Below are positions 1-64,000 of a stretch of DNA of 64,000 nt, in pieces. This DNA is from Corynebacterium striatum ATCC 6940 (GTDB lineage Bacteria > Actinomycetota > Actinomycetes > Mycobacteriales > Mycobacteriaceae): contig NZ_GG667523.1 of NCBI RefSeq assembly GCF_000159135.1, forward strand, positions 16,331 to 80,330, written 5' to 3'. The notes beneath the pieces are model-generated. The model saw only the letters and a list, made by a program, of their open reading frames with translations. It was not told the DNA's origin and did no database searches. The position numbers and the translations under genes are program-made. Every line of letters begins with the position of its first letter. Position 1 is the stretch's first letter.

Positions 1-32
1 TCGAGCACACCAAGCCGGAAGTCCCAAAGTAA
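1..32 (+). CDS. possible 3' end of an upstream gene (partial)
   Basis: From position 3 an open frame reads EHTKPEVPK and stops at TAA (30-32), just before the terminator at 54-96. Nine codons are too few to identify a protein, and the frame is inferred only from the stop and the terminator context. It would be convergent with asd. Confidence 0.25.
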   Translation, partial: EHTKPEVPK

Positions 33-53
33 GAATCCGAAGTAAATAACTAA

Positions 54-96
54 AAAGGAGCTTGTACATCCGTTTATTGGATGTACAAGCTCCTTT
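54..96. terminator. strong bidirectional terminator between asd and the upstream gene
   Basis: Perfect 18-bp inverted repeat (aaaggagcttgtacatcc at 54-71, its complement at 79-96) with a 7-nt loop. Read on the minus strand the stem is followed by a T tract (tttttag), so it ends the lysC-asd transcript. On the plus strand the T run is short. Confidence 0.85.
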
Positions 97-129
97 CTGT
101 GTTTTATGGCTTTGTTTTAGGTCCGCGCG

Positions 130-2462
<2,333 letters not shown>

Positions 2463-2763
2463 GTTGGGATATCCACCTTTCACTGTGCGTTTCCCGCGAC
2501 AGGCTATAGCCACAGGGCCGATAAGCCCTGCTATACCTGTCGTGCATTAGTCAGTTGTCCATGCTACCCCGGCGAGGTACTTCCTTTCACAATATGTGAA
2601 GGGGATCAAAGTGTTTTTATTCACCAATCATGCATTGCGCCGTATTTTTAGCGCCGCTCCGCCACCATAACGCAGCAACCCCGCAGCTGCCCGCATATAC
2701 AGAAATCACTACACACGCCTGAATCATTCGTTATATTCACGGCGCCTTGAGTACGGTGGTGGG
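2463..2763. promoter_or_regulatory. divergent promoter region lysC / DMT transporter
   Basis: About 300 nt without a gene between divergent transcripts. It holds an imperfect operator-like inverted repeat (cctttcaca at 2583-2591, tgtgaaggg at 2595-2603; 8 of 9 pairs, 3-nt spacer) and AT-rich stretches near 2610-2650 and 2720-2740 that suit promoters in both directions. No riboswitch was recognised. Confidence 0.4.
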
Positions 2764-3621
2764 GTGTTCAGCAATCTCTTGGCGGTCTTCTTCGCCCTCG
2801 CCTCGGCCCTCACCGTGGCGTGGGGAACCGTCATCCGCCACCGGATCGCTCTCGAAGCGTCAAGTTCCGTCATGCGCACAGCCATGGGCAACCCCTTATG
2901 GTGGGTCGGCACCCTAGCAGCAGTGGTGGCCTATTGCCTGCAAATCATCGCTTTAGGATTCGGAACCCTGCTGGTGGTCCAGCCCATTTTGGTGCTTTCC
3001 CTCATGTTCACGCTCCCCCTTTCCGCCTGGTACTCCAAGCGTGCGCTGTCATTTCACGAGACCTTCTGGTGCGCGGCGCTGACAATCGCTGTGGGCGTCT
3101 TGGTGGTCTACGGCCGTCCCACTGCCGGCAATCCCCGTCCCTCCCTCAATGAATGGTGGCCGCCGCTTGTGTGTGGTGCCGCTGGTTTGGCCCTTTTAGG
3201 TCTGTTCGCCTGGCGCTACCGTGCCCGGCGTGCGCTCGCCCTGGGAACAGCCTGCGGCGCGCTCTATGGCTACGTCGCACTCTTGTCCAAGTCCGTGGTG
3301 GACATTTTCACCAACGATGGGCTGTGGCAGCTCGCGCAATCGTGGCAGCTATACGGCCTCGTCTTTCTGGCTGGAACAGGCACGGTATTACAACAGTATT
3401 CTTTCCATGCCGGCCCGCTCGCGCAGTCGCTTCCTGCCATGACCATCATGGAGCCCATCATCGCCTTCAGCTTGGGTTATGTAGTGCTCGGCGAGGAATT
3501 CCAAGTAGATTCCATCACGGGCTGGTCCGTGATGGCCGCCGCCTTGGCCGTCATGATTCTAGCAACGATCGTCCTCTCTCGGCGGCCAGTGGGACGTGCC
3601 CAAGTGCAGGCCGATAATTAG
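2764..3621 (+). CDS. DMT (EamA-like) family membrane transporter
   Basis: A 285-residue polytopic membrane protein with about ten hydrophobic segments in two halves, typical of drug/metabolite-type transporters. The second half has the conserved LVFLAGTGTVLQQYSFHAGPL and MEPIIAFSLGYVVLGEEF blocks seen in actinobacterial DMT proteins. The start is GTG, immediately before a membrane helix. The substrate is unknown. Its position divergent from lysC invites the guess of an amino-acid or metabolite exporter, but nothing in the protein proves this. Confidence 0.75.
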   Translation: MFSNLLAVFFALASALTVAWGTVIRHRIALEASSSVMRTAMGNPLWWVGTLAAVVAYCLQIIALGFGTLLVVQPILVLSLMFTLPLSAWYSKRALSFHETFWCAALTIAVGVLVVYGRPTAGNPRPSLNEWWPPLVCGAAGLALLGLFAWRYRARRALALGTACGALYGYVALLSKSVVDIFTNDGLWQLAQSWQLYGLVFLAGTGTVLQQYSFHAGPLAQSLPAMTIMEPIIAFSLGYVVLGEEFQVDSITGWSVMAAALAVMILATIVLSRRPVGRAQVQADN

Positions 3622-3663
3622 CTCGGCCCGGCCAGCGCGTTATAAATCGCCCCTTCAAAACTG

Positions 3664-4830
3664 CTAAATCGCCCAGTCAAAAACAGCCAGCATGTGCGCC
3701 GAGAACCAGGCGCCACCAAGCACCACTGCGCCCATTACAAAAGCCATCTGACGGGAGCTTGCCCACTTACTCATTTCGATTGTCCACGGAATAAAGAGCA
3801 CGGCAGCCGGAAGCAGAAGGCGTGGGCGCGAGTGCATGATTCCGTCCGAGAGCAGCACGTTAGCTATGAGCGCTGCCGAAAAGAGCCACACCGGCAGCGG
3901 AAGCTTGCGCCAGGCAAGCACCAACAGAATGGGAGCGCCAACGATGACCGAGGTAGATAGCAGAAATCCTGCGTGATCCGCGGTCATCAGCGTGGATTTA
4001 ACCCATTTAAAGGTGGCCACGCCGAAGTCGAACTGTGAATTCCAGTGTTCTTTCTGAATTCCAAAATATCCACCGGCGGAAGCTAGGTAGTGGTTGGCCA
4101 TCGTGAGATAACCCAGCAGCGGCAACGCCGAGGCCACCAGCGCCACCCACGCCTTCCATTCCCGTGCACCCCACAACAGCACAATCACGCCGAAGACCAA
4201 GATCACGTCCACCGAGGTCAGACGAACGGCAGAAAGCGCAAAGACAAAAAGACCCGCGAGCAGCCATTTCCGGTCAATGAGCGCAACGAGCGCCCACATT
4301 GTCAACGCGCCAAACAGCGCCTCCGTGTACGGCATCGCGAAGACGATGGACATCGGCGCTGAGGTCACCGCGATTGCTGCGGCCACGCGTGCCTTGAAGT
4401 CCGCACCCATGCGCTGCGCGATTGCCATAACACCTGCGGCCATAACCACGGTAAACACAAAATTCAGGAGGATAGCGGCGATGGGTTCCGAAAATCCCAG
4501 GAAACTGACGAGCTTAATGAGTAAAGGAAAACCCGGAAAGAAGGCCATCGTCGTTTCATAAACGTTGCCCTCGGTCGCAATATCGGCGTTGAAGTAGCCG
4601 GCGCGTGCAATTTCTGTGTAATATACGGCGTCCCATTTATTGAGCAGGCCCCACAAATTATCATCGTTGGCCTTGGCAAACATAGCGAGCACAGCAATGC
4701 GCAGGATGTTTCCTAGGACGCCCACGCCCAGGGCCGCGATCCAATCGCGCTGACGCTCGTGCTTGACGACGTCGCCAAGCGCATTGCTTTCCGCTTCCTC
4801 ACCGAGACCTGTTTTGCTCGCGTTCTCCAC
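3664..4830 (-). CDS. PIG-V-like GT-C mannosyltransferase
   Basis: A 388-residue membrane protein with about ten hydrophobic segments. It carries the PIG-V/GT-C signatures NKWDAVYYTEIARAGYF (about residues 64-80, acidic pair in the first extracytoplasmic loop), MAFFPGFPLL and the C-terminal HSRPRLLLPA. Enzymes of this fold take mannose from a polyprenyl-phosphate donor and glycosylate lipids or proteins outside the membrane. In Corynebacterium likely acceptors are lipomannan-type glycolipids or mannoproteins, which is inference. The start is GTG. It is convergent with the DMT gene, 42 nt apart. Confidence 0.7.
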   Translation of the reverse strand: MENASKTGLGEEAESNALGDVVKHERQRDWIAALGVGVLGNILRIAVLAMFAKANDDNLWGLLNKWDAVYYTEIARAGYFNADIATEGNVYETTMAFFPGFPLLIKLVSFLGFSEPIAAILLNFVFTVVMAAGVMAIAQRMGADFKARVAAAIAVTSAPMSIVFAMPYTEALFGALTMWALVALIDRKWLLAGLFVFALSAVRLTSVDVILVFGVIVLLWGAREWKAWVALVASALPLLGYLTMANHYLASAGGYFGIQKEHWNSQFDFGVATFKWVKSTLMTADHAGFLLSTSVIVGAPILLVLAWRKLPLPVWLFSAALIANVLLSDGIMHSRPRLLLPAAVLFIPWTIEMSKWASSRQMAFVMGAVVLGGAWFSAHMLAVFDWAI

Positions 4831-4957
4831 AATGGATAATGCTATAGGTTAAGCGCCCGCCGCCGGCAATATGCCGCATTAGGCTGGACGAATCTTCCAG
4901 ATTTCGCATTCTCCTCCCCCAAGCCACACCCTCATTTGTCTCACCCCATGGGAACAC

Positions 4958-4986
4958 TTGCCACGGAATGGGAAGCACGTTAGTGT
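4958..4986 (+). promoter_or_regulatory. leuA leader promoter (leaderless type)
   Basis: TTGCCA (4958-4963), 17-nt spacer, TAGTGT (4981-4986). The leader-peptide ATG follows 7 nt later, so the transcript should begin at or next to the ATG and be leaderless, as is common in Corynebacterium. Confidence 0.65.
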
Positions 4987-4993
4987 GATCCAC

Positions 4994-5041
4994 ATGACTA
5001 CGCGGCTGATCCTCCTCCTTATTTGCCGCGGCGGGAATTAG
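4994..5041 (+). CDS. leuA leader peptide (15 aa, Leu/Ile run)
   Basis: A 15-codon frame, MTTRLILLLICRGGN then TAG. Six consecutive codons (CTG ATC CTC CTC CTT ATT) specify Leu/Ile, four of them Leu. This is the expected signature of a ribosome-mediated leucine attenuator. It starts 7 nt after a well-formed -10 box and ends 129 nt before leuA. Mutually exclusive pairings overlap its codons (see the attenuator entry). Leader-peptide attenuation of leuA is known in Corynebacterium; this copy is recognised from sequence only. Confidence 0.75.
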   Translation: MTTRLILLLICRGGN

Positions 5042-5119
5042 GCCTTGATAATCTTGCGGCCAGCGTCCCGTCGCGGTGTTCAGTGATGCGCATTCAGCCG
5101 CCATTGCCACAGCTGGCCG
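5002..5119 (+). promoter_or_regulatory. leuA attenuator with alternative RNA pairings
   Basis: Two long-range perfect 8-bp pairings overlap in order and cannot form together: gcggctga (5002-5009, inside the Leu codons) with tcagccgc (5094-5101), and cggccagc (5057-5064) with gctggccg (5112-5119). A smaller gcgg/ccgc hairpin (5073-5076, 5098-5101) lies within. A ribosome stalled on the Leu codons would mask the first arm. No clear T tract follows, so control could be by termination elsewhere or by access to the leuA start. Confidence 0.5.
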
Positions 5120-5167
5120 TGAGACACAGCTTCCACAAACCTTTCAAAACCTTCAAGGACCTTATAA

Positions 5168-6988
<1,821 letters not shown>

Positions 6989-7067
6989 CCGCATCTGCAC
7001 ACCCCTCCCCGACTGCGCGCCTAGGCCAAAGCCCCGCGGATACGGTTTAGGTGGTAGAAGTCGAAAC

Positions 7068-7949
7068 ATGACTTCTCCCCTGTATCCCATCCCGCACCTT
7101 GGCCTAGGCGCAGTTCAGTCGCTTCCCGTTTGGGATGCCGCTACCGCGCCCTCCGATCCTGAGAAGCAACTCGTTTCCCTCACGCGTCTGACTAACGGCG
7201 GGTGGGATGTCATGTCCGGCGAAGAGAAGCTGGGCTCGATCGCTGCCCGCGATGCTGCAGAGTATCCAGAAATTGAGCTGCTTTTCGACGCCGGCCTAAC
7301 CCCCGCCGTCACTTTTCTCCACGGCACCCAGCCCGCCATCCTTCTACCACGGCCAGGCCTATGTTTGCCCGCCAATAACCCGCCGAGTTCCCCGTGGGCA
7401 ATACTGGATTATGCCCCCGCTATAAGCGTTCACGACATTCCAGACGACGTGGATATTCCGCACTACGGCCGCATCCACCTTCTTGTCACCCTGCGAACCG
7501 CCGAATCCGATCCCCACAGCATCAGCGCATACTTAGGGCCGCAATTCATCGCAACGCTAGACGACGCCCCCGCATACCTTTCTGCGATCATCACAGAAAA
7601 TGCCGCAGATGGGCTGACCACACTAGCGCATGCTTACCACTACCCCCGCCAAAACGGGCGCGTGCTTAACATTTACGCCTCTAACGCCGTCTCCCAAGAA
7701 TCGCGGGAGGGAACGGGCCAGGAACGTCTTTTAGCAGAACGTACCGCCACCACTAGCGTTGCCGCCGAGACTTTCGAGACGGCCAGTTTTAAAGCCATCA
7801 CCGATACAGACCTTTCCCGCATCGATCGACTCCCCAGCACAAAAGGTGATGCATCACCCAAGCCGGGCAGTCCTAAACTCTGGCTCATTCTTATTATTTT
7901 GACTGTCGTTGCATTAATTTTGTCAACTGTATATATGGCTGCCCACTAA
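7068..7949 (+). CDS. hypothetical tail-anchored membrane protein, paralogue of the next gene
   Basis: 293 residues, not recognised. The first 255 or so are soluble and end in one C-terminal hydrophobic segment (about residues 268-290, LWLILIILTVVALILSTVYM), so the domain should face the cytoplasm. The soluble part is clearly homologous to the protein at 8226-9827: both have DAGLxPxVT, PGLCxPANNPPxxxWAxL, LVTLxxx and a GLxxxAHAYxY block in the same order. TAGAAG lies 7 nt before the ATG, suggesting a leaderless message. It lies 79 nt after leuA without an obvious functional link. Confidence 0.75.
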   Translation: MTSPLYPIPHLGLGAVQSLPVWDAATAPSDPEKQLVSLTRLTNGGWDVMSGEEKLGSIAARDAAEYPEIELLFDAGLTPAVTFLHGTQPAILLPRPGLCLPANNPPSSPWAILDYAPAISVHDIPDDVDIPHYGRIHLLVTLRTAESDPHSISAYLGPQFIATLDDAPAYLSAIITENAADGLTTLAHAYHYPRQNGRVLNIYASNAVSQESREGTGQERLLAERTATTSVAAETFETASFKAITDTDLSRIDRLPSTKGDASPKPGSPKLWLILIILTVVALILSTVYMAAH

Positions 7950-8225
7950 ACATTATTCGTTAGGCGTAATATGCTTCCCCCACTCGCAAAGCGTCAATAG
8001 TCCCAGCTAAAGGCCAGCTTATACGTTTGAAAATTATTCATTTTCGAAGTAAGATTTTCTACAGATTATTAACCTATGCGGGCATTTTAATGGATAGTGT
8101 TAGTGAAGCTGTCAGCGGCAACCCCACCCCAATGCTTGCCGGTGATTGCAGTATTTGAATACTTAGTTTTATTGAACCCCGACTTTTTGGCTCAGCCGGT
8201 ACCCCCTATAAGAAGGCGAATATTG
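7950..8225. other. AT-rich intergenic region upstream of the second paralogue
   Basis: The stretch 8030-8100 is clearly more AT-rich than the surroundings and probably holds the promoter of the 8226 gene (taacct and taatgg-like boxes). An open frame runs in from 8097 but its first 43 codons look non-coding. No RNA or repeat was recognised. Confidence 0.4.
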
Positions 8226-9827
8226 ATGAAGTCGACCAACTACATGGTCCCCGACCATGGTTTTGGCAATGTCAATAACATTCCCATCCAAGAAGTAAAC
8301 CCTGACTTCTTGGTGGACCTTATGGAAAAAGCGGGCACCGATCAACCAGAAATCAAGGTCAATTTGAGCGGTTCAGCCAAAGAAGGCTTCAGGGTCCGCT
8401 ATCAGGACACCACGATCGGCCACCTCGAAAAGAGCGACGTCAGCGCTTATACCGAGCTGGACTGGATCATTGATGCTGGCCTGCATCCACACGTCACCGC
8501 TCGCATCGCGATGGTCGAAATGGACGGCGAACAGTGGCCTTCCTTTGACGTTCAGCTCCCAGCCCCGGGCCTATGCGTGCCTGCAAATAACCCCCCAGCT
8601 GAGCGGTGGGCCTTGCTGCCGGGTTCAACCCCTGCAACCATCACTAATTTTCAACCAAAAATGGACGTGCTCCCCGAGGGAGCCGAGCACTTCCTCGTTA
8701 CGCTCCACGCCCGCCGTTTCCTTGGCCGCCGCGCTGTAGCTGTTCTCGTCGACGGAGTACAAATTGCCTCTCTGGACCGCGAAGATGCCCGTCGCCTTGC
8801 AAACACGGTGCTGGAGTATCAGCAAAACGGCCTCCTTGCAGTCGCTCACGCCTACTACTGCATGGAGGAATCCAAGCCGAGCTTGGTTGTTTATGCCGAT
8901 GCTGAGGATAAAGCTAATCGCGCAGTCGTAGCTGGCACCCTCACCGCAGCGTCAATGGGCCTTTCTGCTGTTACAGCTGCACGTGCAGAGGCAGCAGAGC
9001 ACGCAAACATCCACTTCTTCGGGTCCACCAACAATCAAGTTGCAGCCCTAATGACTTCCAAAACTGCTTCTACGGCTCTCATGGGCAGCAACATTGGTTT
9101 GAAGCTGGTGGCGGCTGCAAGTACCGCGGTCATTGTTGGTGGCGGGGCAAACTTTGCAGCTTCCATGTTCTCTGTAGACAAGCAGGAACACGAGGAAACA
9201 GCTGCATTACAGGGAGAATCCTTCGACGATTCCTCCTTCCAAGACGAAGTCACACCGTCCCGCAATACTTTGGGCAATAAGTCCCATTCCAGCTCATCCG
9301 TTGCTACAGCTCCTGGCACCGAAAGCCGAGGCGGATTCCGCACTATTGAAGAGGACTCTGACTCCGCTTCCAACAAAAATGGGCACCGAAACGTAGCTAC
9401 GCGCATCCAGGCGAAGGCGATTGAACCGACGCCTGAGCCTGCAAACGAAGACGTACCGCAGGTCACTGAAACTTCTGTAGTTCTATCTACACCTCGTACT
9501 ACTGCGCCCCGCAAGTCAGAGACCACCGGCCCGGCACCTTCGGTTGAGGTTACAACCGCACCCCCAAGCACTGTGTATACCAAGGAGCGCGCAGTCGACC
9601 ATCCATCCACCACCGACGCCCCTACTACGAGCCGCGAACCAAGCACTCCGCAGCCGCCTACGCCCGAGATCGTCCCGTCGACCACGCCGCAAACCACGCC
9701 ACCGACGAGCAAGCCGCAAACCACGCCACCGTCGACCAAGCAGCCAGAACCTACGCAGCCCTCAAGCCCGGCCACACCGACTAGGCAGGTTACAACGACG
9801 GTAATAACTATCATCATCCGCCCCTAA
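8226..9827 (+). CDS. hypothetical single-pass membrane protein with Thr/Pro-rich extracytoplasmic tail
   Basis: 533 residues from the ATG at 8226, preceded by agaagg 10 nt upstream. The N-terminal domain (about 1-250) is homologous to the 7068-7949 protein (shared PGLCxPANNPP, DAGLxPxVT, AHAYY). One membrane segment follows (VAAASTAVIVGGGANFAASM, about residues 295-320). The rest is a long Ser/Thr/Pro-rich, probably disordered tail, predicted outside the membrane, ending in a hydrophobic VTTTVITIIIRP. The tail resembles wall-spanning stalks and may be O-mannosylated, which is inference. The function is unknown; with its paralogue it looks like a lineage-specific duplicated family. Confidence 0.72.
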   Translation: MKSTNYMVPDHGFGNVNNIPIQEVNPDFLVDLMEKAGTDQPEIKVNLSGSAKEGFRVRYQDTTIGHLEKSDVSAYTELDWIIDAGLHPHVTARIAMVEMDGEQWPSFDVQLPAPGLCVPANNPPAERWALLPGSTPATITNFQPKMDVLPEGAEHFLVTLHARRFLGRRAVAVLVDGVQIASLDREDARRLANTVLEYQQNGLLAVAHAYYCMEESKPSLVVYADAEDKANRAVVAGTLTAASMGLSAVTAARAEAAEHANIHFFGSTNNQVAALMTSKTASTALMGSNIGLKLVAAASTAVIVGGGANFAASMFSVDKQEHEETAALQGESFDDSSFQDEVTPSRNTLGNKSHSSSSVATAPGTESRGGFRTIEEDSDSASNKNGHRNVATRIQAKAIEPTPEPANEDVPQVTETSVVLSTPRTTAPRKSETTGPAPSVEVTTAPPSTVYTKERAVDHPSTTDAPTTSREPSTPQPPTPEIVPSTTPQTTPPTSKPQTTPPSTKQPEPTQPSSPATPTRQVTTTVITIIIRP

Positions 9828-9883
9828 GTCATACGCTCGCCCGTTGAGCGGTTTCGCGCGGTCTGGGTACTACACTGATAAGA

Positions 9884-11464
9884 ATGAGCATGACCCCCGG
9901 CCCTGATTCAGCCCCCGCGCCTTCTCCGGCTGCGCTGGCCACTGGCCACCCGCGCACTCCCGGCCGGGCTTCCGCTCCGAAACCCGGCCCCAAGCCGCAA
10001 GCACAACCGCCTAAGCCTGGGCCGCAGACGCAAAACTCCGCGGCCAGCACCCCTGCTTCCACTGAGCAAGAGCCAGCGCACAACCACCGCGAGCCCAGCG
10101 CGCAAGAAATCGCGCAAGCCGAGGCCGTGGCCGCGCATCCTTTCGTCGCGCTCACCGTCCAGACCACAGGCATTCACCCCTCCACGGCTCGGCTCGTTGC
10201 AATCGACGCCCTAACCTTCAACGCGCAAGGCGAAGTCGGCCAGGAATTCCATGCTGTTGTCAACCCTGACATAGACCCCGGTCCGCGCCACCTTCATGGC
10301 CTGACTCCCGAAGAGGTCGCTAGAGGCCAAGCCTTCTCCCGCCTTCTCAAGCCCTTGGACCGGCTTATCGACGGCCGCACGCTCATCGTCCACGACACCC
10401 CCTTCACTTGGGGCTTCATCGTGTCCGAGGCCCGCCGCGCCATGATGGCAGCGGCCCGCCAGAATCGCTCGCGCAATCGCAATCGCAACAAGGGACGCCG
10501 TCGCCGTCAAAAGGTCGGACACGTTCCCACCCCGGTCACCATCGTGGATACTCTCGCCACCGCGCGCCGACAGGGGGTATGGGAGAACGACATTAGGCTG
10601 GCGGCCGTCGCCAAGCGCAGCGGACTCGATGTACCGCCACCCACCGCAACTACGCAGCGCGCGCAGCGCAGCGAGGCGGAGACCTCCCGTGAGGCTACGC
10701 AACTGCTGTACCGCCTCTACCGCCTCCAAGCAGGCAAGACGCTGAGTACGTACGCACCTGACGAACTGCGCGCGGACCGCTTTGGGCTGCAGCGCTCACA
10801 CGTGCGCGTCGACGCCGCGGAAGCTCCGCGGCAGCACCATAACCCGGGCAAGTACCAGCCGGGCAAGGAGCTGCGCCGTGGCATGGAGATCGTGGTCGCC
10901 CCGGAAATCTTGGAAGATCCGGACACCATCATTTCTGCGCTTGGCCGTGAGGAGCTCAACTACTCGGAAAAGCTGACCCGTGAGACTTCCTTGGTGGTTT
11001 GCAACGTGACCACTGACCTGGTGGGCAAACCGATGCACGCGCACCGCAAGGACATCCCCCTGATGTCTGACACGGCCTTCCTCGCCGCACTCGAACGCAT
11101 CGAGGAGGCCCAGGAGCCGGAGCCAAAGAAGGAGCAGTCGAGCCGACACGCACACGTTCCGAACAGCAACAATCGCCGTTCGAGCAACGCTAACCGACGC
11201 CGCTCCCGCCGCAAGTCTTCCTCCGCAACAGGCAAGCCAGCCAATCCCAATGCACAAGTTGCTGAGAACAAGCAGGATGCTGCGCACAGCACGCAACACA
11301 ACCCCCAGAACAACCCCCAGAACAAACCGCAGGACAAGTCCGGCTCTGGGAATGGCAACAAGCGACGTCGCCGCCGCGGCGGACGAGGCGGACGCGGACG
11401 CCGCGGAGGGAACAACTCTGCGGGGAATAACTCTGCAAAGAATCAAAACTCCGGACAAAACTAG
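9884..11464 (+). CDS. DnaQ-like (DEDDh-fold) pseudo-exonuclease with BRCT-like domain
   Basis: 526 residues. Order: Pro-rich N-terminus (1-75); a DEDDh-exonuclease-like domain (about 80-290, FVALTVQTTGI ... GLTPEEV ... VHDTPFTWGF ... RLAAVAKRSGL); a BRCT-like domain (about 330-405, RGMEIVVAPEI ... ALGREEL ... TTDLVGKPMHA); a very basic Arg/Gly/Asn-rich C-terminus. Homologues are usually annotated DNA polymerase III epsilon subunit. The catalytic residues are missing: DxE reads TVQ, the motif II Asp is Thr, and no motif III HxxxxD is visible. A nucleic-acid-binding rather than nuclease role is therefore likely. Promoter TACACT (9871-9876) sits 7 nt before the ATG, suggesting a leaderless message. 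Confidence 0.7.
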   Translation: MSMTPGPDSAPAPSPAALATGHPRTPGRASAPKPGPKPQAQPPKPGPQTQNSAASTPASTEQEPAHNHREPSAQEIAQAEAVAAHPFVALTVQTTGIHPSTARLVAIDALTFNAQGEVGQEFHAVVNPDIDPGPRHLHGLTPEEVARGQAFSRLLKPLDRLIDGRTLIVHDTPFTWGFIVSEARRAMMAAARQNRSRNRNRNKGRRRRQKVGHVPTPVTIVDTLATARRQGVWENDIRLAAVAKRSGLDVPPPTATTQRAQRSEAETSREATQLLYRLYRLQAGKTLSTYAPDELRADRFGLQRSHVRVDAAEAPRQHHNPGKYQPGKELRRGMEIVVAPEILEDPDTIISALGREELNYSEKLTRETSLVVCNVTTDLVGKPMHAHRKDIPLMSDTAFLAALERIEEAQEPEPKKEQSSRHAHVPNSNNRRSSNANRRRSRRKSSSATGKPANPNAQVAENKQDAAHSTQHNPQNNPQNKPQDKSGSGNGNKRRRRRGGRGGRGRRGGNNSAGNNSAKNQNSGQN

Positions 11465-11509
11465 GCGCGCGAGTCCCGTCCGGCGCGCTGACGCGACTAC
11501 CCTAAGGGC

Positions 11510-12796
11510 ATGAGTTTTAACCTTTCTGGCACGTTGCAGTCTCTGCGTACCAACGCCGCCACTACCGCCGCCAAGCTGGCCACCACCGCCTCCCGCGCCA
11601 CCGGCCGCGGAGCAGGCGGAATGATTGGTGGCCTCGTTGCCGGCGCTATTGACCCACAGATCATGGCCCACCTCGGTAGCGACCGCCCCGCAGTGCTGGT
11701 TACTGGCACCAACGGCAAGTCCACCACTACCCGCATGCTCGCCGCTGCTGTACGTGCTGAGCACACCGTGGCCACCAACGACGGTGGCGACAACATGGAT
11801 GCCGGAATCATCTCTGCATTGCTGGCCGGTAAAAACGCCAGCCGCCTCGTCCTCGAGGTCGACGAGCTGCACGTTCCGCATGTGGCGGACAAGCTCAACC
11901 CGCAGGCTTTGGTGCTGCTGAACCTCTCCCGCGACCAGCTGGACCGCGTGGGCGAGATTAACAAGATTGAACGCGCCCTGCGCGGCGCGGTTGAGGCGCA
12001 CCCGGACATGCTCATCATCGCTAACTGCGACGACGTCCTCATGACCTCCGTGGCATACGACGCCAAGAACGTCATCTGGGTGTCCGCTGGTGCCGGCTGG
12101 CTCGGCGAATCCGTGACCTGCCCACGTACCGGCGGCCACATCATTCGCGACGGTGAGGATTGGCGTGCCGTCAAGCCGCTTGCCGACGGCCGCGAATTCC
12201 GCCGCCCCGCTCCCACCTGGTCCGTGGACCAAGCTGGACTCCACACTCCGCAAGGTGAGCGTGCATTGAACCTCGCCCTGCCTGGCCGCGCCAATCGCGG
12301 CAACGCCGCCCAGGCCATCGCTGCTGCCGTGGAGGGATTCGGCGTGGACCTCGACAAGGCGCTTTCCGCCACCGAGTCCGTTGCCGACGTCGCCGGCCGC
12401 TACTCCACCATCACCCTTGGTAACCAGAAGATTCGCCTGCTTTTGGCTAAGAACCCGGCCGGCTGGCAAGAGGCGCTGTCCATGGTGGACCGCACCGCCG
12501 AAGGCCTCGTCATCGCCACCAATGGCCACGTCGCTGACGGCATCGACATGTCCTGGCTGTGGGACGTGAAGTTCGAGGACTTTGAGAAGCTGGCAGTCAA
12601 AGCTTCCGGCGAGCGCGGCACCGATCTGGCCGTGCGCTTGGTTTATGCCGATATCTCGCACGAGCTCATCCGCGATCCGCTGGAGGCCATCAAGGCCTGC
12701 CCTCCGGGTCGCATCGAGGTTCTGGCTAACTACACCGCTTTCCGCGACTTAAAGAAGGCGCTTGAGCGCGAAGCAAAGGAGACCACCAATGACTAA
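11510..12796 (+). CDS. murT: lipid II isoglutaminyl synthase, MurT ligase subunit
   Basis: With GatD it amidates the alpha-carboxyl of D-Glu in lipid II, a late cytoplasmic step of peptidoglycan synthesis. The 428-residue protein has a Mur-ligase ATP site (VTGTNGKSTTT, about residues 64-74), the central ligase domain and the C-terminal MurT domain. The zinc-ribbon insertion of firmicute MurT (four Cys) is degenerate: only one Cys (TCPRTGG) remains. The stop overlaps gatD by 8 nt. TACCCT (11498-11503) lies 6 nt before the ATG, suggesting a leaderless mRNA. Confidence 0.93.
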   Translation: MSFNLSGTLQSLRTNAATTAAKLATTASRATGRGAGGMIGGLVAGAIDPQIMAHLGSDRPAVLVTGTNGKSTTTRMLAAAVRAEHTVATNDGGDNMDAGIISALLAGKNASRLVLEVDELHVPHVADKLNPQALVLLNLSRDQLDRVGEINKIERALRGAVEAHPDMLIIANCDDVLMTSVAYDAKNVIWVSAGAGWLGESVTCPRTGGHIIRDGEDWRAVKPLADGREFRRPAPTWSVDQAGLHTPQGERALNLALPGRANRGNAAQAIAAAVEGFGVDLDKALSATESVADVAGRYSTITLGNQKIRLLLAKNPAGWQEALSMVDRTAEGLVIATNGHVADGIDMSWLWDVKFEDFEKLAVKASGERGTDLAVRLVYADISHELIRDPLEAIKACPPGRIEVLANYTAFRDLKKALEREAKETTND

Positions 12797-13568
12797 GCTG
12801 CAGATCGGCCTCATCCTGCCGGATGTTTTGGGCACCTACGGCGACGATGGCAATGCTCTAGTCCTGCGTCAGCGCGCCCGCATGCGCGGCCTCGAGGCGG
12901 ACATCATCCCGATCAAGCTGGGCGAGCCAGTGCCGGATTCCCTCGACGTCTACACCCTTGGTGGCGGCGAGGACGTGGCACAGATTCTCGCTGCTGAGCA
13001 CCTCATCGCAGACGGTGGCCTCACGCGTGCGGCCAACGCAGGCCGCCCAATCATCGCCATTTGCGCAGGCCTACAGGTTCTCGGTGAGTCCTTCCGCGCC
13101 TCCGGCCGCATTATCGACGGCGTGGGGCTTATCGACGCCACCACCGCTTCCATGGCCGAACGCGCCATCGGCGAGGTCTCCTCTGAGCCCACCCGCGCTG
13201 GCATCACTGCGGAACTCACCGAGCCTCTCACCGGTTTTGAGAACCACATGGGCGCGACCATCCTGGGCCCGGCTGCGCAGCCGCTGGGCAAGCTCACCCG
13301 CGGACAGGGTAATGCCGACACTGCCGCTACCGCGGACCTTGCCGATGCCTCCGAGCAGCGCACAGCCGAAGGCGCCGTTCAGGGCAGCGTCATCGCTACT
13401 TACATGCACGGACCAGCACTAGCCCGCAACCCGCAGCTCGCTGACCTGCTGCTGGCCAAGGCTCAGGGCATCGCTTTGGCGGATCTCGAGCCCCTCGACA
13501 TCCCAGCCGTGTCACAGCTGCGCACCGAGCGCTTCAACGCGTCGAAGCCGCCGCGCTCGCAGCTCTAG
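12789..13568 (+). CDS. gatD: lipid II isoglutaminyl synthase, GatD glutaminase subunit
   Basis: Releases ammonia from glutamine and channels it to MurT for lipid II amidation. The 259-residue protein is a class I-like glutamine amidotransferase: nucleophile Cys92 in IICAGLQVLGES, the conserved glycine-rich LGGGEDVAQ before it, and the catalytic His in TYMHGPALARNP. I chose the ATG at 12789 because family members begin MTKLQIGLILPD and because it overlaps the murT stop by 8 nt, indicating translational coupling. A longer frame adds nine unrelated residues. Confidence 0.93.
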   Translation: MTKLQIGLILPDVLGTYGDDGNALVLRQRARMRGLEADIIPIKLGEPVPDSLDVYTLGGGEDVAQILAAEHLIADGGLTRAANAGRPIIAICAGLQVLGESFRASGRIIDGVGLIDATTASMAERAIGEVSSEPTRAGITAELTEPLTGFENHMGATILGPAAQPLGKLTRGQGNADTAATADLADASEQRTAEGAVQGSVIATYMHGPALARNPQLADLLLAKAQGIALADLEPLDIPAVSQLRTERFNASKPPRSQL

Positions 13569-13608
13569 TCTCGCAACTGCGGGCGCTCAGCTGGCGCTCG
13601 CGGCTTGC

Positions 13609-13688
13609 CTTAGCCGCCCTAAATGCCAAATCGTCGCCATTTTCGCGCCACTTAGCGCCACAATTCGGCAATTAGGGCGGCTGCTAAG
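13609..13688. repeat. long inverted repeat with phased GCCA motifs between gatD and recR
   Basis: Left arm cttag-ccgccctaa (13609-13622) pairs with ttagggcgg-ctg-ctaag (13672-13688) over 14 bp with one 3-nt bulge. The loop holds four gcca tetramers at 13625, 13636, 13647 and 13657 (steps of 11, 11, 10 nt) and a related ggca at 13667. It lies between convergent genes and could be a bidirectional terminator, but no T run follows. Confidence 0.55.
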
Positions 13689-13692
13689 ACAG

Positions 13693-14349
13693 CTACACCG
13701 TCAAACGACCCGACAGCGCGCGGGACAGCGTCAGTTCATCCACGAACTCAAGGTCGCCACCCAGCGGCATGCCGGATGCGAGGCGGGTGATCTTTAGGTC
13801 AGGGAAGTCTCGCAGCAAGCGGACTAGGTATGCCGCGGTGGCCTCGCCCTCGGTATTCGGGTCCGTGGCGAGGATAACCTCTTTGATCTCCGGCGTCGTG
13901 TCGTACAACGGCGCGTCCGGAGTGGAATCCGCTAGCTCTCGGTCCGGCAGCACGCCGCCGATGCGCTGCAACAACGCAGAAATATTAAGGTCCTTCGGGC
14001 CGACGTTGGCCAGGGGGTCCAAAGCACCGCCCAGCACGTGATAGCGGCCGTTGTACTCGCCAGTTCGCTCGATGACCTGGATGTCTTTAGGCTCCTCAAC
14101 CACGCATATGGTCGAGGCGTCGCGTTGCGAATTCACGCAGATGCGGCACACCTCTTCGCGGGAGATATTGCAGCAAATGCGGCAGAAGGTCACGCCGTCG
14201 CGCACCGCACCGAGGGCGTTTTGCAAGCGATCGACGTCCTCTGGATCCATGTGCAGCACGTGAAAAGCGATACGCTGCGCCGACTTTGGGCCCACGCCAG
14301 GCAGGCGTGAAAACTCGTCGATGAGATCCTGCAGAGGTCCTTCGAACAC
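13693..14349 (-). CDS. recR: recombination mediator protein RecR
   Basis: Works with RecF/RecO to load RecA on gapped DNA. The 218-residue protein has an N-terminal helix-hairpin-helix ([17 protein letters not shown]), a four-cysteine zinc motif (CRICCN ... CRIC, about residues 56-72), a Toprim domain (ICVVEEPKD ... [16 protein letters not shown]) and the C-terminal RecR motif ([17 protein letters not shown]). The start is GTG at 14347-14349 with agggaga upstream. It lies downstream of ybaB and dnaX, a widely conserved order, but a G-U-rich hairpin separates it from ybaB. Confidence 0.96.
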
Positions 14350-14372
14350 GATTCTCCCTAATAATTAACGAC

Positions 14373-14409
14373 AAAAGGCCGCCGCCCCGAACCGGGACAA
14401 CGACCTTTT
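14373..14409 (-). terminator. G-U-rich terminator after ybaB
   Basis: On the minus strand the RNA folds into about 16 pairs (aaaagg ... ccuuuu ends, core pairing through several G-U wobbles), followed by uuuugucg. It lies between the ybaB stop and the recR start. Because of the wobbles it is a good hairpin only on the minus strand. Confidence 0.55.
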
Positions 14410-14447
14410 AGTTTAACGTGCGACTACTGATTGCCGCCGAAGACATC

Positions 14448-14798
14448 CTAGAAAGACAAGCCGTCAAAGCCCTGCTGACCCTGGCCCATGCCCTGGGACA
14501 GCGGGCCAATCTTCTCCTGTGCGAGACGACCAGCCGCAGCGTGTGCTTCCTTGAAAGCGCCGATAACGAGGTCCTGGAGGGTGTCAACGTTCTCAGGGTC
14601 CACAACGGACTTATCGATCTGGAGGTCAACGAGCTCAGCACCACCAGTCATAACGACCTTAACCAGGCCATTGCCAGCGGTTCCCTCAACCTGCGCGGCG
14701 AGGATTTCTTCCTGTGCCTTCTGCAGCTCAGCCTGCACGCGGGCAGCCTGTGCGAGCAGATCGTTCATGTCATTTGCCTGGGACATTGGGTCAGTCAT
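14448..14798 (-). CDS. ybaB: YbaB/EbfC family nucleoid-associated protein
   Basis: A small (116-residue) DNA-binding protein of the YbaB family, usually encoded between dnaX and recR. It has the family pattern of N-terminal helix (QANDMNDLLAQAARVQAELQ), beta strands with VEGTAGNGLVKVVMTG, the DLQIDKSVVDPENVDTLQDLV block and a Gly/Gln-rich tail. I chose ATG 14796-14798 (MTDPMSQ) because AAAGGA sits just upstream; the open frame continues to 14894 without family similarity. It forms tongs-like dimers on DNA in other bacteria. Confidence 0.93.
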   Translation of the reverse strand: MTDPMSQANDMNDLLAQAARVQAELQKAQEEILAAQVEGTAGNGLVKVVMTGGAELVDLQIDKSVVDPENVDTLQDLVIGAFKEAHAAAGRLAQEKIGPLSQGMGQGQQGFDGLSF

Positions 14799-14862
14799 GG
14801 AAAGTCCTTTCAAAAGTAAGTTCTCTAAGTTTTTGCTACCCGCCAAGTGTACAGATGCACGC

Positions 14863-17481
14863 CTACAAGCGCCGTGCTCCGAGTTCCTTGGCAAGCAGCT
14901 CCATCGCCACCTCAGTTGAACTGCGATGATCCATCTCGCCGACGTTTTGAGCTTCCTCCATCATCTCGCGCTCTTCGTCATCGCGTGAGTAGGCCTGTTG
15001 CGGTGGTTGCGCAGTGCTTGCCGACGCCCCCATCTCCTGGTTCTGCTGCCCCAACCCCGGTTGACTGGGCTGCGGGTCAGCTGGATAGTACTCCTCTGGT
15101 GGTGCCTCAAAATCGTCTTCCGGCGCTGGTTCGGGCGGCAGCGGTACACCGTTGCCGAAATGCGGAACTTTGTTGAATTCCTCGTCACGCTTCTGTGCCA
15201 CCTGGGAGGCCTGCGCGATTCGCGAACGCCAGTCACCACCCTGCTGGGATGACTGTTGTGCCGGCTTCGCCGCTTGCTGACGCGGGGCCTGCAGCTGCGC
15301 AGGCGGAGTAGCTTGCGGTGCAGGTTGATGCGCGCTTGCCGCCGCTGTGGCCGCCGCCGCAGCCTCCGATGCCGCAGCCGGTGTCACTGGCCCGGGGCTC
15401 TCTTCGCGAGCAGGCTCGTTGTTCTGCGTGCCGATAGGTCGCGGTGCTCCCCACGGATCATCAGATGCAAACGCAGAAGCGTTCGGAGAAGCGTTATCGG
15501 CAGCGCTTGCCACCTCAGCTCGTCCAGTCTCCGGAGCCGCAGGCTGTGGCCGTTCCGGCTGCACCGCCTGAGATGCGCTGGCAGACTGCTCCGATTGCTG
15601 CTCGGGTTCAGCCTGCGGACTAGGCCTCTCAGACTCCTGTTCTGGCTCAGCGGACTCGCGCTGTTGCTGGTTTGGGTTCCACGTTGGCTGCTGGCGCGGA
15701 GTGCTTTCGCTAAAGCCTGCTGCCTTCGGGTTGGTACCAATAATGCAGTTGACCTTGATGTCACGGCGCAGCTCTTCCTTAAGAACTGCCACGATCGCAT
15801 CGTTGTTGGACGGCGAATTGATTCGCTCCGCAAGAGCACCCGTGGTGTGTCCCAGAATCAATGTGTCATCACGGAAGCCAAGCACGCGGGCCTCAGCGAG
15901 CATGATCTCTGCAACCTTGTTGCGACGCCCCACGGCCGCGCGAAGGTTCGACCACTGCGAACGCACTTGCTCCGCGACATCAACTGCATGTTCCTGCGCT
16001 GGCTCCTGAACAGACTGCTGTGCCGGTTCCTTGGCTGGCTCCGGAGCAGACTCCTGTGCAGGTTGAGTCTCGGTTCGCTGCTGAGGCGCCTGTTCGGCGC
16101 GCTCGGCTGGCTGTTGCTCGGACTGCTGCGGCTGAGCCTGCGGCGCCTGGGCCTGCTGCTGTTGTTGCTGCGCCTGCTGCTGAGCCTGGCGGTTGCGGCG
16201 GGCAGCGATAATGGCGGCAGCTGCGGCTGCTGGGTCTTGGGCTTGGGCAGTAGCGGGTGCAGGTTGGTTGGAAGCTGCGGTATTTGCGTGGCTGACAGCA
16301 GGCGTTCCAGCGGAGGCACCTTGCGGTGAACCAACAGGCATGCCCGTGGGCAGCGCAGCCGGCTGGCCAGCCGCGGCTGCTGCCGGAGCCGAGCCCACGA
16401 GTAGGTGAGCGCAGAGAATCTCCAGAAGGAGGCGCGGCGAAGTCGCTCCTCGCAACGAAGAGATACGGCTGTTTACGGTCTCAGCCAGGTAGGCCAGCTG
16501 CGGTCCGGTGAAACGCTGTGCTTGGGCAAGGAGGATCTCGCCGCGATCGGTTGGAGCGGAGACCAACCCGACTTCCAAAGCACCCGGAACGGCCTGCAGG
16601 ATCATCAAGTCGCGCAGACGATCGAGCAGATCAATGGCAAAACGGCGAGGTTCGTGGCCGGCTTCGATGACATCGTCGACAAGCGTGAACAAACCCGCCT
16701 TGTCCTGGTTAGCCAGCGCCTCAATCGTGTTGTCAAGAAGACCGAGATCGGTCACGCCCAGCAGGGGACGGGCGACGTCGTAAGTGAGCCCGTCAGGACC
16801 CGCACCCGCGAGCAGCTGGTCCAAAATGGACAGCGTGTCACGCGGGGAACCACCGCCGGCCTGAATGACCATGGGGTACACAGTGTCATCCACGTGCACG
16901 CCCTCAGCAGCCACGGTGCGCTCCAGCAAGCCCTTCATCGCGGGCGGGGTCAGCAGGCGGAACGGGTAGTGGTGGGTACGCGAACGGATGGTGCCGATGA
17001 TCTTCTCCGGCTCCGTGGTGGCGAAGATGAAGATGACGTGCTCTGGTGGCTCTTCAACCACCTTGAGCAGAGCATTCGCACCCGAGGCGGAAATCATGTG
17101 GGCCTCGTCGATGATGAAGATGCGATACCGCGACTCCGCCGGCGCGTAGTAGGCGCGGTCGCGCAGCTCACGCATGTCCTCAACACCGTTGTGTGACGCC
17201 GCGTCGAGCTCCGTCACATCGAGATTGCCCGGGCCGCCCGGGGCCAGGGACACACAAGAATCGCACACTCCGCACGGCGTGGACGTCGGCCCCTGCTCGC
17301 AGTTGAGCGAACGGGCCATGATGCGCGCAGAAGAGGTTTTACCGCAACCGCGCGGACCGGAAAAGAGGTAAGCATGGTTGATTCGCCCTGCGTCGAGGGC
17401 AGCGGATAAAGGCGTGGTGACCTGCTCTTGGCCGACCACTTCCGCGAAAGTTGCTGGACGATATTTCCGGTATAGAGCCAC
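14863..17481 (-). CDS. dnaX: DNA polymerase III subunits gamma/tau
   Basis: Clamp-loader ATPase of the replisome. The 872-residue protein has the AAA+ module at the N-terminus: Walker A GPRGCGKTS (42-50), zinc cysteines 61, 70, 73 and 76, DEAH (125-128), and sensor segments GTIRSRTHHYPF. Domain III follows to about residue 370, then about 480 residues of Ala/Pro/Gln/Glu-rich sequence interrupted by one folded segment (about 505-595), ending in STEVAMELLAKELGARRL. Such a long disordered tau region is common in Actinobacteria. I saw no slippery frameshift site. GTG start. Confidence 0.96.
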   Translation of the reverse strand: MALYRKYRPATFAEVVGQEQVTTPLSAALDAGRINHAYLFSGPRGCGKTSSARIMARSLNCEQGPTSTPCGVCDSCVSLAPGGPGNLDVTELDAASHNGVEDMRELRDRAYYAPAESRYRIFIIDEAHMISASGANALLKVVEEPPEHVIFIFATTEPEKIIGTIRSRTHHYPFRLLTPPAMKGLLERTVAAEGVHVDDTVYPMVIQAGGGSPRDTLSILDQLLAGAGPDGLTYDVARPLLGVTDLGLLDNTIEALANQDKAGLFTLVDDVIEAGHEPRRFAIDLLDRLRDLMILQAVPGALEVGLVSAPTDRGEILLAQAQRFTGPQLAYLAETVNSRISSLRGATSPRLLLEILCAHLLVGSAPAAAAAGQPAALPTGMPVGSPQGASAGTPAVSHANTAASNQPAPATAQAQDPAAAAAAIIAARRNRQAQQQAQQQQQQAQAPQAQPQQSEQQPAERAEQAPQQRTETQPAQESAPEPAKEPAQQSVQEPAQEHAVDVAEQVRSQWSNLRAAVGRRNKVAEIMLAEARVLGFRDDTLILGHTTGALAERINSPSNNDAIVAVLKEELRRDIKVNCIIGTNPKAAGFSESTPRQQPTWNPNQQQRESAEPEQESERPSPQAEPEQQSEQSASASQAVQPERPQPAAPETGRAEVASAADNASPNASAFASDDPWGAPRPIGTQNNEPAREESPGPVTPAAASEAAAAATAAASAHQPAPQATPPAQLQAPRQQAAKPAQQSSQQGGDWRSRIAQASQVAQKRDEEFNKVPHFGNGVPLPPEPAPEDDFEAPPEEYYPADPQPSQPGLGQQNQEMGASASTAQPPQQAYSRDDEEREMMEEAQNVGEMDHRSSTEVAMELLAKELGARRL

Positions 17482-17537
17482 GGTTAGTCAGTCTACATTC
17501 TGCCGCGGACACTCTCCCCCGCTGCGGGCGGAACAAG

Positions 17538-18080
17538 CTAACCGGCGCGCTTCCAATCCAGGATGTCCACGCCTTGCTCGGCGACTGCTTCCTGCAGCTT
17601 GGCGACGCCTTCTTCCACCGCGTACGCATACTCCGAGTCGGTAAGCATGAGCAGTTGGCACACCAGCGTCAAGCGACCTTCTTCGGGCAGCTGCGGGACC
17701 TGCCCGCCCCACAGATAAGGAGCGATGAGCAGGCCATGGTGCACGCTCAGCGAATCTTCGGCGAGGACCTCCGGCAGCATCACGCCTGGCTGCGCGGGCA
17801 AAAGGCCCTTGGCCTTGGTGAGTTTGTCCGCGGCCGCGACGACTGCCGCAGCCACCGCCGGCTGGGTGGCGCGCGCTACGGTCAACAGCTCGCAGCGCAC
17901 GTCGACCCCCTGCTCCGCATGCTTAAGCCCGGTGTCGACGTCGCCGAAGGTGGTGGTGACGGCGAGGGACTGGGCGTCGTCAAGCGCAGCTAAACCGAGC
18001 CTGCGCCCCTCGACGTTCTTAAACTCCAGCTGGGCGGGGATGGCCTGGTCAAGCCAATAAGCAGTCTCGTCGGAATTGAT
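17538..18080 (-). CDS. suppressor-of-fused (SUFU)-like protein, apparent AUC start
   Basis: About 180 residues. The C-terminal pattern LTLVCQLLMLTDSEYAYAVEEG ... GVDILDWKR and the central VRCELL strand resemble the SUFU-domain family; the function in bacteria is unknown. The coding signal continues upstream of the first standard start (GTG 17898-17900) for about 60 residues, back to just after the aspT stop (18084-18086), in the same frame. No ATG, GTG or TTG lies there; the best candidate is ATC at 18078-18080 (then NSDETAYWLDQAIP). Otherwise the gene uses GTG 17900, or a start codon was lost by mutation or sequencing error. Confidence 0.55.
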   Translation of the reverse strand: MNSDETAYWLDQAIPAQLEFKNVEGRRLGLAALDDAQSLAVTTTFGDVDTGLKHAEQGVDVRCELLTVARATQPAVAAAVVAAADKLTKAKGLLPAQPGVMLPEVLAEDSLSVHHGLLIAPYLWGGQVPQLPEEGRLTLVCQLLMLTDSEYAYAVEEGVAKLQEAVAEQGVDILDWKRAG

Positions 18081-18083
18081 GGC

Positions 18084-19355
18084 CTAAGCCCCCAGCTTCT
18101 CCAGAGCGGCGAGCAGGACGCAGGTGGCGACGCCGTCCATCGCAGTCTCAACCTCTTCCTGCGGAGGCAGGGACGGAGCGAGGCGGATATTGCGGTCATT
18201 CGGGTCCTCGCCGTACGGGAACGCGGAACCGGCCTTGGTGAGGACGATGCCGGCGTCCTTGGCTAGCTCCCAGACGCGGGTAGCGGTGCCGTCAATGACG
18301 TCGAGGGAGATGAAGTAGCCGCCCTTTGGCTCGGTCCACTTGGCAATCTCGTACTCGCCGAGGCGGGACTCAAGGATGCGCAGGACCGCGTTGAACTTCG
18401 ACGCCAGCAGCGCTGCGTGGCGGCGCATGACCGCGCGAACGCCCTCTGCAGAGCCGAAGAACTGGTGGTGTGCCAGCTGGTTGATCTTGTTCGGGCCGAT
18501 ACCGCGGATCTTGGCGTGGGAGAGGTACCAGTCGAGGTTCTCGCGGGAGGAGGCGAAGAAGGCGACGCCTGCGCCGGCGAAGGTGATTTTGGAGGTCGAT
18601 GACATGGCCCAGAAGCGGTTCGGGTTGCCGGCCTCTGCGGCAATGTCGAGAATCGGCAGGATCTCTAGGAATTCGTCGGTGAGGGTATGAACGGCGTAAG
18701 CGTTATCCCACACGATGCGGAAGTCAGCAGCGGCGGTCTCCATGGAGGCCAGCTCCTTGGCTACCTCTGCGGAGATGGTGACGCCGGTTGGGTTACCAAA
18801 CATCGGGACGGTCCACAGGCCCTTGACCTGTGGGTCCTTGACCAGTTCCTTGATGGCGTTGACGTCAGGGCCGTCTTCTAGCATCGGCACAGAGATGAGC
18901 TCAAAGCCAAAGTGCTCGGTGATTGCGAAGTGGCGATCGTAGCCCGGAACCGGGCAGATCCACTTGATGTTTTCTTCCTGCGACCACGGGCGCTCGGAGT
19001 CGTTGGTGCCGAAGGCGAAGGCCCATGAGATGAGGTCGAACATGATGTTCAGGGAGGAAGAGTCACCGGCCAGCAGCAGGTCTGGGTTGGTGTTGGTCAG
19101 CTTGCCCCACAGCTCGCGAAGCTCTTTGATGCCCTCGAGGTTTCCGTAGTTGCGCAGGTCATTGCCCGCTGCGTCGGTGTAGTTGCCGGCGCCCGGCAAC
19201 TCAAGAAGGTCGTTGGACAGGCTCAGCTGGGTCTTGGCTGGCTTGCCACGGGTCAGATCGAGCTTCAGGCCCTTGGCCTTGAGCTCCTCGTAGTCCTTAC
19301 GGACCTGTGTTGCGAGGTCATCGAGTTCGGGCTTTTCGAGATTGAGCAGCGACAT
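18084..19355 (-). CDS. aspT: aspartate aminotransferase (PLP fold type I, subgroup Ic)
   Basis: Interconverts aspartate plus 2-oxoglutarate with oxaloacetate plus glutamate, feeding the lysC-asd pathway. The 423-residue protein matches the unusual Ic group found in Corynebacterium: the PLP lysine in SSTSKITFAGAG (about residue 254), the substrate-binding arginine segment NIRLAPSLPP, the MFGNPTGV motif, and DLTRGKP near the N-terminus. It lies upstream of the SUFU-like gene and dnaX, as in other corynebacteria, and downstream of the SRP RNA gene, all on the minus strand. Confidence 0.93.
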   Translation of the reverse strand: MSLLNLEKPELDDLATQVRKDYEELKAKGLKLDLTRGKPAKTQLSLSNDLLELPGAGNYTDAAGNDLRNYGNLEGIKELRELWGKLTNTNPDLLLAGDSSSLNIMFDLISWAFAFGTNDSERPWSQEENIKWICPVPGYDRHFAITEHFGFELISVPMLEDGPDVNAIKELVKDPQVKGLWTVPMFGNPTGVTISAEVAKELASMETAAADFRIVWDNAYAVHTLTDEFLEILPILDIAAEAGNPNRFWAMSSTSKITFAGAGVAFFASSRENLDWYLSHAKIRGIGPNKINQLAHHQFFGSAEGVRAVMRRHAALLASKFNAVLRILESRLGEYEIAKWTEPKGGYFISLDVIDGTATRVWELAKDAGIVLTKAGSAFPYGEDPNDRNIRLAPSLPPQEEVETAMDGVATCVLLAALEKLGA

Positions 19356-19459
19356 TCCTGTCTACCTTCCGGGTTAGTTGCGGGTAGTTGCGAATATATG
19401 GCAACCAATACTAACGCTTGCGTGCAGCTTTTGTAATGTTTATCACCCAGAAAACTTAA

Positions 19460-19550
19460 AAGGGACCCCGCGCACCCGTCAGAGCCTCCTGACCCTTGCT
19501 GCATTCCTGCCCTGGGGGAGTTCAGAGGATGGACGCCACGCGGAATCCTG
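19460..19550 (-). ncRNA. ffs: 4.5S signal recognition particle RNA (small bacterial type)
   Basis: On the minus strand the conserved SRP core ggcaggaaugcagcaaggg is present. The ends pair: GGAUUCCGCG (5' end near 19548) with CGCGGGGUCC (3' end near 19465), including two G-U pairs, then a short uuuu tract. The length of about 85-90 nt fits the Alu-less small form. Boundaries are estimated from the pairing. Confidence 0.85.
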
Positions 19551-19736
19551 CCGATAAGCCTAGCGTGCTAGCCACGCTCGCGGCAAACCGTTATTCTTTC
19601 CGTCGCTGCGGCCCCGCTCCTCCCACCACTATGGCCACTGTTACGGGTGCCCCACTAGTGCCGGACGCAGGCCGGCCCACCCGGCGTGCGGTGTACGAAT
19701 TTTTCCTTTGGGCCTGCTCGTGTAGAGTCTTCCAAC

Positions 19737-19825
19737 GGAGGATTCGACTAGCGGCCTATGTCACACGCCTGGAACGCGTGCGGGAGTCACATCCCTCAGG
19801 GGTTCAAATCCCCTATCCTCCGCCA
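19737..19825 (+). tRNA. tRNA-Ser (anticodon GGA), copy 1
   Basis: Acceptor stem GGAGGAT/ATCCTCC, anticodon stem CACGC/GCGTG with loop CTGGAAC (anticodon GGA), class II long variable arm, T arm AGGGGTTCAAATCCCCT, encoded CCA (19823-19825). TAGAGT (19723-19728) is the likely -10 box. A second identical gene lies 431 bp downstream. Confidence 0.97.
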
Positions 19826-19827
19826 CA

Positions 19828-19853
19828 GGTCCCAGCTCTTCGGAGTTGGGACC
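19828..19853 (+). terminator. tRNA-Ser copy 1 terminator
   Basis: Stem ggtcccagctc / gagttgggacc (one G-U pair) around a ttcg loop, 2 nt after the tRNA CCA, followed by a T run (gtttttggg). Confidence 0.85.
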
Positions 19854-19886
19854 ATTTACGTTTTTGGGCCCGGCGGCACGGAAGGG

Positions 19887-20101
19887 CCAAATGGTGAGGT
19901 ACAGATGGTGAGTTCGCCACTCAACAGCCCCAGCAGTTAACAGCACCCCCATCCGTAAAGGGTCGACCTCACCATTTGAACGTGACCTCACCATTTGGAC
20001 GCTGGGCTCGCACGGATTGCACTCAGGCCGCGGGATTCACGCTCAGCCCGAATGGTTTGCACTCGGCCCGCGTGGCTCGCGGGCGGCCCACGCAATTTGA
20101 G
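19887..20101. repeat. degenerate 20-nt repeats in the spacer between the two tRNA-Ser genes
   Basis: Five consecutive 20-nt units (20002-20021, 20022-20041, 20042-20061, 20062-20081, 20082-20101) share a loose core like CTCRGCCCGNRYGGNTTGCA. Upstream, gacctcaccatttg occurs twice in tandem (19965 and 19984). Its complement ccaaatggtgaggt lies at 19887-19900, giving a 14-bp inverted repeat with 19986-19999. No gene is seen in the spacer. Confidence 0.6.
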
Positions 20102-20131
20102 GGCCATCTTTCCCCTATTGACCTGCGGATT

Positions 20132-20159
20132 TTGCCACTCCAGACAAGGCTGATAATGT
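20132..20159 (+). promoter_or_regulatory. promoter of tRNA-Ser copy 2
   Basis: TTGCCA (20132-20137), 16-nt spacer, TAATGT (20154-20159). The tRNA 5' end follows 9 nt later. The sequence differs from the copy 1 promoter, so the duplicated unit begins at ttccaacgg just upstream of the tRNA. Confidence 0.5.
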
Positions 20160-20167
20160 TTTCCAAC

Positions 20168-20256
20168 GGAGGATTCGACTAGCGGCCTATGTCACACGCC
20201 TGGAACGCGTGCGGGAGTCACATCCCTCAGGGGTTCAAATCCCCTATCCTCCGCCA
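20168..20256 (+). tRNA. tRNA-Ser (anticodon GGA), copy 2
   Basis: Identical to the gene at 19737-19825, including the class II variable arm and encoded CCA. The identity covers 126 bp (20161-20286 against 19730-19855, one mismatch in the terminator stem). Confidence 0.97.
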
Positions 20257-20258
20257 CA

Positions 20259-20284
20259 GGTCCCAGCTCTTCGGAGCTGGGACC
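20259..20284 (+). terminator. tRNA-Ser copy 2 terminator
   Basis: Perfect stem ggtcccagctc / gagctgggacc with loop ttcg, followed by atgtttcgtttt. Confidence 0.85.
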
Positions 20285-20338
20285 ATGTTTCGTTTTCAGC
20301 AGCCAGGAGCTGCAGCGCTGACAAGGGGCCTAAGAAGG

Positions 20339-20863
20339 TCAGAACTCCAGCGCACCGCTTTCCAAGCACAGCAGCAACTCCTTTGCGGCCACGCCGCCAC
20401 GGTAGCCACCGAGGCTGCCGTCACTGCGCAGCACCCGGTGGCACGGCACGATGATCGGCACCGGGTTGCGGGCGCAGGCGCTGCCCACGGCGCGGACGGC
20501 CTTGGGGTTTGCGGCGGCATCGGCAAGCTGGGCATAAGTGGAGGTCGCGCCGTATGGAATGTCCGACAGGAGTCTTTGCACGCGCTGACGGAAGCCCGAG
20601 GTGAGCGACTCATCGATGGGCACACTGAAGGTGCGGCGCGCGCCTGCGAAGTACTCGGCGAGCTGCGTTACGGCAAGAGTCAGTCCTGGGCTGGTGCCCT
20701 TGGACACCGGGCCGATCTTGTCATTAAGACGTGCCAGCACTTTCGCAGAGTCTTCGCATGCGAAGGCCAGATAGACCACACCCCACTCAGTCGCCGCCAC
20801 GAGGAGTTCGCCCACAGGCGAGTCGACGTAACGATAGGTAACTGAGCGGGGTGTAGATGCCAT
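20339..20863 (-). CDS. ogt: methylated-DNA--protein-cysteine methyltransferase
   Basis: A suicide repair protein that moves the methyl group of O6-methylguanine to its own cysteine. The 174-residue protein has the active-site motif VPCHRVL followed by the conserved GGYRGG loop, the helix-turn-helix DNA-recognition segment (SDIPYGATSTYAQLADAA, RAVGSACARNP) and the small N-terminal domain. It is convergent with the tRNA-Ser unit and 21 nt downstream of the YhgE/Pip genes, possibly cotranscribed with them. Confidence 0.93.
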   Translation of the reverse strand: MASTPRSVTYRYVDSPVGELLVAATEWGVVYLAFACEDSAKVLARLNDKIGPVSKGTSPGLTLAVTQLAEYFAGARRTFSVPIDESLTSGFRQRVQRLLSDIPYGATSTYAQLADAAANPKAVRAVGSACARNPVPIIVPCHRVLRSDGSLGGYRGGVAAKELLLCLESGALEF

Positions 20864-20884
20864 GCCGGCGATTCTAGTGCGGTA

Positions 20885-22933
20885 TTACATCAGCTTGGTC
20901 TTTGCCAACTCTGCATTGAGGTTGGTGGTGTAGGCGTTGAGCGGTTTGTGGAGCACGATGCCAAGGAAGAGCATTGGGACAATAAAGAGGAGCAAGACCA
21001 GCAGCGAGAGCCAGTAATCCGCGTGGTAGACGCCAGCAATAGCGGCGCGGAAGGCGCGAATCGTGTACGTCGCCGGCAACCACGGGCTAATGTTTTGGAA
21101 CCACTCCGGCAGGAGCTGCAGCGGGTAGGCGCCACCCGCACTAGAGACCTGGATGACGAGCAAGAGCACGCCGAGCGCCTTGCCCGCGTTGGCGAAGGAA
21201 ACCACGAACGTATAAATGATCATCATGAACACGGTCGAAGAAACCCAGGCTGCAAGCCACAGCAAGAACGGGTGTGCGGGTTCTAGCTGCACGAAGAAGA
21301 TAAGGCCCAGGGAGAGCAGCGTGGACTGCAGGAAGCCGATCATCGCGAAGATTCCAAAGCGGCCAAAGAAGCGCTGCACCACAGAATAAGACTTATCGGT
21401 GACATCCGTGCGCAAAGTGACCGCCGTCAGCAGCGCCCCCACCCACAGCGCCAGGGTGGTGTACAGCGGCGCCATACCAGCGCCGAATGCTGCGACTGGG
21501 TAGACCGGTTGACGGTCAACCGCAACCGGCGAGGCGATGAAGCCGGCTAACGCGTCCGGGTTGGAGCCCACCAGTTTGGCCAGCTTGGAGAAGTCGCCTG
21601 TCTTACGGGCGTTGCCCAGCTCGTCTTTGAGCTCACCGAAGCGCTCGCCATCACTGTCGAGCTCCGAGGCCAACGTAGTAAGGGCATCGCGCGCGCCAGT
21701 CAGAGTCTCGGTATCGAGGCTGATGCCGGATCCCTGCGTACCAATGTCTTGACCAACTCGCTGTAAGGAGGACTGCAACTGCCCCACCGAGGTGCGCAGT
21801 TGGGAGTTGCGGCTTCTCTCAATTGCCTCCTTGGCACGGTCGATGGCAGAGAAGTCCGGTTTCTCGGTGCCCGGCGCGTTGGCTGCGGCGACTAGGCGAG
21901 AATGCACCGCTTCCTGTGCGGCAATCGCCTCATCCAAGTTGCTGGTCAGCTGGGCGGCCTCCGCAGGCAGCACCGGCTTAACGTCGGTGTTGATACGGTC
22001 GCGCAGCCCCTTGTAGGCGTCAATCTGGCCCTGAACCTGCCCCGCCAAGGTGTTGAGCGTTGCTTGCATCGAGGCTCGCGAGGTGGAGGCGGAATCATAA
22101 AGGGCATCGATACGCTGGCGGACGACGTCGTAGCTGTCCGCGGTCTGCGAGAGTGCGGCGTCGAGTGATTCGGTCGAAAGGTTCAGCTCGCCGCTCGGCG
22201 CATCAAGCGAAGGACGCGGGGCATTCGCAATGCGCTGCGCGCTTTCCACCAGTGGCACCGAAGAGTCCACGAGGCTGGCCATGGAGCGCGCCGTGCGCGC
22301 ACCGGTGTGCAGCTGCGCCTCAATGCCGTCGGCGCGAGTCTCGATACGTTTGAGGGCCGCTTGCGTATCGCCTTGGTTGAGGTAGTCGTCGAGGGAGGAA
22401 ATGAGGCCGAGGGAGACGTCGCCAAGCGTGTGCGTAAAGGACTCCGCAATTTGGGAGGAAACACCCTCCGCACCCTGGTTGGTGATCTTCGGCGCCAGCG
22501 CGTTCTTCTTCTCGTTGGTGTACAGCGAGATCTCAGTCGGCTTGGCGCCTTCCGCGTAGAAGGTCATCATGTCCGAGCTAAAGTGCTCCGGCAAAACGAT
22601 GGCGGCGTAGTATTCGCCGGACTTAGTTCCGTCTAGTGCATTCTCCGGATCAGTGATGATCCAGTCCAGCTTGTCGTTGGCGCGCAGCTGCGAGAGCACC
22701 TGCTCGCCCACGTTCAACGGAACGGGGAAGATATCGCTCTTGTAGCCGGTATCCTCGCTGGCTACAGCGACCTTGAGCTGACCGGTGTTGGAGAAGGGAT
22801 CCCAGCTGGCCAGCACGTTGAACCAAGTAAACAGCAACGGAATGACCACGAGGCCAAAGAGGATGACGGCAGCCATCACGTTCTTGGTTGCGCGACGGAG
22901 ATCGTCGAGGAAGATTTCACCAATCTTTTTCAT
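20885..22933 (-). CDS. YhgE/Pip family membrane protein (682 aa)
   Basis: One N-terminal membrane helix (about residues 19-42), a long extracytoplasmic region (about 45-480) rich in helical heptads and Ser/Thr, and five or six C-terminal helices (about 500-665). This is the YhgE/Pip layout, related to ABC-2-type permease domains and to Pip phage-infection proteins; the function in Actinobacteria is not known. The N-terminal MKKIGEIFLDDLRRATKNVMA is typical. The start overlaps the stop of the upstream paralogue by 1 nt (TAATG), so the two are translationally coupled. Confidence 0.8.
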   Translation of the reverse strand: MKKIGEIFLDDLRRATKNVMAAVILFGLVVIPLLFTWFNVLASWDPFSNTGQLKVAVASEDTGYKSDIFPVPLNVGEQVLSQLRANDKLDWIITDPENALDGTKSGEYYAAIVLPEHFSSDMMTFYAEGAKPTEISLYTNEKKNALAPKITNQGAEGVSSQIAESFTHTLGDVSLGLISSLDDYLNQGDTQAALKRIETRADGIEAQLHTGARTARSMASLVDSSVPLVESAQRIANAPRPSLDAPSGELNLSTESLDAALSQTADSYDVVRQRIDALYDSASTSRASMQATLNTLAGQVQGQIDAYKGLRDRINTDVKPVLPAEAAQLTSNLDEAIAAQEAVHSRLVAAANAPGTEKPDFSAIDRAKEAIERSRNSQLRTSVGQLQSSLQRVGQDIGTQGSGISLDTETLTGARDALTTLASELDSDGERFGELKDELGNARKTGDFSKLAKLVGSNPDALAGFIASPVAVDRQPVYPVAAFGAGMAPLYTTLALWVGALLTAVTLRTDVTDKSYSVVQRFFGRFGIFAMIGFLQSTLLSLGLIFFVQLEPAHPFLLWLAAWVSSTVFMMIIYTFVVSFANAGKALGVLLLVIQVSSAGGAYPLQLLPEWFQNISPWLPATYTIRAFRAAIAGVYHADYWLSLLVLLLFIVPMLFLGIVLHKPLNAYTTNLNAELAKTKLM

Positions 22934-25512
22934 TACTCCTCCTCAACAGAAACGGAAGCGGCAGCCGTTGCCGAATGCACGCCCTCGCCGCGTGCGGCGA
23001 CAGAATGCTGCAGCTCTTCCTCGTCCAGATCCACGAGCTCCGCAGACTGTGCCAAGCTCTGCCGCAGGTACTCAAGCGTGACCGCGATGGCCAGAATCAC
23101 CAGGCACCACAGCGTCCAAATGCCCAGCAGGAACGGCTTCTGCGAAGGAACCAACGCGGCGATGATCCCCAGCACCACCATGCCCACAAAGCCCACCACG
23201 GCGGCAATGCGAATCCAGTGCTGATAGTCGTGTTGGCGTTTTTCCAAGTCGGCCACGAACTCTTCCTTGCCCTGCAACGCCTTGATGACGTCGGCGAAGC
23301 GGTAGCCATCGCCGACAATCTGCACGTTTTCCGCCGCGATGAGATCCGTCTTGGCCAACTCGCGGTTAAACAGCAAGTTGAAGTGCGCGAAGCTGCGACG
23401 GCCGATAAGACCCAGGATGAAGGAGGTCACGAACATGAGCGCGAGCACCGCCATGAACTTCCAGTAGTGCAGCCCATAGAAGCCACCGATGGTCTCACGC
23501 ATTGCGTCGATACCGTAGGAGAACGGCAAAAGCGGATAAATCGCACGGAAGAAGGTCGGCATCAGCTCAATCGGGTACAAGCCGGAGGCACCAGGGATCT
23601 GCACAGTGACGAGTACCACGGCGAGACCCCGGCCCACGTGGCCCAGCGCCGTCGATAGCGCATAGATGATGCTGAGATAGGCCAAAGAGATCAGCATGCC
23701 GGTGGCCACGAAGCCCACCGGGCTCACGGTCTGCACGCCGATGGCGAGGTCGCCCACGGTTACGATGGCGGCCTGCACCAGAACCAGCAAGGCCATCAGC
23801 ATGAAGCGGCCAAGGTAGGCCTGTCCCACGGTCAGGCGCTTGAAGCCCTCGAGGTCCACCTCCACGCGGATGATGACCATGAGCACGAAGGCGCCAATCC
23901 ACAGGGAGAGGTTGGTAAACAGCGCGGCCATCGCGGAACCATAGGAGCCCACCGGGTAGACGGGCTCACTCTTGACCTCGACTGGATCGGCAAAGAAGTT
24001 GCCGATTTCCTCGGAGTTCAGGCCGGTAATGGTCTGCAACTCCTTGGTTCGCGAGGTCGCAGTGATAGCTCGCACGTCATCGCGCGCGCCCTCCACGCCT
24101 TTCTCAAGGGAAGCCAGGTCGGAGTCAAAGGACCTCACCGCATCCTGGGTGGCGCCGAGCTGCTTGGCGACGCCGTCGACCAAGCGTTGCGCTTCCTTCA
24201 TCGTTGCTTTCTGGGTCTCCAGCGTGGCCGAGAATCCACCCACCTTGGAGCTCAAGTTGCTCATTGCGCGGTTGAGCTCGGGCACGGACTTGTCCACAGC
24301 ATCCGACAGCGCCTGCGAGGTCTGCTTTGTGTCCTGTGCGGCCTGGTTGACCGCGTCCGCGGTGGACTTGATGGACTTGGCCGTTTCATTGCTGTCATTG
24401 CTGAGCGCCTGCAGGTTGCCTAACAGCTGCTTGTTCGCGGCGTTGCCATCTTCCAGGGTGGAGATGGCGTCGTTCAGTGGGCCCGCTACCGAAGGGGAAA
24501 TCGCGGGCGAGTTTACAATGCCGCGCAGTTGCTTGATGGACTTGTCGCCAGCAGAGATGGCGTCGTTAGTCTGCTGGGTTGCAGAGTTGAAGCGCGAATT
24601 AGCTTGGTCCAGCCGTGCGGTGATGTCGGCGACCGATTCCTGAGCACGGGACGTACCTTCCGCCAGGCCAGTCGCGCCCTCCACAAAGGCTGAGGTTAGC
24701 GAGTCGGTGTAGCCGGTGACGTTACCTTGAGCATCGGAGATAATGCCCTGGACGTCCCCCAGCGCAGCCTGCGCATCCGTCATTGCCTGCTCAACGTCGC
24801 TTAGCGTCTGCTTGGCGCCCGACATAGAGGACTGGGCGGTGCCGAGCTTATCGCCTACTCGCTGCAGATCGCTGCGTGCCGATTCAATATTGTTAGCGGC
24901 CTTATCGAAGGCGCCCTCAGAGCGCTGGCGAGACTGCTGAATCTTGTTCTGGAATTTATTTCCCTCGTCGCGCACGTTGGAGGCCGCGGCCTCGGCTACC
25001 TGTTCCTTGAACGCAGAGGTGATTTGCTTATCCAGGCTCGATGCAGCGGTATCGGTGATCTTTGGGGCGATCGCGCTGGCTTTTTCGTTTACACGATACT
25101 CCAGGGCCGGCTGGGTGTATTGCCCGTTAAGCGCGCCCAGCAGCTCCGAGCTGAAGTCGGAGGGGATGGTGATGGTGGCGTAGGTATCGCCGCGTTCGAG
25201 CGATCTCTCTGCAGCTTCTGCGTCGAAGAACTGCCAGCCCAGCTGATGGTTCTCGCGGAGCTGTTCTGTTACTTGTTTTCCTACGTCGATACGGCCCGTG
25301 ACCTCAGAAAATCCGCCCTTGTCCTCATTGACAACGGCGACCTTGATGTTTTCGGTTGCTCCGTACGGGTCCCAAAAAGCTGCAATGTTCACCCACGAGT
25401 AGAGGGCAGGTGTGATGACCACGCCGATGAGGATGATCCATGCCTTTTTAGTGCGACCGAGACGGGCAATGTCTCGAGTAAAAATCTGCCAAGCGTAACG
25501 CACTAAGAACAC
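22933..25512 (-). CDS. YhgE/Pip family membrane protein (859 aa)
   Basis: Paralogue of the downstream gene with the same plan: an N-terminal helix (KKAWIILIGVVITPALYSWVNIAAFWDPYG), a roughly 480-residue extracytoplasmic coiled-coil-rich region, then the C-terminal permease-like helices. It adds two helices (about residues 765-815) and an acidic tail. First gene of the pair, with GTG start. The two probably form a heteromeric envelope complex. An export or cell-envelope role is inference; there is no ATPase gene next to them. Confidence 0.8.
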   Translation of the reverse strand: MFLVRYAWQIFTRDIARLGRTKKAWIILIGVVITPALYSWVNIAAFWDPYGATENIKVAVVNEDKGGFSEVTGRIDVGKQVTEQLRENHQLGWQFFDAEAAERSLERGDTYATITIPSDFSSELLGALNGQYTQPALEYRVNEKASAIAPKITDTAASSLDKQITSAFKEQVAEAAASNVRDEGNKFQNKIQQSRQRSEGAFDKAANNIESARSDLQRVGDKLGTAQSSMSGAKQTLSDVEQAMTDAQAALGDVQGIISDAQGNVTGYTDSLTSAFVEGATGLAEGTSRAQESVADITARLDQANSRFNSATQQTNDAISAGDKSIKQLRGIVNSPAISPSVAGPLNDAISTLEDGNAANKQLLGNLQALSNDSNETAKSIKSTADAVNQAAQDTKQTSQALSDAVDKSVPELNRAMSNLSSKVGGFSATLETQKATMKEAQRLVDGVAKQLGATQDAVRSFDSDLASLEKGVEGARDDVRAITATSRTKELQTITGLNSEEIGNFFADPVEVKSEPVYPVGSYGSAMAALFTNLSLWIGAFVLMVIIRVEVDLEGFKRLTVGQAYLGRFMLMALLVLVQAAIVTVGDLAIGVQTVSPVGFVATGMLISLAYLSIIYALSTALGHVGRGLAVVLVTVQIPGASGLYPIELMPTFFRAIYPLLPFSYGIDAMRETIGGFYGLHYWKFMAVLALMFVTSFILGLIGRRSFAHFNLLFNRELAKTDLIAAENVQIVGDGYRFADVIKALQGKEEFVADLEKRQHDYQHWIRIAAVVGFVGMVVLGIIAALVPSQKPFLLGIWTLWCLVILAIAVTLEYLRQSLAQSAELVDLDEEELQHSVAARGEGVHSATAAASVSVEEE

Positions 25513-25985
25513 ACTACTCAGCTTTAGACAATCGGGTTAACCAGCGGCTTTATATTTCAAGGCGCGGATGAAATTTACTTCAAAAATTATTTACGCGGGA
25601 GTGATTTTGTTCGATTTTCCTAAGTTTCTACCGGCTCCCGCCGCTCGGACTTCCCCGTCAAGCATCATTCCCATTTACCAAGCTCCTAGCCATAAACGGA
25701 GTGTAGACTATCACTTCCGGCGTGCAAGCTTGCAGCGGGGCGCAACGAAAATCCCGTAAGCTTGCACCCTCGACTCGTCACTCTCATCAATTTTTGTGAA
25801 ATGCCGCACATACCGGCGCAATACCCACGATGCCCTAGTGCTCGGCGTACCGAACACGCTGCGCCCCTCCATGCGGCGGGGAGTATTCCGCCCAAAACAC
25901 CAAAATGTCCAGACAGAGGTTTAAAGTAATGAGGTCTCACAATCCACCCCACCCTTAACTTTGTTCCCTCGGAGGAGAATTCCGG
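25513..25985. other. intergenic region between YhgE/Pip pair and acyltransferase
   Basis: About 470 nt without a convincing gene. The left part (25560-25640) is AT-rich and should hold the promoter of the minus-strand YhgE/Pip pair. The right end (around taaagt, 25922) may drive the acyltransferase, whose ribosome binding site is ggagga at 25971-25976. Confidence 0.4.
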
Positions 25986-27977
25986 ATGCCAAGACCGGTC
26001 GATTCACACACGTCATATGTCCCCGCTATTGACGGGCTGCGCACTGTCGCCGTACTCGGTGTTCTGGCTTATCACTTGAATCCTGCTTGGCTGCCCGGCG
26101 GTTACTTGGGCGTCGGCATGTTCTTCACGCTTTCTGGCTACCTGATTACCGCCAACCTCATGCGCAGCCACCTGCGCGGCAAGGGCCTGGGCCTGCCAAC
26201 CTTCTGGTTGCGCCGCTTCCGCCGCCTGGTCCCTGCGGTTGTGCTCATGCTGGCTGTGGTGCTGCTACTGACTATCTTCTTCGATCGCGCGAAACTCAGC
26301 GAGACCGGCGGGCACGCACTTAGCGCGCTGTTTTACGTCAACAACTGGCATGTCATCCTGGAAGGACAGTCCTACTTCGACCGCTTCACCGGCCACGCGC
26401 CGCTCGACCACATGTGGTCCCTGTCCGTGGAGGAACAGTTCTACCTCTTCTGGCCGCTGGTACTGTTCGTGCTGCTCAAGCTCACGCGCGGCAAGCGCAA
26501 ACCGCTGGTTGCGGCCACACTCGTCCTCGCCGCGGTCTCTTTCGGCTGGATGGCTTTCCTATTCAACACCGGCACTGACGCCACCCGCGTCTACGAAGGC
26601 ACCGATACTCGTGCCGGCGGTATCCTCTTCGGCGCCGCACTGGCCATCGCGCTAACCAAGGACAAAGGCTATCGCATCCCGCCGCGCGCCCTGACCATTC
26701 CGTGCGCGCTGCTGGGCGCGGTGGGTATCGGCTTCCTCTACTGGTGGCTGACCGACTACTCCCCGCACCTCTACAACTGGGGCCTGCTTGCGCTATCTGT
26801 TGCCAGCGTGGCCGTGATCACCGCGGCCTTGGATCAGCGCACACTCTTCTCCAAGTTCTTTGGCCTCGCGCCGCTGCGCTGGATCGGTGAGCGCTCCTAC
26901 GGCATCTACCTCTGGCACCTGCCCGCTATCGTGTTCATCCCGGAATGGTCGGTGGCGCACCCCATCCTGGTCACCGTCGTAGCCATCGCGCTGGCGTCAA
27001 TTTCCTGGTCCCTGGTGGAGGACCCGATTCGCCGCAACGGTGTGTTTGCTCCCGTCAAAAACTGGTGGGCTGAGCGCAAGGCTCTGGGCACGCCCCGCCT
27101 TGCCCTAGCCGTGCCAGCCACGGTGCTGGCGGCAGTGGTTGCTATGGGCATTCCGGCCGCATGGAACGACACCCTAGGCAAGGAGCAGCCAGCTGGTTCG
27201 CAGCAGATGGGCCTGAAGGTCGGCGGTAACGGCCCTGCTAACAAGGCGTCCGATGCGGCGGCGCCGGAAGGGGCGGCGTCGTCAAGCGCGGATCCTAGCT
27301 TCGCAGCCCCGGATCCTTCCCAAGCAGGCAAGACGCGCTGCACCACCGTCATTCACGTAGGTGACTCGACGTCAATCGGCATGTTCTCCGACGACTACAT
27401 CTCCGATCCTTCGCTCAATGCCCAGGTAACCTACCAAAACGTCGGCGCTCAAGAAGTCGTCGCAGACGTCACCGGCGCCCGCTCCACCGTTGAGGCCCTC
27501 GAGGGGGATCCAACCATCCTCGACTCCGTCAACCAGCTGCTGGGCCAGGGCTACGGCGCGGAATCCTGTTGGGTCATCGGCGCTGGCGTGAACGACGCCG
27601 CCAACCGTGCCGTGGGCGGTTCCGGCGAGGAAGACTGGCGCGTGGACCAGATCATGCAGGTGCTTGGCGACGCCCCCGTGATGTGGCCGACTGCCAAGAC
27701 CAACCTGGATTCCGGTGCTTACGCCAACGCCAACATGGCGCCTTTCAACGAGGCCCTGCTGCGCGCACGCGACCGCTACCCCAACCTGGTGGTTTATGAC
27801 TAGGCCTCTGACGTGCACACTGAGTGGTTCCTGCCGGGCGACGACGTGCACTACTCCACCGAAGGCAACGAGAAGCGCGCCGAGTACTTTGCCAAGGCAA
27901 TCGCGCTGGCATTCCCTGCTGACGGCTCCAAGCCGGACAATCAGATCGTGGCCGTGGACTTTCAGCCCACGCACTAA
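25986..27977 (+). pseudogene. OatA-like acyltransferase-3/SGNH protein interrupted by an in-frame TAG
   Basis: The N-terminal part (about residues 1-380) is an acyltransferase-3 domain with about ten helices (YVPAIDGLRTVAVLGVLAYH, FFTLSGYLIT, DHMWSLSVEEQFYLFWP). After a linker a SGNH/GDSL-type extracytoplasmic domain begins at HVGDSTSIG. TAG at 27801-27803 ends the frame at 605 residues, but the same frame runs on to TAA 27975-27977 for 57 codons containing DDVHYSTEG, the Asp-His catalytic block of the SGNH domain. TGG to TAG (YD-W-ASDVH) explains this by one base. Intact homologues O-acylate cell-wall polymers or mycolates. The membrane domain may still work. Confidence 0.8.
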
Positions 27978-27998
27978 GAAGCTTCTTAAAAGCGCTCG

Positions 27999-28331
27999 TT
28001 AGAAGGCCGGTGGCTCGTAGCCATCGGCCTTTAACCATTCAATATGAGGTGGGGTGTTGTAGCCCCACTCGTTACGAGTCCACAAAAATGCCTCTTCGAC
28101 TTCGGCCTCAGAGTATTCACCGTCGCGCAGATACTGCTTGAAACCATTGGGGCCGGGCTCTTTAATCCACAGCCAAATGTAGTCCAACACCGTATGGTCC
28201 CCGAGCAGCTCCTGCAGGGACTCCGGCAGGTACTCGCGTTCAGTGCGTACGCGGGATTCCAAGTCTTGATCAAAAAAGTCGTACAAGTAGTCCATGCTGT
28301 CTTCTAGCTGGGCATACTCAAATGCGTTCAT
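27999..28331 (-). CDS. small acidic hypothetical protein
   Basis: 110 residues, acidic, rich in Tyr/Trp/Glu, soluble, not recognised. It begins MNAFEYAQLEDSMDYLYDFF and ends EWLKADGYEPPAF. A clear ribosome binding site (aggagc) lies 8 nt before the ATG. It sits between the end of the acyltransferase gene (convergent) and the antiporter gene, which is on the same strand upstream and ends 44 nt before it, so the two may be cotranscribed. Confidence 0.65.
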   Translation of the reverse strand: MNAFEYAQLEDSMDYLYDFFDQDLESRVRTEREYLPESLQELLGDHTVLDYIWLWIKEPGPNGFKQYLRDGEYSEAEVEEAFLWTRNEWGYNTPPHIEWLKADGYEPPAF

Positions 28332-28375
28332 GTGTGTTGCTCCTGTACGAGGCGATGTGGTTCCGGCTGCCCAGC

Positions 28376-29932
28376 CTAGTGAGTCTTGGTTCCGAGGGTC
28401 ATACGATCGACTTCTTCGAGCACCTCATCCACGATCATGGGGTTAAAGTTGCGGTCGCGACGCAGGCGCAGCAGCTCCTGCTGCGCACCAGCCAGTGCTA
28501 CCCGGCGCGCCGCAATGGCGACGTCGCGGGCCTGAATGGCCTTCTGCATACGCGTACTAGCGTCATCGCCGTCTTCGTCTTCACCAAGGCGTTCCTCGAA
28601 CCACTGCGAGATATTTGCTGCGATCTCTGGATCCAATTCCTGGTACTTCTTCCGCAAGGACTGGATTCCGGCTCTACGCGCACGGCTGGTGATTTCGGTG
28701 CGCATCTTGTCCGACGCCGCCTGCGAGTACGTGGTGAGATCCAACTGCTTCATGAGCCATGGCAGCAGCAGACCTGGAATCACCATGGTCATCACGAGCA
28801 CGGTCAGCGCGATGACAGAAAGCTCATCGCTGTAGGCGATGGCATCGCTAGGAATGGACAAGACCAAGGCCAGCGTGACCAGCCCGCGCATGCCGGACCA
28901 GGTCATGAGGAGGACCTCCTGCAGGCGCAGCGGGGCAAGACGGGGTTTGCCGCGCTTCTTGTTGATCAGGTAGAAGACCCACATCCACAGCAGGCGCACA
29001 ACGAAGGCAACCAAGGAGAGCAAGATGCCGACGATGACGGAGTGGCCCAGGTTGGCGCCTGCCTCGTGTACCGCAGTGTTTACCGTCATGCCGATGAGGC
29101 CGAAGGCCACGCCGGTAAAGAGCAGCTCGATGGTCTCCCAGAAGGACTGGCCGGAGAGCCTATCCTCGGCCTGGATGGGCGCGCGCGAGTGCAGCTCAAC
29201 TGCGGCAATCACCACGGCAATGACGCCTGAAGCATGAAGCTCTTCCGCCCCCGCATAAACGGCGAAAGGAATCACCCAAGTCAGAGCGTTGCGTGCCACG
29301 ACCTCGTGCACCCTGGCAATGAAGATGGAGGCAAGGCGGCCGCTTCCCCAGCCCAGGATTGCTGCGACGACTGCGGAATAGAGGAAGCTCGTGACCGCGT
29401 CTGCCCAGGACATGTTCGAGCCATCGGTGACTGCCACGAGCGCGAGGTGGAAAGCGACAATCGACGCCGCGTCATTAAAGAGGCCTTCAGTCTGCAGCGT
29501 GGAAATGATACGGCGCGGAATGCCTGCGGGCTCGGCGACTGCCTCCACTGCAACTGGGTCGGGCGGGGCAATGGCGGCGCCGATGAGGATCGCTCCAGCA
29601 AGAGAGATGCCCGGCAGGAAAGCATATGCGGTCATGCCTACTGCCATGGTGGTTGCCACCACGAGAAGGACGGACAGGCTAAGAATTGTCATCCACTGTT
29701 CCCGGATAACTCCCCAGGAGGTCCTCCTTGCCAGCGCCCACAGCAGCGGCGGCAGGAACACCGGAAGAATCAGGTCAGTGGGAATCGTGAAGTCAGGCAG
29801 CCGCGGGATGAACATCGATAACGCGGCAAGGATAGAAAGGAGCGCTGGCCACGGCAGACCGAGTTTGTCACCTACTGCTACAACGATCACGGTCAACAAC
29901 ATCAAACCGATTAGGACCAGTAGCACTTCCAC
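28376..29932 (-). CDS. CPA1-type Na+/H+ antiporter
   Basis: 518 residues with about twelve membrane segments in the first 390, then a hydrophilic cytoplasmic tail of about 125 residues. The conserved core includes GAAIAPPDPVAVEAVAEPAGIPRRIISTLQTEGLFNDAASIVAFH (motif with the ion-binding ND pair) and MTWSGMRGLVTLALVLSIP. These mark the NhaP/CPA1 family, which exchanges Na+ (or K+) for protons across the membrane for pH and salt homeostasis. The start is GTG. It is separate from gluQ by 62 nt. Confidence 0.9.
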   Translation of the reverse strand: MEVLLVLIGLMLLTVIVVAVGDKLGLPWPALLSILAALSMFIPRLPDFTIPTDLILPVFLPPLLWALARRTSWGVIREQWMTILSLSVLLVVATTMAVGMTAYAFLPGISLAGAILIGAAIAPPDPVAVEAVAEPAGIPRRIISTLQTEGLFNDAASIVAFHLALVAVTDGSNMSWADAVTSFLYSAVVAAILGWGSGRLASIFIARVHEVVARNALTWVIPFAVYAGAEELHASGVIAVVIAAVELHSRAPIQAEDRLSGQSFWETIELLFTGVAFGLIGMTVNTAVHEAGANLGHSVIVGILLSLVAFVVRLLWMWVFYLINKKRGKPRLAPLRLQEVLLMTWSGMRGLVTLALVLSIPSDAIAYSDELSVIALTVLVMTMVIPGLLLPWLMKQLDLTTYSQAASDKMRTEITSRARRAGIQSLRKKYQELDPEIAANISQWFEERLGEDEDGDDASTRMQKAIQARDVAIAARRVALAGAQQELLRLRRDRNFNPMIVDEVLEEVDRMTLGTKTH

Positions 29933-29994
29933 TCAAATCACTCCGAACACGACCGTATAATTTAGTTACTTCTTTAACAATAGTCCGCGCTTTA

Positions 29995-30927
29995 TTAATG
30001 AATCGAAGAGTTGATCCAGATATAGGGCTCAGTCCCCACTGAGCTGGGATCGAACTGGTCCAGGAGCTCTGCCGCACTGCGTGTCTCATAGCCTAGGGAT
30101 TCGGCCATGTGCGCCACGACGTCGCTTGGGCTCTGCTCTTCGAGCAGCTGCCGCAACGTCACCGCCCCATCCCTCTTTGAAAGGCGCTTGCCTTCCTCGT
30201 TCAAAACGAGCGGAACGTGGACGAACTCGGGTGCCGGTTGACCCAGCAAGGAGGCCAAGTACGCCTGCCGCGGTGCAGAGCTCAACAAGTCATCACCGCG
30301 CACGACTTGATCGACGCCTTGATAAATGTCATCGACCACTACCGCCAGGTTATAAGCCCAGTCCGTATCTGGGTTAGCAACGTCGGCCACCAGCCCGCCG
30401 CGGCGCAGGATGAAGTCATCCACGTCTCCGGTGTAATCCCCATGCAATGCGTCATGGATGGTGAACTCGGAGACCTCTGCGGCAAGCCGCAAGGAAGGCA
30501 CGCGCCCTGCGGCCGCGAGCTCAGCGCGCTTAGCTTCTTTCTCTGCGCGCGTGAGATTGCGGCAGGTTCCAGGGTATTGCCCGGGGATGGCGTGCGGGGC
30601 GCGCGAGGCTTCCTGAATGTCCTTGCGGGAGCAGAAGCACTCGTAGTGCGGAAGCTGGCGCAGAGCCTCGGCATAGGCGGCATAGCGATCCTGTTGGCGG
30701 ATGACTTCGCCATCCCAATCGATGCCAAGAGCCTGTAGATCTTCCAGCTGGCGCTGCGCCGACTCCTCCGATGAGCGTTGGGTGTCAACGTCCTCGACTC
30801 GGACCACAAAGCGCCTGCCTGTAGAACGGGCAAACAGCCAAGCCAACAGGGCGGTGCGCAGGTTTCCAAAATGGAGATCCCCAGAGGGGCTCGGGGCGTA
30901 GCGCCCCGCGGGGGTGTCGGTTTTCAT
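29995..30927 (-). CDS. gluQ: glutamyl-Q tRNA(Asp) synthetase
   Basis: Attaches glutamate to the queuosine base of tRNA-Asp. The 310-residue protein is a glutamyl-tRNA synthetase catalytic domain without the anticodon-binding domain: HIGH-like motif [14 protein letters not shown] near the N-terminus, zinc site CFC ... YPGTC, and KMSKS-like motif KRLSKRDG. I chose the ATG at 30925-30927 ([16 protein letters not shown]); TACACT 7 nt upstream suggests a leaderless mRNA. It agrees with the queuosine-salvage genes (precursor transporter and tgt) at 49223-51407. Confidence 0.92.
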
Positions 30928-30934
30928 GGGCTCT

Positions 30935-30972
30935 AGTGTACGAGCGAAATTTGTCTCCTCCTGCACTAAAAT
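30935..30972. promoter_or_regulatory. divergent leaderless promoters of gluQ and the 478-aa gene
   Basis: Minus strand: TACACT (30940-30935) followed by 7 nt and the gluQ ATG. Plus strand: TAAAAT (30967-30972) followed by 7 nt and the ATG at 30980. The two -10 boxes share one short intergenic region. The -35 elements are weak (GCGAAA-like on the plus strand). Confidence 0.5.
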
Positions 30973-30979
30973 CTGTCCC

Positions 30980-32416
30980 ATGCCTACCGACGTGACATTC
31001 CCTCTCCTCGATGCCGAGCGCGCAGCAGCACTGTTGGATTCGGCAAAATTGTTCTCTCCCGAAGATGGCTTCCCCGCTTCCGAGTTTGAAGAGATAACAG
31101 CAGGTATCGACCGAGTTATTGTGGATGGTCGCTTCACCGGCGCAGTTGAAGACGCACAGCCTGCCGCCGATCTCCTAGAAGCGCATAGCTTGCTTGTCGC
31201 CTCCCTACTCGATGATTCCGAGCCGACTGACTCAACCAATGGCCTACTCATCGCTGGCATCGGCATCCTAACGGGTAAGCCTGATCTAGCAAGCCGCGGC
31301 TACGCCCTCTTGGCCGATGAGTTCATGAAACTCGAGGAGTTTGAGAACGCCCGCGCCTTCGGGGAAAAGGCCGCATTTGCAGGCAACAGCTCCATTCTCA
31401 CCGAGCTCAACGAACTCGAGAAACGCAAGGCCACCGAGCGAGCTGAAAGAGAAGCCGAGGAAACAGCCGCCGCTCAGGCGGCAGCAGCGCCTGAAACTAA
31501 CATCCACCCAGTTGCTACCCCGAACGAAACGGCAGACTCTGATGAGGCTGGGGCGCAGAGCATCGCACAAATTTTGGCTGGCCTGCGCACGCGACTCGAC
31601 GCCGCCAAGTCTGGCGATGCCCAGTCACACGCGTCCGAGTTCGTCGCTATCAACCATGCGGTCCTAAATTCTGCCTTTGCTGGCCCCTTGCAGGTCACAG
31701 CCCCCACCACAAGCCTCGATTCCAGCGCAAACACGGAGCTAAAAGAGGCACTGACTATTCTCCTCGAATCCGCAGTTGGCGCGTTGTGGGCTTCCACTTC
31801 GGATGAAGCCCGCGAAGTCGTCGCTGAGGAGTCTTACAAGATCCTGCGCCGCAACCACAAGCGGCGGGAATACCTCGAACTCCCCATCGCCATGTTGGCT
31901 CGCTTCTACGAAAATGCAGCCCGCAATATCACGGACCCCTCCGGAATAATCCGCGCCCAGTTCTACGCCGATGCCGCCCAAGAACACGCCCGTGACGGCA
32001 ACGAAGAACGCGAGCTGGAGATGCTACTCAAGCAAGTAGTTCTTGGGCTCATGCAGTCCGACCTTAGTGAAGCGCACGATATCCTCGCCTCCCGCTACGT
32101 CAGTGTTCTCAAGCACACGGGGCTTCCCGTAGCCGCTAAGTGGACCGTGCTGTTTTCTGAGACGCTGCGCACTGAGGCAAACAACCTGTACAAATCCACA
32201 CAGATCCTGATGGACTTCCTCGAGCGGCACCCAGTGGAGCTAGCCCAAACCGCCGCCGACTTCAATGGCCTCGGCGAGGTCGCCGAGCTCTTGGGAGATC
32301 GTTATGCCCTCGCCAACGACGCGGATAGTGCACGCCAGCGCTACCACTTTGCCTACAACCTCTTCTCCGCCGCCGGAAATGACGACGCCATGGCATCCCT
32401 GGCCAAGAAGGCCTAG
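30980..32416 (+). CDS. hypothetical helical-repeat (TPR-like) protein
   Basis: 478 residues, soluble, acidic, mostly helical, not recognised. Two helical halves flank a charged Ala/Glu-rich coiled-coil segment (about residues 130-180, [20 protein letters not shown]). The C-terminal part has TPR-like pairs ([46 protein letters not shown]). I chose ATG 30980 because TAAAAT lies 7 nt before it; the frame is open further upstream but without family signal. It converges on the tubulin-like operon, so a shared function is possible but unproven. Confidence 0.65.
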
Positions 32417-32470
32417 CGGCAAGCCATCTCCGCATACCACACTGCGCACATGCTGTTCGCTTACAAGCGC

Positions 32471-32998
32471 CTAGCTTATGAAGCCAAACCATTCCTTATT
32501 GCTTGGCAGCCACAGCAGCACAATGGCCACGATTGCGGCCAAGGAAATAGGCCATACGTGCGGTAACACAATCATGAGCACGACCAGCGCTAGGACCGCA
32601 GAAAGCCAAATGCGCGCTTTATGCTGCGCATGCAACACGTAGACGCTCAGAACGCACAACGCAACCACGACGATGGAAAGCACAACACCCAGCTCAGTAG
32701 CCAGTCGCTCGATGCGATTCAGGGATTCCGACACCCGCTCCGAAGCCACGAGCTCGAAGACGTAGTACACAATGTAGGAGGAGATGCCGAGGACGATGAG
32801 CGCGGCAATCTGCAGCGTCCACGGCGCGCGCCACGCGCTCATGTCTGCGGCCTTGCGCTTTACCTGCTCCTGCTCGGCTACCTGCCCAAAGCGGTAGTCG
32901 CTGAAGGGCGCAGCCGGCGCCCCAAACCCCTGGTTACTCTGCCCTCCTTGTGGCGGATAACCGAACTGTTGATTGCCCCGCGGGCTGCCGAAAGTCAC
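32471..32998 (-). CDS. membrane protein with FG-rich N-terminus, last gene of the tubulin-like operon
   Basis: 175 residues. The N-terminal 45 or so are Gly/Gln/Phe-rich and predicted cytoplasmic (MTFGSPRGNQQFGY, NQGFGAPAAPF). Three hydrophobic segments follow (about 60-82, 100-120, 128-165). It begins with the same MTFGSP as the first gene of the operon (48334-48927), and both have short FG-rich heads before membrane segments, so they look like diverged paralogues bracketing the operon. The start overlaps the GTPase stop by 4 nt (ATGA). The function is unknown. Confidence 0.7.
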   Translation of the reverse strand: MTFGSPRGNQQFGYPPQGGQSNQGFGAPAAPFSDYRFGQVAEQEQVKRKAADMSAWRAPWTLQIAALIVLGISSYIVYYVFELVASERVSESLNRIERLATELGVVLSIVVVALCVLSVYVLHAQHKARIWLSAVLALVVLMIVLPHVWPISLAAIVAIVLLWLPSNKEWFGFIS

Positions 32999-34008
32999 TG
33001 CACATCATCCTTAAACACACCGCGGCTGCTGAGCATCCAACGTAGAGGATCAAGAACGCGGAACGGCGCGATGCCGCTACGCGCCAGCTGCCGGCCAGTT
33101 GGCGCCTCGCCCAATGCAGAGACCGCAAAGTACTGGCGTCCATTCTGGCTGATGTTGTTGACCATATTGATGAGGTCGTTGGCCTTAAGGAAGCGCAGCA
33201 GCGAGTCAACTTCGTAGCTCAAGATGGTGGCATCATCGAAGTAGAAGTTCCAACCGGTGTCACGACGGAACGCGGCACCAGTGTTGCCCATGATTTTGGC
33301 CCACTGCGTATTCGGGTTCTGCTCGAGCTTCTGGATCGTGTCGAACTTAGAAATCGTCACCGCCAGCGGTGGTGGGGAGTCCTCGCCCATGAGGGTGATG
33401 AGGTTCTCCAGCACGCGGGTTGGTTCCGCACCCAGCTCGCCGAAGTCAGGAACCAAACCGTGCAGGTAGTCACGGATCTCTCGCTCGCGGAGCGGGTCGA
33501 AGAGGAAAATCACGAGGTCCGCGTATTTGAAGAAGGACAGCGCCTCACGGTCATCCTCACGCTCCGGCAAGTTCTCCAAGTCCTCACCTGCGACATCGCG
33601 GAACACAAGGTAATTCGTGCGCATCGTGCCTTCAGGATCTGGCCACTGGCCAAGATCGAAGATAAGCGGGTCACGCTGATACGCGTCCGTAGCCACCGCG
33701 CTCGGAGTTGGGTCCATGCTCTTCATTTCCTGGAAGAGCGGCTGCTCGTACTTTTCCTGGAAGCGCTGCTCCGTGGACTGATCCGCTGCGAATACGGAAT
33801 GGTTGTGCTTATGCGCCAACTGCTTGAGCTGCTTGACCATAACGGCGGTATACAGAGACTTTCCGGAGTTACGAGCACCTGCCATGGCCACGCAATGGGT
33901 CACGGATTCGGTCCAGTTGGGCAACAACTCACGGTTGTTATACGGGCTGACGGTAGCGCCTTCTTCCAGTGGACGGAACGTCCACGGACATGCTGCCAAG
34001 CTAGCCAT
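32995..34008 (-). CDS. TRAFAC-like P-loop GTPase (double-GTPase-like family)
   Basis: 337 residues with a complete GTPase signature set: P-loop GARNSGKS (44-51), G3-like RDVAGED with D138-V-A-G141, and G4-like SKFD (220-223). No membrane segment. The fold resembles the 'double-GTPase'/TRAFAC proteins found by comparative genomics beside GTPase-associated protein 1 (GAP1) genes, which matches the neighbour at 34960-36558. It probably acts as the GTP-driven switch or loader of the system; that role is inference. The start overlaps the vWA gene stop by 1 nt (TAATG). Confidence 0.75.
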   Translation of the reverse strand: MASLAACPWTFRPLEEGATVSPYNNRELLPNWTESVTHCVAMAGARNSGKSLYTAVMVKQLKQLAHKHNHSVFAADQSTEQRFQEKYEQPLFQEMKSMDPTPSAVATDAYQRDPLIFDLGQWPDPEGTMRTNYLVFRDVAGEDLENLPEREDDREALSFFKYADLVIFLFDPLREREIRDYLHGLVPDFGELGAEPTRVLENLITLMGEDSPPPLAVTISKFDTIQKLEQNPNTQWAKIMGNTGAAFRRDTGWNFYFDDATILSYEVDSLLRFLKANDLINMVNNISQNGRQYFAVSALGEAPTGRQLARSGIAPFRVLDPLRWMLSSRGVFKDDVQ

Positions 34009-34967
34009 TAGTACTCCTCCTTGAGCATCTCGGCGACCTGATCTGACAGGCGTGCCAGGTCCTGGTTGAACTCGCTCCCCTGCTTTTCAACGGCCTCGGC
34101 GTCAATAACAACGAAGGCCACCGCGTGGTCCCCTGCAGTTACCTTGGCAAGTTCGACCTCTTGCTTAGCGATCGGGCTGACGACGATAACCACCGAAGGA
34201 ATATCGCCTTTCAGCATCTGTGCCGTTGGACTATCAGTGACGTAGATAAACAGTGAGGAATTCGCAGAGAGATCCTCGCTGCGCCAACGGCGTTGACCCA
34301 CGCGGTCAGCACCGGCTTCGATGACGCCACGGATGAAGCTGCGCAATTCGCTCACCACGTGCTGGTCGGTGCGCTCACGACCATCGGTTGCGATGAAGCC
34401 ACTGAAGGAATCAGCGAGGGCATTGATGTACTTAGCCACCAGATCGAGCGCCGCATTGTTGACGTTGACCTGCATGGACGAGGAACTGTCGATGATTGCC
34501 GTGGCGTTCTTCAGCTCGGCGTCGTTCACCGCAGCACGCCGCATCTTGGAACGAACCTCACGTGCGGAGTCGGTAATACCCACGCCTTCAGAAGAGCCGA
34601 AGGCATCGAGGCGGAGGCGTCCACCTTCAGCGGTGAGCTCAGCCAGGCGTTCCGAGCTGTCCTCAGCACCATCGATAAGCACGCGCGGAAAGCTAACGGT
34701 GTCCTCGCCATTGGAAATGCTCAAGCGGATTTCGGTGCGCTGGCCGTAGGTTGCTGCCTCAGACGGCTTCACCTGAATCGTTGCGCGTTCCGTGATGTTG
34801 TGGATGATGTAGTACATCTTGTCGATGCGACTAAAATCCGCACCTTCACCAATGATCTCCAGCTCAATCCTCGCGCCACCTGCACCAATCTCGAAGGCTT
34901 CGACACGAATGCTGTCATTCATAGAAATGGAGCGGGAATCTCCATCCTTCAAAGTGTATTTAGCCAT
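34008..34967 (-). CDS. cytosolic vWA-domain protein
   Basis: 319 residues without signal peptide or membrane segment. The N-terminal about 120 residues are beta-rich (TLKDGDSRSISMNDSIRVEAF, FSRIDKMYYIIHN). A von Willebrand factor A-like domain follows, with the metal-site motif IDSSSSM (DxSxS, Asp near residue 159), a later LFIYVTDSPTA strand and AVAFVVIDAEAV. vWA domains bind protein partners through a Mg2+ ion, so an adaptor role beside the GTPase is likely. The start overlaps the GAP1-like gene stop by 8 nt. Confidence 0.75.
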   Translation of the reverse strand: MAKYTLKDGDSRSISMNDSIRVEAFEIGAGGARIELEIIGEGADFSRIDKMYYIIHNITERATIQVKPSEAATYGQRTEIRLSISNGEDTVSFPRVLIDGAEDSSERLAELTAEGGRLRLDAFGSSEGVGITDSAREVRSKMRRAAVNDAELKNATAIIDSSSSMQVNVNNAALDLVAKYINALADSFSGFIATDGRERTDQHVVSELRSFIRGVIEAGADRVGQRRWRSEDLSANSSLFIYVTDSPTAQMLKGDIPSVVIVVSPIAKQEVELAKVTAGDHAVAFVVIDAEAVEKQGSEFNQDLARLSDQVAEMLKEEY

Positions 34968-36558
34968 AGTCTTCTACCTTCCGTTGGCTTTGGACGTTGC
35001 GAGCAATCTCTTCAGCAATTTCCTTGATGAAGCGACCCAGATCGCTTTGTGAACCGATACCCATTCTGCACCGGTCTAATTTGATGACCCCGGTAAACCG
35101 CTCAACCACGAGAGCACGCGCTTGCGCGATTGTGTCGTCGTCGAGACCTCGCAAGATTTCGCGAACGAGGAGCTTATAAGGCGATTCGAACAGCTGGACC
35201 CAGGAGGCAATTGCCGCAGCCAAGGCGAGGGTGTAGTAACCCTCTGGGTAACAGGAGCGATCCAGAATCGCGAGGTGAATAGCACGGCCACGGTTGGCAT
35301 TCAGGTACTTCAGCCACCACGCCGGATCGTAGTTATATAGGTGCTCGATTTCTTGCTTAGTCAGCGGCGGCACCCATGCATTGGGGCGCGGAGCTGCGCT
35401 TGGCGACGCCCGGTGTTCCACCCGTGGGTGCACCGGCGCCGGGTTCACTGGCGCTGTGGACTCTGGGGTCTCTGGCGCCGGATTGACCGGCGCAGGAGCA
35501 GCAGAGACGTCAGCAAAAGGATTGGAGCTCGTTGCGTTATAGGCACCGAGTGGCTGCTGTTCTGCGAATCCCGTCGGCTGCGGTGGCCGCGGAGCCTCTG
35601 GCAGGAATGGTGAAGCTTCGGCAGCCGGAGCTTGTGGCTCGCCAAAAGGGCGCGGCTGCTCCGCCACCGTGCTTTGTTGCGGCTGCACGGCAGAGTCATC
35701 ATAGGCGCTGATATCGGGCAGGGACTCGCCCAGAACAAAGACGACCGGGTTACCTGGGATAGCACCGGCTTTAACCATCTCCATCAGGCGTAGCTTTTCA
35801 CTTTCCGGGACGACGACCATGGTCGAAGCGCCCAGCGGCAGCTCAGCGATACCCGCTGGCTTTTCAAACGTGGAGTACCCGAAGCCTTGCTCGCCGACCT
35901 CGCGGGCGGTTGCGGCAATCCACAATGCCGCCTGATTTTCTGGTGCAACGAGTACCACTAGTGACTTCTTCTTGGAAGAAAGCACCTGCGCCATGGCACT
36001 GACCAAACGCGCGTTGTAGCCGGCGTCCGGATTGGGGGTCACGGACTTAAATGGCGCCGGAAGAGTGGCAGGTTTTTGGAATTCGCCAGCCAGAAAGTCG
36101 TCGATAAGTGCATCAATAGCCAGCGGGCCCTTGCGCACGATCTTCTCCGGGATTTGTACCTTGTCCACCTCGAAGATGGAGAAAGGAGTGGGCACGTCCG
36201 GGGAGAACAGTACCTGGGCTGGCGCCGGCGGAATTCCGCCGTCCGTTACGCAGGTGTACGTGAACACATTTCCACCGCGTCCCGTGGCATCGATTCCCGC
36301 CGGAACAGAGACCATGGTGACCCACTTCTCGCCTTCCTCAGTCAGCGTGAATACAGCGGTACGGTGCACCAGCTCTGCACGCTCCTGCGCGGACGGAAAG
36401 TCAGGGATGCGAGTGCCAGTGTTCAGCGTGGTCGGGACATAAGTGATGAGCTCCTGGAGCTCTTCTGACGAGATATCGCCAACCTTGGAGCCCACTCCCC
36501 AACCACCGGCACGGCCGTTTCCGCGGGAAAAGGACGCGTAGCTAAATGCGCCGCCCAT
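34960..36558 (-). CDS. GTPase-associated protein 1 (GAP1-N2)-like protein
   Basis: 532 residues. The N-terminal about 270 residues match the GAP1-N2 pattern: YASFSRGNGRAGGWGVGSK, a central loop, then GIDATGRGGNVFTYTCV (RxGN block). A Pro/Ala/Gln-rich linker (about 300-400) contains SSNPFADVS and QPTGFAEQQ. The C-terminal domain (about 405-532) is helical. GAP1 proteins were named for their genomic link to TRAFAC-type GTPases; here the GTPase gene lies one gene away. It probably regulates or recruits that GTPase. The start overlaps the stop of the upstream gene by 1 nt. Confidence 0.65.
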   Translation of the reverse strand: MGGAFSYASFSRGNGRAGGWGVGSKVGDISSEELQELITYVPTTLNTGTRIPDFPSAQERAELVHRTAVFTLTEEGEKWVTMVSVPAGIDATGRGGNVFTYTCVTDGGIPPAPAQVLFSPDVPTPFSIFEVDKVQIPEKIVRKGPLAIDALIDDFLAGEFQKPATLPAPFKSVTPNPDAGYNARLVSAMAQVLSSKKKSLVVLVAPENQAALWIAATAREVGEQGFGYSTFEKPAGIAELPLGASTMVVVPESEKLRLMEMVKAGAIPGNPVVFVLGESLPDISAYDDSAVQPQQSTVAEQPRPFGEPQAPAAEASPFLPEAPRPPQPTGFAEQQPLGAYNATSSNPFADVSAAPAPVNPAPETPESTAPVNPAPVHPRVEHRASPSAAPRPNAWVPPLTKQEIEHLYNYDPAWWLKYLNANRGRAIHLAILDRSCYPEGYYTLALAAAIASWVQLFESPYKLLVREILRGLDDDTIAQARALVVERFTGVIKLDRCRMGIGSQSDLGRFIKEIAEEIARNVQSQRKVEDYG

Positions 36559-38798
36559 TACTGCTGCCCCTTCTGATAGTCGTTGAAATCAACCGGTTGC
36601 TGGTTAAAAGCACTCGCCGGGAAGAACAAGCGGCTAGCCACGTTGCGCTCCACCACGACGGCCTTGTCATTCTCCTTGAATTCAGAATTGAACTCCGACG
36701 AGTCGAATCCACTCTGGTTGAAGGAATTAAACACGTCGTTGCTTCCCATCCCAAAGGAGTCGAATCCGCTGTCCATCGAATTGAAACCATCAACCGCGAA
36801 CAAGCGCAGGTAGCCACCGCGCAGCGTGCGCTCATCGAGCTCCACAACAAAGTCAGGGTTCTGGAACGTGCTTTGTCCCAGTCCCTGGCTTGTGTACGTC
36901 GCCGTATTGGTGCCGGAGATTTTCAGCGGGTAACCATCCTCAGCGTAAAGCGGAAGGCGCTCTGGGTTGTAGACAACCTGGCAAGAAAATGGGCGCTTGT
37001 CGCCGCTGTCCAAGCTCGAGAGGTAAACACCAACTTGGCGAGTCGGGAAGTCATACAGGATGTCATACGTGACTGTCCGAAGTCCCGCGTATTCCAGAAT
37101 GCGCTCCTCAGCCTCGGTACGCTCGCCTGCGTACATCGCGTAAGGACGCAGACGCACGCGGTCACTGTGGCGCTCCAGGTTCAAGCGGATGCCGCCCTGC
37201 AGCTCGTAGTCTTCCTCACGCACCGTGCTCGTGCCGCTGTTGGTGGTAACTTCCACCATGGTTGCGCCCAGTGGCCAGTTGAAGGAGATGAGCTGGCTGT
37301 CCACACGCTCGATGAGGCGGACCTCATTCTCCGCGATGGGCAGGACGCGCTGCAGAACCTTTGACTCGCCCACCCAAGCATCAGCTTCGTTGAAGTTCAC
37401 CGGGGTGATGTACACCTCGTACCAATCCGGGGGCCACGCCACCGTGGTGTTTTGCGGCGAATCCGGTTGAGCAACGCCGCGCGTCTCAGTCACGGCGTCA
37501 GCAAACGCGTTCTCCACGTAGGACTTATCGATGGCCTTGGTACGCAGCTCCGGCAGCGGCGCATGCGGCGTGAGATAGATCTTGACCTCGCCGGTCTTTG
37601 GCGAGCGCCAATCGATGTCGATATTGTCATGACCTTCGACCGTGACACGCTTGCACCGAGTAATGGTCATCTTCTCGAGCTCACTGGCCAGCTTCACACG
37701 GTGCTGGACCGCGGCTTCATTAACGCTCGTCAACGTGTTGCTGCGGAACTGCGCCTGCCCCAGCAAAGACACGACCATGGTCTGGCCGGCTTCCTGGACG
37801 CGGATCGTAGCCTTGCGTCCACTGGCCTCAATGTCCTGCTCAAAGCGTGGGGAAAGCTTGTCACGCTCGTTGTCTTTGCACGCATACACGACGGCGCCCT
37901 CATGGCCATCGAGCAAATCCCAAGAGACCTGAATCGCGCCTTTGATGGTGGTGACCTTGACGTTGACCGGCGGGTAGATCACCGCGGTCTCGCCCATGAA
38001 CACCGGTTGCGCACTGATGATCTCCCCAAGGTCTTTGCCCTTGTACGCCCACACCGAATAGTGGCGCAGGCCCGACTCGCCTGGGTTATGGTCACGGTAT
38101 GCGAAGCCCTCTGTGATCATGAGAGTCTCGCCCGCCTCTGGCGACTCGATCATCTCTTTGTCATCAGCTACCACTCGATAGAGAACCATTTCTCCTGGCT
38201 GGCACTCCAGCGGCTCCCACCAGATACGCACGGGGTGGCGCGCATCGGAGCTCTCCTCCACCGACGGTTCGTAGCCGTACGCTTCTTCCTCCGGTATGTC
38301 CGACTGGGGCTGTGCAGCGGGAATCTCAATCTCGTAGTGCATCTCTGGGGCAACCCAGCCCGCAGCCTGGCGGCCTTTATAAGGCACTTTAAATGCAGAT
38401 GCAGGGAGATTGGTGTAATCATCCTCGTTAACTTGGGTGCGAGAATCCTTTGCCGCTTCCAGTTTTGCCAACTCTGCCGCCCAGTCAAACACTTTCTTGG
38501 GCTTCTGTGGCTGAGGTGATTCGTTGTGGGGGCTCATATCTTTAATCTCCGAAGTCTCGGACTGGATAAAGTTTCCGGTAACCTCCGCCTGTGGCTCCGG
38601 GTTGAGGTTGCGCGCAAAAAGCTCTGGATGCTCCACGTTCTCACCGCTGAACACTGCTGCGATTTGCTCAGCGAACTGAGCAAACTCAGGCGACAATGCG
38701 TTACGTACGTCGTCGACAGTAACGCTGCGCATCGCGTGCAAAGGCATCAGCTGTGACAGCGGAATATCCGTGATCTTTGCTGGCTGGGATTGCGTCAT
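36558..38798 (-). CDS. large beta-domain (FN3-like) scaffold protein
   Basis: 746 residues, no signal peptide or membrane segment, so probably cytoplasmic. After a variable N-terminal 110 residues comes a series of beta-sandwich-like domains with fibronectin-III-type strands (HPVRIWWEPLECQPGEMVLYRVV, YPPVNVKVTTIKGAIQVSWDLLDG, WYEVYITPVNF). The C-terminal about 90 residues include a Phe/Asn/Ser/Gly-rich segment (GFDSFGMGSNDVFNSFNQSGF). No catalytic motif is visible. It is probably a scaffold linking the tubulin-like protein, its membrane partner and the GTPase module; that is inference from its place in the operon. Confidence 0.65.
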   Translation of the reverse strand: MTQSQPAKITDIPLSQLMPLHAMRSVTVDDVRNALSPEFAQFAEQIAAVFSGENVEHPELFARNLNPEPQAEVTGNFIQSETSEIKDMSPHNESPQPQKPKKVFDWAAELAKLEAAKDSRTQVNEDDYTNLPASAFKVPYKGRQAAGWVAPEMHYEIEIPAAQPQSDIPEEEAYGYEPSVEESSDARHPVRIWWEPLECQPGEMVLYRVVADDKEMIESPEAGETLMITEGFAYRDHNPGESGLRHYSVWAYKGKDLGEIISAQPVFMGETAVIYPPVNVKVTTIKGAIQVSWDLLDGHEGAVVYACKDNERDKLSPRFEQDIEASGRKATIRVQEAGQTMVVSLLGQAQFRSNTLTSVNEAAVQHRVKLASELEKMTITRCKRVTVEGHDNIDIDWRSPKTGEVKIYLTPHAPLPELRTKAIDKSYVENAFADAVTETRGVAQPDSPQNTTVAWPPDWYEVYITPVNFNEADAWVGESKVLQRVLPIAENEVRLIERVDSQLISFNWPLGATMVEVTTNSGTSTVREEDYELQGGIRLNLERHSDRVRLRPYAMYAGERTEAEERILEYAGLRTVTYDILYDFPTRQVGVYLSSLDSGDKRPFSCQVVYNPERLPLYAEDGYPLKISGTNTATYTSQGLGQSTFQNPDFVVELDERTLRGGYLRLFAVDGFNSMDSGFDSFGMGSNDVFNSFNQSGFDSSEFNSEFKENDKAVVVERNVASRLFFPASAFNQQPVDFNDYQKGQQ

Positions 38799-38810
38799 CT
38801 TTCTTCGCTC

Positions 38811-41678
38811 CTAGAACGTATCGTCCAGATCATCGAGCGATGGTGGCTGCTGCGATTGACCGAAACCAAAAGGATTTGCGGTATTGCTGGTCTCATTTCC
38901 AAAGCTGTATCCAGGCTGAACCTGAGAAGCATTATTGAAAGAATCGATGTGATCAGTGTCATCGAGATCGCTCAGCGCATCCTCGAAGAACGCCGATGGC
39001 ACCGCTTCCTCCAGCCGCTCTTCCTTCGGCACCAGGTACTTGAAATCCGTGATACGGCCGAACTGGACCACAGTGAGAGAACGGGAGAGCTGGCTGGTCA
39101 GCTCCGTATTGCTGTCCACCTCAATAGTGCGCGTGTAGTCAGGGTCGATCTCGGTGTAGCCTGCCGAAGCACCCAGGGTGGTCAGGGCCTCATTGCTGAA
39201 GGCCTGCATTGCCCCCTTCTCTTGGCTCATACCCGCCAGGAACTGCTCTGTGGACTGCGTCTGACGACGATTCTCATCCAAGAAGGTCACCGAAGACAGG
39301 TAGTGCTGCAGCCTGCCAGCCATCCGCGGATTCGTAATCACGTTGTGCCAGACCTGCGGCTTCTCATCACGGGAAGCCATGAGTGGGTGATCTAGGTGGC
39401 GTGAGATGAGGTCGAGCTGGGTGTTAGAGTTTTCGCCGCGCATGCCCCACATAGCGCTGAGCTGTACCGAGCCTTGGCCTACTTGATTGCGCTCAAAGAC
39501 AGAGTTCATGTAATCGACGAGCGAACGCAGGGACTTGTGCGCCCAGTCACGTAAATAAACCTGGGAGCGAATCTCCTCAGCCATGCGGTTGGTTTCATCT
39601 TCCGAGACCTGCGCTTGGCCGATTCGCGCGTTATCCGGCAAGCCAGACTCTGGGGTACGCAGGTGATCACTCGTGGTGGAGTTAAGCCCGAACGGTGCGT
39701 AGATGGCACGTCCAAGGATTGCGGACCAGCTGAGGAACTGGCTGTAAGCGTTGAGGATGCGGTCGACGTCTGCAGCTGCTGACACGATGTTGCGCGCGGC
39801 AATCTCCTGGTTCTGGCGGTTGAGCTTTTGCCTTTGCACGTAATCGTAAATTTCGCGCTGTGCCTTGGTGAACATCAGCCACGTCAATAAAAGGAAGAGG
39901 ATGATCGAAAGGAGCACACCAAAGGTGGTCCAACGCCAATCGAGAGTGAGCATGCCATCCCAGATCTTCACATCTGGGTTGTAATTGGCCAAGCACATGT
40001 AGAACAGCACAACCAGAACAAGAGTCAGGATGCTCCACGACGCACGCAGCTTGTTCGTGAGTCGTCGATTTTCATCGTTGAAGTCGCGCACAGCAAAGCC
40101 TTTTTCTTCCTCGCGCAGCCTGCGTGCTTCCATTTCGTAGAAATCAACGCGCTGGCGAGCGACACCAAGACGCTGTGCCAAGCCAGTACCGACCTTCCAG
40201 GCGAAGCTGTTTTGGTTCTGATTGCGCCACGCAGCGAATTCCTGCTTCTTGCGGTTGACTTCCGTGTTCTGCGTGACCTGGCTGGTCCAGTCCAGATCTG
40301 CTGCGAACTTCTCAGCCGCAATCGGGTCGAATGGGGCCACCTTAGCCTCGGACTCGTTGTTGTAGCCCACGGTGCGGTGCATCAGCGGATGGAAACCAAG
40401 GAAGGAGTTGCTCATGTCTGGCACGGACTGCTGCCCATACTGCACGATCAGGACTTCCTGTTGGCTGCCCTTCTGCGGTGTGAAGTTGGCGTCTTCTTTC
40501 CACTGACCATCAACCAAACCAAGGGCGAAGTCGTGGTAGGCCTCCCACATACCAGACAGCTGCGGCGCCTGGCCGATGTCGAATTGCACCTTCTGCGCCT
40601 CAGCCAGGGTGCGCTGGTTCTTCTGCTGCATCTGCTGAATAGACACAGCATTGCCCTTACCAGAGTGGCCATCCAGAACGACTTCCATGTTGGAATTCTG
40701 GCCATAGAGTAGGTTCTGAAGGAAGCCCGCGGTGGCACTGTTGACCGTGCCACGGTGGCTGTTGACCCAATCCTGCGGCTTGCCGATGACCATGGCCCAG
40801 TACAGGCGCAGGTTATCGCGCAGGGCAGCCCATGCGCTGACCTTCTGCGTCTTAGGCGACTCCAACGGGATTTCAGGGGACAGCAGCGAACTCCCGTGCA
40901 TCGCGAAAAGCGTGTCGGAGTAGTACTGAGTCAGCCTCGCTGGATCAGTGACGCGCTCGGCATGGCTGTTGTTGCGCAGCTGCGGGCGCGGTAAGGGGCG
41001 GTTCGGATTGAACACGCGATCCTTGACCGCGTTCTCAACCGCGCTGGCGTCGATAGTGCGGTGAAATGCACGCACCAAACGGAAGTTCTCGCGGTTGCCC
41101 GTCTCCATGAGGCGGCCGGTGTCTGGATCAAACACCGCAGCCTGCGGCATTCCGCGCCAGAGGCCGAAGATAGATGCCACAGCAGGCGCAGCAAACTGGG
41201 CCAGTTCAAAGCCATCCTCAGTACGCGGAATCGGGCGAATACGCGTCGACGAAGGAGTGCCGCCCTCTTCCGGGGAGAGCACCAGGTTCTCCCACACCTG
41301 CAAGGGCTCGATGTGAACGTTGCGCAATGGCAACGCCGAAAGCAGGAGGCGCACTCGCTGGTTGGATGCCTGCACGATGCGGGAATCTACCGCGGCAGCC
41401 CACTGCGACAACGCCTCTGGTTGCAGGGGTTGCGCCTCATCCATCGAATCGAGAACCACCAGAAGGATGTCTCCTTCGTGGCGATGCAGGGCGTCGTCAA
41501 GCGTGGAAATGCGTGGCGTGCCCTCCGTGTCGAAAGAGCGCACTACTGGAGCTGACGTGGGGTGGGTGTAGTCCACCCACATGAAGTTATCCAGCAAGCC
41601 CACTGCACGCAGGTCGAAAAGGCGGGAACGAATCTCATCGGCCGTGGCGCCGTGTCCAAAGAACAGTACGTTAGTCAT
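38811..41678 (-). CDS. 955-aa membrane partner of the tubulin-like protein
   Basis: The N-terminal about 200 residues form an alpha/beta domain (MTNVLFFGHGATADEIRSRL, GDILLVVLDSMDEAQ). A helical region with a coiled coil follows (about 495-540), then two adjacent membrane helices (about 547-568 and 585-607) and a cytoplasmic helical C-terminal half. The extreme C-terminus is GNETSNTANPFGFGQSQQ then SLDDLDDTF. The tubulin-like protein encoded next to it ends LTDLDDTF, so the two share a terminal peptide. The start overlaps the tubulin-like gene stop by 1 nt. It may anchor the filament protein to the membrane. Confidence 0.7.
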   Translation of the reverse strand: MTNVLFFGHGATADEIRSRLFDLRAVGLLDNFMWVDYTHPTSAPVVRSFDTEGTPRISTLDDALHRHEGDILLVVLDSMDEAQPLQPEALSQWAAAVDSRIVQASNQRVRLLLSALPLRNVHIEPLQVWENLVLSPEEGGTPSSTRIRPIPRTEDGFELAQFAAPAVASIFGLWRGMPQAAVFDPDTGRLMETGNRENFRLVRAFHRTIDASAVENAVKDRVFNPNRPLPRPQLRNNSHAERVTDPARLTQYYSDTLFAMHGSSLLSPEIPLESPKTQKVSAWAALRDNLRLYWAMVIGKPQDWVNSHRGTVNSATAGFLQNLLYGQNSNMEVVLDGHSGKGNAVSIQQMQQKNQRTLAEAQKVQFDIGQAPQLSGMWEAYHDFALGLVDGQWKEDANFTPQKGSQQEVLIVQYGQQSVPDMSNSFLGFHPLMHRTVGYNNESEAKVAPFDPIAAEKFAADLDWTSQVTQNTEVNRKKQEFAAWRNQNQNSFAWKVGTGLAQRLGVARQRVDFYEMEARRLREEEKGFAVRDFNDENRRLTNKLRASWSILTLVLVVLFYMCLANYNPDVKIWDGMLTLDWRWTTFGVLLSIILFLLLTWLMFTKAQREIYDYVQRQKLNRQNQEIAARNIVSAAADVDRILNAYSQFLSWSAILGRAIYAPFGLNSTTSDHLRTPESGLPDNARIGQAQVSEDETNRMAEEIRSQVYLRDWAHKSLRSLVDYMNSVFERNQVGQGSVQLSAMWGMRGENSNTQLDLISRHLDHPLMASRDEKPQVWHNVITNPRMAGRLQHYLSSVTFLDENRRQTQSTEQFLAGMSQEKGAMQAFSNEALTTLGASAGYTEIDPDYTRTIEVDSNTELTSQLSRSLTVVQFGRITDFKYLVPKEERLEEAVPSAFFEDALSDLDDTDHIDSFNNASQVQPGYSFGNETSNTANPFGFGQSQQPPSLDDLDDTF

Positions 41679-44600
41679 TAGAAGGTGTCATCCAAGTCGG
41701 TGAGGTTGAATTCAGGCTCAAAGCGCGGGGTCTGGCTGGAAGAATCCCGGCTCGCGGGAGCCTCAAAAGTATCGGGCGTTTCAGCGACAGTCTTTGCCTG
41801 GCCCAGCAAATCGCGGATACGCTGCGCCATGACGACGACGTCCGGTGCAAGGTCGCGGTAGTACGGCGTAGCGGAGGCGACATCGCGGCGGCGAATGTTT
41901 GCAAATGGTTTGTCATCCATGCCTTGGCCCGGCAGAGAATTCATTCCACCCGGAATGAAGAGATCGGCGCCGCGGACGAACTTATCGAGCTTCGCAACGA
42001 AGGATTCATAACGATCCTGGATGCCGAGGCCGACGGCGTCGCGGGGGCCCGGCACCTTGCCATCGCGCAGGAACTTAGCCAGACGGTGGACCAGTGGGTG
42101 CGTCGAAGCACCGGAGTGCGCAAAGTCCTGGCCGTCGTCGTAAAGCCCGCGCAGCAACTGGTACGGGTACAAGGAAGAGGCAAAGCCGTATGCGCCATTC
42201 TTTTGTACCTTCGCGTAGGCGATGAAGATGGACTCAAGCACAGAAGACATCCAGTCGGCCTTCTTGACCATACGGCGCGGGGAAATCAGCATCGGGTTCG
42301 GGAAAGGAACCCAAGCATTGACGCCACCTGGGGTGTCATCGAAGATGTGCGCCGCGGCCTTGTCGGTGTCCTGATCGGAGATGTGGATGAGGCCGGTGAT
42401 GCGGCCGATGATCCATCCTGCCACCATGGCCTGGCGCTCCGTCTCGGTGATCGGTAGAGCGGCAGCTAGCGGGCGTGTGCGGCGCTCCGACCAATAAGAG
42501 CCATCGAAGTTTTCTTGCTTGTCGATGTCCTCGGCGATGTAGCCGAACATGGAAGAAAATACGATCGGCGAGTAGTTCGGGTAGGAACCAAAGATTTCGA
42601 TGTGCTGGACCTGCTCAGACATGTTGAGCGAGTTGCGCAGCGCTACCTGGGATGGCTCATCGATGGAAGACGTGCTCAGGATGCTGCTCAGGCGTGGGAC
42701 AATGCCAGTCTCTTCGTTCCCCAGCGCTTCGAACGGAATGTCCGAGAAAGAGTAGGTGTACTGGACGTCCTTGCCGTGGATGCGCTGGACCATGTCGCTG
42801 GACACGGCAGCCAACGGGCGGGCGTAGCTCAGCGCCATCTGGAAGGCACTAACGAAGCGATCGATGCGCTGGCTATGCTCAACCTCGTTGATATCTGGGG
42901 TAAGCGTCAGGTAGCTGCGCAGATCCACTGAGTTGAACTTGTGGAACTCGTAGTCGCGGCGGTTGATCCAATCGCGAGCACGTCCCAGCAGGTCCGCCGG
43001 ACGGATACGTGCACGGTACTGGGCACGCTGGGACTCGCGACGCTCCCCGGTCTGCGGATGCTGCGACAGGTGCTTGGATACCCAACCTGCACGGTTGCTG
43101 TATTCATCGTTGGTGCGCTTCTGCGGCGCCAGCGTATCCCGCGGTGCCTTGTTGGCATCCAGCGAATCCCACTCGCCGCGAATGACCGCACGCACCGCGA
43201 ATGGGTAAGCCTGATCGTAATGTTGCACATCGGCAGTGGACTGCTGGCCCTGAATGGTGCGCAACATCTGGGTTTGGTAGTCGGTGATAAACGCGTTGAC
43301 GTCGGTCAACATGATTTCGTTTTCCGCGCCCTTGAAGCGGGACTCAACGACCTCGTCTACTTCCTCCGGCCAGGCGTTGACCTCGTTGGTGCGAACGTCT
43401 GCCAGCTTGTTGGTCTCCGGGCGTGACTGTGCTGCCTTCTCGAGCACCTTATGGGCGTCGCCAAGCTCACGCTGCAGATGGAAGAGGTTCTCGTCGACGT
43501 AATCCTGCAGAACGTCCTGCAGAATATGCGCCGTAGCCAACAGGAAGTAGTGATAGAACTGCTGGTGATAAAGGCCCAGTAGAGCGTTGACAGTCGGCGT
43601 TGGATCCGTCATCTGACCCTTGCCGGTCAGCGGGCTAAGGATCGGCTCCGCGCCTTGCGGAAGCGCAAGCACGGCGAAGTTCTGGAAGGAATTAGAGAAC
43701 TCATTAAGCTGCGGCTGCAGGCGGTCGCCGCTGGCCAAGACGTCCTTGACGCGATCGAGCATCTCGCGAACATAAGGCAGGCCCACTGCCGCCAACTCGC
43801 CCTCGACCGTGCTCAAGACCTTGTCTGAGAAGAAGTTAGCGAAGCGATAGGTGGTGTCATACGCCGCCTGTTGGAGCATTCCCGCGATGTACTGCTGGTT
43901 CTGTGGATCGCTCAGGTTCTGGATGAGCTCGCCACGCCACTCGTCTACCTTGCGGCCCTCGCCGATAGGAATGAAGTTACGCAGGTTGCGCACTGCGTTT
44001 TCCGCGGCGGGCTGGGCCATCATATTGAAATTGGCCATCAGCCAGTTCCAGGTAGTGTTGATATCAATCGGAGCGCCCGTTGCCCAGTTAGGGTCCAGAG
44101 TCATCTCCTGGAAGCGAGCAGGTAGACGCTCATCGAGGCGCTTAGCAATTTGTATCTCGCCAGCTTCCGGATTGGCCTTGTCAAGGTGGCCGTTGAGCAA
44201 ACGGTCGAAAGAACTACGGGCCAGGCGCTGTGCGGAATACTCAGCGAAGCGGTCACGGCCCATGGAAATCTGTGCGTAACCCAGAGAGCCCCAAGGCAAG
44301 CGTGCCCACGGCGTACCGCCCTGGGACTGATCACGGTCCCAACCGAAGAAGCGGCGGCCGCCGTCACCGGATGGGGTGTTGGTCAGTGCGTAGGAAACCA
44401 GGTTGTCAGAGGCACGGGTCGAGGCCATCAAGCCCGCAAGCGCGCGGCCAAGGCCACGGTAGACGGACATCGCGGAGCCATCGCCGAAGCGGGAGCCGGT
44501 TGTGCCCATCTTGGAACCGATTGGGAAAATACGGCCGAATGTCGGACCGTCCGGCGGGGTGCCCATGTCGAAGGCCTCGAAGATGGCGCGGTCATGCGCG

Positions 44601-45352
44601 GTGGAGTTGCCCATCTGGGAAGCCACAACCTCGCCGAACATGGCCAGGGAATTCGGCCACGCACCGGCCATGTCCTCTGCCTTGTTGTCGGAGAAGATCT
44701 CCGGGGTGTACATGAAGACCAGCGTGCTGGTGGGATCGAGATTCTTGATGGTGGTCAGAACGCGGCAGACATCCAGGAACATCGAAGCGCCTGCGCCGCC
44801 TGCCATGGAGGAAACAACCAGCACAACCGGCGCGGAGGAACCAGTATCGGTGCGCTTCTTCGACTGCTTGTAATTGAGCTCGTTGAGCTCCTGGATAGCT
44901 TCCTGGGTAAACATCTCAGACACCGCCGCGTTCAATGCGTTGCGGATGTCCCTCAGGTGGCGCAGGGTCAGGATGCGGCCGATGGCGCGGTACTGGCCGG
45001 CGCCGTCGGCAAGCTTCGTGTCATTCGATTGCGGCGTACGCGAAGCCCACGTGGCGATCTCGCCCAGCTTGCCGGAGCGGCCCAGCGTTTCAGAGATACC
45101 CGCGTCGAACTGGTTGTAACGCTGTCGTGAACCGATGCCGACGTACTGGCCACCGCTCTGGGTAACGTTCGGCAGCTTCTGCGGGCCAGCCTCCTCTTCG
45201 AGGGGCACATCGATGTTCACAAACTGCCACGCCTTGGGCAGCTCGGTAATGTCTGGATCGATGGTGCGCAGCTCCGCCTTGAGCTGGTCCATGATAAAAG
45301 CCAAGGTCTTGGCGCCGGAGCCACCGCAGCCAACTACGAGGAACTTCTTCAT
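41678..45352 (-). CDS. tubulin/FtsZ-superfamily protein (Tubulin_2-like, 1224 aa)
   Basis: The N-terminal GTPase domain has the superfamily signatures: GCGGSGAKT (8-16), the T2-like FVNIDVP (44-50), GAGQYRAIGR (117-126) and the tubulin signature SSMAGGAGAS (181-190, equivalent of GGTGTG). About 800 further residues of mostly helical sequence follow, ending EFNLTDLDDTF, which resembles the acidic-hydrophobic C-terminal peptide of FtsZ. Three times the size of FtsZ. Distant tubulin-superfamily proteins linked to vWA genes have been proposed to act in membrane remodeling. Probably a GTP-dependent polymer or scaffold, the core of this operon. Confidence 0.8.
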   Translation of the reverse strand: MKKFLVVGCGGSGAKTLAFIMDQLKAELRTIDPDITELPKAWQFVNIDVPLEEEAGPQKLPNVTQSGGQYVGIGSRQRYNQFDAGISETLGRSGKLGEIATWASRTPQSNDTKLADGAGQYRAIGRILTLRHLRDIRNALNAAVSEMFTQEAIQELNELNYKQSKKRTDTGSSAPVVLVVSSMAGGAGASMFLDVCRVLTTIKNLDPTSTLVFMYTPEIFSDNKAEDMAGAWPNSLAMFGEVVASQMGNSTAHDRAIFEAFDMGTPPDGPTFGRIFPIGSKMGTTGSRFGDGSAMSVYRGLGRALAGLMASTRASDNLVSYALTNTPSGDGGRRFFGWDRDQSQGGTPWARLPWGSLGYAQISMGRDRFAEYSAQRLARSSFDRLLNGHLDKANPEAGEIQIAKRLDERLPARFQEMTLDPNWATGAPIDINTTWNWLMANFNMMAQPAAENAVRNLRNFIPIGEGRKVDEWRGELIQNLSDPQNQQYIAGMLQQAAYDTTYRFANFFSDKVLSTVEGELAAVGLPYVREMLDRVKDVLASGDRLQPQLNEFSNSFQNFAVLALPQGAEPILSPLTGKGQMTDPTPTVNALLGLYHQQFYHYFLLATAHILQDVLQDYVDENLFHLQRELGDAHKVLEKAAQSRPETNKLADVRTNEVNAWPEEVDEVVESRFKGAENEIMLTDVNAFITDYQTQMLRTIQGQQSTADVQHYDQAYPFAVRAVIRGEWDSLDANKAPRDTLAPQKRTNDEYSNRAGWVSKHLSQHPQTGERRESQRAQYRARIRPADLLGRARDWINRRDYEFHKFNSVDLRSYLTLTPDINEVEHSQRIDRFVSAFQMALSYARPLAAVSSDMVQRIHGKDVQYTYSFSDIPFEALGNEETGIVPRLSSILSTSSIDEPSQVALRNSLNMSEQVQHIEIFGSYPNYSPIVFSSMFGYIAEDIDKQENFDGSYWSERRTRPLAAALPITETERQAMVAGWIIGRITGLIHISDQDTDKAAAHIFDDTPGGVNAWVPFPNPMLISPRRMVKKADWMSSVLESIFIAYAKVQKNGAYGFASSLYPYQLLRGLYDDGQDFAHSGASTHPLVHRLAKFLRDGKVPGPRDAVGLGIQDRYESFVAKLDKFVRGADLFIPGGMNSLPGQGMDDKPFANIRRRDVASATPYYRDLAPDVVVMAQRIRDLLGQAKTVAETPDTFEAPASRDSSSQTPRFEPEFNLTDLDDTF

Positions 45353-45424
45353 CTGCTCTTAAAACCTTTCGGGATGTCTCTTTAAGTGTTCAACTTGTGC
45401 GTTCTGCTTGCGTTCTGGTTCGGA

Positions 45425-48334
45425 CTAGTTGTTTCCGAAGGAAGGCCCCTGCGGCCATCCACCATTATTGCCGCTTGGTCCGTTGCCCGGCTGGCCAAAG
45501 CCTCCCTGGTTACCCGGTTGGCCAAAGCCTCCCGGCTGGCCGCCTTGGTTACCCGGTTGGCCAAAGCCTCCCTGCGGACCTGGTTGACCGAAGCCACTTT
45601 GGCCACCTGGATGGCCGAAGCCGCCCTGTTGGCCTGGCTGACCAAAGCCGCCCTGCTGGCCGAAGCCGCCTGGCTGGCCCGGCTGACCAAAGCCACCCTG
45701 CTGCCCCGGGAACTGCTGCACTGGAGCGTTAGCACCCGGCGCGTTCTGCCGTGCCTGTACACCTTGTGCGCCTTGCTCTCCCTTCGGGCCCTTTGGCGCC
45801 TTCGGCTCCTTCGGCGCTGGGAACTGCACCTGCTCGAAGAGCACCGGTGCGGAGCGGTTAATCTCCTCGGAAAGCTCGTCGTACTTTTCGGCATGTGCCA
45901 TCGTGTCGATGGTCAAGACGATCTCGCCGCGGTCCTTGTCATTCGCGTTGCCCACGAAGAACCAGTTGTTCTGAACTGCCAGCGGCAAGATGGCGCGGCC
46001 ACCGGACTGCTTGCCCTTGCCGGAGATGGAGCCGTCCTTTTCAATTTCCACGTGTGCCGCGGTAAATGGGCTAAGGCCCATCTTTACCTTTGCCTCGTAC
46101 AGGCCCAGGTTTGCCCGGCGCGGCGCGGCGTCGACAGGCACTGCGCCCTGGAACTCGTCCTTGGAAACCACAAACGGCTTGCCGGTATCCGTGCGGATGA
46201 GGCTCGTGCCGTCCTTCTTGACCGGAATCGTCTTCGCGAACATGCGCGGGGATTCAGGGATGCGGCCCGAGAACCACTTCATGAAGTAAAGAACTGCCAG
46301 CGGAATCAGAAGGCCCAAAAGGACCGCCAGCACGAATGCCAGGCCGAAAGCGCTCTTGCTCAAAGGCGTGGTCATCGAACCCTTGAGCTGCAAAGGCAGC
46401 TGCGCTTCCTGATTATCTTCCGCAGACTGCAAGCTCAGCGTTGGCTTGAGCGCCAATGCGCCGTCTTCCATATTTTCGGCAGAAAGGGTCACAGGCAGCG
46501 TCGCCTCTTCGCCCTTGGCCAGCTCAAGCGCGTTATCCGCGGAATCGTGCTGCGAGGTTACCTTCAGCGCATCCACGCCCTTCGGCAGCGTGGCCTCATC
46601 AGCGCCGAAGCTCTGCTCCGCCAGCCACACCTTACCCGGACCAGCTACCGGAACATCGATCGTGACTTCCTTTTCCGTCATCGACACCACCTGTGCCGAG
46701 CCGACGGAAGGCATGTTGACCGGGGTAATCGTCAGCGGGGTTTCACTCTTGATGGGGTTGAGCTTGGAGCCCGGCTGATTATCGACGCCCTGCGTGGTGA
46801 TGTCCACGCTGGTCACCAGCTTGCCCGCGGCAACGTTTTCGACCTTATCCAACGGGATATCCACTGCGTTGCCGTCCACGATCGGGGCGTTTTCGAGCAG
46901 CGTCACTGACTCGCCCTCTTCGGGGACGAACTCCGCGCGCAGCATGCCTTGGCCTTCGAGCTTGCGCGGCTGACCGCCGCCGTCGACAAGCTGTGCCTTA
47001 ATGACTTGGTCGGAGTTGATGCCGCCGCTTAGCTTCTCACCGTTTTCGCGCTGCAGGTTGAGGTTCAGCCCCGGAATCATCACCATAGATGCCTGGTACT
47101 CGCCCTCGGCGCCGCCCTCCAGCTTGTAGCCAAAGGTCCACTTGCCGGCCCAGCCTTCGCCACCCTTCTTCATCGCGACGTCGACCATGCCCGGCAGGCG
47201 GTCATTGGTGGTGATCTCCACGTCGGCGCCGGCGACCTTCTTGGTATCCGGCTTCAGCTCTACCGTTTGCCCATCAGGGCCGGTGAGAGTCGGGATGATC
47301 TTGCCTTCTTCCACGCTGGTCTTCGGAACCGCGGACAAGCGGACCGGGTCGACCGAGTTATCCAGGAAGAAATCGAATTGCTCGGTGAAAGTACCTTCCT
47401 TTTTCAAGCCACCGGAGGTAGGAATGAGATTACGGAAGGCCGCGAACAATGCGGCGGGATCCTCACCGCCGTTGAAGAAAGCACCGTTCGGTTCGCCCTG
47501 GCCACAGCCCTCGCCTTCAGCCAGATCGGTGAGAAGCTCCGTCTGTTCCTTCGCATCGCGCTCCGGTACGAGGCCGACGTTGAAGAGGCGGATATTGGAC
47601 TGGCGGAAGGCGGAAACCGTGGAATCCGGGGTGCACAAAATGTTGCGGGCTGCTGCGTTGTCCTTGCCGGTCTCAACGCCTACGTAGGCGCCGTCGGTGA
47701 AGAAGACGATCGCGCGGCAATCGCTGCCATCATGATCGCCAAATTCCTTGAGCGCGCCCGAGTAGGCCAGGCCATAGTCGGTCTCTAGGTCAGAGGTGCG
47801 CTCCTTGTTACGGAAAGCGTCAATCTCCTTGTCCAAGGCACCGGCGTTTCCGGAAACATTGGTCCAGCCACCATACTCGCCGGCCTCGGAGTAATAGCCG
47901 GAGCCGAATCCGGCAAGCTTGACATTGATATCCGCGCCGGCGTCCTTGCCCAGGTTGGCCAGCTGATTGACGATGTCCTTGGTGGCATCAACACGGAAGT
48001 GGGAGCCATCGGTGGCGGGTTCGCCTTGGTAACCGATGAGGGACTGCGACTGGTCGAGCACGAACAACAGGTCCGCGGATTTCTTATCCGCGATACACGA
48101 GCTGAAGTCCGCGAGGTTCTTCTGCGAGGCTTCGGAGAGGCTGCTTTCGGAGGCCTGCGGAGCTTGTTCTGGTGGGGCTTGTTCTTGTGGTGCTTGTTCT
48201 GCTGGCGGGGCCGCTTCGGGCGCTGGTGCTTGCTCAGGCGCTGGTGCTTCTTGCGCGGAAGCTCCCAAGGAACCTGCGAAACCGCACAACAATGCGGTGC
48301 TGCTGAGAGCGAGGAGACGATTGAGTTTTCGCAT
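45425..48334 (-). CDS. surface vWA-domain protein with signal peptide, membrane anchor and GFGQPG repeats
   Basis: 969 residues. Signal peptide (1-27, cleavage near ASA-QE), Pro/Ala/Gln/Glu-rich linker (28-62), a vWA domain with MIDAS LDQSQS (Asp94, Ser96, Ser98), about 350 residues of beta domains, one membrane helix (about 655-680), then a cytoplasmic domain of about 200 residues and a C-terminal run of GFGQPG-type repeats (about 880-969). It therefore joins an external ligand- or wall-sensing domain to an internal FG-rich tail. The start overlaps the upstream gene stop by 1 nt; 72 nt separate it from the tubulin-like gene. Confidence 0.8.
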   Translation of the reverse strand: MRKLNRLLALSSTALLCGFAGSLGASAQEAPAPEQAPAPEAAPPAEQAPQEQAPPEQAPQASESSLSEASQKNLADFSSCIADKKSADLLFVLDQSQSLIGYQGEPATDGSHFRVDATKDIVNQLANLGKDAGADINVKLAGFGSGYYSEAGEYGGWTNVSGNAGALDKEIDAFRNKERTSDLETDYGLAYSGALKEFGDHDGSDCRAIVFFTDGAYVGVETGKDNAAARNILCTPDSTVSAFRQSNIRLFNVGLVPERDAKEQTELLTDLAEGEGCGQGEPNGAFFNGGEDPAALFAAFRNLIPTSGGLKKEGTFTEQFDFFLDNSVDPVRLSAVPKTSVEEGKIIPTLTGPDGQTVELKPDTKKVAGADVEITTNDRLPGMVDVAMKKGGEGWAGKWTFGYKLEGGAEGEYQASMVMIPGLNLNLQRENGEKLSGGINSDQVIKAQLVDGGGQPRKLEGQGMLRAEFVPEEGESVTLLENAPIVDGNAVDIPLDKVENVAAGKLVTSVDITTQGVDNQPGSKLNPIKSETPLTITPVNMPSVGSAQVVSMTEKEVTIDVPVAGPGKVWLAEQSFGADEATLPKGVDALKVTSQHDSADNALELAKGEEATLPVTLSAENMEDGALALKPTLSLQSAEDNQEAQLPLQLKGSMTTPLSKSAFGLAFVLAVLLGLLIPLAVLYFMKWFSGRIPESPRMFAKTIPVKKDGTSLIRTDTGKPFVVSKDEFQGAVPVDAAPRRANLGLYEAKVKMGLSPFTAAHVEIEKDGSISGKGKQSGGRAILPLAVQNNWFFVGNANDKDRGEIVLTIDTMAHAEKYDELSEEINRSAPVLFEQVQFPAPKEPKAPKGPKGEQGAQGVQARQNAPGANAPVQQFPGQQGGFGQPGQPGGFGQQGGFGQPGQQGGFGHPGGQSGFGQPGPQGGFGQPGNQGGQPGGFGQPGNQGGFGQPGNGPSGNNGGWPQGPSFGNN

Positions 48335-48927
48335 TAGGCGCCCATCACCTTTCCTACGTAGAAGGCGATCTCCACCGCAGAGGCAACAACGAGTACGAAG
48401 CCGCCGATCATAACGAGGCGGTAGACCAGCGTCTGGCGCGTGTCCTCAATGTAGAAGCTCTCTGCTTGGCGCTTGGTGTTTTGCAGGGTGTACAGGCCAA
48501 GGAGCACGAAGGCGACGATGCCTGCAAGCACCCAACCGGTAATTGCCAGTCCAAAGAAGAGGCCTTGGGTCGCAGTGGAAACCAACGGCGCGGCAATCAC
48601 GACGATTGCAGACAAAATGGCGGCCACACCAGCGGCGATGAGCAAAGGCCACGGGCCCTTGGTCGGCGCGGCCGGAGTGGCTGGGCGCGAGCTGCGCGGC
48701 GCGCTGGGCTGCCCGCCCGGTGCGCCAAAGCCCTGGCTGCCTTGTGCGGGGCCAGCTGCGCCAAACGACGGCGCGGTGCCTCCTGCTTGATTCGGCGAAC
48801 CGAAGTTAGGGGAACTCGGGAATCCGAAACCCGAGCCGGCGTTGTTGGGTCCGGTATTGGACCCGCTGCCCGCTCCGGGGTACGGACCGCCAAACTGGGG
48901 CGACGAACCAGGCGAACCAAATGTCAT
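48334..48927 (-). CDS. membrane protein with FG-rich N-terminus, first gene of the tubulin-like operon
   Basis: 197 residues. An FG-rich cytoplasmic head (MTFGSPGSSPQFGG, SGFGFPSSPNFGSP, QGSQGFGAPGG, about residues 1-85) precedes three hydrophobic segments (about 90-112, 118-140, 170-190). I chose ATG 48925-48927 because aaaagg lies 9 nt upstream and because the last gene of the operon starts with the same MTFGSP. The frame continues upstream to 49020 with a hydrophobic stretch that I judge fortuitous. The function is unknown. First gene, so its upstream region should hold the operon promoter. Confidence 0.7.
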   Translation of the reverse strand: MTFGSPGSSPQFGGPYPGAGSGSNTGPNNAGSGFGFPSSPNFGSPNQAGGTAPSFGAAGPAQGSQGFGAPGGQPSAPRSSRPATPAAPTKGPWPLLIAAGVAAILSAIVVIAAPLVSTATQGLFFGLAITGWVLAGIVAFVLLGLYTLQNTKRQAESFYIEDTRQTLVYRLVMIGGFVLVVASAVEIAFYVGKVMGA

Positions 48928-49222
48928 AATTAATGACCTTTTCTCAAATAGCGCTCCCCCGACCAAGAGCGCAGCCAGGGAAACCAAAGGGAACAAAATA
49001 GGCACAAGTGTAGCAAGCAAAAGAATGCCATATTTGAGGCCTCATTTCGCCCCTTCCTTGGGATTTGCCCTCTGCTATCTCATCGCTAGCTTGCTAAAGC
49101 TAGGTTTAACTGAAAATCTTTCGCTGGATCTACCTTGAGGATCATTCCCCAACCTCCCCCCAACATGTGGGAGCATTTTCTGGTTTCTTAGACCATAAGA
49201 CGACATGGCAAGATAACTGCCC
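48928..49222. promoter_or_regulatory. divergent promoter region: tubulin-like operon / queuosine transporter
   Basis: About 295 nt. Part near 48928-49020 is in an open minus-strand frame but looks non-coding. The short inverted repeat tagcttgctaaagcta (49087-49102) and an AT-rich patch are the only structures I see. No preQ1 riboswitch pattern was recognised before the queuosine transporter. Confidence 0.4.
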
Positions 49223-49921
49223 ATGACAGAAAAATCGGCAACCGCAACCACTTCCAGTGGCGAGAGCATCCGATTCATCCCGGTACAGTCCACTCTGTAC
49301 CCGTGGCTGGTTACGGTGTTCGTCGTTACGTTCCTCATCTCCAACATCAACGCCACAAAGGGCGTCCAGCTCGGTCCGCTCATCACCGACGGCGCCTTCT
49401 TCTTATTCCCACTGGCTTATATCGCAGGCGACGTCCTGTCCGAATGCTATGGCTTCAAGTCCACGCGGCGGGCGGTCTACATCGGATTCGTCATGGCGAT
49501 TCTGGCCGCGGTGTGCTTCTATATCGCGATTTGGCTGCCAGCGGCGGATTTCTATGAGGGCCAAGAGGCCTTCGCCGCTACCTTGGGCCTTGTACCGCAA
49601 ATCCTCGCCGCTTCCTTGGCAGGCTACTTGGTGGGCCAGCTGCTCAACTCCTTCACGCTGACCCGTATGAAGGCAAAGTCCGGTGAACGCGGGCTCATCG
49701 GCCGTTTGGTGGCTTCAACCGTCGTGGGCGAGTTCGGCGATACTGTGTTGTTCTGCATCATCGCCGCACCAGTCATCGGCATTTCCACATTCAGCGGCTT
49801 TCTCAATTACGTAGTGGTCGGCTTCGTGTGGAAAACCCTCATCGAGGTGGTCATGCTGCCAATAACCACCGTCGTCATCAAGTGGGTTAAATCCCGCGAA
49901 GACTACGTTCCCAGCAGCTAA
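49223..49921 (+). CDS. queuosine precursor transporter (YhhQ/VUT family)
   Basis: 232 residues with about six membrane helices. Family motifs include NINATKGVQLGPLITDGAFFLFPLAYIAGDVLSECYGFKSTRRAVY and the later GEFGDTVLFCIIA and FVWKTLIEVVMLPITT blocks. It imports queuosine precursors (preQ0, preQ1 or queuine) into the cytoplasm. It faces tgt convergently, and gluQ elsewhere in the window supports a working queuosine pathway. No queuosine biosynthesis genes (queC-queF) are in this window, so salvage is the simpler reading. Confidence 0.88.
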   Translation: MTEKSATATTSSGESIRFIPVQSTLYPWLVTVFVVTFLISNINATKGVQLGPLITDGAFFLFPLAYIAGDVLSECYGFKSTRRAVYIGFVMAILAAVCFYIAIWLPAADFYEGQEAFAATLGLVPQILAASLAGYLVGQLLNSFTLTRMKAKSGERGLIGRLVASTVVGEFGDTVLFCIIAAPVIGISTFSGFLNYVVVGFVWKTLIEVVMLPITTVVIKWVKSREDYVPSS

Positions 49922-49959
49922 ACCACAAATCCCCAGCCCTAGAAACCCAACCCTAGAAA

Positions 49960-50051
49960 CCCAGGGCTGGAACTGCAGCTTCCTGGTGAAAAGGGCGGCG
50001 TCGGCAAGCGCGAGAAAAGCCGAACAGGAGGTCTGCAGTTCCAGCCCTGGG
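49960..50051. terminator. long inverted repeat between the queuosine transporter and tgt
   Basis: Perfect 19-bp inverted repeat (cccagggctggaactgcag at 49960-49978, complement at 50033-50051) with a 54-nt loop. Upstream, ccctagaaaccca occurs twice. It lies between convergent genes, so it may act as a terminator, but the loop is long and no T tract follows. Confidence 0.5.
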
Positions 50052-50053
50052 TA

Positions 50054-50104
50054 TTTGCGGAAAAGAGGCGGAGGGCGCATTTGCGGAAAAAGGCGGAGGG
50101 CGCA
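50054..50104. repeat. tandem direct repeat, two 25-26-bp units
   Basis: tttgcggaaaagaggcgg plus agggcgca (50054-50079) is followed at once by the same unit lacking one base (50080-50104). It lies just after the tgt stop codon (50115-50117 on the minus strand). Confidence 0.8.
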
Positions 50105-50114
50105 GGGAGGTAGC

Positions 50115-51407
50115 TTACTTGCCGGCGTAGTAGCGGCCCATGAACTCGTCGCGGTAAGCCTCGTAGTAGCCGCCGTCGATGGAGGCGCGGATGTTGTCCA
50201 CCAGGCGGATCATGAAGGTCAGGTTGTGCATGGTGCACAGCGTGCCGGCCAGGAATTCGTTGGCCTTGAGCAGGTGGTGGATGTACGCACGGGAGTAGTT
50301 CTCCGAAACGTAGCCGCCAAACTCCTCGTCGATTCCTGCAAAATCGCGCTTGAAGCGCGCACCCTTCAAGTTCAAGCGGCCATCCAGCGTGTACACGCCA
50401 CCGCGACGCCCCAGGCGGGTAGGCGCGACGCAATCGAAGGTATCGGCGCCGGCCTCAATCGCGGTGAACAGGTCATCGGGCTCAGAAATGCCCAGCAGGT
50501 GGCGCGGTTTATCCTCAGGAAGCTCGTCGCAGACCCAGCCCACGATGGTGCCCAGGTTCTCCTTCTCCAGCGCGCCGCCGATGCCAAAGCCGCCGAAACC
50601 GCGCTTGCCGTTTGCCTCGGCAGCCTGGGAAAGCTCCACCAAACCGCGGGTGGCTTGGCGGCGCAAATCCTCATATTGCGCGCCCTGCACCACGCCCCAC
50701 AGGGATTGGCGTGGCTTTTGCGGGCCACGCTCCTCGGTCAGGCGGTGGTGTTCGTCCAAGCAACGCTGTGCCCAGCGATGGGTGCGCGCGACGGATTCCT
50801 CCTGGTAGGTACGGGTATCCACCAAAGTGGTCAGCTCGTCGAAGGCGAACATAATGTCGGCACCCAAACCATGCTGAATCTGCATGGAAACCTCTGGGGT
50901 AAAGCGGTGCTTCGAGCCGTCAATGACGGACTTGAAGTCCACGCCGTCTTCGTCGACCTGCGCCATGCGCTCCTTCTTGGCCGCGCGGATGTCCTTCTCG
51001 GTGAGGTTCGAGGTGTCCATGGCCAGGACCTTCTTGAAACCCACGCCAAGCGACATCACCTGGAATCCACCGGAATCGGTGTAGGTGGGCCCATGCCAGT
51101 TTTCAAAGGCCGCGACGCCGCCAGCCTCATCCACGATGTCGTGGCCCGGCTGCAGATAAAGGTGATAAGCGTTGGACAAGATAGCCTGCGCGCCCGTCTG
51201 CCGGATCTGCTCCGGAGTCAGGGTCTTGACCGTGGCCTTAGTGGCCACGGGGATAAAGGCTGGGGTCTGAATATCCCCGTGCGGGGTGTGAATGGTGCCG
51301 CTGCGACCATGCTTGCCAGGACCGGCCTGGTCGAGGCGCGTGCGCACGTCGAAGCTCAGGTCAGTCTCTAGCTTGGGTGCAGGAAAAGGCGGCTGTTGCT
51401 CGATCAT
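50115..51407 (-). CDS. tgt: tRNA-guanine transglycosylase (zinc ligands not conserved)
   Basis: Exchanges guanine 34 of GUN-anticodon tRNAs for queuine or preQ1. The 430-residue protein is a TIM barrel with TDSGGFQVMSL, GFGIGGALEKE and the nucleophile region DTFDCVAPTRLGR. The CxCxxC zinc motif normally placed before NYSRAYLHHL is replaced: the sequence reads IDEEFGGYVSENYSRAYIHHL, so the three cysteines are absent while the His region remains. The enzyme may be zinc-free or altered in tRNA binding. It lies 5 nt downstream of the MmpL gene. Confidence 0.88.
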   Translation of the reverse strand: MIEQQPPFPAPKLETDLSFDVRTRLDQAGPGKHGRSGTIHTPHGDIQTPAFIPVATKATVKTLTPEQIRQTGAQAILSNAYHLYLQPGHDIVDEAGGVAAFENWHGPTYTDSGGFQVMSLGVGFKKVLAMDTSNLTEKDIRAAKKERMAQVDEDGVDFKSVIDGSKHRFTPEVSMQIQHGLGADIMFAFDELTTLVDTRTYQEESVARTHRWAQRCLDEHHRLTEERGPQKPRQSLWGVVQGAQYEDLRRQATRGLVELSQAAEANGKRGFGGFGIGGALEKENLGTIVGWVCDELPEDKPRHLLGISEPDDLFTAIEAGADTFDCVAPTRLGRRGGVYTLDGRLNLKGARFKRDFAGIDEEFGGYVSENYSRAYIHHLLKANEFLAGTLCTMHNLTFMIRLVDNIRASIDGGYYEAYRDEFMGRYYAGK

Positions 51408-51412
51408 AAGGG

Positions 51413-53815
51413 CTAGTTTACGTGCTGCGTCGTATCAGCAGATGCGCCGCCATGCTCACGCTCCCACTCTTCTTCCAGAGCTGTGCCTTCGATGTCGAGG
51501 GAAGGCATGACCTTGTCCATCCACTTCGGCAGCCACCAGGTGGCGCGACCCAGCAGGAACATCGTGGCGGGGACGAGGGACATGCGCACGAAGAAGGCGT
51601 CGAAAAGCACGCCTGCGGCAAGGGCGAAACCGAAGATCTGAATGAACGGCAGCGGCTGGTTAATAAACGCCACGAAGACCGAAATCATGATGATGGCTGC
51701 GGCCGTGACCACGCGCGCGCCTTCGGTAAAGCCCGCGATGGTGGCCTCGTCCACGGCGTTGTACTTGGTGCCACTGCCCTGCGGGTGGCGCGAGATATGC
51801 TCGCGCATGCGGGTAACCAGGAAGACCTGATAGTCCATGGCCAGGCCGAAGGTCACGCCGATCAAGAAGATAGGCATGAAGGAAATTAGCGGACCAGGCG
51901 CCGGGACTAGGCCAAAGAGGCCGTCCTGCCACACCAGAACCGTAAGGCCGAAGGCCGCGCCCACTGAGAGCAGGAAGCCCAAGCCAGCCACCACAGGGAC
52001 CAAGACCGAGCGGAAGACTAGGAAGAGCAGCAGGATGGCCAGGCCCACCACGATGGCCAGATAAGGCAGCATGGCGGCCTCAAGGCGCTCGGTGATATCT
52101 AGCTGCACGGCGGTCAGGCCAGTCATGCCGATTTCCGCGCCGGTGACCTCGCTCAGGCGCTCATTTTCCGCACGCAGTGCCGACGCCGTGCCGACGGTCG
52201 TGGGATCCGTCGGGCCAGTGGTCGGTGCAACCATGATCTGCGCCGCGGTCTGATCAGAGTTGAGGCCAACGATCTGTGCGTGCTTCACGCCGCCTACCTG
52301 GTTAAGCTGCTGGGTCGCGTACATGAAGGAGGCGAAAGTTGCCTTCTTTTGTTGGTCTTCGCCTTCTTGACCCTGAATCAGCGGCTGGAGAGCCGGCGCG
52401 TCTGGGTTGGCTTCCTCACCGTTGACGATGACCAGGAATGGACCATTGACGCCTGCGCCGAAGCCTTCCGCCAGCAGGTCCGCGGACTTGCGCTGGGTGG
52501 TATCCGGATTTGAGCTGGTATCTGCCGGCAGCGCGAGCTCCATGTTCAGCACCGGGGCGCTCAGCGCGCCAAGACCCAACACGACCACGGCCATGACCAG
52601 GCCCGGGGCCTTCTGCACTGCGCGCACCCAGCGGTTGCCCATGGTGGCGCCCTTACGGTGCTTGCCCTTCTTGTTCGGGTTGCCGGCGATGCCGGGGATT
52701 CGACCAGCAAAGGCTTTATCGCCAGCCAGGCCAAGCAGCGCCGGCACCAGGGTCAACGCGACGAGCACCGCCATGAACACGGTGCCCGCGGCGGCCAAGC
52801 CCATGGCAGTGAGGAAGCCAATCTTGGCCACGATGAGGGCAAAGAGCGCCACAAAGACCGTGGCGCCGGCGAAGACCACGGAAGAACCTGCCGTGCCCAC
52901 CGCCATGCCGGCGGCTTCGGGCCCATCCATCCGCGAGCGCTCCTGGCGGTAGCGCGACATGATAAACAGCGCATAGTCGATGCCCACGGCCAGGCCAATC
53001 ATGATGGCCAGGACCGGGGTCAAGTTATTGAGCTCAATCCAGTGCGTGGCAATCATGACGCCGAGCGCGCCGAGACCCACGCCCACGACGGCCGAGATGA
53101 GCGGCATGCCTGCCGAGACCAAAGAACCGAAGGTGAAGATGAGGACGAGGAAGGCCACGCCCAAGCCGATGATCTCCGAGGTGGAGTTGACCTTAATCTC
53201 ATCGCCAAAGCCCGCGCCGCCGGCCTCGACCGTTAGCCCCCTCTCGCGGCCCAGCTCCATCGCTGCGGTGACGACGTCCTTGTCTTCTTGCTCAACGGTG
53301 TAGGAGCTTTCCGCATCGAAGTCGAAGGTGGTGTAGGCGATGGTCTCATCCTCGTTGACCATCGCGAGGTTATCCGCATCCTTGCGGGCGGTCTCTTCCG
53401 GCAGGCCCATCGAGGTGAATTGATCGATAACCTGCTGCTGCAGAGCCGGCGATACGTCGAGCGGGTTGCCCCAGCGTTGCTGGTCCTTGATGCCGAGCTC
53501 GTTGGTGATCTGATCGACCACCTGCTGGATCGCTTCCTTGTTTTGCGGGTCAGAAAGCTTCTGCCCCTCGGGGGCTTGGAAGACCAGGTTCACAGAAGGC
53601 GCGCTGGCCAGGTTGCCGCTTTCCGGGAAGAGCTCGGCGGCGCGGTGGGTAGCGTCAATCGCCGGCGTGCCCTTGATGGAGTACTCCGTAGTCATGGGCT
53701 TCATCAAGGCAATCGTGGCGCCCACGGCGGCCACAAAGATCACAAGCCATGCGATGATCACTTTCCACCTGTTGAGGAAGGACCAGCGCCCAAGACGGTA
53801 CAAGAGTTTTGCCAC
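51413..53815 (-). CDS. MmpL-family RND transporter
   Basis: 800 residues with about twelve membrane helices in two groups, each preceded by a large extracytoplasmic domain (about residues 45-195 and 430-560). MmpL signatures include the helix with GLAVGIDYALFIMSRYRQE in the first half and GLAMDYQVFLVTRMRE in the second. In Corynebacterium such CmpL proteins export lipids such as trehalose corynomycolates or other envelope glycolipids; which one cannot be said. The start is GTG with agaaggtaa upstream. First gene of a probable mmpL-tgt transcript. Confidence 0.9.
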   Translation of the reverse strand: MAKLLYRLGRWSFLNRWKVIIAWLVIFVAAVGATIALMKPMTTEYSIKGTPAIDATHRAAELFPESGNLASAPSVNLVFQAPEGQKLSDPQNKEAIQQVVDQITNELGIKDQQRWGNPLDVSPALQQQVIDQFTSMGLPEETARKDADNLAMVNEDETIAYTTFDFDAESSYTVEQEDKDVVTAAMELGRERGLTVEAGGAGFGDEIKVNSTSEIIGLGVAFLVLIFTFGSLVSAGMPLISAVVGVGLGALGVMIATHWIELNNLTPVLAIMIGLAVGIDYALFIMSRYRQERSRMDGPEAAGMAVGTAGSSVVFAGATVFVALFALIVAKIGFLTAMGLAAAGTVFMAVLVALTLVPALLGLAGDKAFAGRIPGIAGNPNKKGKHRKGATMGNRWVRAVQKAPGLVMAVVVLGLGALSAPVLNMELALPADTSSNPDTTQRKSADLLAEGFGAGVNGPFLVIVNGEEANPDAPALQPLIQGQEGEDQQKKATFASFMYATQQLNQVGGVKHAQIVGLNSDQTAAQIMVAPTTGPTDPTTVGTASALRAENERLSEVTGAEIGMTGLTAVQLDITERLEAAMLPYLAIVVGLAILLLFLVFRSVLVPVVAGLGFLLSVGAAFGLTVLVWQDGLFGLVPAPGPLISFMPIFLIGVTFGLAMDYQVFLVTRMREHISRHPQGSGTKYNAVDEATIAGFTEGARVVTAAAIIMISVFVAFINQPLPFIQIFGFALAAGVLFDAFFVRMSLVPATMFLLGRATWWLPKWMDKVMPSLDIEGTALEEEWEREHGGASADTTQHVN

Positions 53816-53885
53816 AGGAGTTACCTTCTGTCTCGTTGATTAACTTCGCCCAGTCTAGCGGCCAGCCGCTGGCAGCTAAAACACG

Positions 53886-53920
53886 AAAAGCCGTGGAGCA
53901 ATTACTTGCCCCACGGCTTT
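53886..53920 (-). terminator. terminator of tRNA-Ser(CGA)
   Basis: Stem aaagccgtgg / ccacggcttt with a 14-nt loop; on the minus strand it lies 5 nt after the tRNA 3' end and is followed by further T residues. Confidence 0.8.
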
Positions 53921-53925
53921 CGCTA

Positions 53926-54016
53926 TGGCGGTGGCGGCGGGATTTGAACCCGCGGTTGGGGGTTACCCAACATTCGCTTTCGAGGCGAACACCTTCGGCC
54001 GCTCGGACACGCCACC
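53926..54016 (-). tRNA. tRNA-Ser (anticodon CGA)
   Basis: Acceptor stem GGTGGC/GCCACC, anticodon stem TTCGC/GCGAA with loop CTCGAAA (anticodon CGA), long class II variable arm (TGTTGGGTAACCCCCAAC), T loop GTTCAAATC, discriminator G and encoded CCA (53926-53928). Confidence 0.96.
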
Positions 54017-54064
54017 GTGGTCTAGGTTACGTGTTGAAGCGCGCGGCACAAAATCCCGCCGGAT

Positions 54065-54265
54065 TTACTTGTCCTTCAGGCCGCCAATAACCTCGTTGGC
54101 CTTGTCCTTTACGCCCTCGACAGCGTCAGAGACTTTGTCCTTAGCCTGGGAAATAACCTGGTCTGCCTTGCCCTCGTTAGCAAGATCCTCGTTGTCGGTT
54201 GCGTTTCCCGCAGCTTCCTTGGCCTTGCCTACTAGGTCGTCCTTCTTGTTTTCAAAATCACCCAT
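54065..54265 (-). CDS. CsbD family stress protein
   Basis: 66 residues, small, acidic and hydrophilic, with the CsbD pattern (MGDFENKKDDLVGKAKEAAGNATDNEDL, GKADQVISQAKDKVSDAVEGVKDK). These abundant proteins are induced by general stress in many bacteria; the molecular role is unknown. It has a strong ribosome binding site (aggaggc about 8 nt before the ATG). It lies between tadA and the tRNA-Ser gene on the same strand. Confidence 0.9.
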   Translation of the reverse strand: MGDFENKKDDLVGKAKEAAGNATDNEDLANEGKADQVISQAKDKVSDAVEGVKDKANEVIGGLKDK

Positions 54266-54308
54266 GATGAGCCTCCTTTGTTTTGCGATGACCCCACCCT
54301 ACACAGAT

Positions 54309-54779
54309 TCAGCGCAGCTCGCCGAAGAAGCCGGTCAGCAGTCCGGCACATTCTTCCTCGCACACCCCGGCGCGCACTTCGGGCACGTGCAGGGAACCGG
54401 GGGCACGCAGGACATCGACAAGCGAGCCGCACGCGCCCGTCTTCGGTTCGAAAGCACCAAAGACCACGGAAGCCACGCGGGCACCCTGGATGGCCCCGGC
54501 ACACATCGCGCACGGTTCGAGGGTGACCACAATTTCGCAGCCTTCTAGGCGCCAGCCATTGCCATGCTTGGCGACGGCCGCGCGAATCGCCTCCACTTCC
54601 GCATGCGCGGTGGGATCGCCGCGCTGCTCCCGGCGGTTGACGCCGGTGGAAAGCTCGTTGCCGGCGGCGTCGTAAAGCACAGCGCCTACCGGGATGTCTC
54701 CCGCGGGTGTCTGGCGTGCCACCTCGAGCGCGCGGCGCATGCGCGCCTCGGCGCGGGCCAAGCCTTGGGATTTAAGCAA
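54309..54779 (-). CDS. tadA: tRNA adenosine(34) deaminase
   Basis: Converts A34 of tRNA-Arg(ACG) to inosine; the substrate tRNA gene lies in this window at 57842-57914. The 156-residue protein has the cytidine-deaminase zinc motifs TAHAEVEAI (catalytic His-Ala-Glu) and LEPCAMCAGAI (PCxxC). The start overlaps the upstream partner gene by 8 nt, so translation is coupled. Confidence 0.92.
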   Translation of the reverse strand: MLKSQGLARAEARMRRALEVARQTPAGDIPVGAVLYDAAGNELSTGVNRREQRGDPTAHAEVEAIRAAVAKHGNGWRLEGCEIVVTLEPCAMCAGAIQGARVASVVFGAFEPKTGACGSLVDVLRAPGSLHVPEVRAGVCEEECAGLLTGFFGELR

Positions 54780-55251
54780 TGATCTCTTCGAGCTCGTCGC
54801 CGAAGCCTAAATCGCCCGCGATGCGCAGGAGCATGTCGGAGGGCCAATCTTCGTCATTGTCGATGATGTAGCCCAACTGATCTTCACTGAGTCCAAGATC
54901 AGCAAAAATATCGAAGTCACCGTCGCCATAAGGATCTGGATCCTCGTCGTCGTCATCGATTTCGGGGAAGTCAAGGTCGCGCAGCTCCAGGAAGTCGGCG
55001 GCGAAATCATCCTCGTCGGCATATGTGGCGTCAGAGATCAGCATGCGCACATCTCCCGGCACCGGGCGCACAACGACAAAGTAATCATCGTCCACACACA
55101 GCAGCGCAAAGGCCGCGCCCTCGGAGCGCAGCGCGCGCACTGCGTTTATGGAGGTGTTGATGTCCTCGAAGTCGTCATCGAACTCCCGAACCACCCATTG
55201 CCCCTCATTGCGGGCAACGGTTACTGCGAAGGAGATGTTGTCATCGCTCAT
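54772..55251 (-). CDS. tRNA adenosine deaminase-associated protein
   Basis: 159 residues, very acidic (PEIDDDDEDPDPYGDGDFD), soluble, not an enzyme by motif. It matches the conserved actinobacterial protein encoded directly before tadA: N-terminal ISFAVTVARNEGQWVVREFDD, central ALRSEGAAFALLCVDDDYFVVVRP, C-terminal WPSDMLLRIAGDLGFGDELEEI. I chose ATG 55249-55251 (MSDDNIS) since an antisense extension to 56091 lies over tyrA. Its role is unknown; the coupling to tadA suggests it helps that enzyme. Confidence 0.85.
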   Translation of the reverse strand: MSDDNISFAVTVARNEGQWVVREFDDDFEDINTSINAVRALRSEGAAFALLCVDDDYFVVVRPVPGDVRMLISDATYADEDDFAADFLELRDLDFPEIDDDDEDPDPYGDGDFDIFADLGLSEDQLGYIIDNDEDWPSDMLLRIAGDLGFGDELEEIIA

Positions 55252-55290
55252 ACCTCGTGAGATTAGTCGTGTTGTGCCAGAATTGTCACC

Positions 55291-56319
55291 GTGAGTTCTC
55301 AAGACGTTCAACGACCCGTATGCATCATCGGCCTCGGCCTCATTGGTGGTTCCCTGCTGCGCGACCTCGTGGCAAGCAAACACGCAGTGTATGGCTACAA
55401 TCACTCGACTTCCGGCGCCCGCAGTGCCATCAAAGCGGGCTATGACGTCACCGATGACATGCCTGCGATCCTCGCACGCGCCGAGGCTGACGACGCCCTT
55501 ATCGTCATCGCTACCCCCATGAATGCGGTGGACTCGGTGCTGAATCAGATCGAAGAGCATGCGCCGAGCTGCGGCATTACCGACGTGGTTTCGGTCAAGA
55601 CGGAGGTCCGCGAACTCTTCCTGAAGCGTGGTATGGAAAGCCGTTACGTGGGCGGACACCCGATGGCCGGTACCCAGAACTCCGGCTGGGACCACTCCCA
55701 AATTGGCCTGTTCAAGCGCTCGGCGTGGGCAATTACTTATGACTACGCGGCGGAGTGCGAAGCCCGTGGCGAGCGCATCCCTAAGAAGTGGATTGAGACC
55801 TTCTCCGACGTTGTGCGCATGACACAGATGGTTCACGCAGAGGCCGTTCCGGTGCGCGTGGCCAACCACGATGCGGCCGTGGCCCGCATTTCTCACCTGC
55901 CGCACGTGCTGGCTGAGACCCTCGCCGTGGTGGGCGACAATGGCGGTATCCTCGCGCAGTCCTTGGCCGCGGGCTCCTTCAAGGACGGCACGCGTGTGGC
56001 GGGCACCACGCCTGAGCTCGTGCGTCAGATGTGTGAGACGAACGCGCCCGCGCTTGTCGACGCCCTCGACGAAGCCCTCCAGCTCCTCCAAGCCGCGCGC
56101 AACTCGCTCGCTGCGGAGCAGCCTTCCATCGCAGACTTGGCTGAGACCGGCTTCCGCGCCCGTACTCGTATTGAGGCGCGCTCGGGTGCCCGCAAGGAGT
56201 CTGTCTCGCCGGTGAAGATTTCCTCCCGACCGGTGCTGCGCCTACACCCGGGCGGCCCGAACTGGGTGGCGCAGCTGCGCCAGTCGGAGTCCTTGGGCGG
56301 GCGCATCGAGATTTTCTAG
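55291..56319 (+). CDS. tyrA: prephenate/arogenate dehydrogenase
   Basis: Oxidative decarboxylation towards tyrosine; in Corynebacterium the enzyme acts as an NADP-dependent arogenate dehydrogenase. The 342-residue protein has the nucleotide-binding motif IIGLGLIGGSLLRDL near the N-terminus, the catalytic segment VGGHPMAGTQNSGW (active-site His) and helical C-terminal dimer domain (HLPHVLAETLA). No ACT domain is visible. The start is GTG; agaatt 6 nt upstream suggests a leaderless message. It is divergent from tadA and its partner gene. Confidence 0.92.
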   Translation: MSSQDVQRPVCIIGLGLIGGSLLRDLVASKHAVYGYNHSTSGARSAIKAGYDVTDDMPAILARAEADDALIVIATPMNAVDSVLNQIEEHAPSCGITDVVSVKTEVRELFLKRGMESRYVGGHPMAGTQNSGWDHSQIGLFKRSAWAITYDYAAECEARGERIPKKWIETFSDVVRMTQMVHAEAVPVRVANHDAAVARISHLPHVLAETLAVVGDNGGILAQSLAAGSFKDGTRVAGTTPELVRQMCETNAPALVDALDEALQLLQAARNSLAAEQPSIADLAETGFRARTRIEARSGARKESVSPVKISSRPVLRLHPGGPNWVAQLRQSESLGGRIEIF

Positions 56320-56328
56320 GCTGCGCTT

Positions 56329-56517
56329 TTAGTCCCGGAAGGTGTCATCGCGCTGCTTCCGGGACTTTGACTCGTCTCGGCTCAGCGCGAGAATCGGCAG
56401 GCCTAAGAGGCCGAGCGCAATTCCGACGGGCAAAAGCCATAGCATCCCCGACGCCAGCCAGAGAACCGCACCGAGAATGGCGCCGGCGATGAGACAGGAT
56501 GCAAGCTTCTGGTTCAT
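56329..56517 (-). CDS. small two-helix membrane protein
   Basis: 62 residues from ATG 56515-56517: MNQKLASCLIAGAILGAVL, two hydrophobic helices (about 6-24 and 27-45) and a charged tail (SRDESKSRKQRDDTFRD). Not recognised. It is convergent with tyrA, 9 nt apart. A longer frame to 56571 adds arginine-rich non-conserved sequence. Confidence 0.55.
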   Translation of the reverse strand: MNQKLASCLIAGAILGAVLWLASGMLWLLPVGIALGLLGLPILALSRDESKSRKQRDDTFRD

Positions 56518-56561
56518 GGAATCTAGGGTACGGGGGCGTCGGAAAGCATGTGCGATCGGCC

Positions 56562-56621
56562 TAACTGACAACGAAGCCTACAGTTTTGGGGGTGTCGCGG
56601 CTTTCGTTGGCAAATATGCAG
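56562..56621. repeat. inverted-repeat element, copy 1, upstream of the AbiEi/DUF559-like gene
   Basis: taactgacaac (56562-56572), 31-nt spacer, tcgttggcaaatatgcag (56604-56621). In this copy caacgaagcc pairs with ggctttcgttg as a hairpin. A second copy with the same 31-nt spacing lies downstream of the gene (57658-57717). Confidence 0.6.
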
Positions 56622-56685
56622 CTTTCCCCGGTAGCCGGTTACCCCACCTCTTGTTAAGCTGAGCGCAGCATCAACGGGGGAAACG

Positions 56686-57600
56686 ATGACTGCACTACTT
56701 GTTCGGGGGCTAAGTAGGTCCCAACTTGTCACGCGTCTGCGGCGTGGGGACATCACCAAAATTGCGCGCGGTATCTACGTGTGGGGAGCTCCGACGCCGC
56801 TGGAGGTTCTGCAAGCGGTCCAAGAATACAAAGCGACTGTGATCGCCGCCGGCCGCACCGCGGCACAGCTCTATTTAGGCCATGAGCTGACGACTCCGCT
56901 GGAGCTGCGCGGACCTGCACGCTTGCCGACGTCGCCTTTCTACTCACTGCGCCGCACTAAGCAAAACGCCTATCGGATGATCGATGGCATCCGGGTGGCC
57001 AATCCGCTTCTCGCCATCGAGCGGCTCGACGCCGCCCTGGCGGTGGAGCTGTGCGAGGCCCTCTACTCGACGAAGGAAGGCAGGGAGGCCATCGAGCGGG
57101 ACCGAGCGGAGTTTCGCCGACTGTCGGCGCACGCGCAGAAGGTACTTACGCAAGCTGCACTGTTTACCGACTCTTCTGCGGAGATACTAGTCATCCGCGC
57201 TTTGAAGGCGCGCGGGCTGAAGGTGGAGAGCAACTATCTCATTGGGGCGTATCGGTGGGACATTGTCTTGCCGGACTACAAGATTGCGATTGAGATAAAC
57301 GGTCTGCAATTCCACTCGGCGCTCACGCCGTGGATTAGGGACCACTGGAAGAACAACGAGGCCGTCCTGCGGGGCTGGCGCACGTTGCACTATACCGGCC
57401 ATTGCGTGAAATACCACCTGAACTACATCGTGGAGCAGATTTGTACTGCTAATCAGCCCGCCTGGGAGAGGCGCTACTACCGCGGAGTGCGCAGCTGGCA
57501 CCGCGCGTTGGGTCCGGCGCCGTGGGAGGGAGCTCTGGAGCCGCCGCCCGAGCCGGACTGGGTGAGAGACATCGACTTTTCTCAGCAGGAGCCGCAGTAA
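56686..57600 (+). CDS. AbiEi-like N-domain / DUF559 (PD-(D/E)XK-like) protein
   Basis: 304 residues. The N-terminal part (about 1-60) resembles AbiEi winged-helix domains (LSRSQLVTRLRRGDITKIARGIYVWG). The C-terminal part (about 165-265) resembles DUF559/Vsr-type nucleases with SAEILVIRALKARG, WDIVLPDYKIAIEINGLQFH and HWKNNEAVLRGW; the Asp, Glu-x-Asn and His are at likely nuclease positions. The substrate is unknown; such proteins are common in actinobacterial accessory regions. RBS gggggaa. It is flanked by two copies of one inverted-repeat element, suggesting insertion as a unit. Confidence 0.65.
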   Translation: MTALLVRGLSRSQLVTRLRRGDITKIARGIYVWGAPTPLEVLQAVQEYKATVIAAGRTAAQLYLGHELTTPLELRGPARLPTSPFYSLRRTKQNAYRMIDGIRVANPLLAIERLDAALAVELCEALYSTKEGREAIERDRAEFRRLSAHAQKVLTQAALFTDSSAEILVIRALKARGLKVESNYLIGAYRWDIVLPDYKIAIEINGLQFHSALTPWIRDHWKNNEAVLRGWRTLHYTGHCVKYHLNYIVEQICTANQPAWERRYYRGVRSWHRALGPAPWEGALEPPPEPDWVRDIDFSQQEPQ

Positions 57601-57657
57601 GCGGGCTGTCTGTGGCTTTCGCGGCGGCTAGGGCTTTGGCTGCGGCTCGGATCTGCA

Positions 57658-57717
57658 TAACTGACAACAAAGCCCTTCACTTGGCCTCCACGAGCGCTCT
57701 CGTTGGCAACTACGCAG
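57658..57717. repeat. inverted-repeat element, copy 2, downstream of the AbiEi/DUF559-like gene
   Basis: taactgacaac (57658-57668), 31-nt spacer, tcgttggcaactacgcag (57700-57717). Here the outer flanks ggatctgc (57649-57656) and gcagatcc also pair, making a longer imperfect inverted repeat than in copy 1. Confidence 0.6.
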
Positions 57718-57803
57718 ATCCTAGGTGGCGTCCACGGGTGAAAGCCGAGGGCTAAGCAACCGGTAAGTGACCCTAGAAATATAGGCACACCGTGAAACGA
57801 AGA

Positions 57804-57833
57804 AACCCCTAGCCTGTTTAGCAAGCTAGGGTT
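57804..57833 (-). terminator. terminator of tRNA-Arg(ACG)
   Basis: aacccctagcc / gcaagctagggtt arms form a hairpin downstream of the tRNA on the minus strand. Confidence 0.6.
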
Positions 57834-57841
57834 AAATTTTG

Positions 57842-57914
57842 TGCGCCCGGAGGGATTCGAACCCCCAACCTTCTGATCCGTAGTCAGATGCTCTATCCGT
57901 TGAGCTACGGGCGC
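57842..57914 (-). tRNA. tRNA-Arg (anticodon ACG)
   Basis: Acceptor stem GCGCCCG/CGGGCGC, anticodon stem TCTGA/TCAGA with loop CTACGGA (anticodon ACG), T arm GGGGGTTCGAATCCCTC, discriminator A; CCA is not encoded. A34 is the TadA substrate. Confidence 0.96.
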
Positions 57915-58075
57915 AGTCCGTTGACGTTGAGCGTCAAGCGCTCTCTGCAACGTTGATTAACTATAGTGCTGTTGCCCAGAAGCAGCAAATCGCCAGGCCA
58001 CAATACGTTTTTACGCATTGTTAACCTGGCGTTCGGCACCGGATAGGTGCCTTGCCCGCACGCAGCAGACAGTGT

Positions 58076-59650
58076 TTACAGCACCAAGCCGAAGACCGGC
58101 ACGGCCAGCAGGTAGACCGTCAGCGTAATGAGCACACAGCCAATGAGGTTGAGGCCGACGCCACCCTTGATCATGTCGCCAATCTTGACGTAGCCAGAGC
58201 CGTACGCAATCGCGTTCGGCGGGGTCGCAACCGGGAGCATGAACGCGCAGGTAGCCGCGAGAGCAACCGGGATGGTCAGCAACAGGATGTTGATTTCCCC
58301 GTTGGTAGTCAGGCCAATACCCACGGCCACACCGCCCATAATCGGCAAGAAGGTAGCCGCCGTTGCGGTGTTGGAGGTGATCTCCGTCAGGAAGAGGACG
58401 AGCAGGGCGACCGCCGCGATTAGCAGGATGGTCGGCAAGCCGCCCAGGCCCTTGGCCATCTCACCAATCCACAGGGAGAGACCGGAGTTGTTAAACATCG
58501 CCGACAAGGACAGGCCACCGCCGAAGAGAAGCAGCACGTCCCATGGCATCTCGTTGGCAGTCTTCCAATCCAGCAAGCGCACGCCGGACTTAGCGTCGGC
58601 AGGGATAGCGAATAGCAGCAGGCCAGCCGCGATGCCGACGATAGCGTCGTCGTAGTTGGAGTCCTCGCCCACTAGGAACGGGACGGCAACCCAAGAGATC
58701 GCAGCACTCAAGAAGATGATCCCGGTGAGAATCTGGGGCATGGTCCACGGACCGAGAGCCGCGATTTCCTTGTCGATGAGCTCCTTACCACCAGGAATAC
58801 GGTCCATCTCCGGCTTGAAGATAGTGATCAGCATGAACCAGGCAACGAACAGGAAGATGATAGCCAGCGGCATACCGACAATCATCCACTTGCCGAAGCC
58901 CAGCACGATGTCATGAGATTCCTTCATGTAGCCAGCCAGCAGGGCGTTCGGCGGGGTACCAATGAGCGTGCCCAGCGAGCCGATGGAAGCCGAGTAAGCA
59001 ATACCCAGCATCAGGGCCGTTGCGAACTTCTTCTGGTTCTTCATGCCACCAACCGTCTCAGCAGTCAGCGCCAGCACGGAGGTACCAATCGGCAGCATGA
59101 CCACTGCGGTAGCAGTATTAGAGACCCACATGGACAAAAAGCCCGTGGCCAGCATGAAGCCCAAAATCAGGCGCTTGGGCGAGGTGCCCACAACCTTCAC
59201 CACGGCCAGCGCCATACGGCGGTGCAGGTTCCAGCGCTGCAGAGCCAGCGCGATAAGGAAGCCGCCCATAAAAAGAAAGATGGTCGCCGATGCATAAGGC
59301 GCACCGACCTCTTTAATCGTGCCCACACCAGCCAGCGGGAAAATAACCAGTGGGAGCAGAGCGGTCGCTGCAAGCGGAATCGCCTCGGTCATCCACCACA
59401 CACCCATCAGGATGGTCACGGCCGCAACCGCGCGAATTGCCCCGTATGTGTACTCCTCTTCTGGGTCAGCGCCGGAAGACTGCAGAACAGTCTCCACTGC
59501 ATTGGATGGGAAGAGGAACCACACCAACGCAGCCAGGGCTACGCCAAGGAAAAGGCCAATCACCATGCGGCGCCATTCGCTCTGCTTTACGCCGTGGTCG
59601 TCTTCACCTTCTACATGTGCTGTCGATTCGTGTGTATGCGGTGTTGTCAT
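58076..59650 (-). CDS. DASS/SLC13 family Na+-coupled dicarboxylate symporter
   Basis: 524 residues with about eleven to twelve membrane segments and two repeated substrate/Na+ motifs: VSNTATAVVMLP in the first half and ITSNTATAATFLP in the second. These define the DASS family, which imports succinate, fumarate or malate with Na+ (as DccT does in C. glutamicum). I chose ATG 59648-59650 (MTTPHTHEST) with agggaga upstream; the frame extends to 59737 without support. The N-terminus is His-rich. Probably expressed alone. Confidence 0.88.
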   Translation of the reverse strand: MTTPHTHESTAHVEGEDDHGVKQSEWRRMVIGLFLGVALAALVWFLFPSNAVETVLQSSGADPEEEYTYGAIRAVAAVTILMGVWWMTEAIPLAATALLPLVIFPLAGVGTIKEVGAPYASATIFLFMGGFLIALALQRWNLHRRMALAVVKVVGTSPKRLILGFMLATGFLSMWVSNTATAVVMLPIGTSVLALTAETVGGMKNQKKFATALMLGIAYSASIGSLGTLIGTPPNALLAGYMKESHDIVLGFGKWMIVGMPLAIIFLFVAWFMLITIFKPEMDRIPGGKELIDKEIAALGPWTMPQILTGIIFLSAAISWVAVPFLVGEDSNYDDAIVGIAAGLLLFAIPADAKSGVRLLDWKTANEMPWDVLLLFGGGLSLSAMFNNSGLSLWIGEMAKGLGGLPTILLIAAVALLVLFLTEITSNTATAATFLPIMGGVAVGIGLTTNGEINILLLTIPVALAATCAFMLPVATPPNAIAYGSGYVKIGDMIKGGVGLNLIGCVLITLTVYLLAVPVFGLVL

Positions 59651-59845
59651 GCAGTTCTCCCTGGATTGTCCTCGGCTTGGGGTGTGCAACGGGGCGTTTC
59701 GCAGCGGAAAATAAATACCCACGTTCGCGAAAACCATACAACTTGGACCAACGCAAAACTAGGAAATCGTTTCTATTTACCCCCACTGTTTATGAAAAAT
59801 CGACTAGCCTACCCCCTCGGGCCCACTAGCCAACGTTGTAACAGT

Positions 59846-60175
59846 TCAGCTTTGCAAGGAAATGGTGCTACCCCCACCGAGTCCTACAATGGCCAAGAGC
59901 GCGAGCAAAGACACGGCCAAGGCAAGGCTAGCGAGAGCCGCGGCGCCGGGAAGTGGAGTGCGGGAGGCGAGGGCGGCGTCGTAAAGCGCGGCGCGTCGAT
60001 GTACCCGCCAACCCAACCATGCGCACACCAGGCCACCGCCCACGTAGACCGCCAGTTCCGCGTTTGACCAGGGAATTTCACTGCGCAGCACCACCAACGC
60101 CACCAACGCGAAAGCCAACAGCGTGCGCTGCCAGGACAGGCGCGTGCGCTCGGGCTGCAATCCGACGTCGTACAT
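59846..60175 (-). CDS. DUF202 family membrane protein (109 aa)
   Basis: Small protein with the DUF202 N-terminal motif (LQPERTRLSWQRTLLAFALVALVVLR) and three hydrophobic segments. Its function is unknown. It begins directly before the stop codon of the other DUF202 gene (60176-60544), with no spacer, so both are translated from one message. In other corynebacteria such pairs are also adjacent. Confidence 0.85.
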   Translation of the reverse strand: MYDVGLQPERTRLSWQRTLLAFALVALVVLRSEIPWSNAELAVYVGGGLVCAWLGWRVHRRAALYDAALASRTPLPGAAALASLALAVSLLALLAIVGLGGGSTISLQS

Positions 60176-60544
60176 CTAAGACATCAACTGACCTGCGAGG
60201 ATGAGCGCGCCCACCATGATGACGAGCCCCACGAGCAGAGGCATCGCGGCATTCGGCGGCAGGGGCTTTTGTTCACGCATCGCGCTTTCCGACGCCGCCC
60301 AATGCGCCCACGCCACCGCCGGCAAGACAATGGCGACCACCAGCATGATCACGGAGATGATACGGGTCAGCGTGCCGTGAATCGGGAGATCGAAAGCCTG
60401 CAATGCAACGCCGCCTGCGATGAAAGCAAGCGAGGTACGAATCCATGCCAAGAACGTGCGCTCGTTGGCCATGCTAAAACGCGGATCGGGCTCTGTGCCT
60501 TTTTCATAGACAAAGCGTGGGAACCGGCCATTAGATTTATCCAT
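60176..60544 (-). CDS. YidH/DUF202 family membrane protein (122 aa)
   Basis: 122 residues, three membrane segments, with the DUF202 signature DPRFSMANERTFLAWIRTSLAFIAGGVAL. Related to E. coli YidH, of unknown function. It is the first of two adjacent DUF202 genes and ends at 60176-60178, directly next to the start of the second. It lies 16 nt downstream of the YjbR-like gene, so all three may be one operon. Confidence 0.87.
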   Translation of the reverse strand: MDKSNGRFPRFVYEKGTEPDPRFSMANERTFLAWIRTSLAFIAGGVALQAFDLPIHGTLTRIISVIMLVVAIVLPAVAWAHWAASESAMREQKPLPPNAAMPLLVGLVIMVGALILAGQLMS

Positions 60545-60560
60545 TGCGTTTTATACTTCC

Positions 60561-60953
60561 TTAACGCACTGCCTCTTGCCACCCGGCAGGGCGCTGCGCC
60601 TTAGGCTGCTTTTGCACCACCGCGGCATAGGATTCCTGGACGAGCTCCCGAACTAACTTGGGGTTTATCGAATCCCCGGGATACACGGTGTACCAGTGCC
60701 GCTTATTCATGTGATATGCAGGGCCGATGTCGGCATAACCAGCCTGCAAAGCGGTGACATCCTCCGGCGGAGCTTTGAGAATGATGGCTTTCTTTCCACC
60801 GAAAGGCTTATTCGCAGGCATTGTGGTGGCCAGCATGAACCACTTTCCGCGCACCCGCCAGGCTCGCCAGCCTTCGACGAAGGGATAGGACTCGGCGTCA
60901 ATGAGTTCTGCTGCAGCATCGCTCGCAATAGAAATAAGCTCTTTTTCGTTCAT
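60561..60953 (-). CDS. MmcQ/YjbR family protein
   Basis: 130 residues from ATG 60951-60953 (MNEKELISIASDAAAEL). It has the YjbR pattern: WRAWRVRGKWFMLATT, KAIILKAPPEDVTALQAGY and the C-terminal HMNKRHWYTVYPGDSINPKLVRELVQESY. This family has a CyaY-like fold and is thought to bind DNA; its function is unknown. It is probably the first gene of a message with the two DUF202 genes. Confidence 0.82.
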   Translation of the reverse strand: MNEKELISIASDAAAELIDAESYPFVEGWRAWRVRGKWFMLATTMPANKPFGGKKAIILKAPPEDVTALQAGYADIGPAYHMNKRHWYTVYPGDSINPKLVRELVQESYAAVVQKQPKAQRPAGWQEAVR

Positions 60954-61085
60954 ACGCCGACCTAAAATCCATCGAATTGAAAACGACAATTCCCCAGCTT
61001 AATGCGTAGGACTATCGGACGTCCAAGGTGTGAGCTAGGGTGGCTGCTACAGACCTAAGCTAAGCAAAGAATTAAAGGGCCAGTC

Positions 61086-61697
61086 ATGAACAAGATTTTC
61101 TTTCTGCTCGCCGTGGTTTTGTTAATTGCGGCCATCTACATGTTCTTTAAATCGCGCCAAGCCAAGGCGGCTAGCGCGCAGGAGACGGGCGATACCTTCT
61201 CCAAGGATTACTTCGCCGAGGCCAAAGGCCAAAACGAGTTCAATCCAGAAAAACTTGGTCCGGGAGCAATCATCCGTTACGGCGCCACCGACTACGTCGT
61301 CCGCGGCACCCTGACCTTAAATGAAGGCCCTTATTACTGGTACGAGTACCTGCTCGACGGTGGAGATAACTCCTCCTGGTTGGGAGTCGAGGTCGATGAA
61401 GGCCAGCTCAATCTCACCTGGTGGACCTCCCGCAAGGGCGCAGGCGTCACACCAGGTCGCGGCACCGTGGAATTCGAGGGAGTTACATATAGTGAGGACG
61501 AGCGTGGACATGCGCGCTACACCTCTACCGGCACCACCGGCCTGCCAGAGTCCGGCGAGATGCGCTACGTAGATTATTCCGCGGGTGAAAAGCTGCTGGG
61601 CTTTGAGGGCTGGGCCAACAATGACAGCTGGGAGGTATCCACCGGCCGCACCATGCTGCCGGGTGAGTTCACCGTGTACCCAGCTCCGAAGGCATAG
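61086..61697 (+). CDS. DUF4178 membrane-anchored protein
   Basis: 203 residues with one N-terminal membrane helix (KIFFLLAVVLLIAAIYMFF, residues 3-21) and a soluble beta-rich domain with DUF4178 features: GAIIRYGATDYVVRGTLTLNEGPYYWYEYLLD and SWLGVEVDEGQLNLTWW. Its function is unknown. First gene of a five-gene cluster ending in a spermidine-synthase-like gene; the same cluster, with the same order, is found in Mycobacterium (Rv2597-Rv2601 region, from memory). Confidence 0.8.
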   Translation: MNKIFFLLAVVLLIAAIYMFFKSRQAKAASAQETGDTFSKDYFAEAKGQNEFNPEKLGPGAIIRYGATDYVVRGTLTLNEGPYYWYEYLLDGGDNSSWLGVEVDEGQLNLTWWTSRKGAGVTPGRGTVEFEGVTYSEDERGHARYTSTGTTGLPESGEMRYVDYSAGEKLLGFEGWANNDSWEVSTGRTMLPGEFTVYPAPKA

Positions 61698-61703
61698 GCC
61701 GCA

Positions 61704-62186
61704 GTGGAGGTTCTAGATTGCCCCAGCGCTGACGTCAGTGCCGCTGACTTAGGGCTACGCTTAAACGGCCCGCGCCCGCAGGCGTTGAGCACGACCATGC
61801 TTCACGGTTCCGATGGCCTGCGGCTTGAGCTGGATATCATCGGCGCTTCGCATACTGCCAGCGTTTATCGCGGCGAGACGTTACTCTTCCGCGAGGAGAT
61901 CTCCTGCCACTGTGAGGGTCCGCTGCCGCAGGCCTACGGTGAGGTGACGGGCTACGAGCTGAAGACGGACGTCGCCAAGCATGGGGCGGATAACTTCGCC
62001 GCAGAATTTCAGCGGGTGTCGAGCACGGATTGGCACTCTGCACAATTTCCCGGGCAGGGCGAGTACCACGTCACCGCCCTCAAGGGCACCGCACCCGAAG
62101 ACTGCGCAGGCTTCGAGTGGGAAACGGTGCATATGTACCCTGCAGAAGAATTAATCGTGAAGACTACAAGTAGGTGGATTCCGTGA
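61704..62186 (+). CDS. DUF2617 family protein
   Basis: 160 residues, soluble, with the DUF2617 pattern (LDIIGASHTASVYRG, CHCEGPLPQ, HMYPAEELIVKTTSRWI). Its function is unknown. It starts with GTG 6 nt after the DUF4178 gene and its stop overlaps the start of the next gene, so translation is coupled in the speE cluster. Confidence 0.8.
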   Translation: MEVLDCPSADVSAADLGLRLNGPRPQALSTTMLHGSDGLRLELDIIGASHTASVYRGETLLFREEISCHCEGPLPQAYGEVTGYELKTDVAKHGADNFAAEFQRVSSTDWHSAQFPGQGEYHVTALKGTAPEDCAGFEWETVHMYPAEELIVKTTSRWIP

Positions 62187-62572
62187 ACTATGACAAAGGC
62201 TGGAAATGGTCACTGGTCTTCGCCGTACTTTTCGCAGTGATTGGCGGTCTGACGTCACCCGGCGTTACTGGCGCTCCCATCAGGTCAGGCGCCTGTCAGG
62301 CAAACAATGTTCAGGCAGAGGCCAACCGCCTTGCAGCAGAGCACAAGCCGAAGGCGCGCCAATTCGATCCCGCAACGGGCACGGAGTACCTGCGCTACCG
62401 CAAGCAGATTGTCAAGGTCGAGCCCACTGGCCCGCAGAACTGTTCCGTGCGCGTGGAAAATCTCGATCACTTCCACGACGGCACCTATATCTTCTTAGGC
62501 CCTGGTTTTAGTCCCTCCTCCCCTTCCCGTTCTTCCGGCGGCTCCTCCGGGTCTTCCGGCGGCGTGAAATAG
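62183..62572 (+). CDS. small membrane/secreted protein (DUF4247-like)
   Basis: 129 residues from GTG 62183-62185 (overlaps the TGA of the DUF2617 gene; aggtgg lies 6 nt upstream). One hydrophobic segment (residues about 9-28) is followed by an extracytoplasmic domain with two cysteines (SGACQAN, PQNCSVRVENLDHFHDGTYIFLGPGF) and a Ser/Gly/Pro-rich tail. The position matches the DUF4247 gene of the mycobacterial cluster; the similarity call is tentative. The alternative start is GTG 62174. Confidence 0.6.
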   Translation: MNYDKGWKWSLVFAVLFAVIGGLTSPGVTGAPIRSGACQANNVQAEANRLAAEHKPKARQFDPATGTEYLRYRKQIVKVEPTGPQNCSVRVENLDHFHDGTYIFLGPGFSPSSPSRSSGGSSGSSGGVK

Positions 62573-62586
62573 AAAGGCGTTAGTTC

Positions 62587-62985
62587 ATGCTCGATTCAAT
62601 CCTGGCCACCTTTGCTTATTTCGGTGTTGCAGCGGTGCTGCTACTCGCCGGCTTCGTAGTTCTGGATCTGCTCACTCCAGGCAAGCTTTACCGCGCTGTC
62701 TTCGTTGATCATCACGTCAACGCTGCGGTCATCGCTTCCGCCCAGCAGATTGCCCTGGGAGCGGTGCTTGTTACCTCCATCGTGCACTCTTTTGACCTGC
62801 TAGAAACCGCTGTCTACGGCCTAGTCGGCATCGTGCTGCAGGCACTAGCGTTGGTCATTTTGGAGGCGCTTATCCCCGGCCGTTTCCGGGATCTGGTGGA
62901 AGATACCAAGCCCCGCGCGGGCGCCTTCTGCGCGGGCGTCATCCTCCTCGTCGTCGGCGTAATTAATGCCGCATGTCTGACCTAA
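62587..62985 (+). CDS. DUF350 family membrane protein
   Basis: 132 residues with four membrane segments (about 5-28, 50-72, 75-98, 110-130). It has the DUF350 pattern LLAGFVVLDLLTPGKLYRAVFVDHHVNAAVIASAQQIALG. Its function is unknown; DUF350 genes are linked to polyamine-synthase-like genes in many bacteria. Its stop overlaps the start of the speE-like gene by 13 nt. Confidence 0.85.
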   Translation: MLDSILATFAYFGVAAVLLLAGFVVLDLLTPGKLYRAVFVDHHVNAAVIASAQQIALGAVLVTSIVHSFDLLETAVYGLVGIVLQALALVILEALIPGRFRDLVEDTKPRAGAFCAGVILLVVGVINAACLT

Positions 62986-64000
62986 ACGCTTCCCCCGCCG
63001 CAGATCCGCTGGTCCGCTCGCGCGCCTGGCGGGTAGCTCTGCTTATTTCCGTCTGTATCTGCGCAGCTTCGGGCTTAGTCTACGAGCTGGCCTTGCTGAC
63101 GCTGTCCACGAGCCTCAATGGCGGCGGCATCGTAGAGACCTCGCTGATCGTGGCAGGCTACGTCGCCTCCTTGGGCGTGGGTGCGTTGATGGCCAAGCCA
63201 TTCTTGTCGTGTCCGGCGAGTTCTTTCCTCATCGTCGAAACCTTGCTCGGCTTGTGCGGCGGCGTGAGCGCCGTGGTGCTCTACATGGTCTTCGCACTTG
63301 TCGGCCAGTCCACCCTCATTTTGGTCGTAGCGACGCTGATCATTGGCATTTTGGTGGGTATGGAAGTGCCACTGCTTATGACGCTGATTCAGCACGGGCG
63401 TACCTCGAATGCTGAGGATTCCGGCTCGGTGGTGGCCAACCTCAACTTCGCGGATTACCTCGGCGGCCTGCTGGGCGGTTTGGCATGGCCATTTGTCTTG
63501 CTGCCGTGGCTGGGCATGATTCGTGGCACCGCTGCGGCCGGCTTGGTCAACCTCATCGCCGCACTCGTGGTTGCGCTGCTTCTACTGCGCACGGTGCTCG
63601 CCGGCAAGCAGCTTCTAATGCATGTCCTCGCGCTGCTGGGCGCTATCGCCTTGCTGCTTACTCTCATCATCCGCAGCGAATCCATAGTGGTAACCGCCCG
63701 GCAATCGCTCTACGATGATCCTGTCATTTACGCCCATACCTCGGATTACCAGGACATCGTGGTGACCAAACGCGGCAAGGATTCACGCCTCTATCTCAAC
63801 GGCGGCCTGCAATATTCCTCCCGCGATGAGTACCGCTACACCGAGTCCCTGGTCTATCCCGTGCTGCCTGCCGAGCCAGCCGGGCGAGTGCTCGTCATCG
63901 GCGGCGGCGATGGCTTAGCCGCGCGCGAGCTGCTCAAGATGGACTTTAAGGTCACCCAGGTCGAGCTCGATCCCGAGGTAGTGAACGTGGCCAACACGGT
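62973..64000 (+). CDS. speE: membrane-bound spermidine-synthase-like protein (partial)
   Basis: 342 codons are present and the gene runs off the right edge. Seven membrane helices occupy about residues 18-225, then the polyamine-synthase-like methyltransferase-fold domain begins: YQDIVVTKRGKDSRLYLNGGLQYSSRDEYRYTESLVYP and the nucleotide-like motif VLVIGGGDGLAARELLK. Soluble SpeE enzymes transfer aminopropyl groups from decarboxylated SAM to putrescine. The membrane-fused actinobacterial form has an uncertain substrate. ATG 62973-62975 overlaps the DUF350 gene. Last gene of the cluster visible here. Confidence 0.82.
   Translation, partial: MSDLNASPAADPLVRSRAWRVALLISVCICAASGLVYELALLTLSTSLNGGGIVETSLIVAGYVASLGVGALMAKPFLSCPASSFLIVETLLGLCGGVSAVVLYMVFALVGQSTLILVVATLIIGILVGMEVPLLMTLIQHGRTSNAEDSGSVVANLNFADYLGGLLGGLAWPFVLLPWLGMIRGTAAAGLVNLIAALVVALLLLRTVLAGKQLLMHVLALLGAIALLLTLIIRSESIVVTARQSLYDDPVIYAHTSDYQDIVVTKRGKDSRLYLNGGLQYSSRDEYRYTESLVYPVLPAEPAGRVLVIGGGDGLAARELLKMDFKVTQVELDPEVVNVANT

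Follow-up and report, generated by a model that had tools for sequence, protein, structure and literature searches.

The minus strand of the window, by which is meant the whole stretch of 64,000 nucleotides analysed from Corynebacterium striatum ATCC 6940, carries nine tightly packed open reading frames at 32471-48927 (Table 1), with junctions from gene 1 to gene 9 of −1, 72, −1, 12, −1, −8, −1 and −4 bases. A sequence-only reading of this DNA had proposed a nine-gene set whose neighbours should not vary freely, and its location and grouping of the genes are confirmed: all nine frames are present with junctions between −8 and 72 bases, and 56 of 57 Corynebacterium loci (the window and 56 of the other 63 hits in the genus, with G012, G024, G046, G091, G114, G130 and G139 left out) have genes 1-8 complete, on a single strand and in one fixed order, the only exception being truncated by the end of its own contig. 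Genes 1-8 are also collinear in 69 of 80 named actinobacterial loci; the remaining 11 lack at least one gene, most of them at cut ends, and L158 of the named set (23,480 bases) has long gaps and no gene 8. This grouping and order exceed chance. The number nine did not stand, since gene 9 was detected in just 25 of the 57 Corynebacterium loci, and the constant unit is therefore one of eight genes. Hydropathy places membrane segments in the products of genes 1, 2, 4 and 9 (three in gene 1, two in gene 4 and three in gene 9), and a consensus scan upstream of gene 1 found no sigma-70 promoter.

Table 1. Features of the cassette, with positions in the window and the basis of each assignment.
Feature	Position	Strand	Basis or description
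Gene 1	48334..48927	-	FG-rich N-terminal tail and three TM-like segments (hydropathy, FG counts)
Gene 1 FG-rich tail, about residues 1-94	48646..48927	-	FG/GF counts
Gene 2	45425..48334	-	Secreted-facing vWA receptor, one TM, FG-rich C-terminal tail
Gene 2 vWA domain, residues 88-275	47510..48073	-	Pfam VWA stretch
Gene 2 FG-rich tail, last 120 residues	45428..45787	-	FG/GF counts
Gene 3, tubulin-like protein, 1224 aa	41678..45352	-	PF13809
Gene 3 tubulin nucleotide domain, residues 1-364	44261..45352	-	Fold match of model to CetZ 3zid_A
Gene 3 C-terminal tail DLDDTF	41681..41698	-	Sequence, tail comparison
Gene 4, membrane protein, 955 aa, modelled as second tubulin fold	38811..41678	-	Predicted structure; co-occurrence with gene 3
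Gene 4 N-terminal tubulin-type domain (candidate), about residues 1-264	40887..41678	-	Model secondary structure; boundaries by judgement
Gene 4 membrane hairpin, residues 546-604	39867..40043	-	Two hydrophobic segments
Gene 4 second tubulin-type domain (candidate), about residues 684-892	39003..39629	-	Model; boundaries by judgement
Gene 4 C-terminal tail DLDDTF	38814..38831	-	Sequence, tail comparison
Gene 5, probable FNIII-type scaffold	36558..38798	-	Profile match to fn3-bearing protein of HSP70-theme locus
Gene 6, GAP1 (N2 and middle domains)	34960..36558	-	PF20013, PF20014
Gene 7, beta domain and cytosolic vWA	34008..34967	-	vWA-TerF-like match
Gene 8, DO-GTPase2 switch	32995..34008	-	PF19993
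Gene 9, optional small membrane protein, start like gene 1	32471..32998	-	In 25/57 Corynebacterium loci

The first two genes face the envelope. Gene 1 is taken to start at the ATG at 48927, giving a product of 197 aa (the mechanical ORF is longer, from a TTG at 49020), and FG/GF dipeptides in its first 70 residues exceed the shuffle mean in 47 of the 57 Corynebacterium loci, as they do in 48 of the 57 for the C-terminal tail of gene 2. The gene 2 product has a signal peptide-like segment and its TM segment lies at residues 664-682. Its vWA assignment is below the Pfam cut-off in the window protein (VWA_2, E=0.0013), and VWA_2 is matched by 21 of 24 family members at E<=0.1.

Gene 3 matches Tubulin_2 (PF13809) over cut-off with E=1.1e-44, and its structure model, which covers residues 1-700 only, aligns with CetZ 3zid_A at Z 16.7 and rmsd 3.0 over 214 residues. 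All 50 of the 50 matches listed for the model are tubulin, FtsZ, CetZ or tubulin-assembly entries (Z 14.5-16.7), and invariant columns of the family alignment comprise G8, G10-S12-G13, G185-G186 and G188-A189-S190-M191, so the protein has a tubulin nucleotide domain with glycine-rich loops, as expected for FtsZl1/Tubulin_2. The predicted tubulin fold of gene 3 is new here.

Gene 4 has no Pfam match, and its modelled structure suggests that it, too, has a tubulin fold, here interrupted by a membrane insert; a second, membrane-embedded tubulin in such a cassette looks new. The 50 of 50 among the matches listed that are by title tubulin, CetZ or tubulin-assembly entries have Z values of 9.5-10.4, near 10 on a scale where the usual best chance match reaches 7-8 and mostly helical models reach 14; the alignments of these listed matches cover 224-249 residues at rmsd 4.1-5.0, run from chain residues 1-3 to 367-403, and span both tubulin domains. 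The model contains a long helical insert. Foldseek gave no match for this model at E<=0.001, and sequence profiles gave no link between gene 4 and tubulin, the gene 3 profile likewise missing the PDB tubulins; the assignment of the fold thus comes from one AlphaFold model and one aligner. The idea that genes 3 and 4 are sequence homologues was rejected, as hhalign finds nothing between them, their N-domains alone included. Since the N-domain alignment has no conserved glycine-rich GTP-binding loop, gene 4 is named here a tubulin-fold protein and not a tubulin GTPase. Of 201 Corynebacterium genomes, the same 64 have both gene 3 and gene 4, once six others whose gene-4 hits lie near E 1e-4 are set aside. 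A distant homologue of gene 4 carries a fused trypsin domain. A sequence search of the genome itself finds one tubulin gene of this kind, the candidate second being seen only by predicted fold. To our knowledge no tubulin has a membrane-spanning insert within its fold, and a search of open-access papers listed none.

Genes 3 and 4 also end alike. The genome has two copies of the motif DLD[DE]TF-stop, one at the end of each of these genes, and the two tails, which are short, hydrophobic ends behind variable linkers, resemble each other inside each Corynebacterium genome and differ between clades. The within-genome score of the gene 3-4 pair in Corynebacterium is 16.2 versus 2.0 ± 1.2 after permutation (reached in 0 of 2000 permutations), while mean scores are negative for all 27 other gene pairs; pairs 3-7 and 1-4 are somewhat above permutation (z 3.8 and 2.9), yet their means too are negative. 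With 17 representatives below 55% identity the score is 10.1 versus −0.7 ± 1.8 (0 of 5000 permutations), the own partner being the best tail match in only 4 of the 17, and with five representatives below 45% identity the observed score is reached by 79 of 5000 permutations. This matching of tails within Corynebacterium genomes is shown by computation and is new here. As a rule for all Actinobacteria it was rejected: outside Corynebacterium the tails match no better within a genome (0.77) than between genomes (1.96). A P..G..hydrophobic end is found there in 50 of 53 gene 3 and 39 of 52 gene 4 products (0 to 5 of 27-50 for the other genes), and within Corynebacterium in 28 of 57 for each of genes 3 and 4; these counts are descriptive because the pattern was defined after inspection, and those for other genera exclude the 27 Corynebacterium loci of the named set because that genus was already counted in the first set. 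FtsZ with its SepF-binding tail resembles gene 3 in its tubulin fold, variable linker and short conserved end. In 15 of 15 genomes whose gene 3 and 4 tails differ, however, FtsZ retains a [VIL]P[SD]F end, the gene 3 and 4 tails instead changing together between clades, and mimicry of the FtsZ/SepF tail by genes 3 and 4 was set aside because of this difference. No receptor for the gene 3 and 4 tails was found.

The remaining constant genes form a probable GTPase switch module. Gene 8 scores above cut-off for DO-GTPase2 (PF19993, E=4.5e-11), the GTPase type that partners GAP1-N2, and gene 6, as expected of GAP1-N2 systems, provides a GAP1-N2 domain beside the GTPase (PF20013, E=2.1e-16, over cut-off) and has a GAP1-M match under cut-off (PF20014, 7.4e-4). 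Gene 7 sits between the two. Its vWA assignment is weak: 8 of 24 members match vWA-TerF-like at E<=0.1. The protein has a MIDAS-like DSSSS stretch, and a TerD-like N-domain was a guess that was dropped, Pfam giving just the vWA-TerF-like part. None of 24 members of gene 5 matches fn3 or HRDC at E<=0.1, and the gene 5 profile matches, with E 3.7e-17, the fn3-bearing protein of an HSP70-theme locus (L203, genome G156). That locus has two DO-GTPases and GAP1-N2, with HSP70 replacing the tubulins, and the profiles of genes 1-4, 6 and 7 are unmatched there. PF19993 was rejected as a marker of the system, as it over-matches: among 8 loci around extra hits, only L203 has a second system.

The cassette represents the tubulin theme of GAP1-N2/DO-GTPase systems in Actinobacteria, with a tubulin of the FtsZl1 family. 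For this phylum, Kaur et al. (2020, PMC7159879) predicted GAP1-N2 systems that combine a tubulin gene with an FNIII protein and a vWA protein bound to the membrane. The DO-GTPase, the GAP1-N2, the long C-terminally extended tubulin and the membrane vWA protein (gene 2, as expected of this theme) are common to both, as is, probably, the FNIII scaffold. The portion of that paper used here describes a theme linked to a multicellular habit, in mutual exclusion with VMAP-ternary systems, with a single tubulin gene in Actinobacteria and two in Firmicutes, whereas gene 4 of the cassette is modelled as a second, membrane-embedded one; the FNIII-repeat protein is described as HRDC-fused in Actinobacteria, whereas HRDC was undetected in 24 members of gene 5; and the same portion has no mention of shared or FG-rich tails. 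The FtsZl1 family (PF13809), to which gene 3 belongs, was associated with vWA and GTPase genes by Makarova and Koonin (2010, PMC2875224), as it is here, and a reviewer's comment in that paper names cgR_2627 as the vWA protein of such an operon in C. glutamicum. The cassette differs in being a fixed set of eight genes with GAP1, and the portion of the paper used here does not describe gene 4 as a tubulin. The C. glutamicum genome matches Tubulin_2, GAP1-N2 and DO-GTPase2. Beyond these two in silico studies, none of the open-access titles listed pointed to experimental work on the cassette.

The sequence-only reading as a whole is thus partly supported. Its tubulin-like assignment of gene 3 agrees with both the Pfam match and the predicted fold, and its joining of tubulin, GTPase, GAP1 and vWA proteins in one membrane-associated unit is borne out by Pfam matches and hydropathy. 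The claim of an undescribed system fails in view of the two published predictions, insofar as they were used here, and of the named C. glutamicum gene, and its treatment of the 955-aa gene 4 product as a separate component gives way to a modelled tubulin fold with a tail in common with gene 3. The proposal of a surface sensor signalling to a GTP-driven polymer may hold and is taken up below.

Within Corynebacterium the cassette is patchy, about two thirds of the genomes searched (137 of 201) being without it. Three flank types place it at different chromosomal sites, and gene 3 and FtsZ divergence show no positive correlation (rho −0.20 and −0.18). Both results point to lateral exchange, the FtsZ comparison being suggestive only, because the 15 genomes compared were picked for tail diversity, gene 3 values are compressed, and in two close pairs, window-L040 and L060-L062, the two divergences agree. 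A solitary clade can retain one site. Carriage by phage or plasmid was rejected, there being no relative in IMG/VR and none in phage records; the plasmid-borne cases lie on two large plasmids of Rhodococcus (1.1 and 1.4 Mb). A defence island was rejected as well, since of 10 neighbours scanned 8 match transporter, tRNA-modification, metabolic or envelope families and one gives only a weak match. PADLOC gave three low-scoring matches in two of these ten neighbours, and against PADLOC-DB gene 1 had a weak match (E=0.072) and the other eight genes none at E<=0.1.

We consider it evenly balanced whether the cassette encodes a laterally exchanged, envelope-sensing, membrane-anchored two-tubulin machine under a vWA receptor and a GTPase switch. 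Gene 2 would bind a ligand outside the membrane by its metal-dependent vWA domain and signal to genes 5-8, which would form a cytoplasmic module (FNIII-type scaffold, GAP1, vWA and DO-GTPase switch). The GTP state of this switch would then allow gene 3, a predicted GTP-binding tubulin of the cytosol, to assemble on gene 4, a putative membrane-embedded platform with a tubulin fold but no glycine-rich loop. The matching ends of genes 3 and 4 would share a single docking receptor, probably a product of the cassette, and the components may be gathered beneath the membrane by the FG-rich stretches of genes 1 and 2. Gene content and order, the gene 3 fold prediction, the Corynebacterium tails and the joint occurrence of genes 3 and 4 come from computation, while assembly, tail docking, signal direction and output are what we infer from them. 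The most likely output would be an inducible membrane-associated barrier or remodelling against a challenge from outside, and not a housekeeping skeleton. The more specific proposal, of a heterotypic tubulin pair in Actinobacteria in which a transmembrane pseudo-GTPase, gene 4, seeds or anchors gene 3, with the clade-specific tail as coupling code and control by the vWA receptor and DO-GTPase/GAP1, falls just short of an even prospect.

Much of the same evidence could be read as a conflict system as conceived by Kaur et al., in which genes 2 and 5-8 would detect an invader and make the tubulins assemble as an effector that contains a phage or blocks the cell. The gene classes equal the published prediction (PMC7159879, as far as used here), and the patchy spread (64 of 201 genomes), the varied chromosomal sites, the discordance with FtsZ and the trypsin fusion of the distant gene-4 homologue all point this way. 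Genes 1-8 are, however, constant rather than variable in Corynebacterium, PADLOC gives nothing for the cassette beyond the one weak match, the adjoining genes are mostly housekeeping, and one site may be retained by a solitary clade, which leaves this a real contender that we nevertheless think somewhat more likely wrong than right. An ordinary envelope function of the kind suggested by Makarova and Koonin, with a GTPase-controlled tubulin pair shaping membrane or making vesicles, is consistent with membrane segments in four proteins, the extracellular vWA of gene 2 and the hairpin modelled inside the gene 4 fold; a cassette absent from 137 of 201 genomes and with a history discordant with that of FtsZ is ill-suited to a basic envelope function, and we regard this explanation as possible but less likely than not.

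Two further alternatives concern single elements of the two-tubulin machine. The match of gene 4 may reflect a common alpha/beta arrangement, gene 4 being a membrane scaffold unrelated to tubulin, as the lack of sequence support, the non-significant Foldseek result and the missing glycine-rich loop would suggest. With tubulin-type entries making up 50 of 50 among the matches listed, both domains spanned, and gene 4 adjoining gene 3 with a tail in common, this is rather unlikely. The tails could instead be degradation or processing signals that balance the two proteins, not docking motifs, and they are indeed short, hydrophobic and C-terminal, behind variable linkers. They differ between clades, however, and because of this a conserved cell protease would be unexpected as their reader, making such signals improbable.

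If gene 4 does have a tubulin fold around its membrane insert, it would give a bacterial tubulin polymer its own seed in the membrane and offer a natural example of a non-GTPase tubulin partnered with a GTPase tubulin. The matching tails make the in silico predictions of FtsZl1 machines and of DO-GTPase conflict systems directly testable in C. glutamicum, a safe model organism.

The interval 32471-48927 is filled by nine minus-strand genes, overlapping or separated by short gaps, as the sequence-only reading had described and the window ORFs bear out; they are numbered here in transcription order (see table). GARNSGKS, DVAGE and SKFD are visible by eye in gene 8, the weak TerF-like vWA of gene 7 is found in 8 of 24 members, and the gene 5 profile matches an fn3-bearing protein from an HSP70-type DO-GTPase locus of genome G156 with E 3.7e-17. 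FG/GF pairs exceed shuffles in the N-terminal tail of gene 1 (47/57 Corynebacterium loci) and in the C-terminal tail of gene 2 (48/57), and these FG-rich tails are probably cytoplasmic. Genes 9 and 1 start alike (TFGSP) and have three TM-like segments each; gene 9 may have arisen as a copy of gene 1 that then diverged.

Genes of the cassette and parts of the gene 4 model
Feature	Position	Strand	Remark
gene 1	48334-48927	-	first in transcription order
gene 2	45425-48334	-	vWA under Pfam threshold
gene 3	41678-45352	-	Pfam Tubulin_2
gene 4	38811-41678	-	modelled tubulin-type fold with membrane hairpin
gene 4 nucleotide-type domain	residues 1-264		our reading of model secondary structure
gene 4 helical insert with membrane hairpin	hairpin residues 546-604
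gene 4 second domain	residues 684-892		our reading of model secondary structure
gene 5	36558-38798	-	profile matches fn3-bearing protein
gene 6	34960-36558	-	Pfam GAP1-N2; GAP1-M under threshold
gene 7	34008-34967	-	weak TerF-like vWA
gene 8	32995-34008	-	Pfam DO-GTPase2
gene 9	32471-32998	-	last in transcription order

The first reading had taken this combination for a candidate undescribed system, a view that gives way to two published descriptions by which the class is already known in silico. In the actinobacterial tubulin theme of the GAP1-N2 systems, as Kaur et al. (2020; PMC7159879) describe it, a single tubulin gene with an alpha-helical extension is accompanied by a membrane-bound vWA protein and by an FNIII protein to which HRDC is fused; for these systems they predict a part in biological conflict. 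Makarova and Koonin (2010; PMC2875224) described the FtsZl1 family together with its vWA and GTPase genes, for which they proposed membrane remodelling. An open-access literature search found no experimental study of the class.

A search with gene 3 found one copy per genome in 64/201 Corynebacterium genomes, and the gene 4 profile at E<1e-30 recovers the identical set of 64, with six further genomes near E 1e-4 in which just part of the membrane coiled coil is covered. Free variation of the neighbours between genomes, which the first reading had named as evidence against a single system, was not seen: across 57 loci (the window and 56 of the other 63), genes 1-8 share a strand and keep the same order in 56, the exception being cut by a contig end after gene 4 (L086). 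Gene 9 was found in 25/57. Tubulin_2 is rare in a sample of the phylum (10/296 genomes). A scan of the genome collection gave 228 relatives, the best 80 of which include Corynebacterium, Mycobacterium and relatives, Rhodococcus, Gordonia, Williamsia, Nocardia, Arthrobacter and relatives, Propionibacteriaceae and others; 69 of these 80 have genes 1-8 in the same order and 11 lack at least one gene, mostly where the available stretch ends.

Judged by its model (residues 1-700, 56 sequences, pLDDT 81, pTM 0.52), gene 3 is a tubulin, as had been proposed from sequence. With VIA-align, 50/50 matches listed are tubulin, FtsZ, CetZ or tubulin-assembly entries (Z 14.5-16.7), the best among them being CetZ 3zid_A (rmsd 3.0 over 214 residues), and the glycines of both nucleotide loops are invariant across the 56 sequences; Foldseek alone gave no match at E<=0.001. 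The full-length gene 4 model (64 sequences, pLDDT 84, pTM 0.75) likewise has no Foldseek match at E<=0.001, and its 50/50 VIA-align matches listed are by title tubulin, CetZ or tubulin-assembly entries (Z 9.5-10.4), with alignments of 224-249 residues and rmsd 4.1-5.0 whose last positions are 367-403 in the chains and 885-893 in the model. Since a typical chance best Z in VIA-align is 7-8 and reaches 14 for mostly helical models, this support is good rather than decisive. Sequence profiles gave no support for a link between gene 4 and tubulin, a test of little power because gene 3 profiles also miss PDB tubulins. On its modelled fold, gene 4 would appear to be a second tubulin; no conserved glycine-rich loop was seen in it, so GTP binding is not expected.

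Genes 3 and 4 of the window both end in DLDDTF, and the genome has two instances of DLD[DE]TF followed by a stop, one in each gene. Over the 57 Corynebacterium loci, the tails of genes 3 and 4 (last six residues) are far more alike within a genome than between genomes, with a mean BLOSUM sum of 16.2 against 2.0 +- 1.2 when permuted (0/2000 permutations reach the value). Mean scores are negative for the 27 remaining pairs among genes 1-8, two of which, 3-7 and 1-4, nonetheless exceed their permutations (z 3.8 and 2.9). The match persists in 17 loci taken one per 55%-identity cluster (10.1 vs -0.7 +- 1.8, 0/5000), where the top-scoring match is the own partner in 4/17, and for five representatives under 45% identity 79/5000 permutations reach the value. 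Across the 10 loci of the window clade, identity is 100% (gene 3) and 97% (gene 4) for the last six residues and just 51% and 22% for residues -17 to -36. In other genera (52 loci) genes 3 and 4 match no better within a genome than under permutation (0.77 vs 1.96), and a terminal F is frequent there (43/53 gene 3, 48/52 gene 4), so that a general type of end is still common to both. The [VIL]P[SD]F core of FtsZ is kept in 15/15 genomes picked for tail diversity. From these sequence patterns we read the tails as a candidate docking motif with a putative receptor of its own, which is probably encoded within the cassette; no such receptor was found.

Among distant relatives, G484 (L210) has matches to the profiles of genes 1-4 and none to those of genes 5-8 within 20 kb; its gene 4 homologue (4587-7838, minus strand) is fused to a trypsin domain (E 1.3e-28), and the ends of the two tubulin-type genes, 3 and 4, are DPLI and NDLI. 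The gene that follows gene 3 in G457 (L213) is homologous to gene 4 (hhalign E 2.2e-15), the two ending in DTGV and DSGI; the one that follows it in G328 (L212) shows no similarity to gene 4. At L205 (11641-17420) a Tubulin_2 gene (E 1.1e-51) precedes a gene that matches Tubulin_2 weakly (E 5.7e-4), a hint at the sequence level of paired tubulins elsewhere in the phylum. L203 (G156:C33:78000-97999) has at 777-10687 a second DO-GTPase system, one of the HSP70 theme with HSP70, an fn3 protein, two DO-GTPases and GAP1-N2; this Corynebacterium genome carries the tubulin cassette as well. PF19993 (DO-GTPase2) also matches outside the cassette in L197-L202 and L204 (G045, G191, G051, G042, G162, G077, G018), where profiles of genes 1-9 are unmatched at E<=1e-3 bar a weak gene 4 match in L201.

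The genes adjoining the cassette differ by clade, with a queuosine-transporter gene in 11 loci and what we take to be groEL-like and rpoC-like genes in 8 and 6. Gene 3 identity does not track FtsZ identity across 15 genomes (rho -0.18): the pair L079-L082 shares 90% in FtsZ and 40% in gene 3, L060 shares with L063 and L064 67% in FtsZ and 52-55% in gene 3, and in two close pairs the identities agree. Together, the differing neighbours and this discordance suggest that the cassette has been exchanged laterally. Against its nearest relative, G036 (L031), nucleotide identity of the window drops sharply from ~0.95 to 0.74 on passing from gene 3 into gene 4, about 41600, a likely endpoint of recombination within the cassette. 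A convergent 500-aa gene at 30914-32416, for which NCBIfam gave no match at E<=1e-10, is just 46-52% identical in the 9/10 close relatives where it was found, whereas identity is 85-99% for the queuosine-transporter gene on the opposite flank. Two tRNA-Ser(gga) genes lie at 19737-19825 and 20168-20256, ~340 bases apart.

The order of the genes, their joint occurrence and the tails speak for genes 3 and 4 acting as a pair. The membrane parts would place this pair at the membrane; the switch is likely to be the DO-GTPase with GAP1, and the sensor the external vWA. A simple defence-island reading is weakened by the constant gene set in Corynebacterium and by an ordinary neighbourhood in which the scanned genes are mostly housekeeping. 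No relative was found in IMG/VR or phage records. The patchy, laterally exchanged distribution favours a response to an outside challenge over a housekeeping role.
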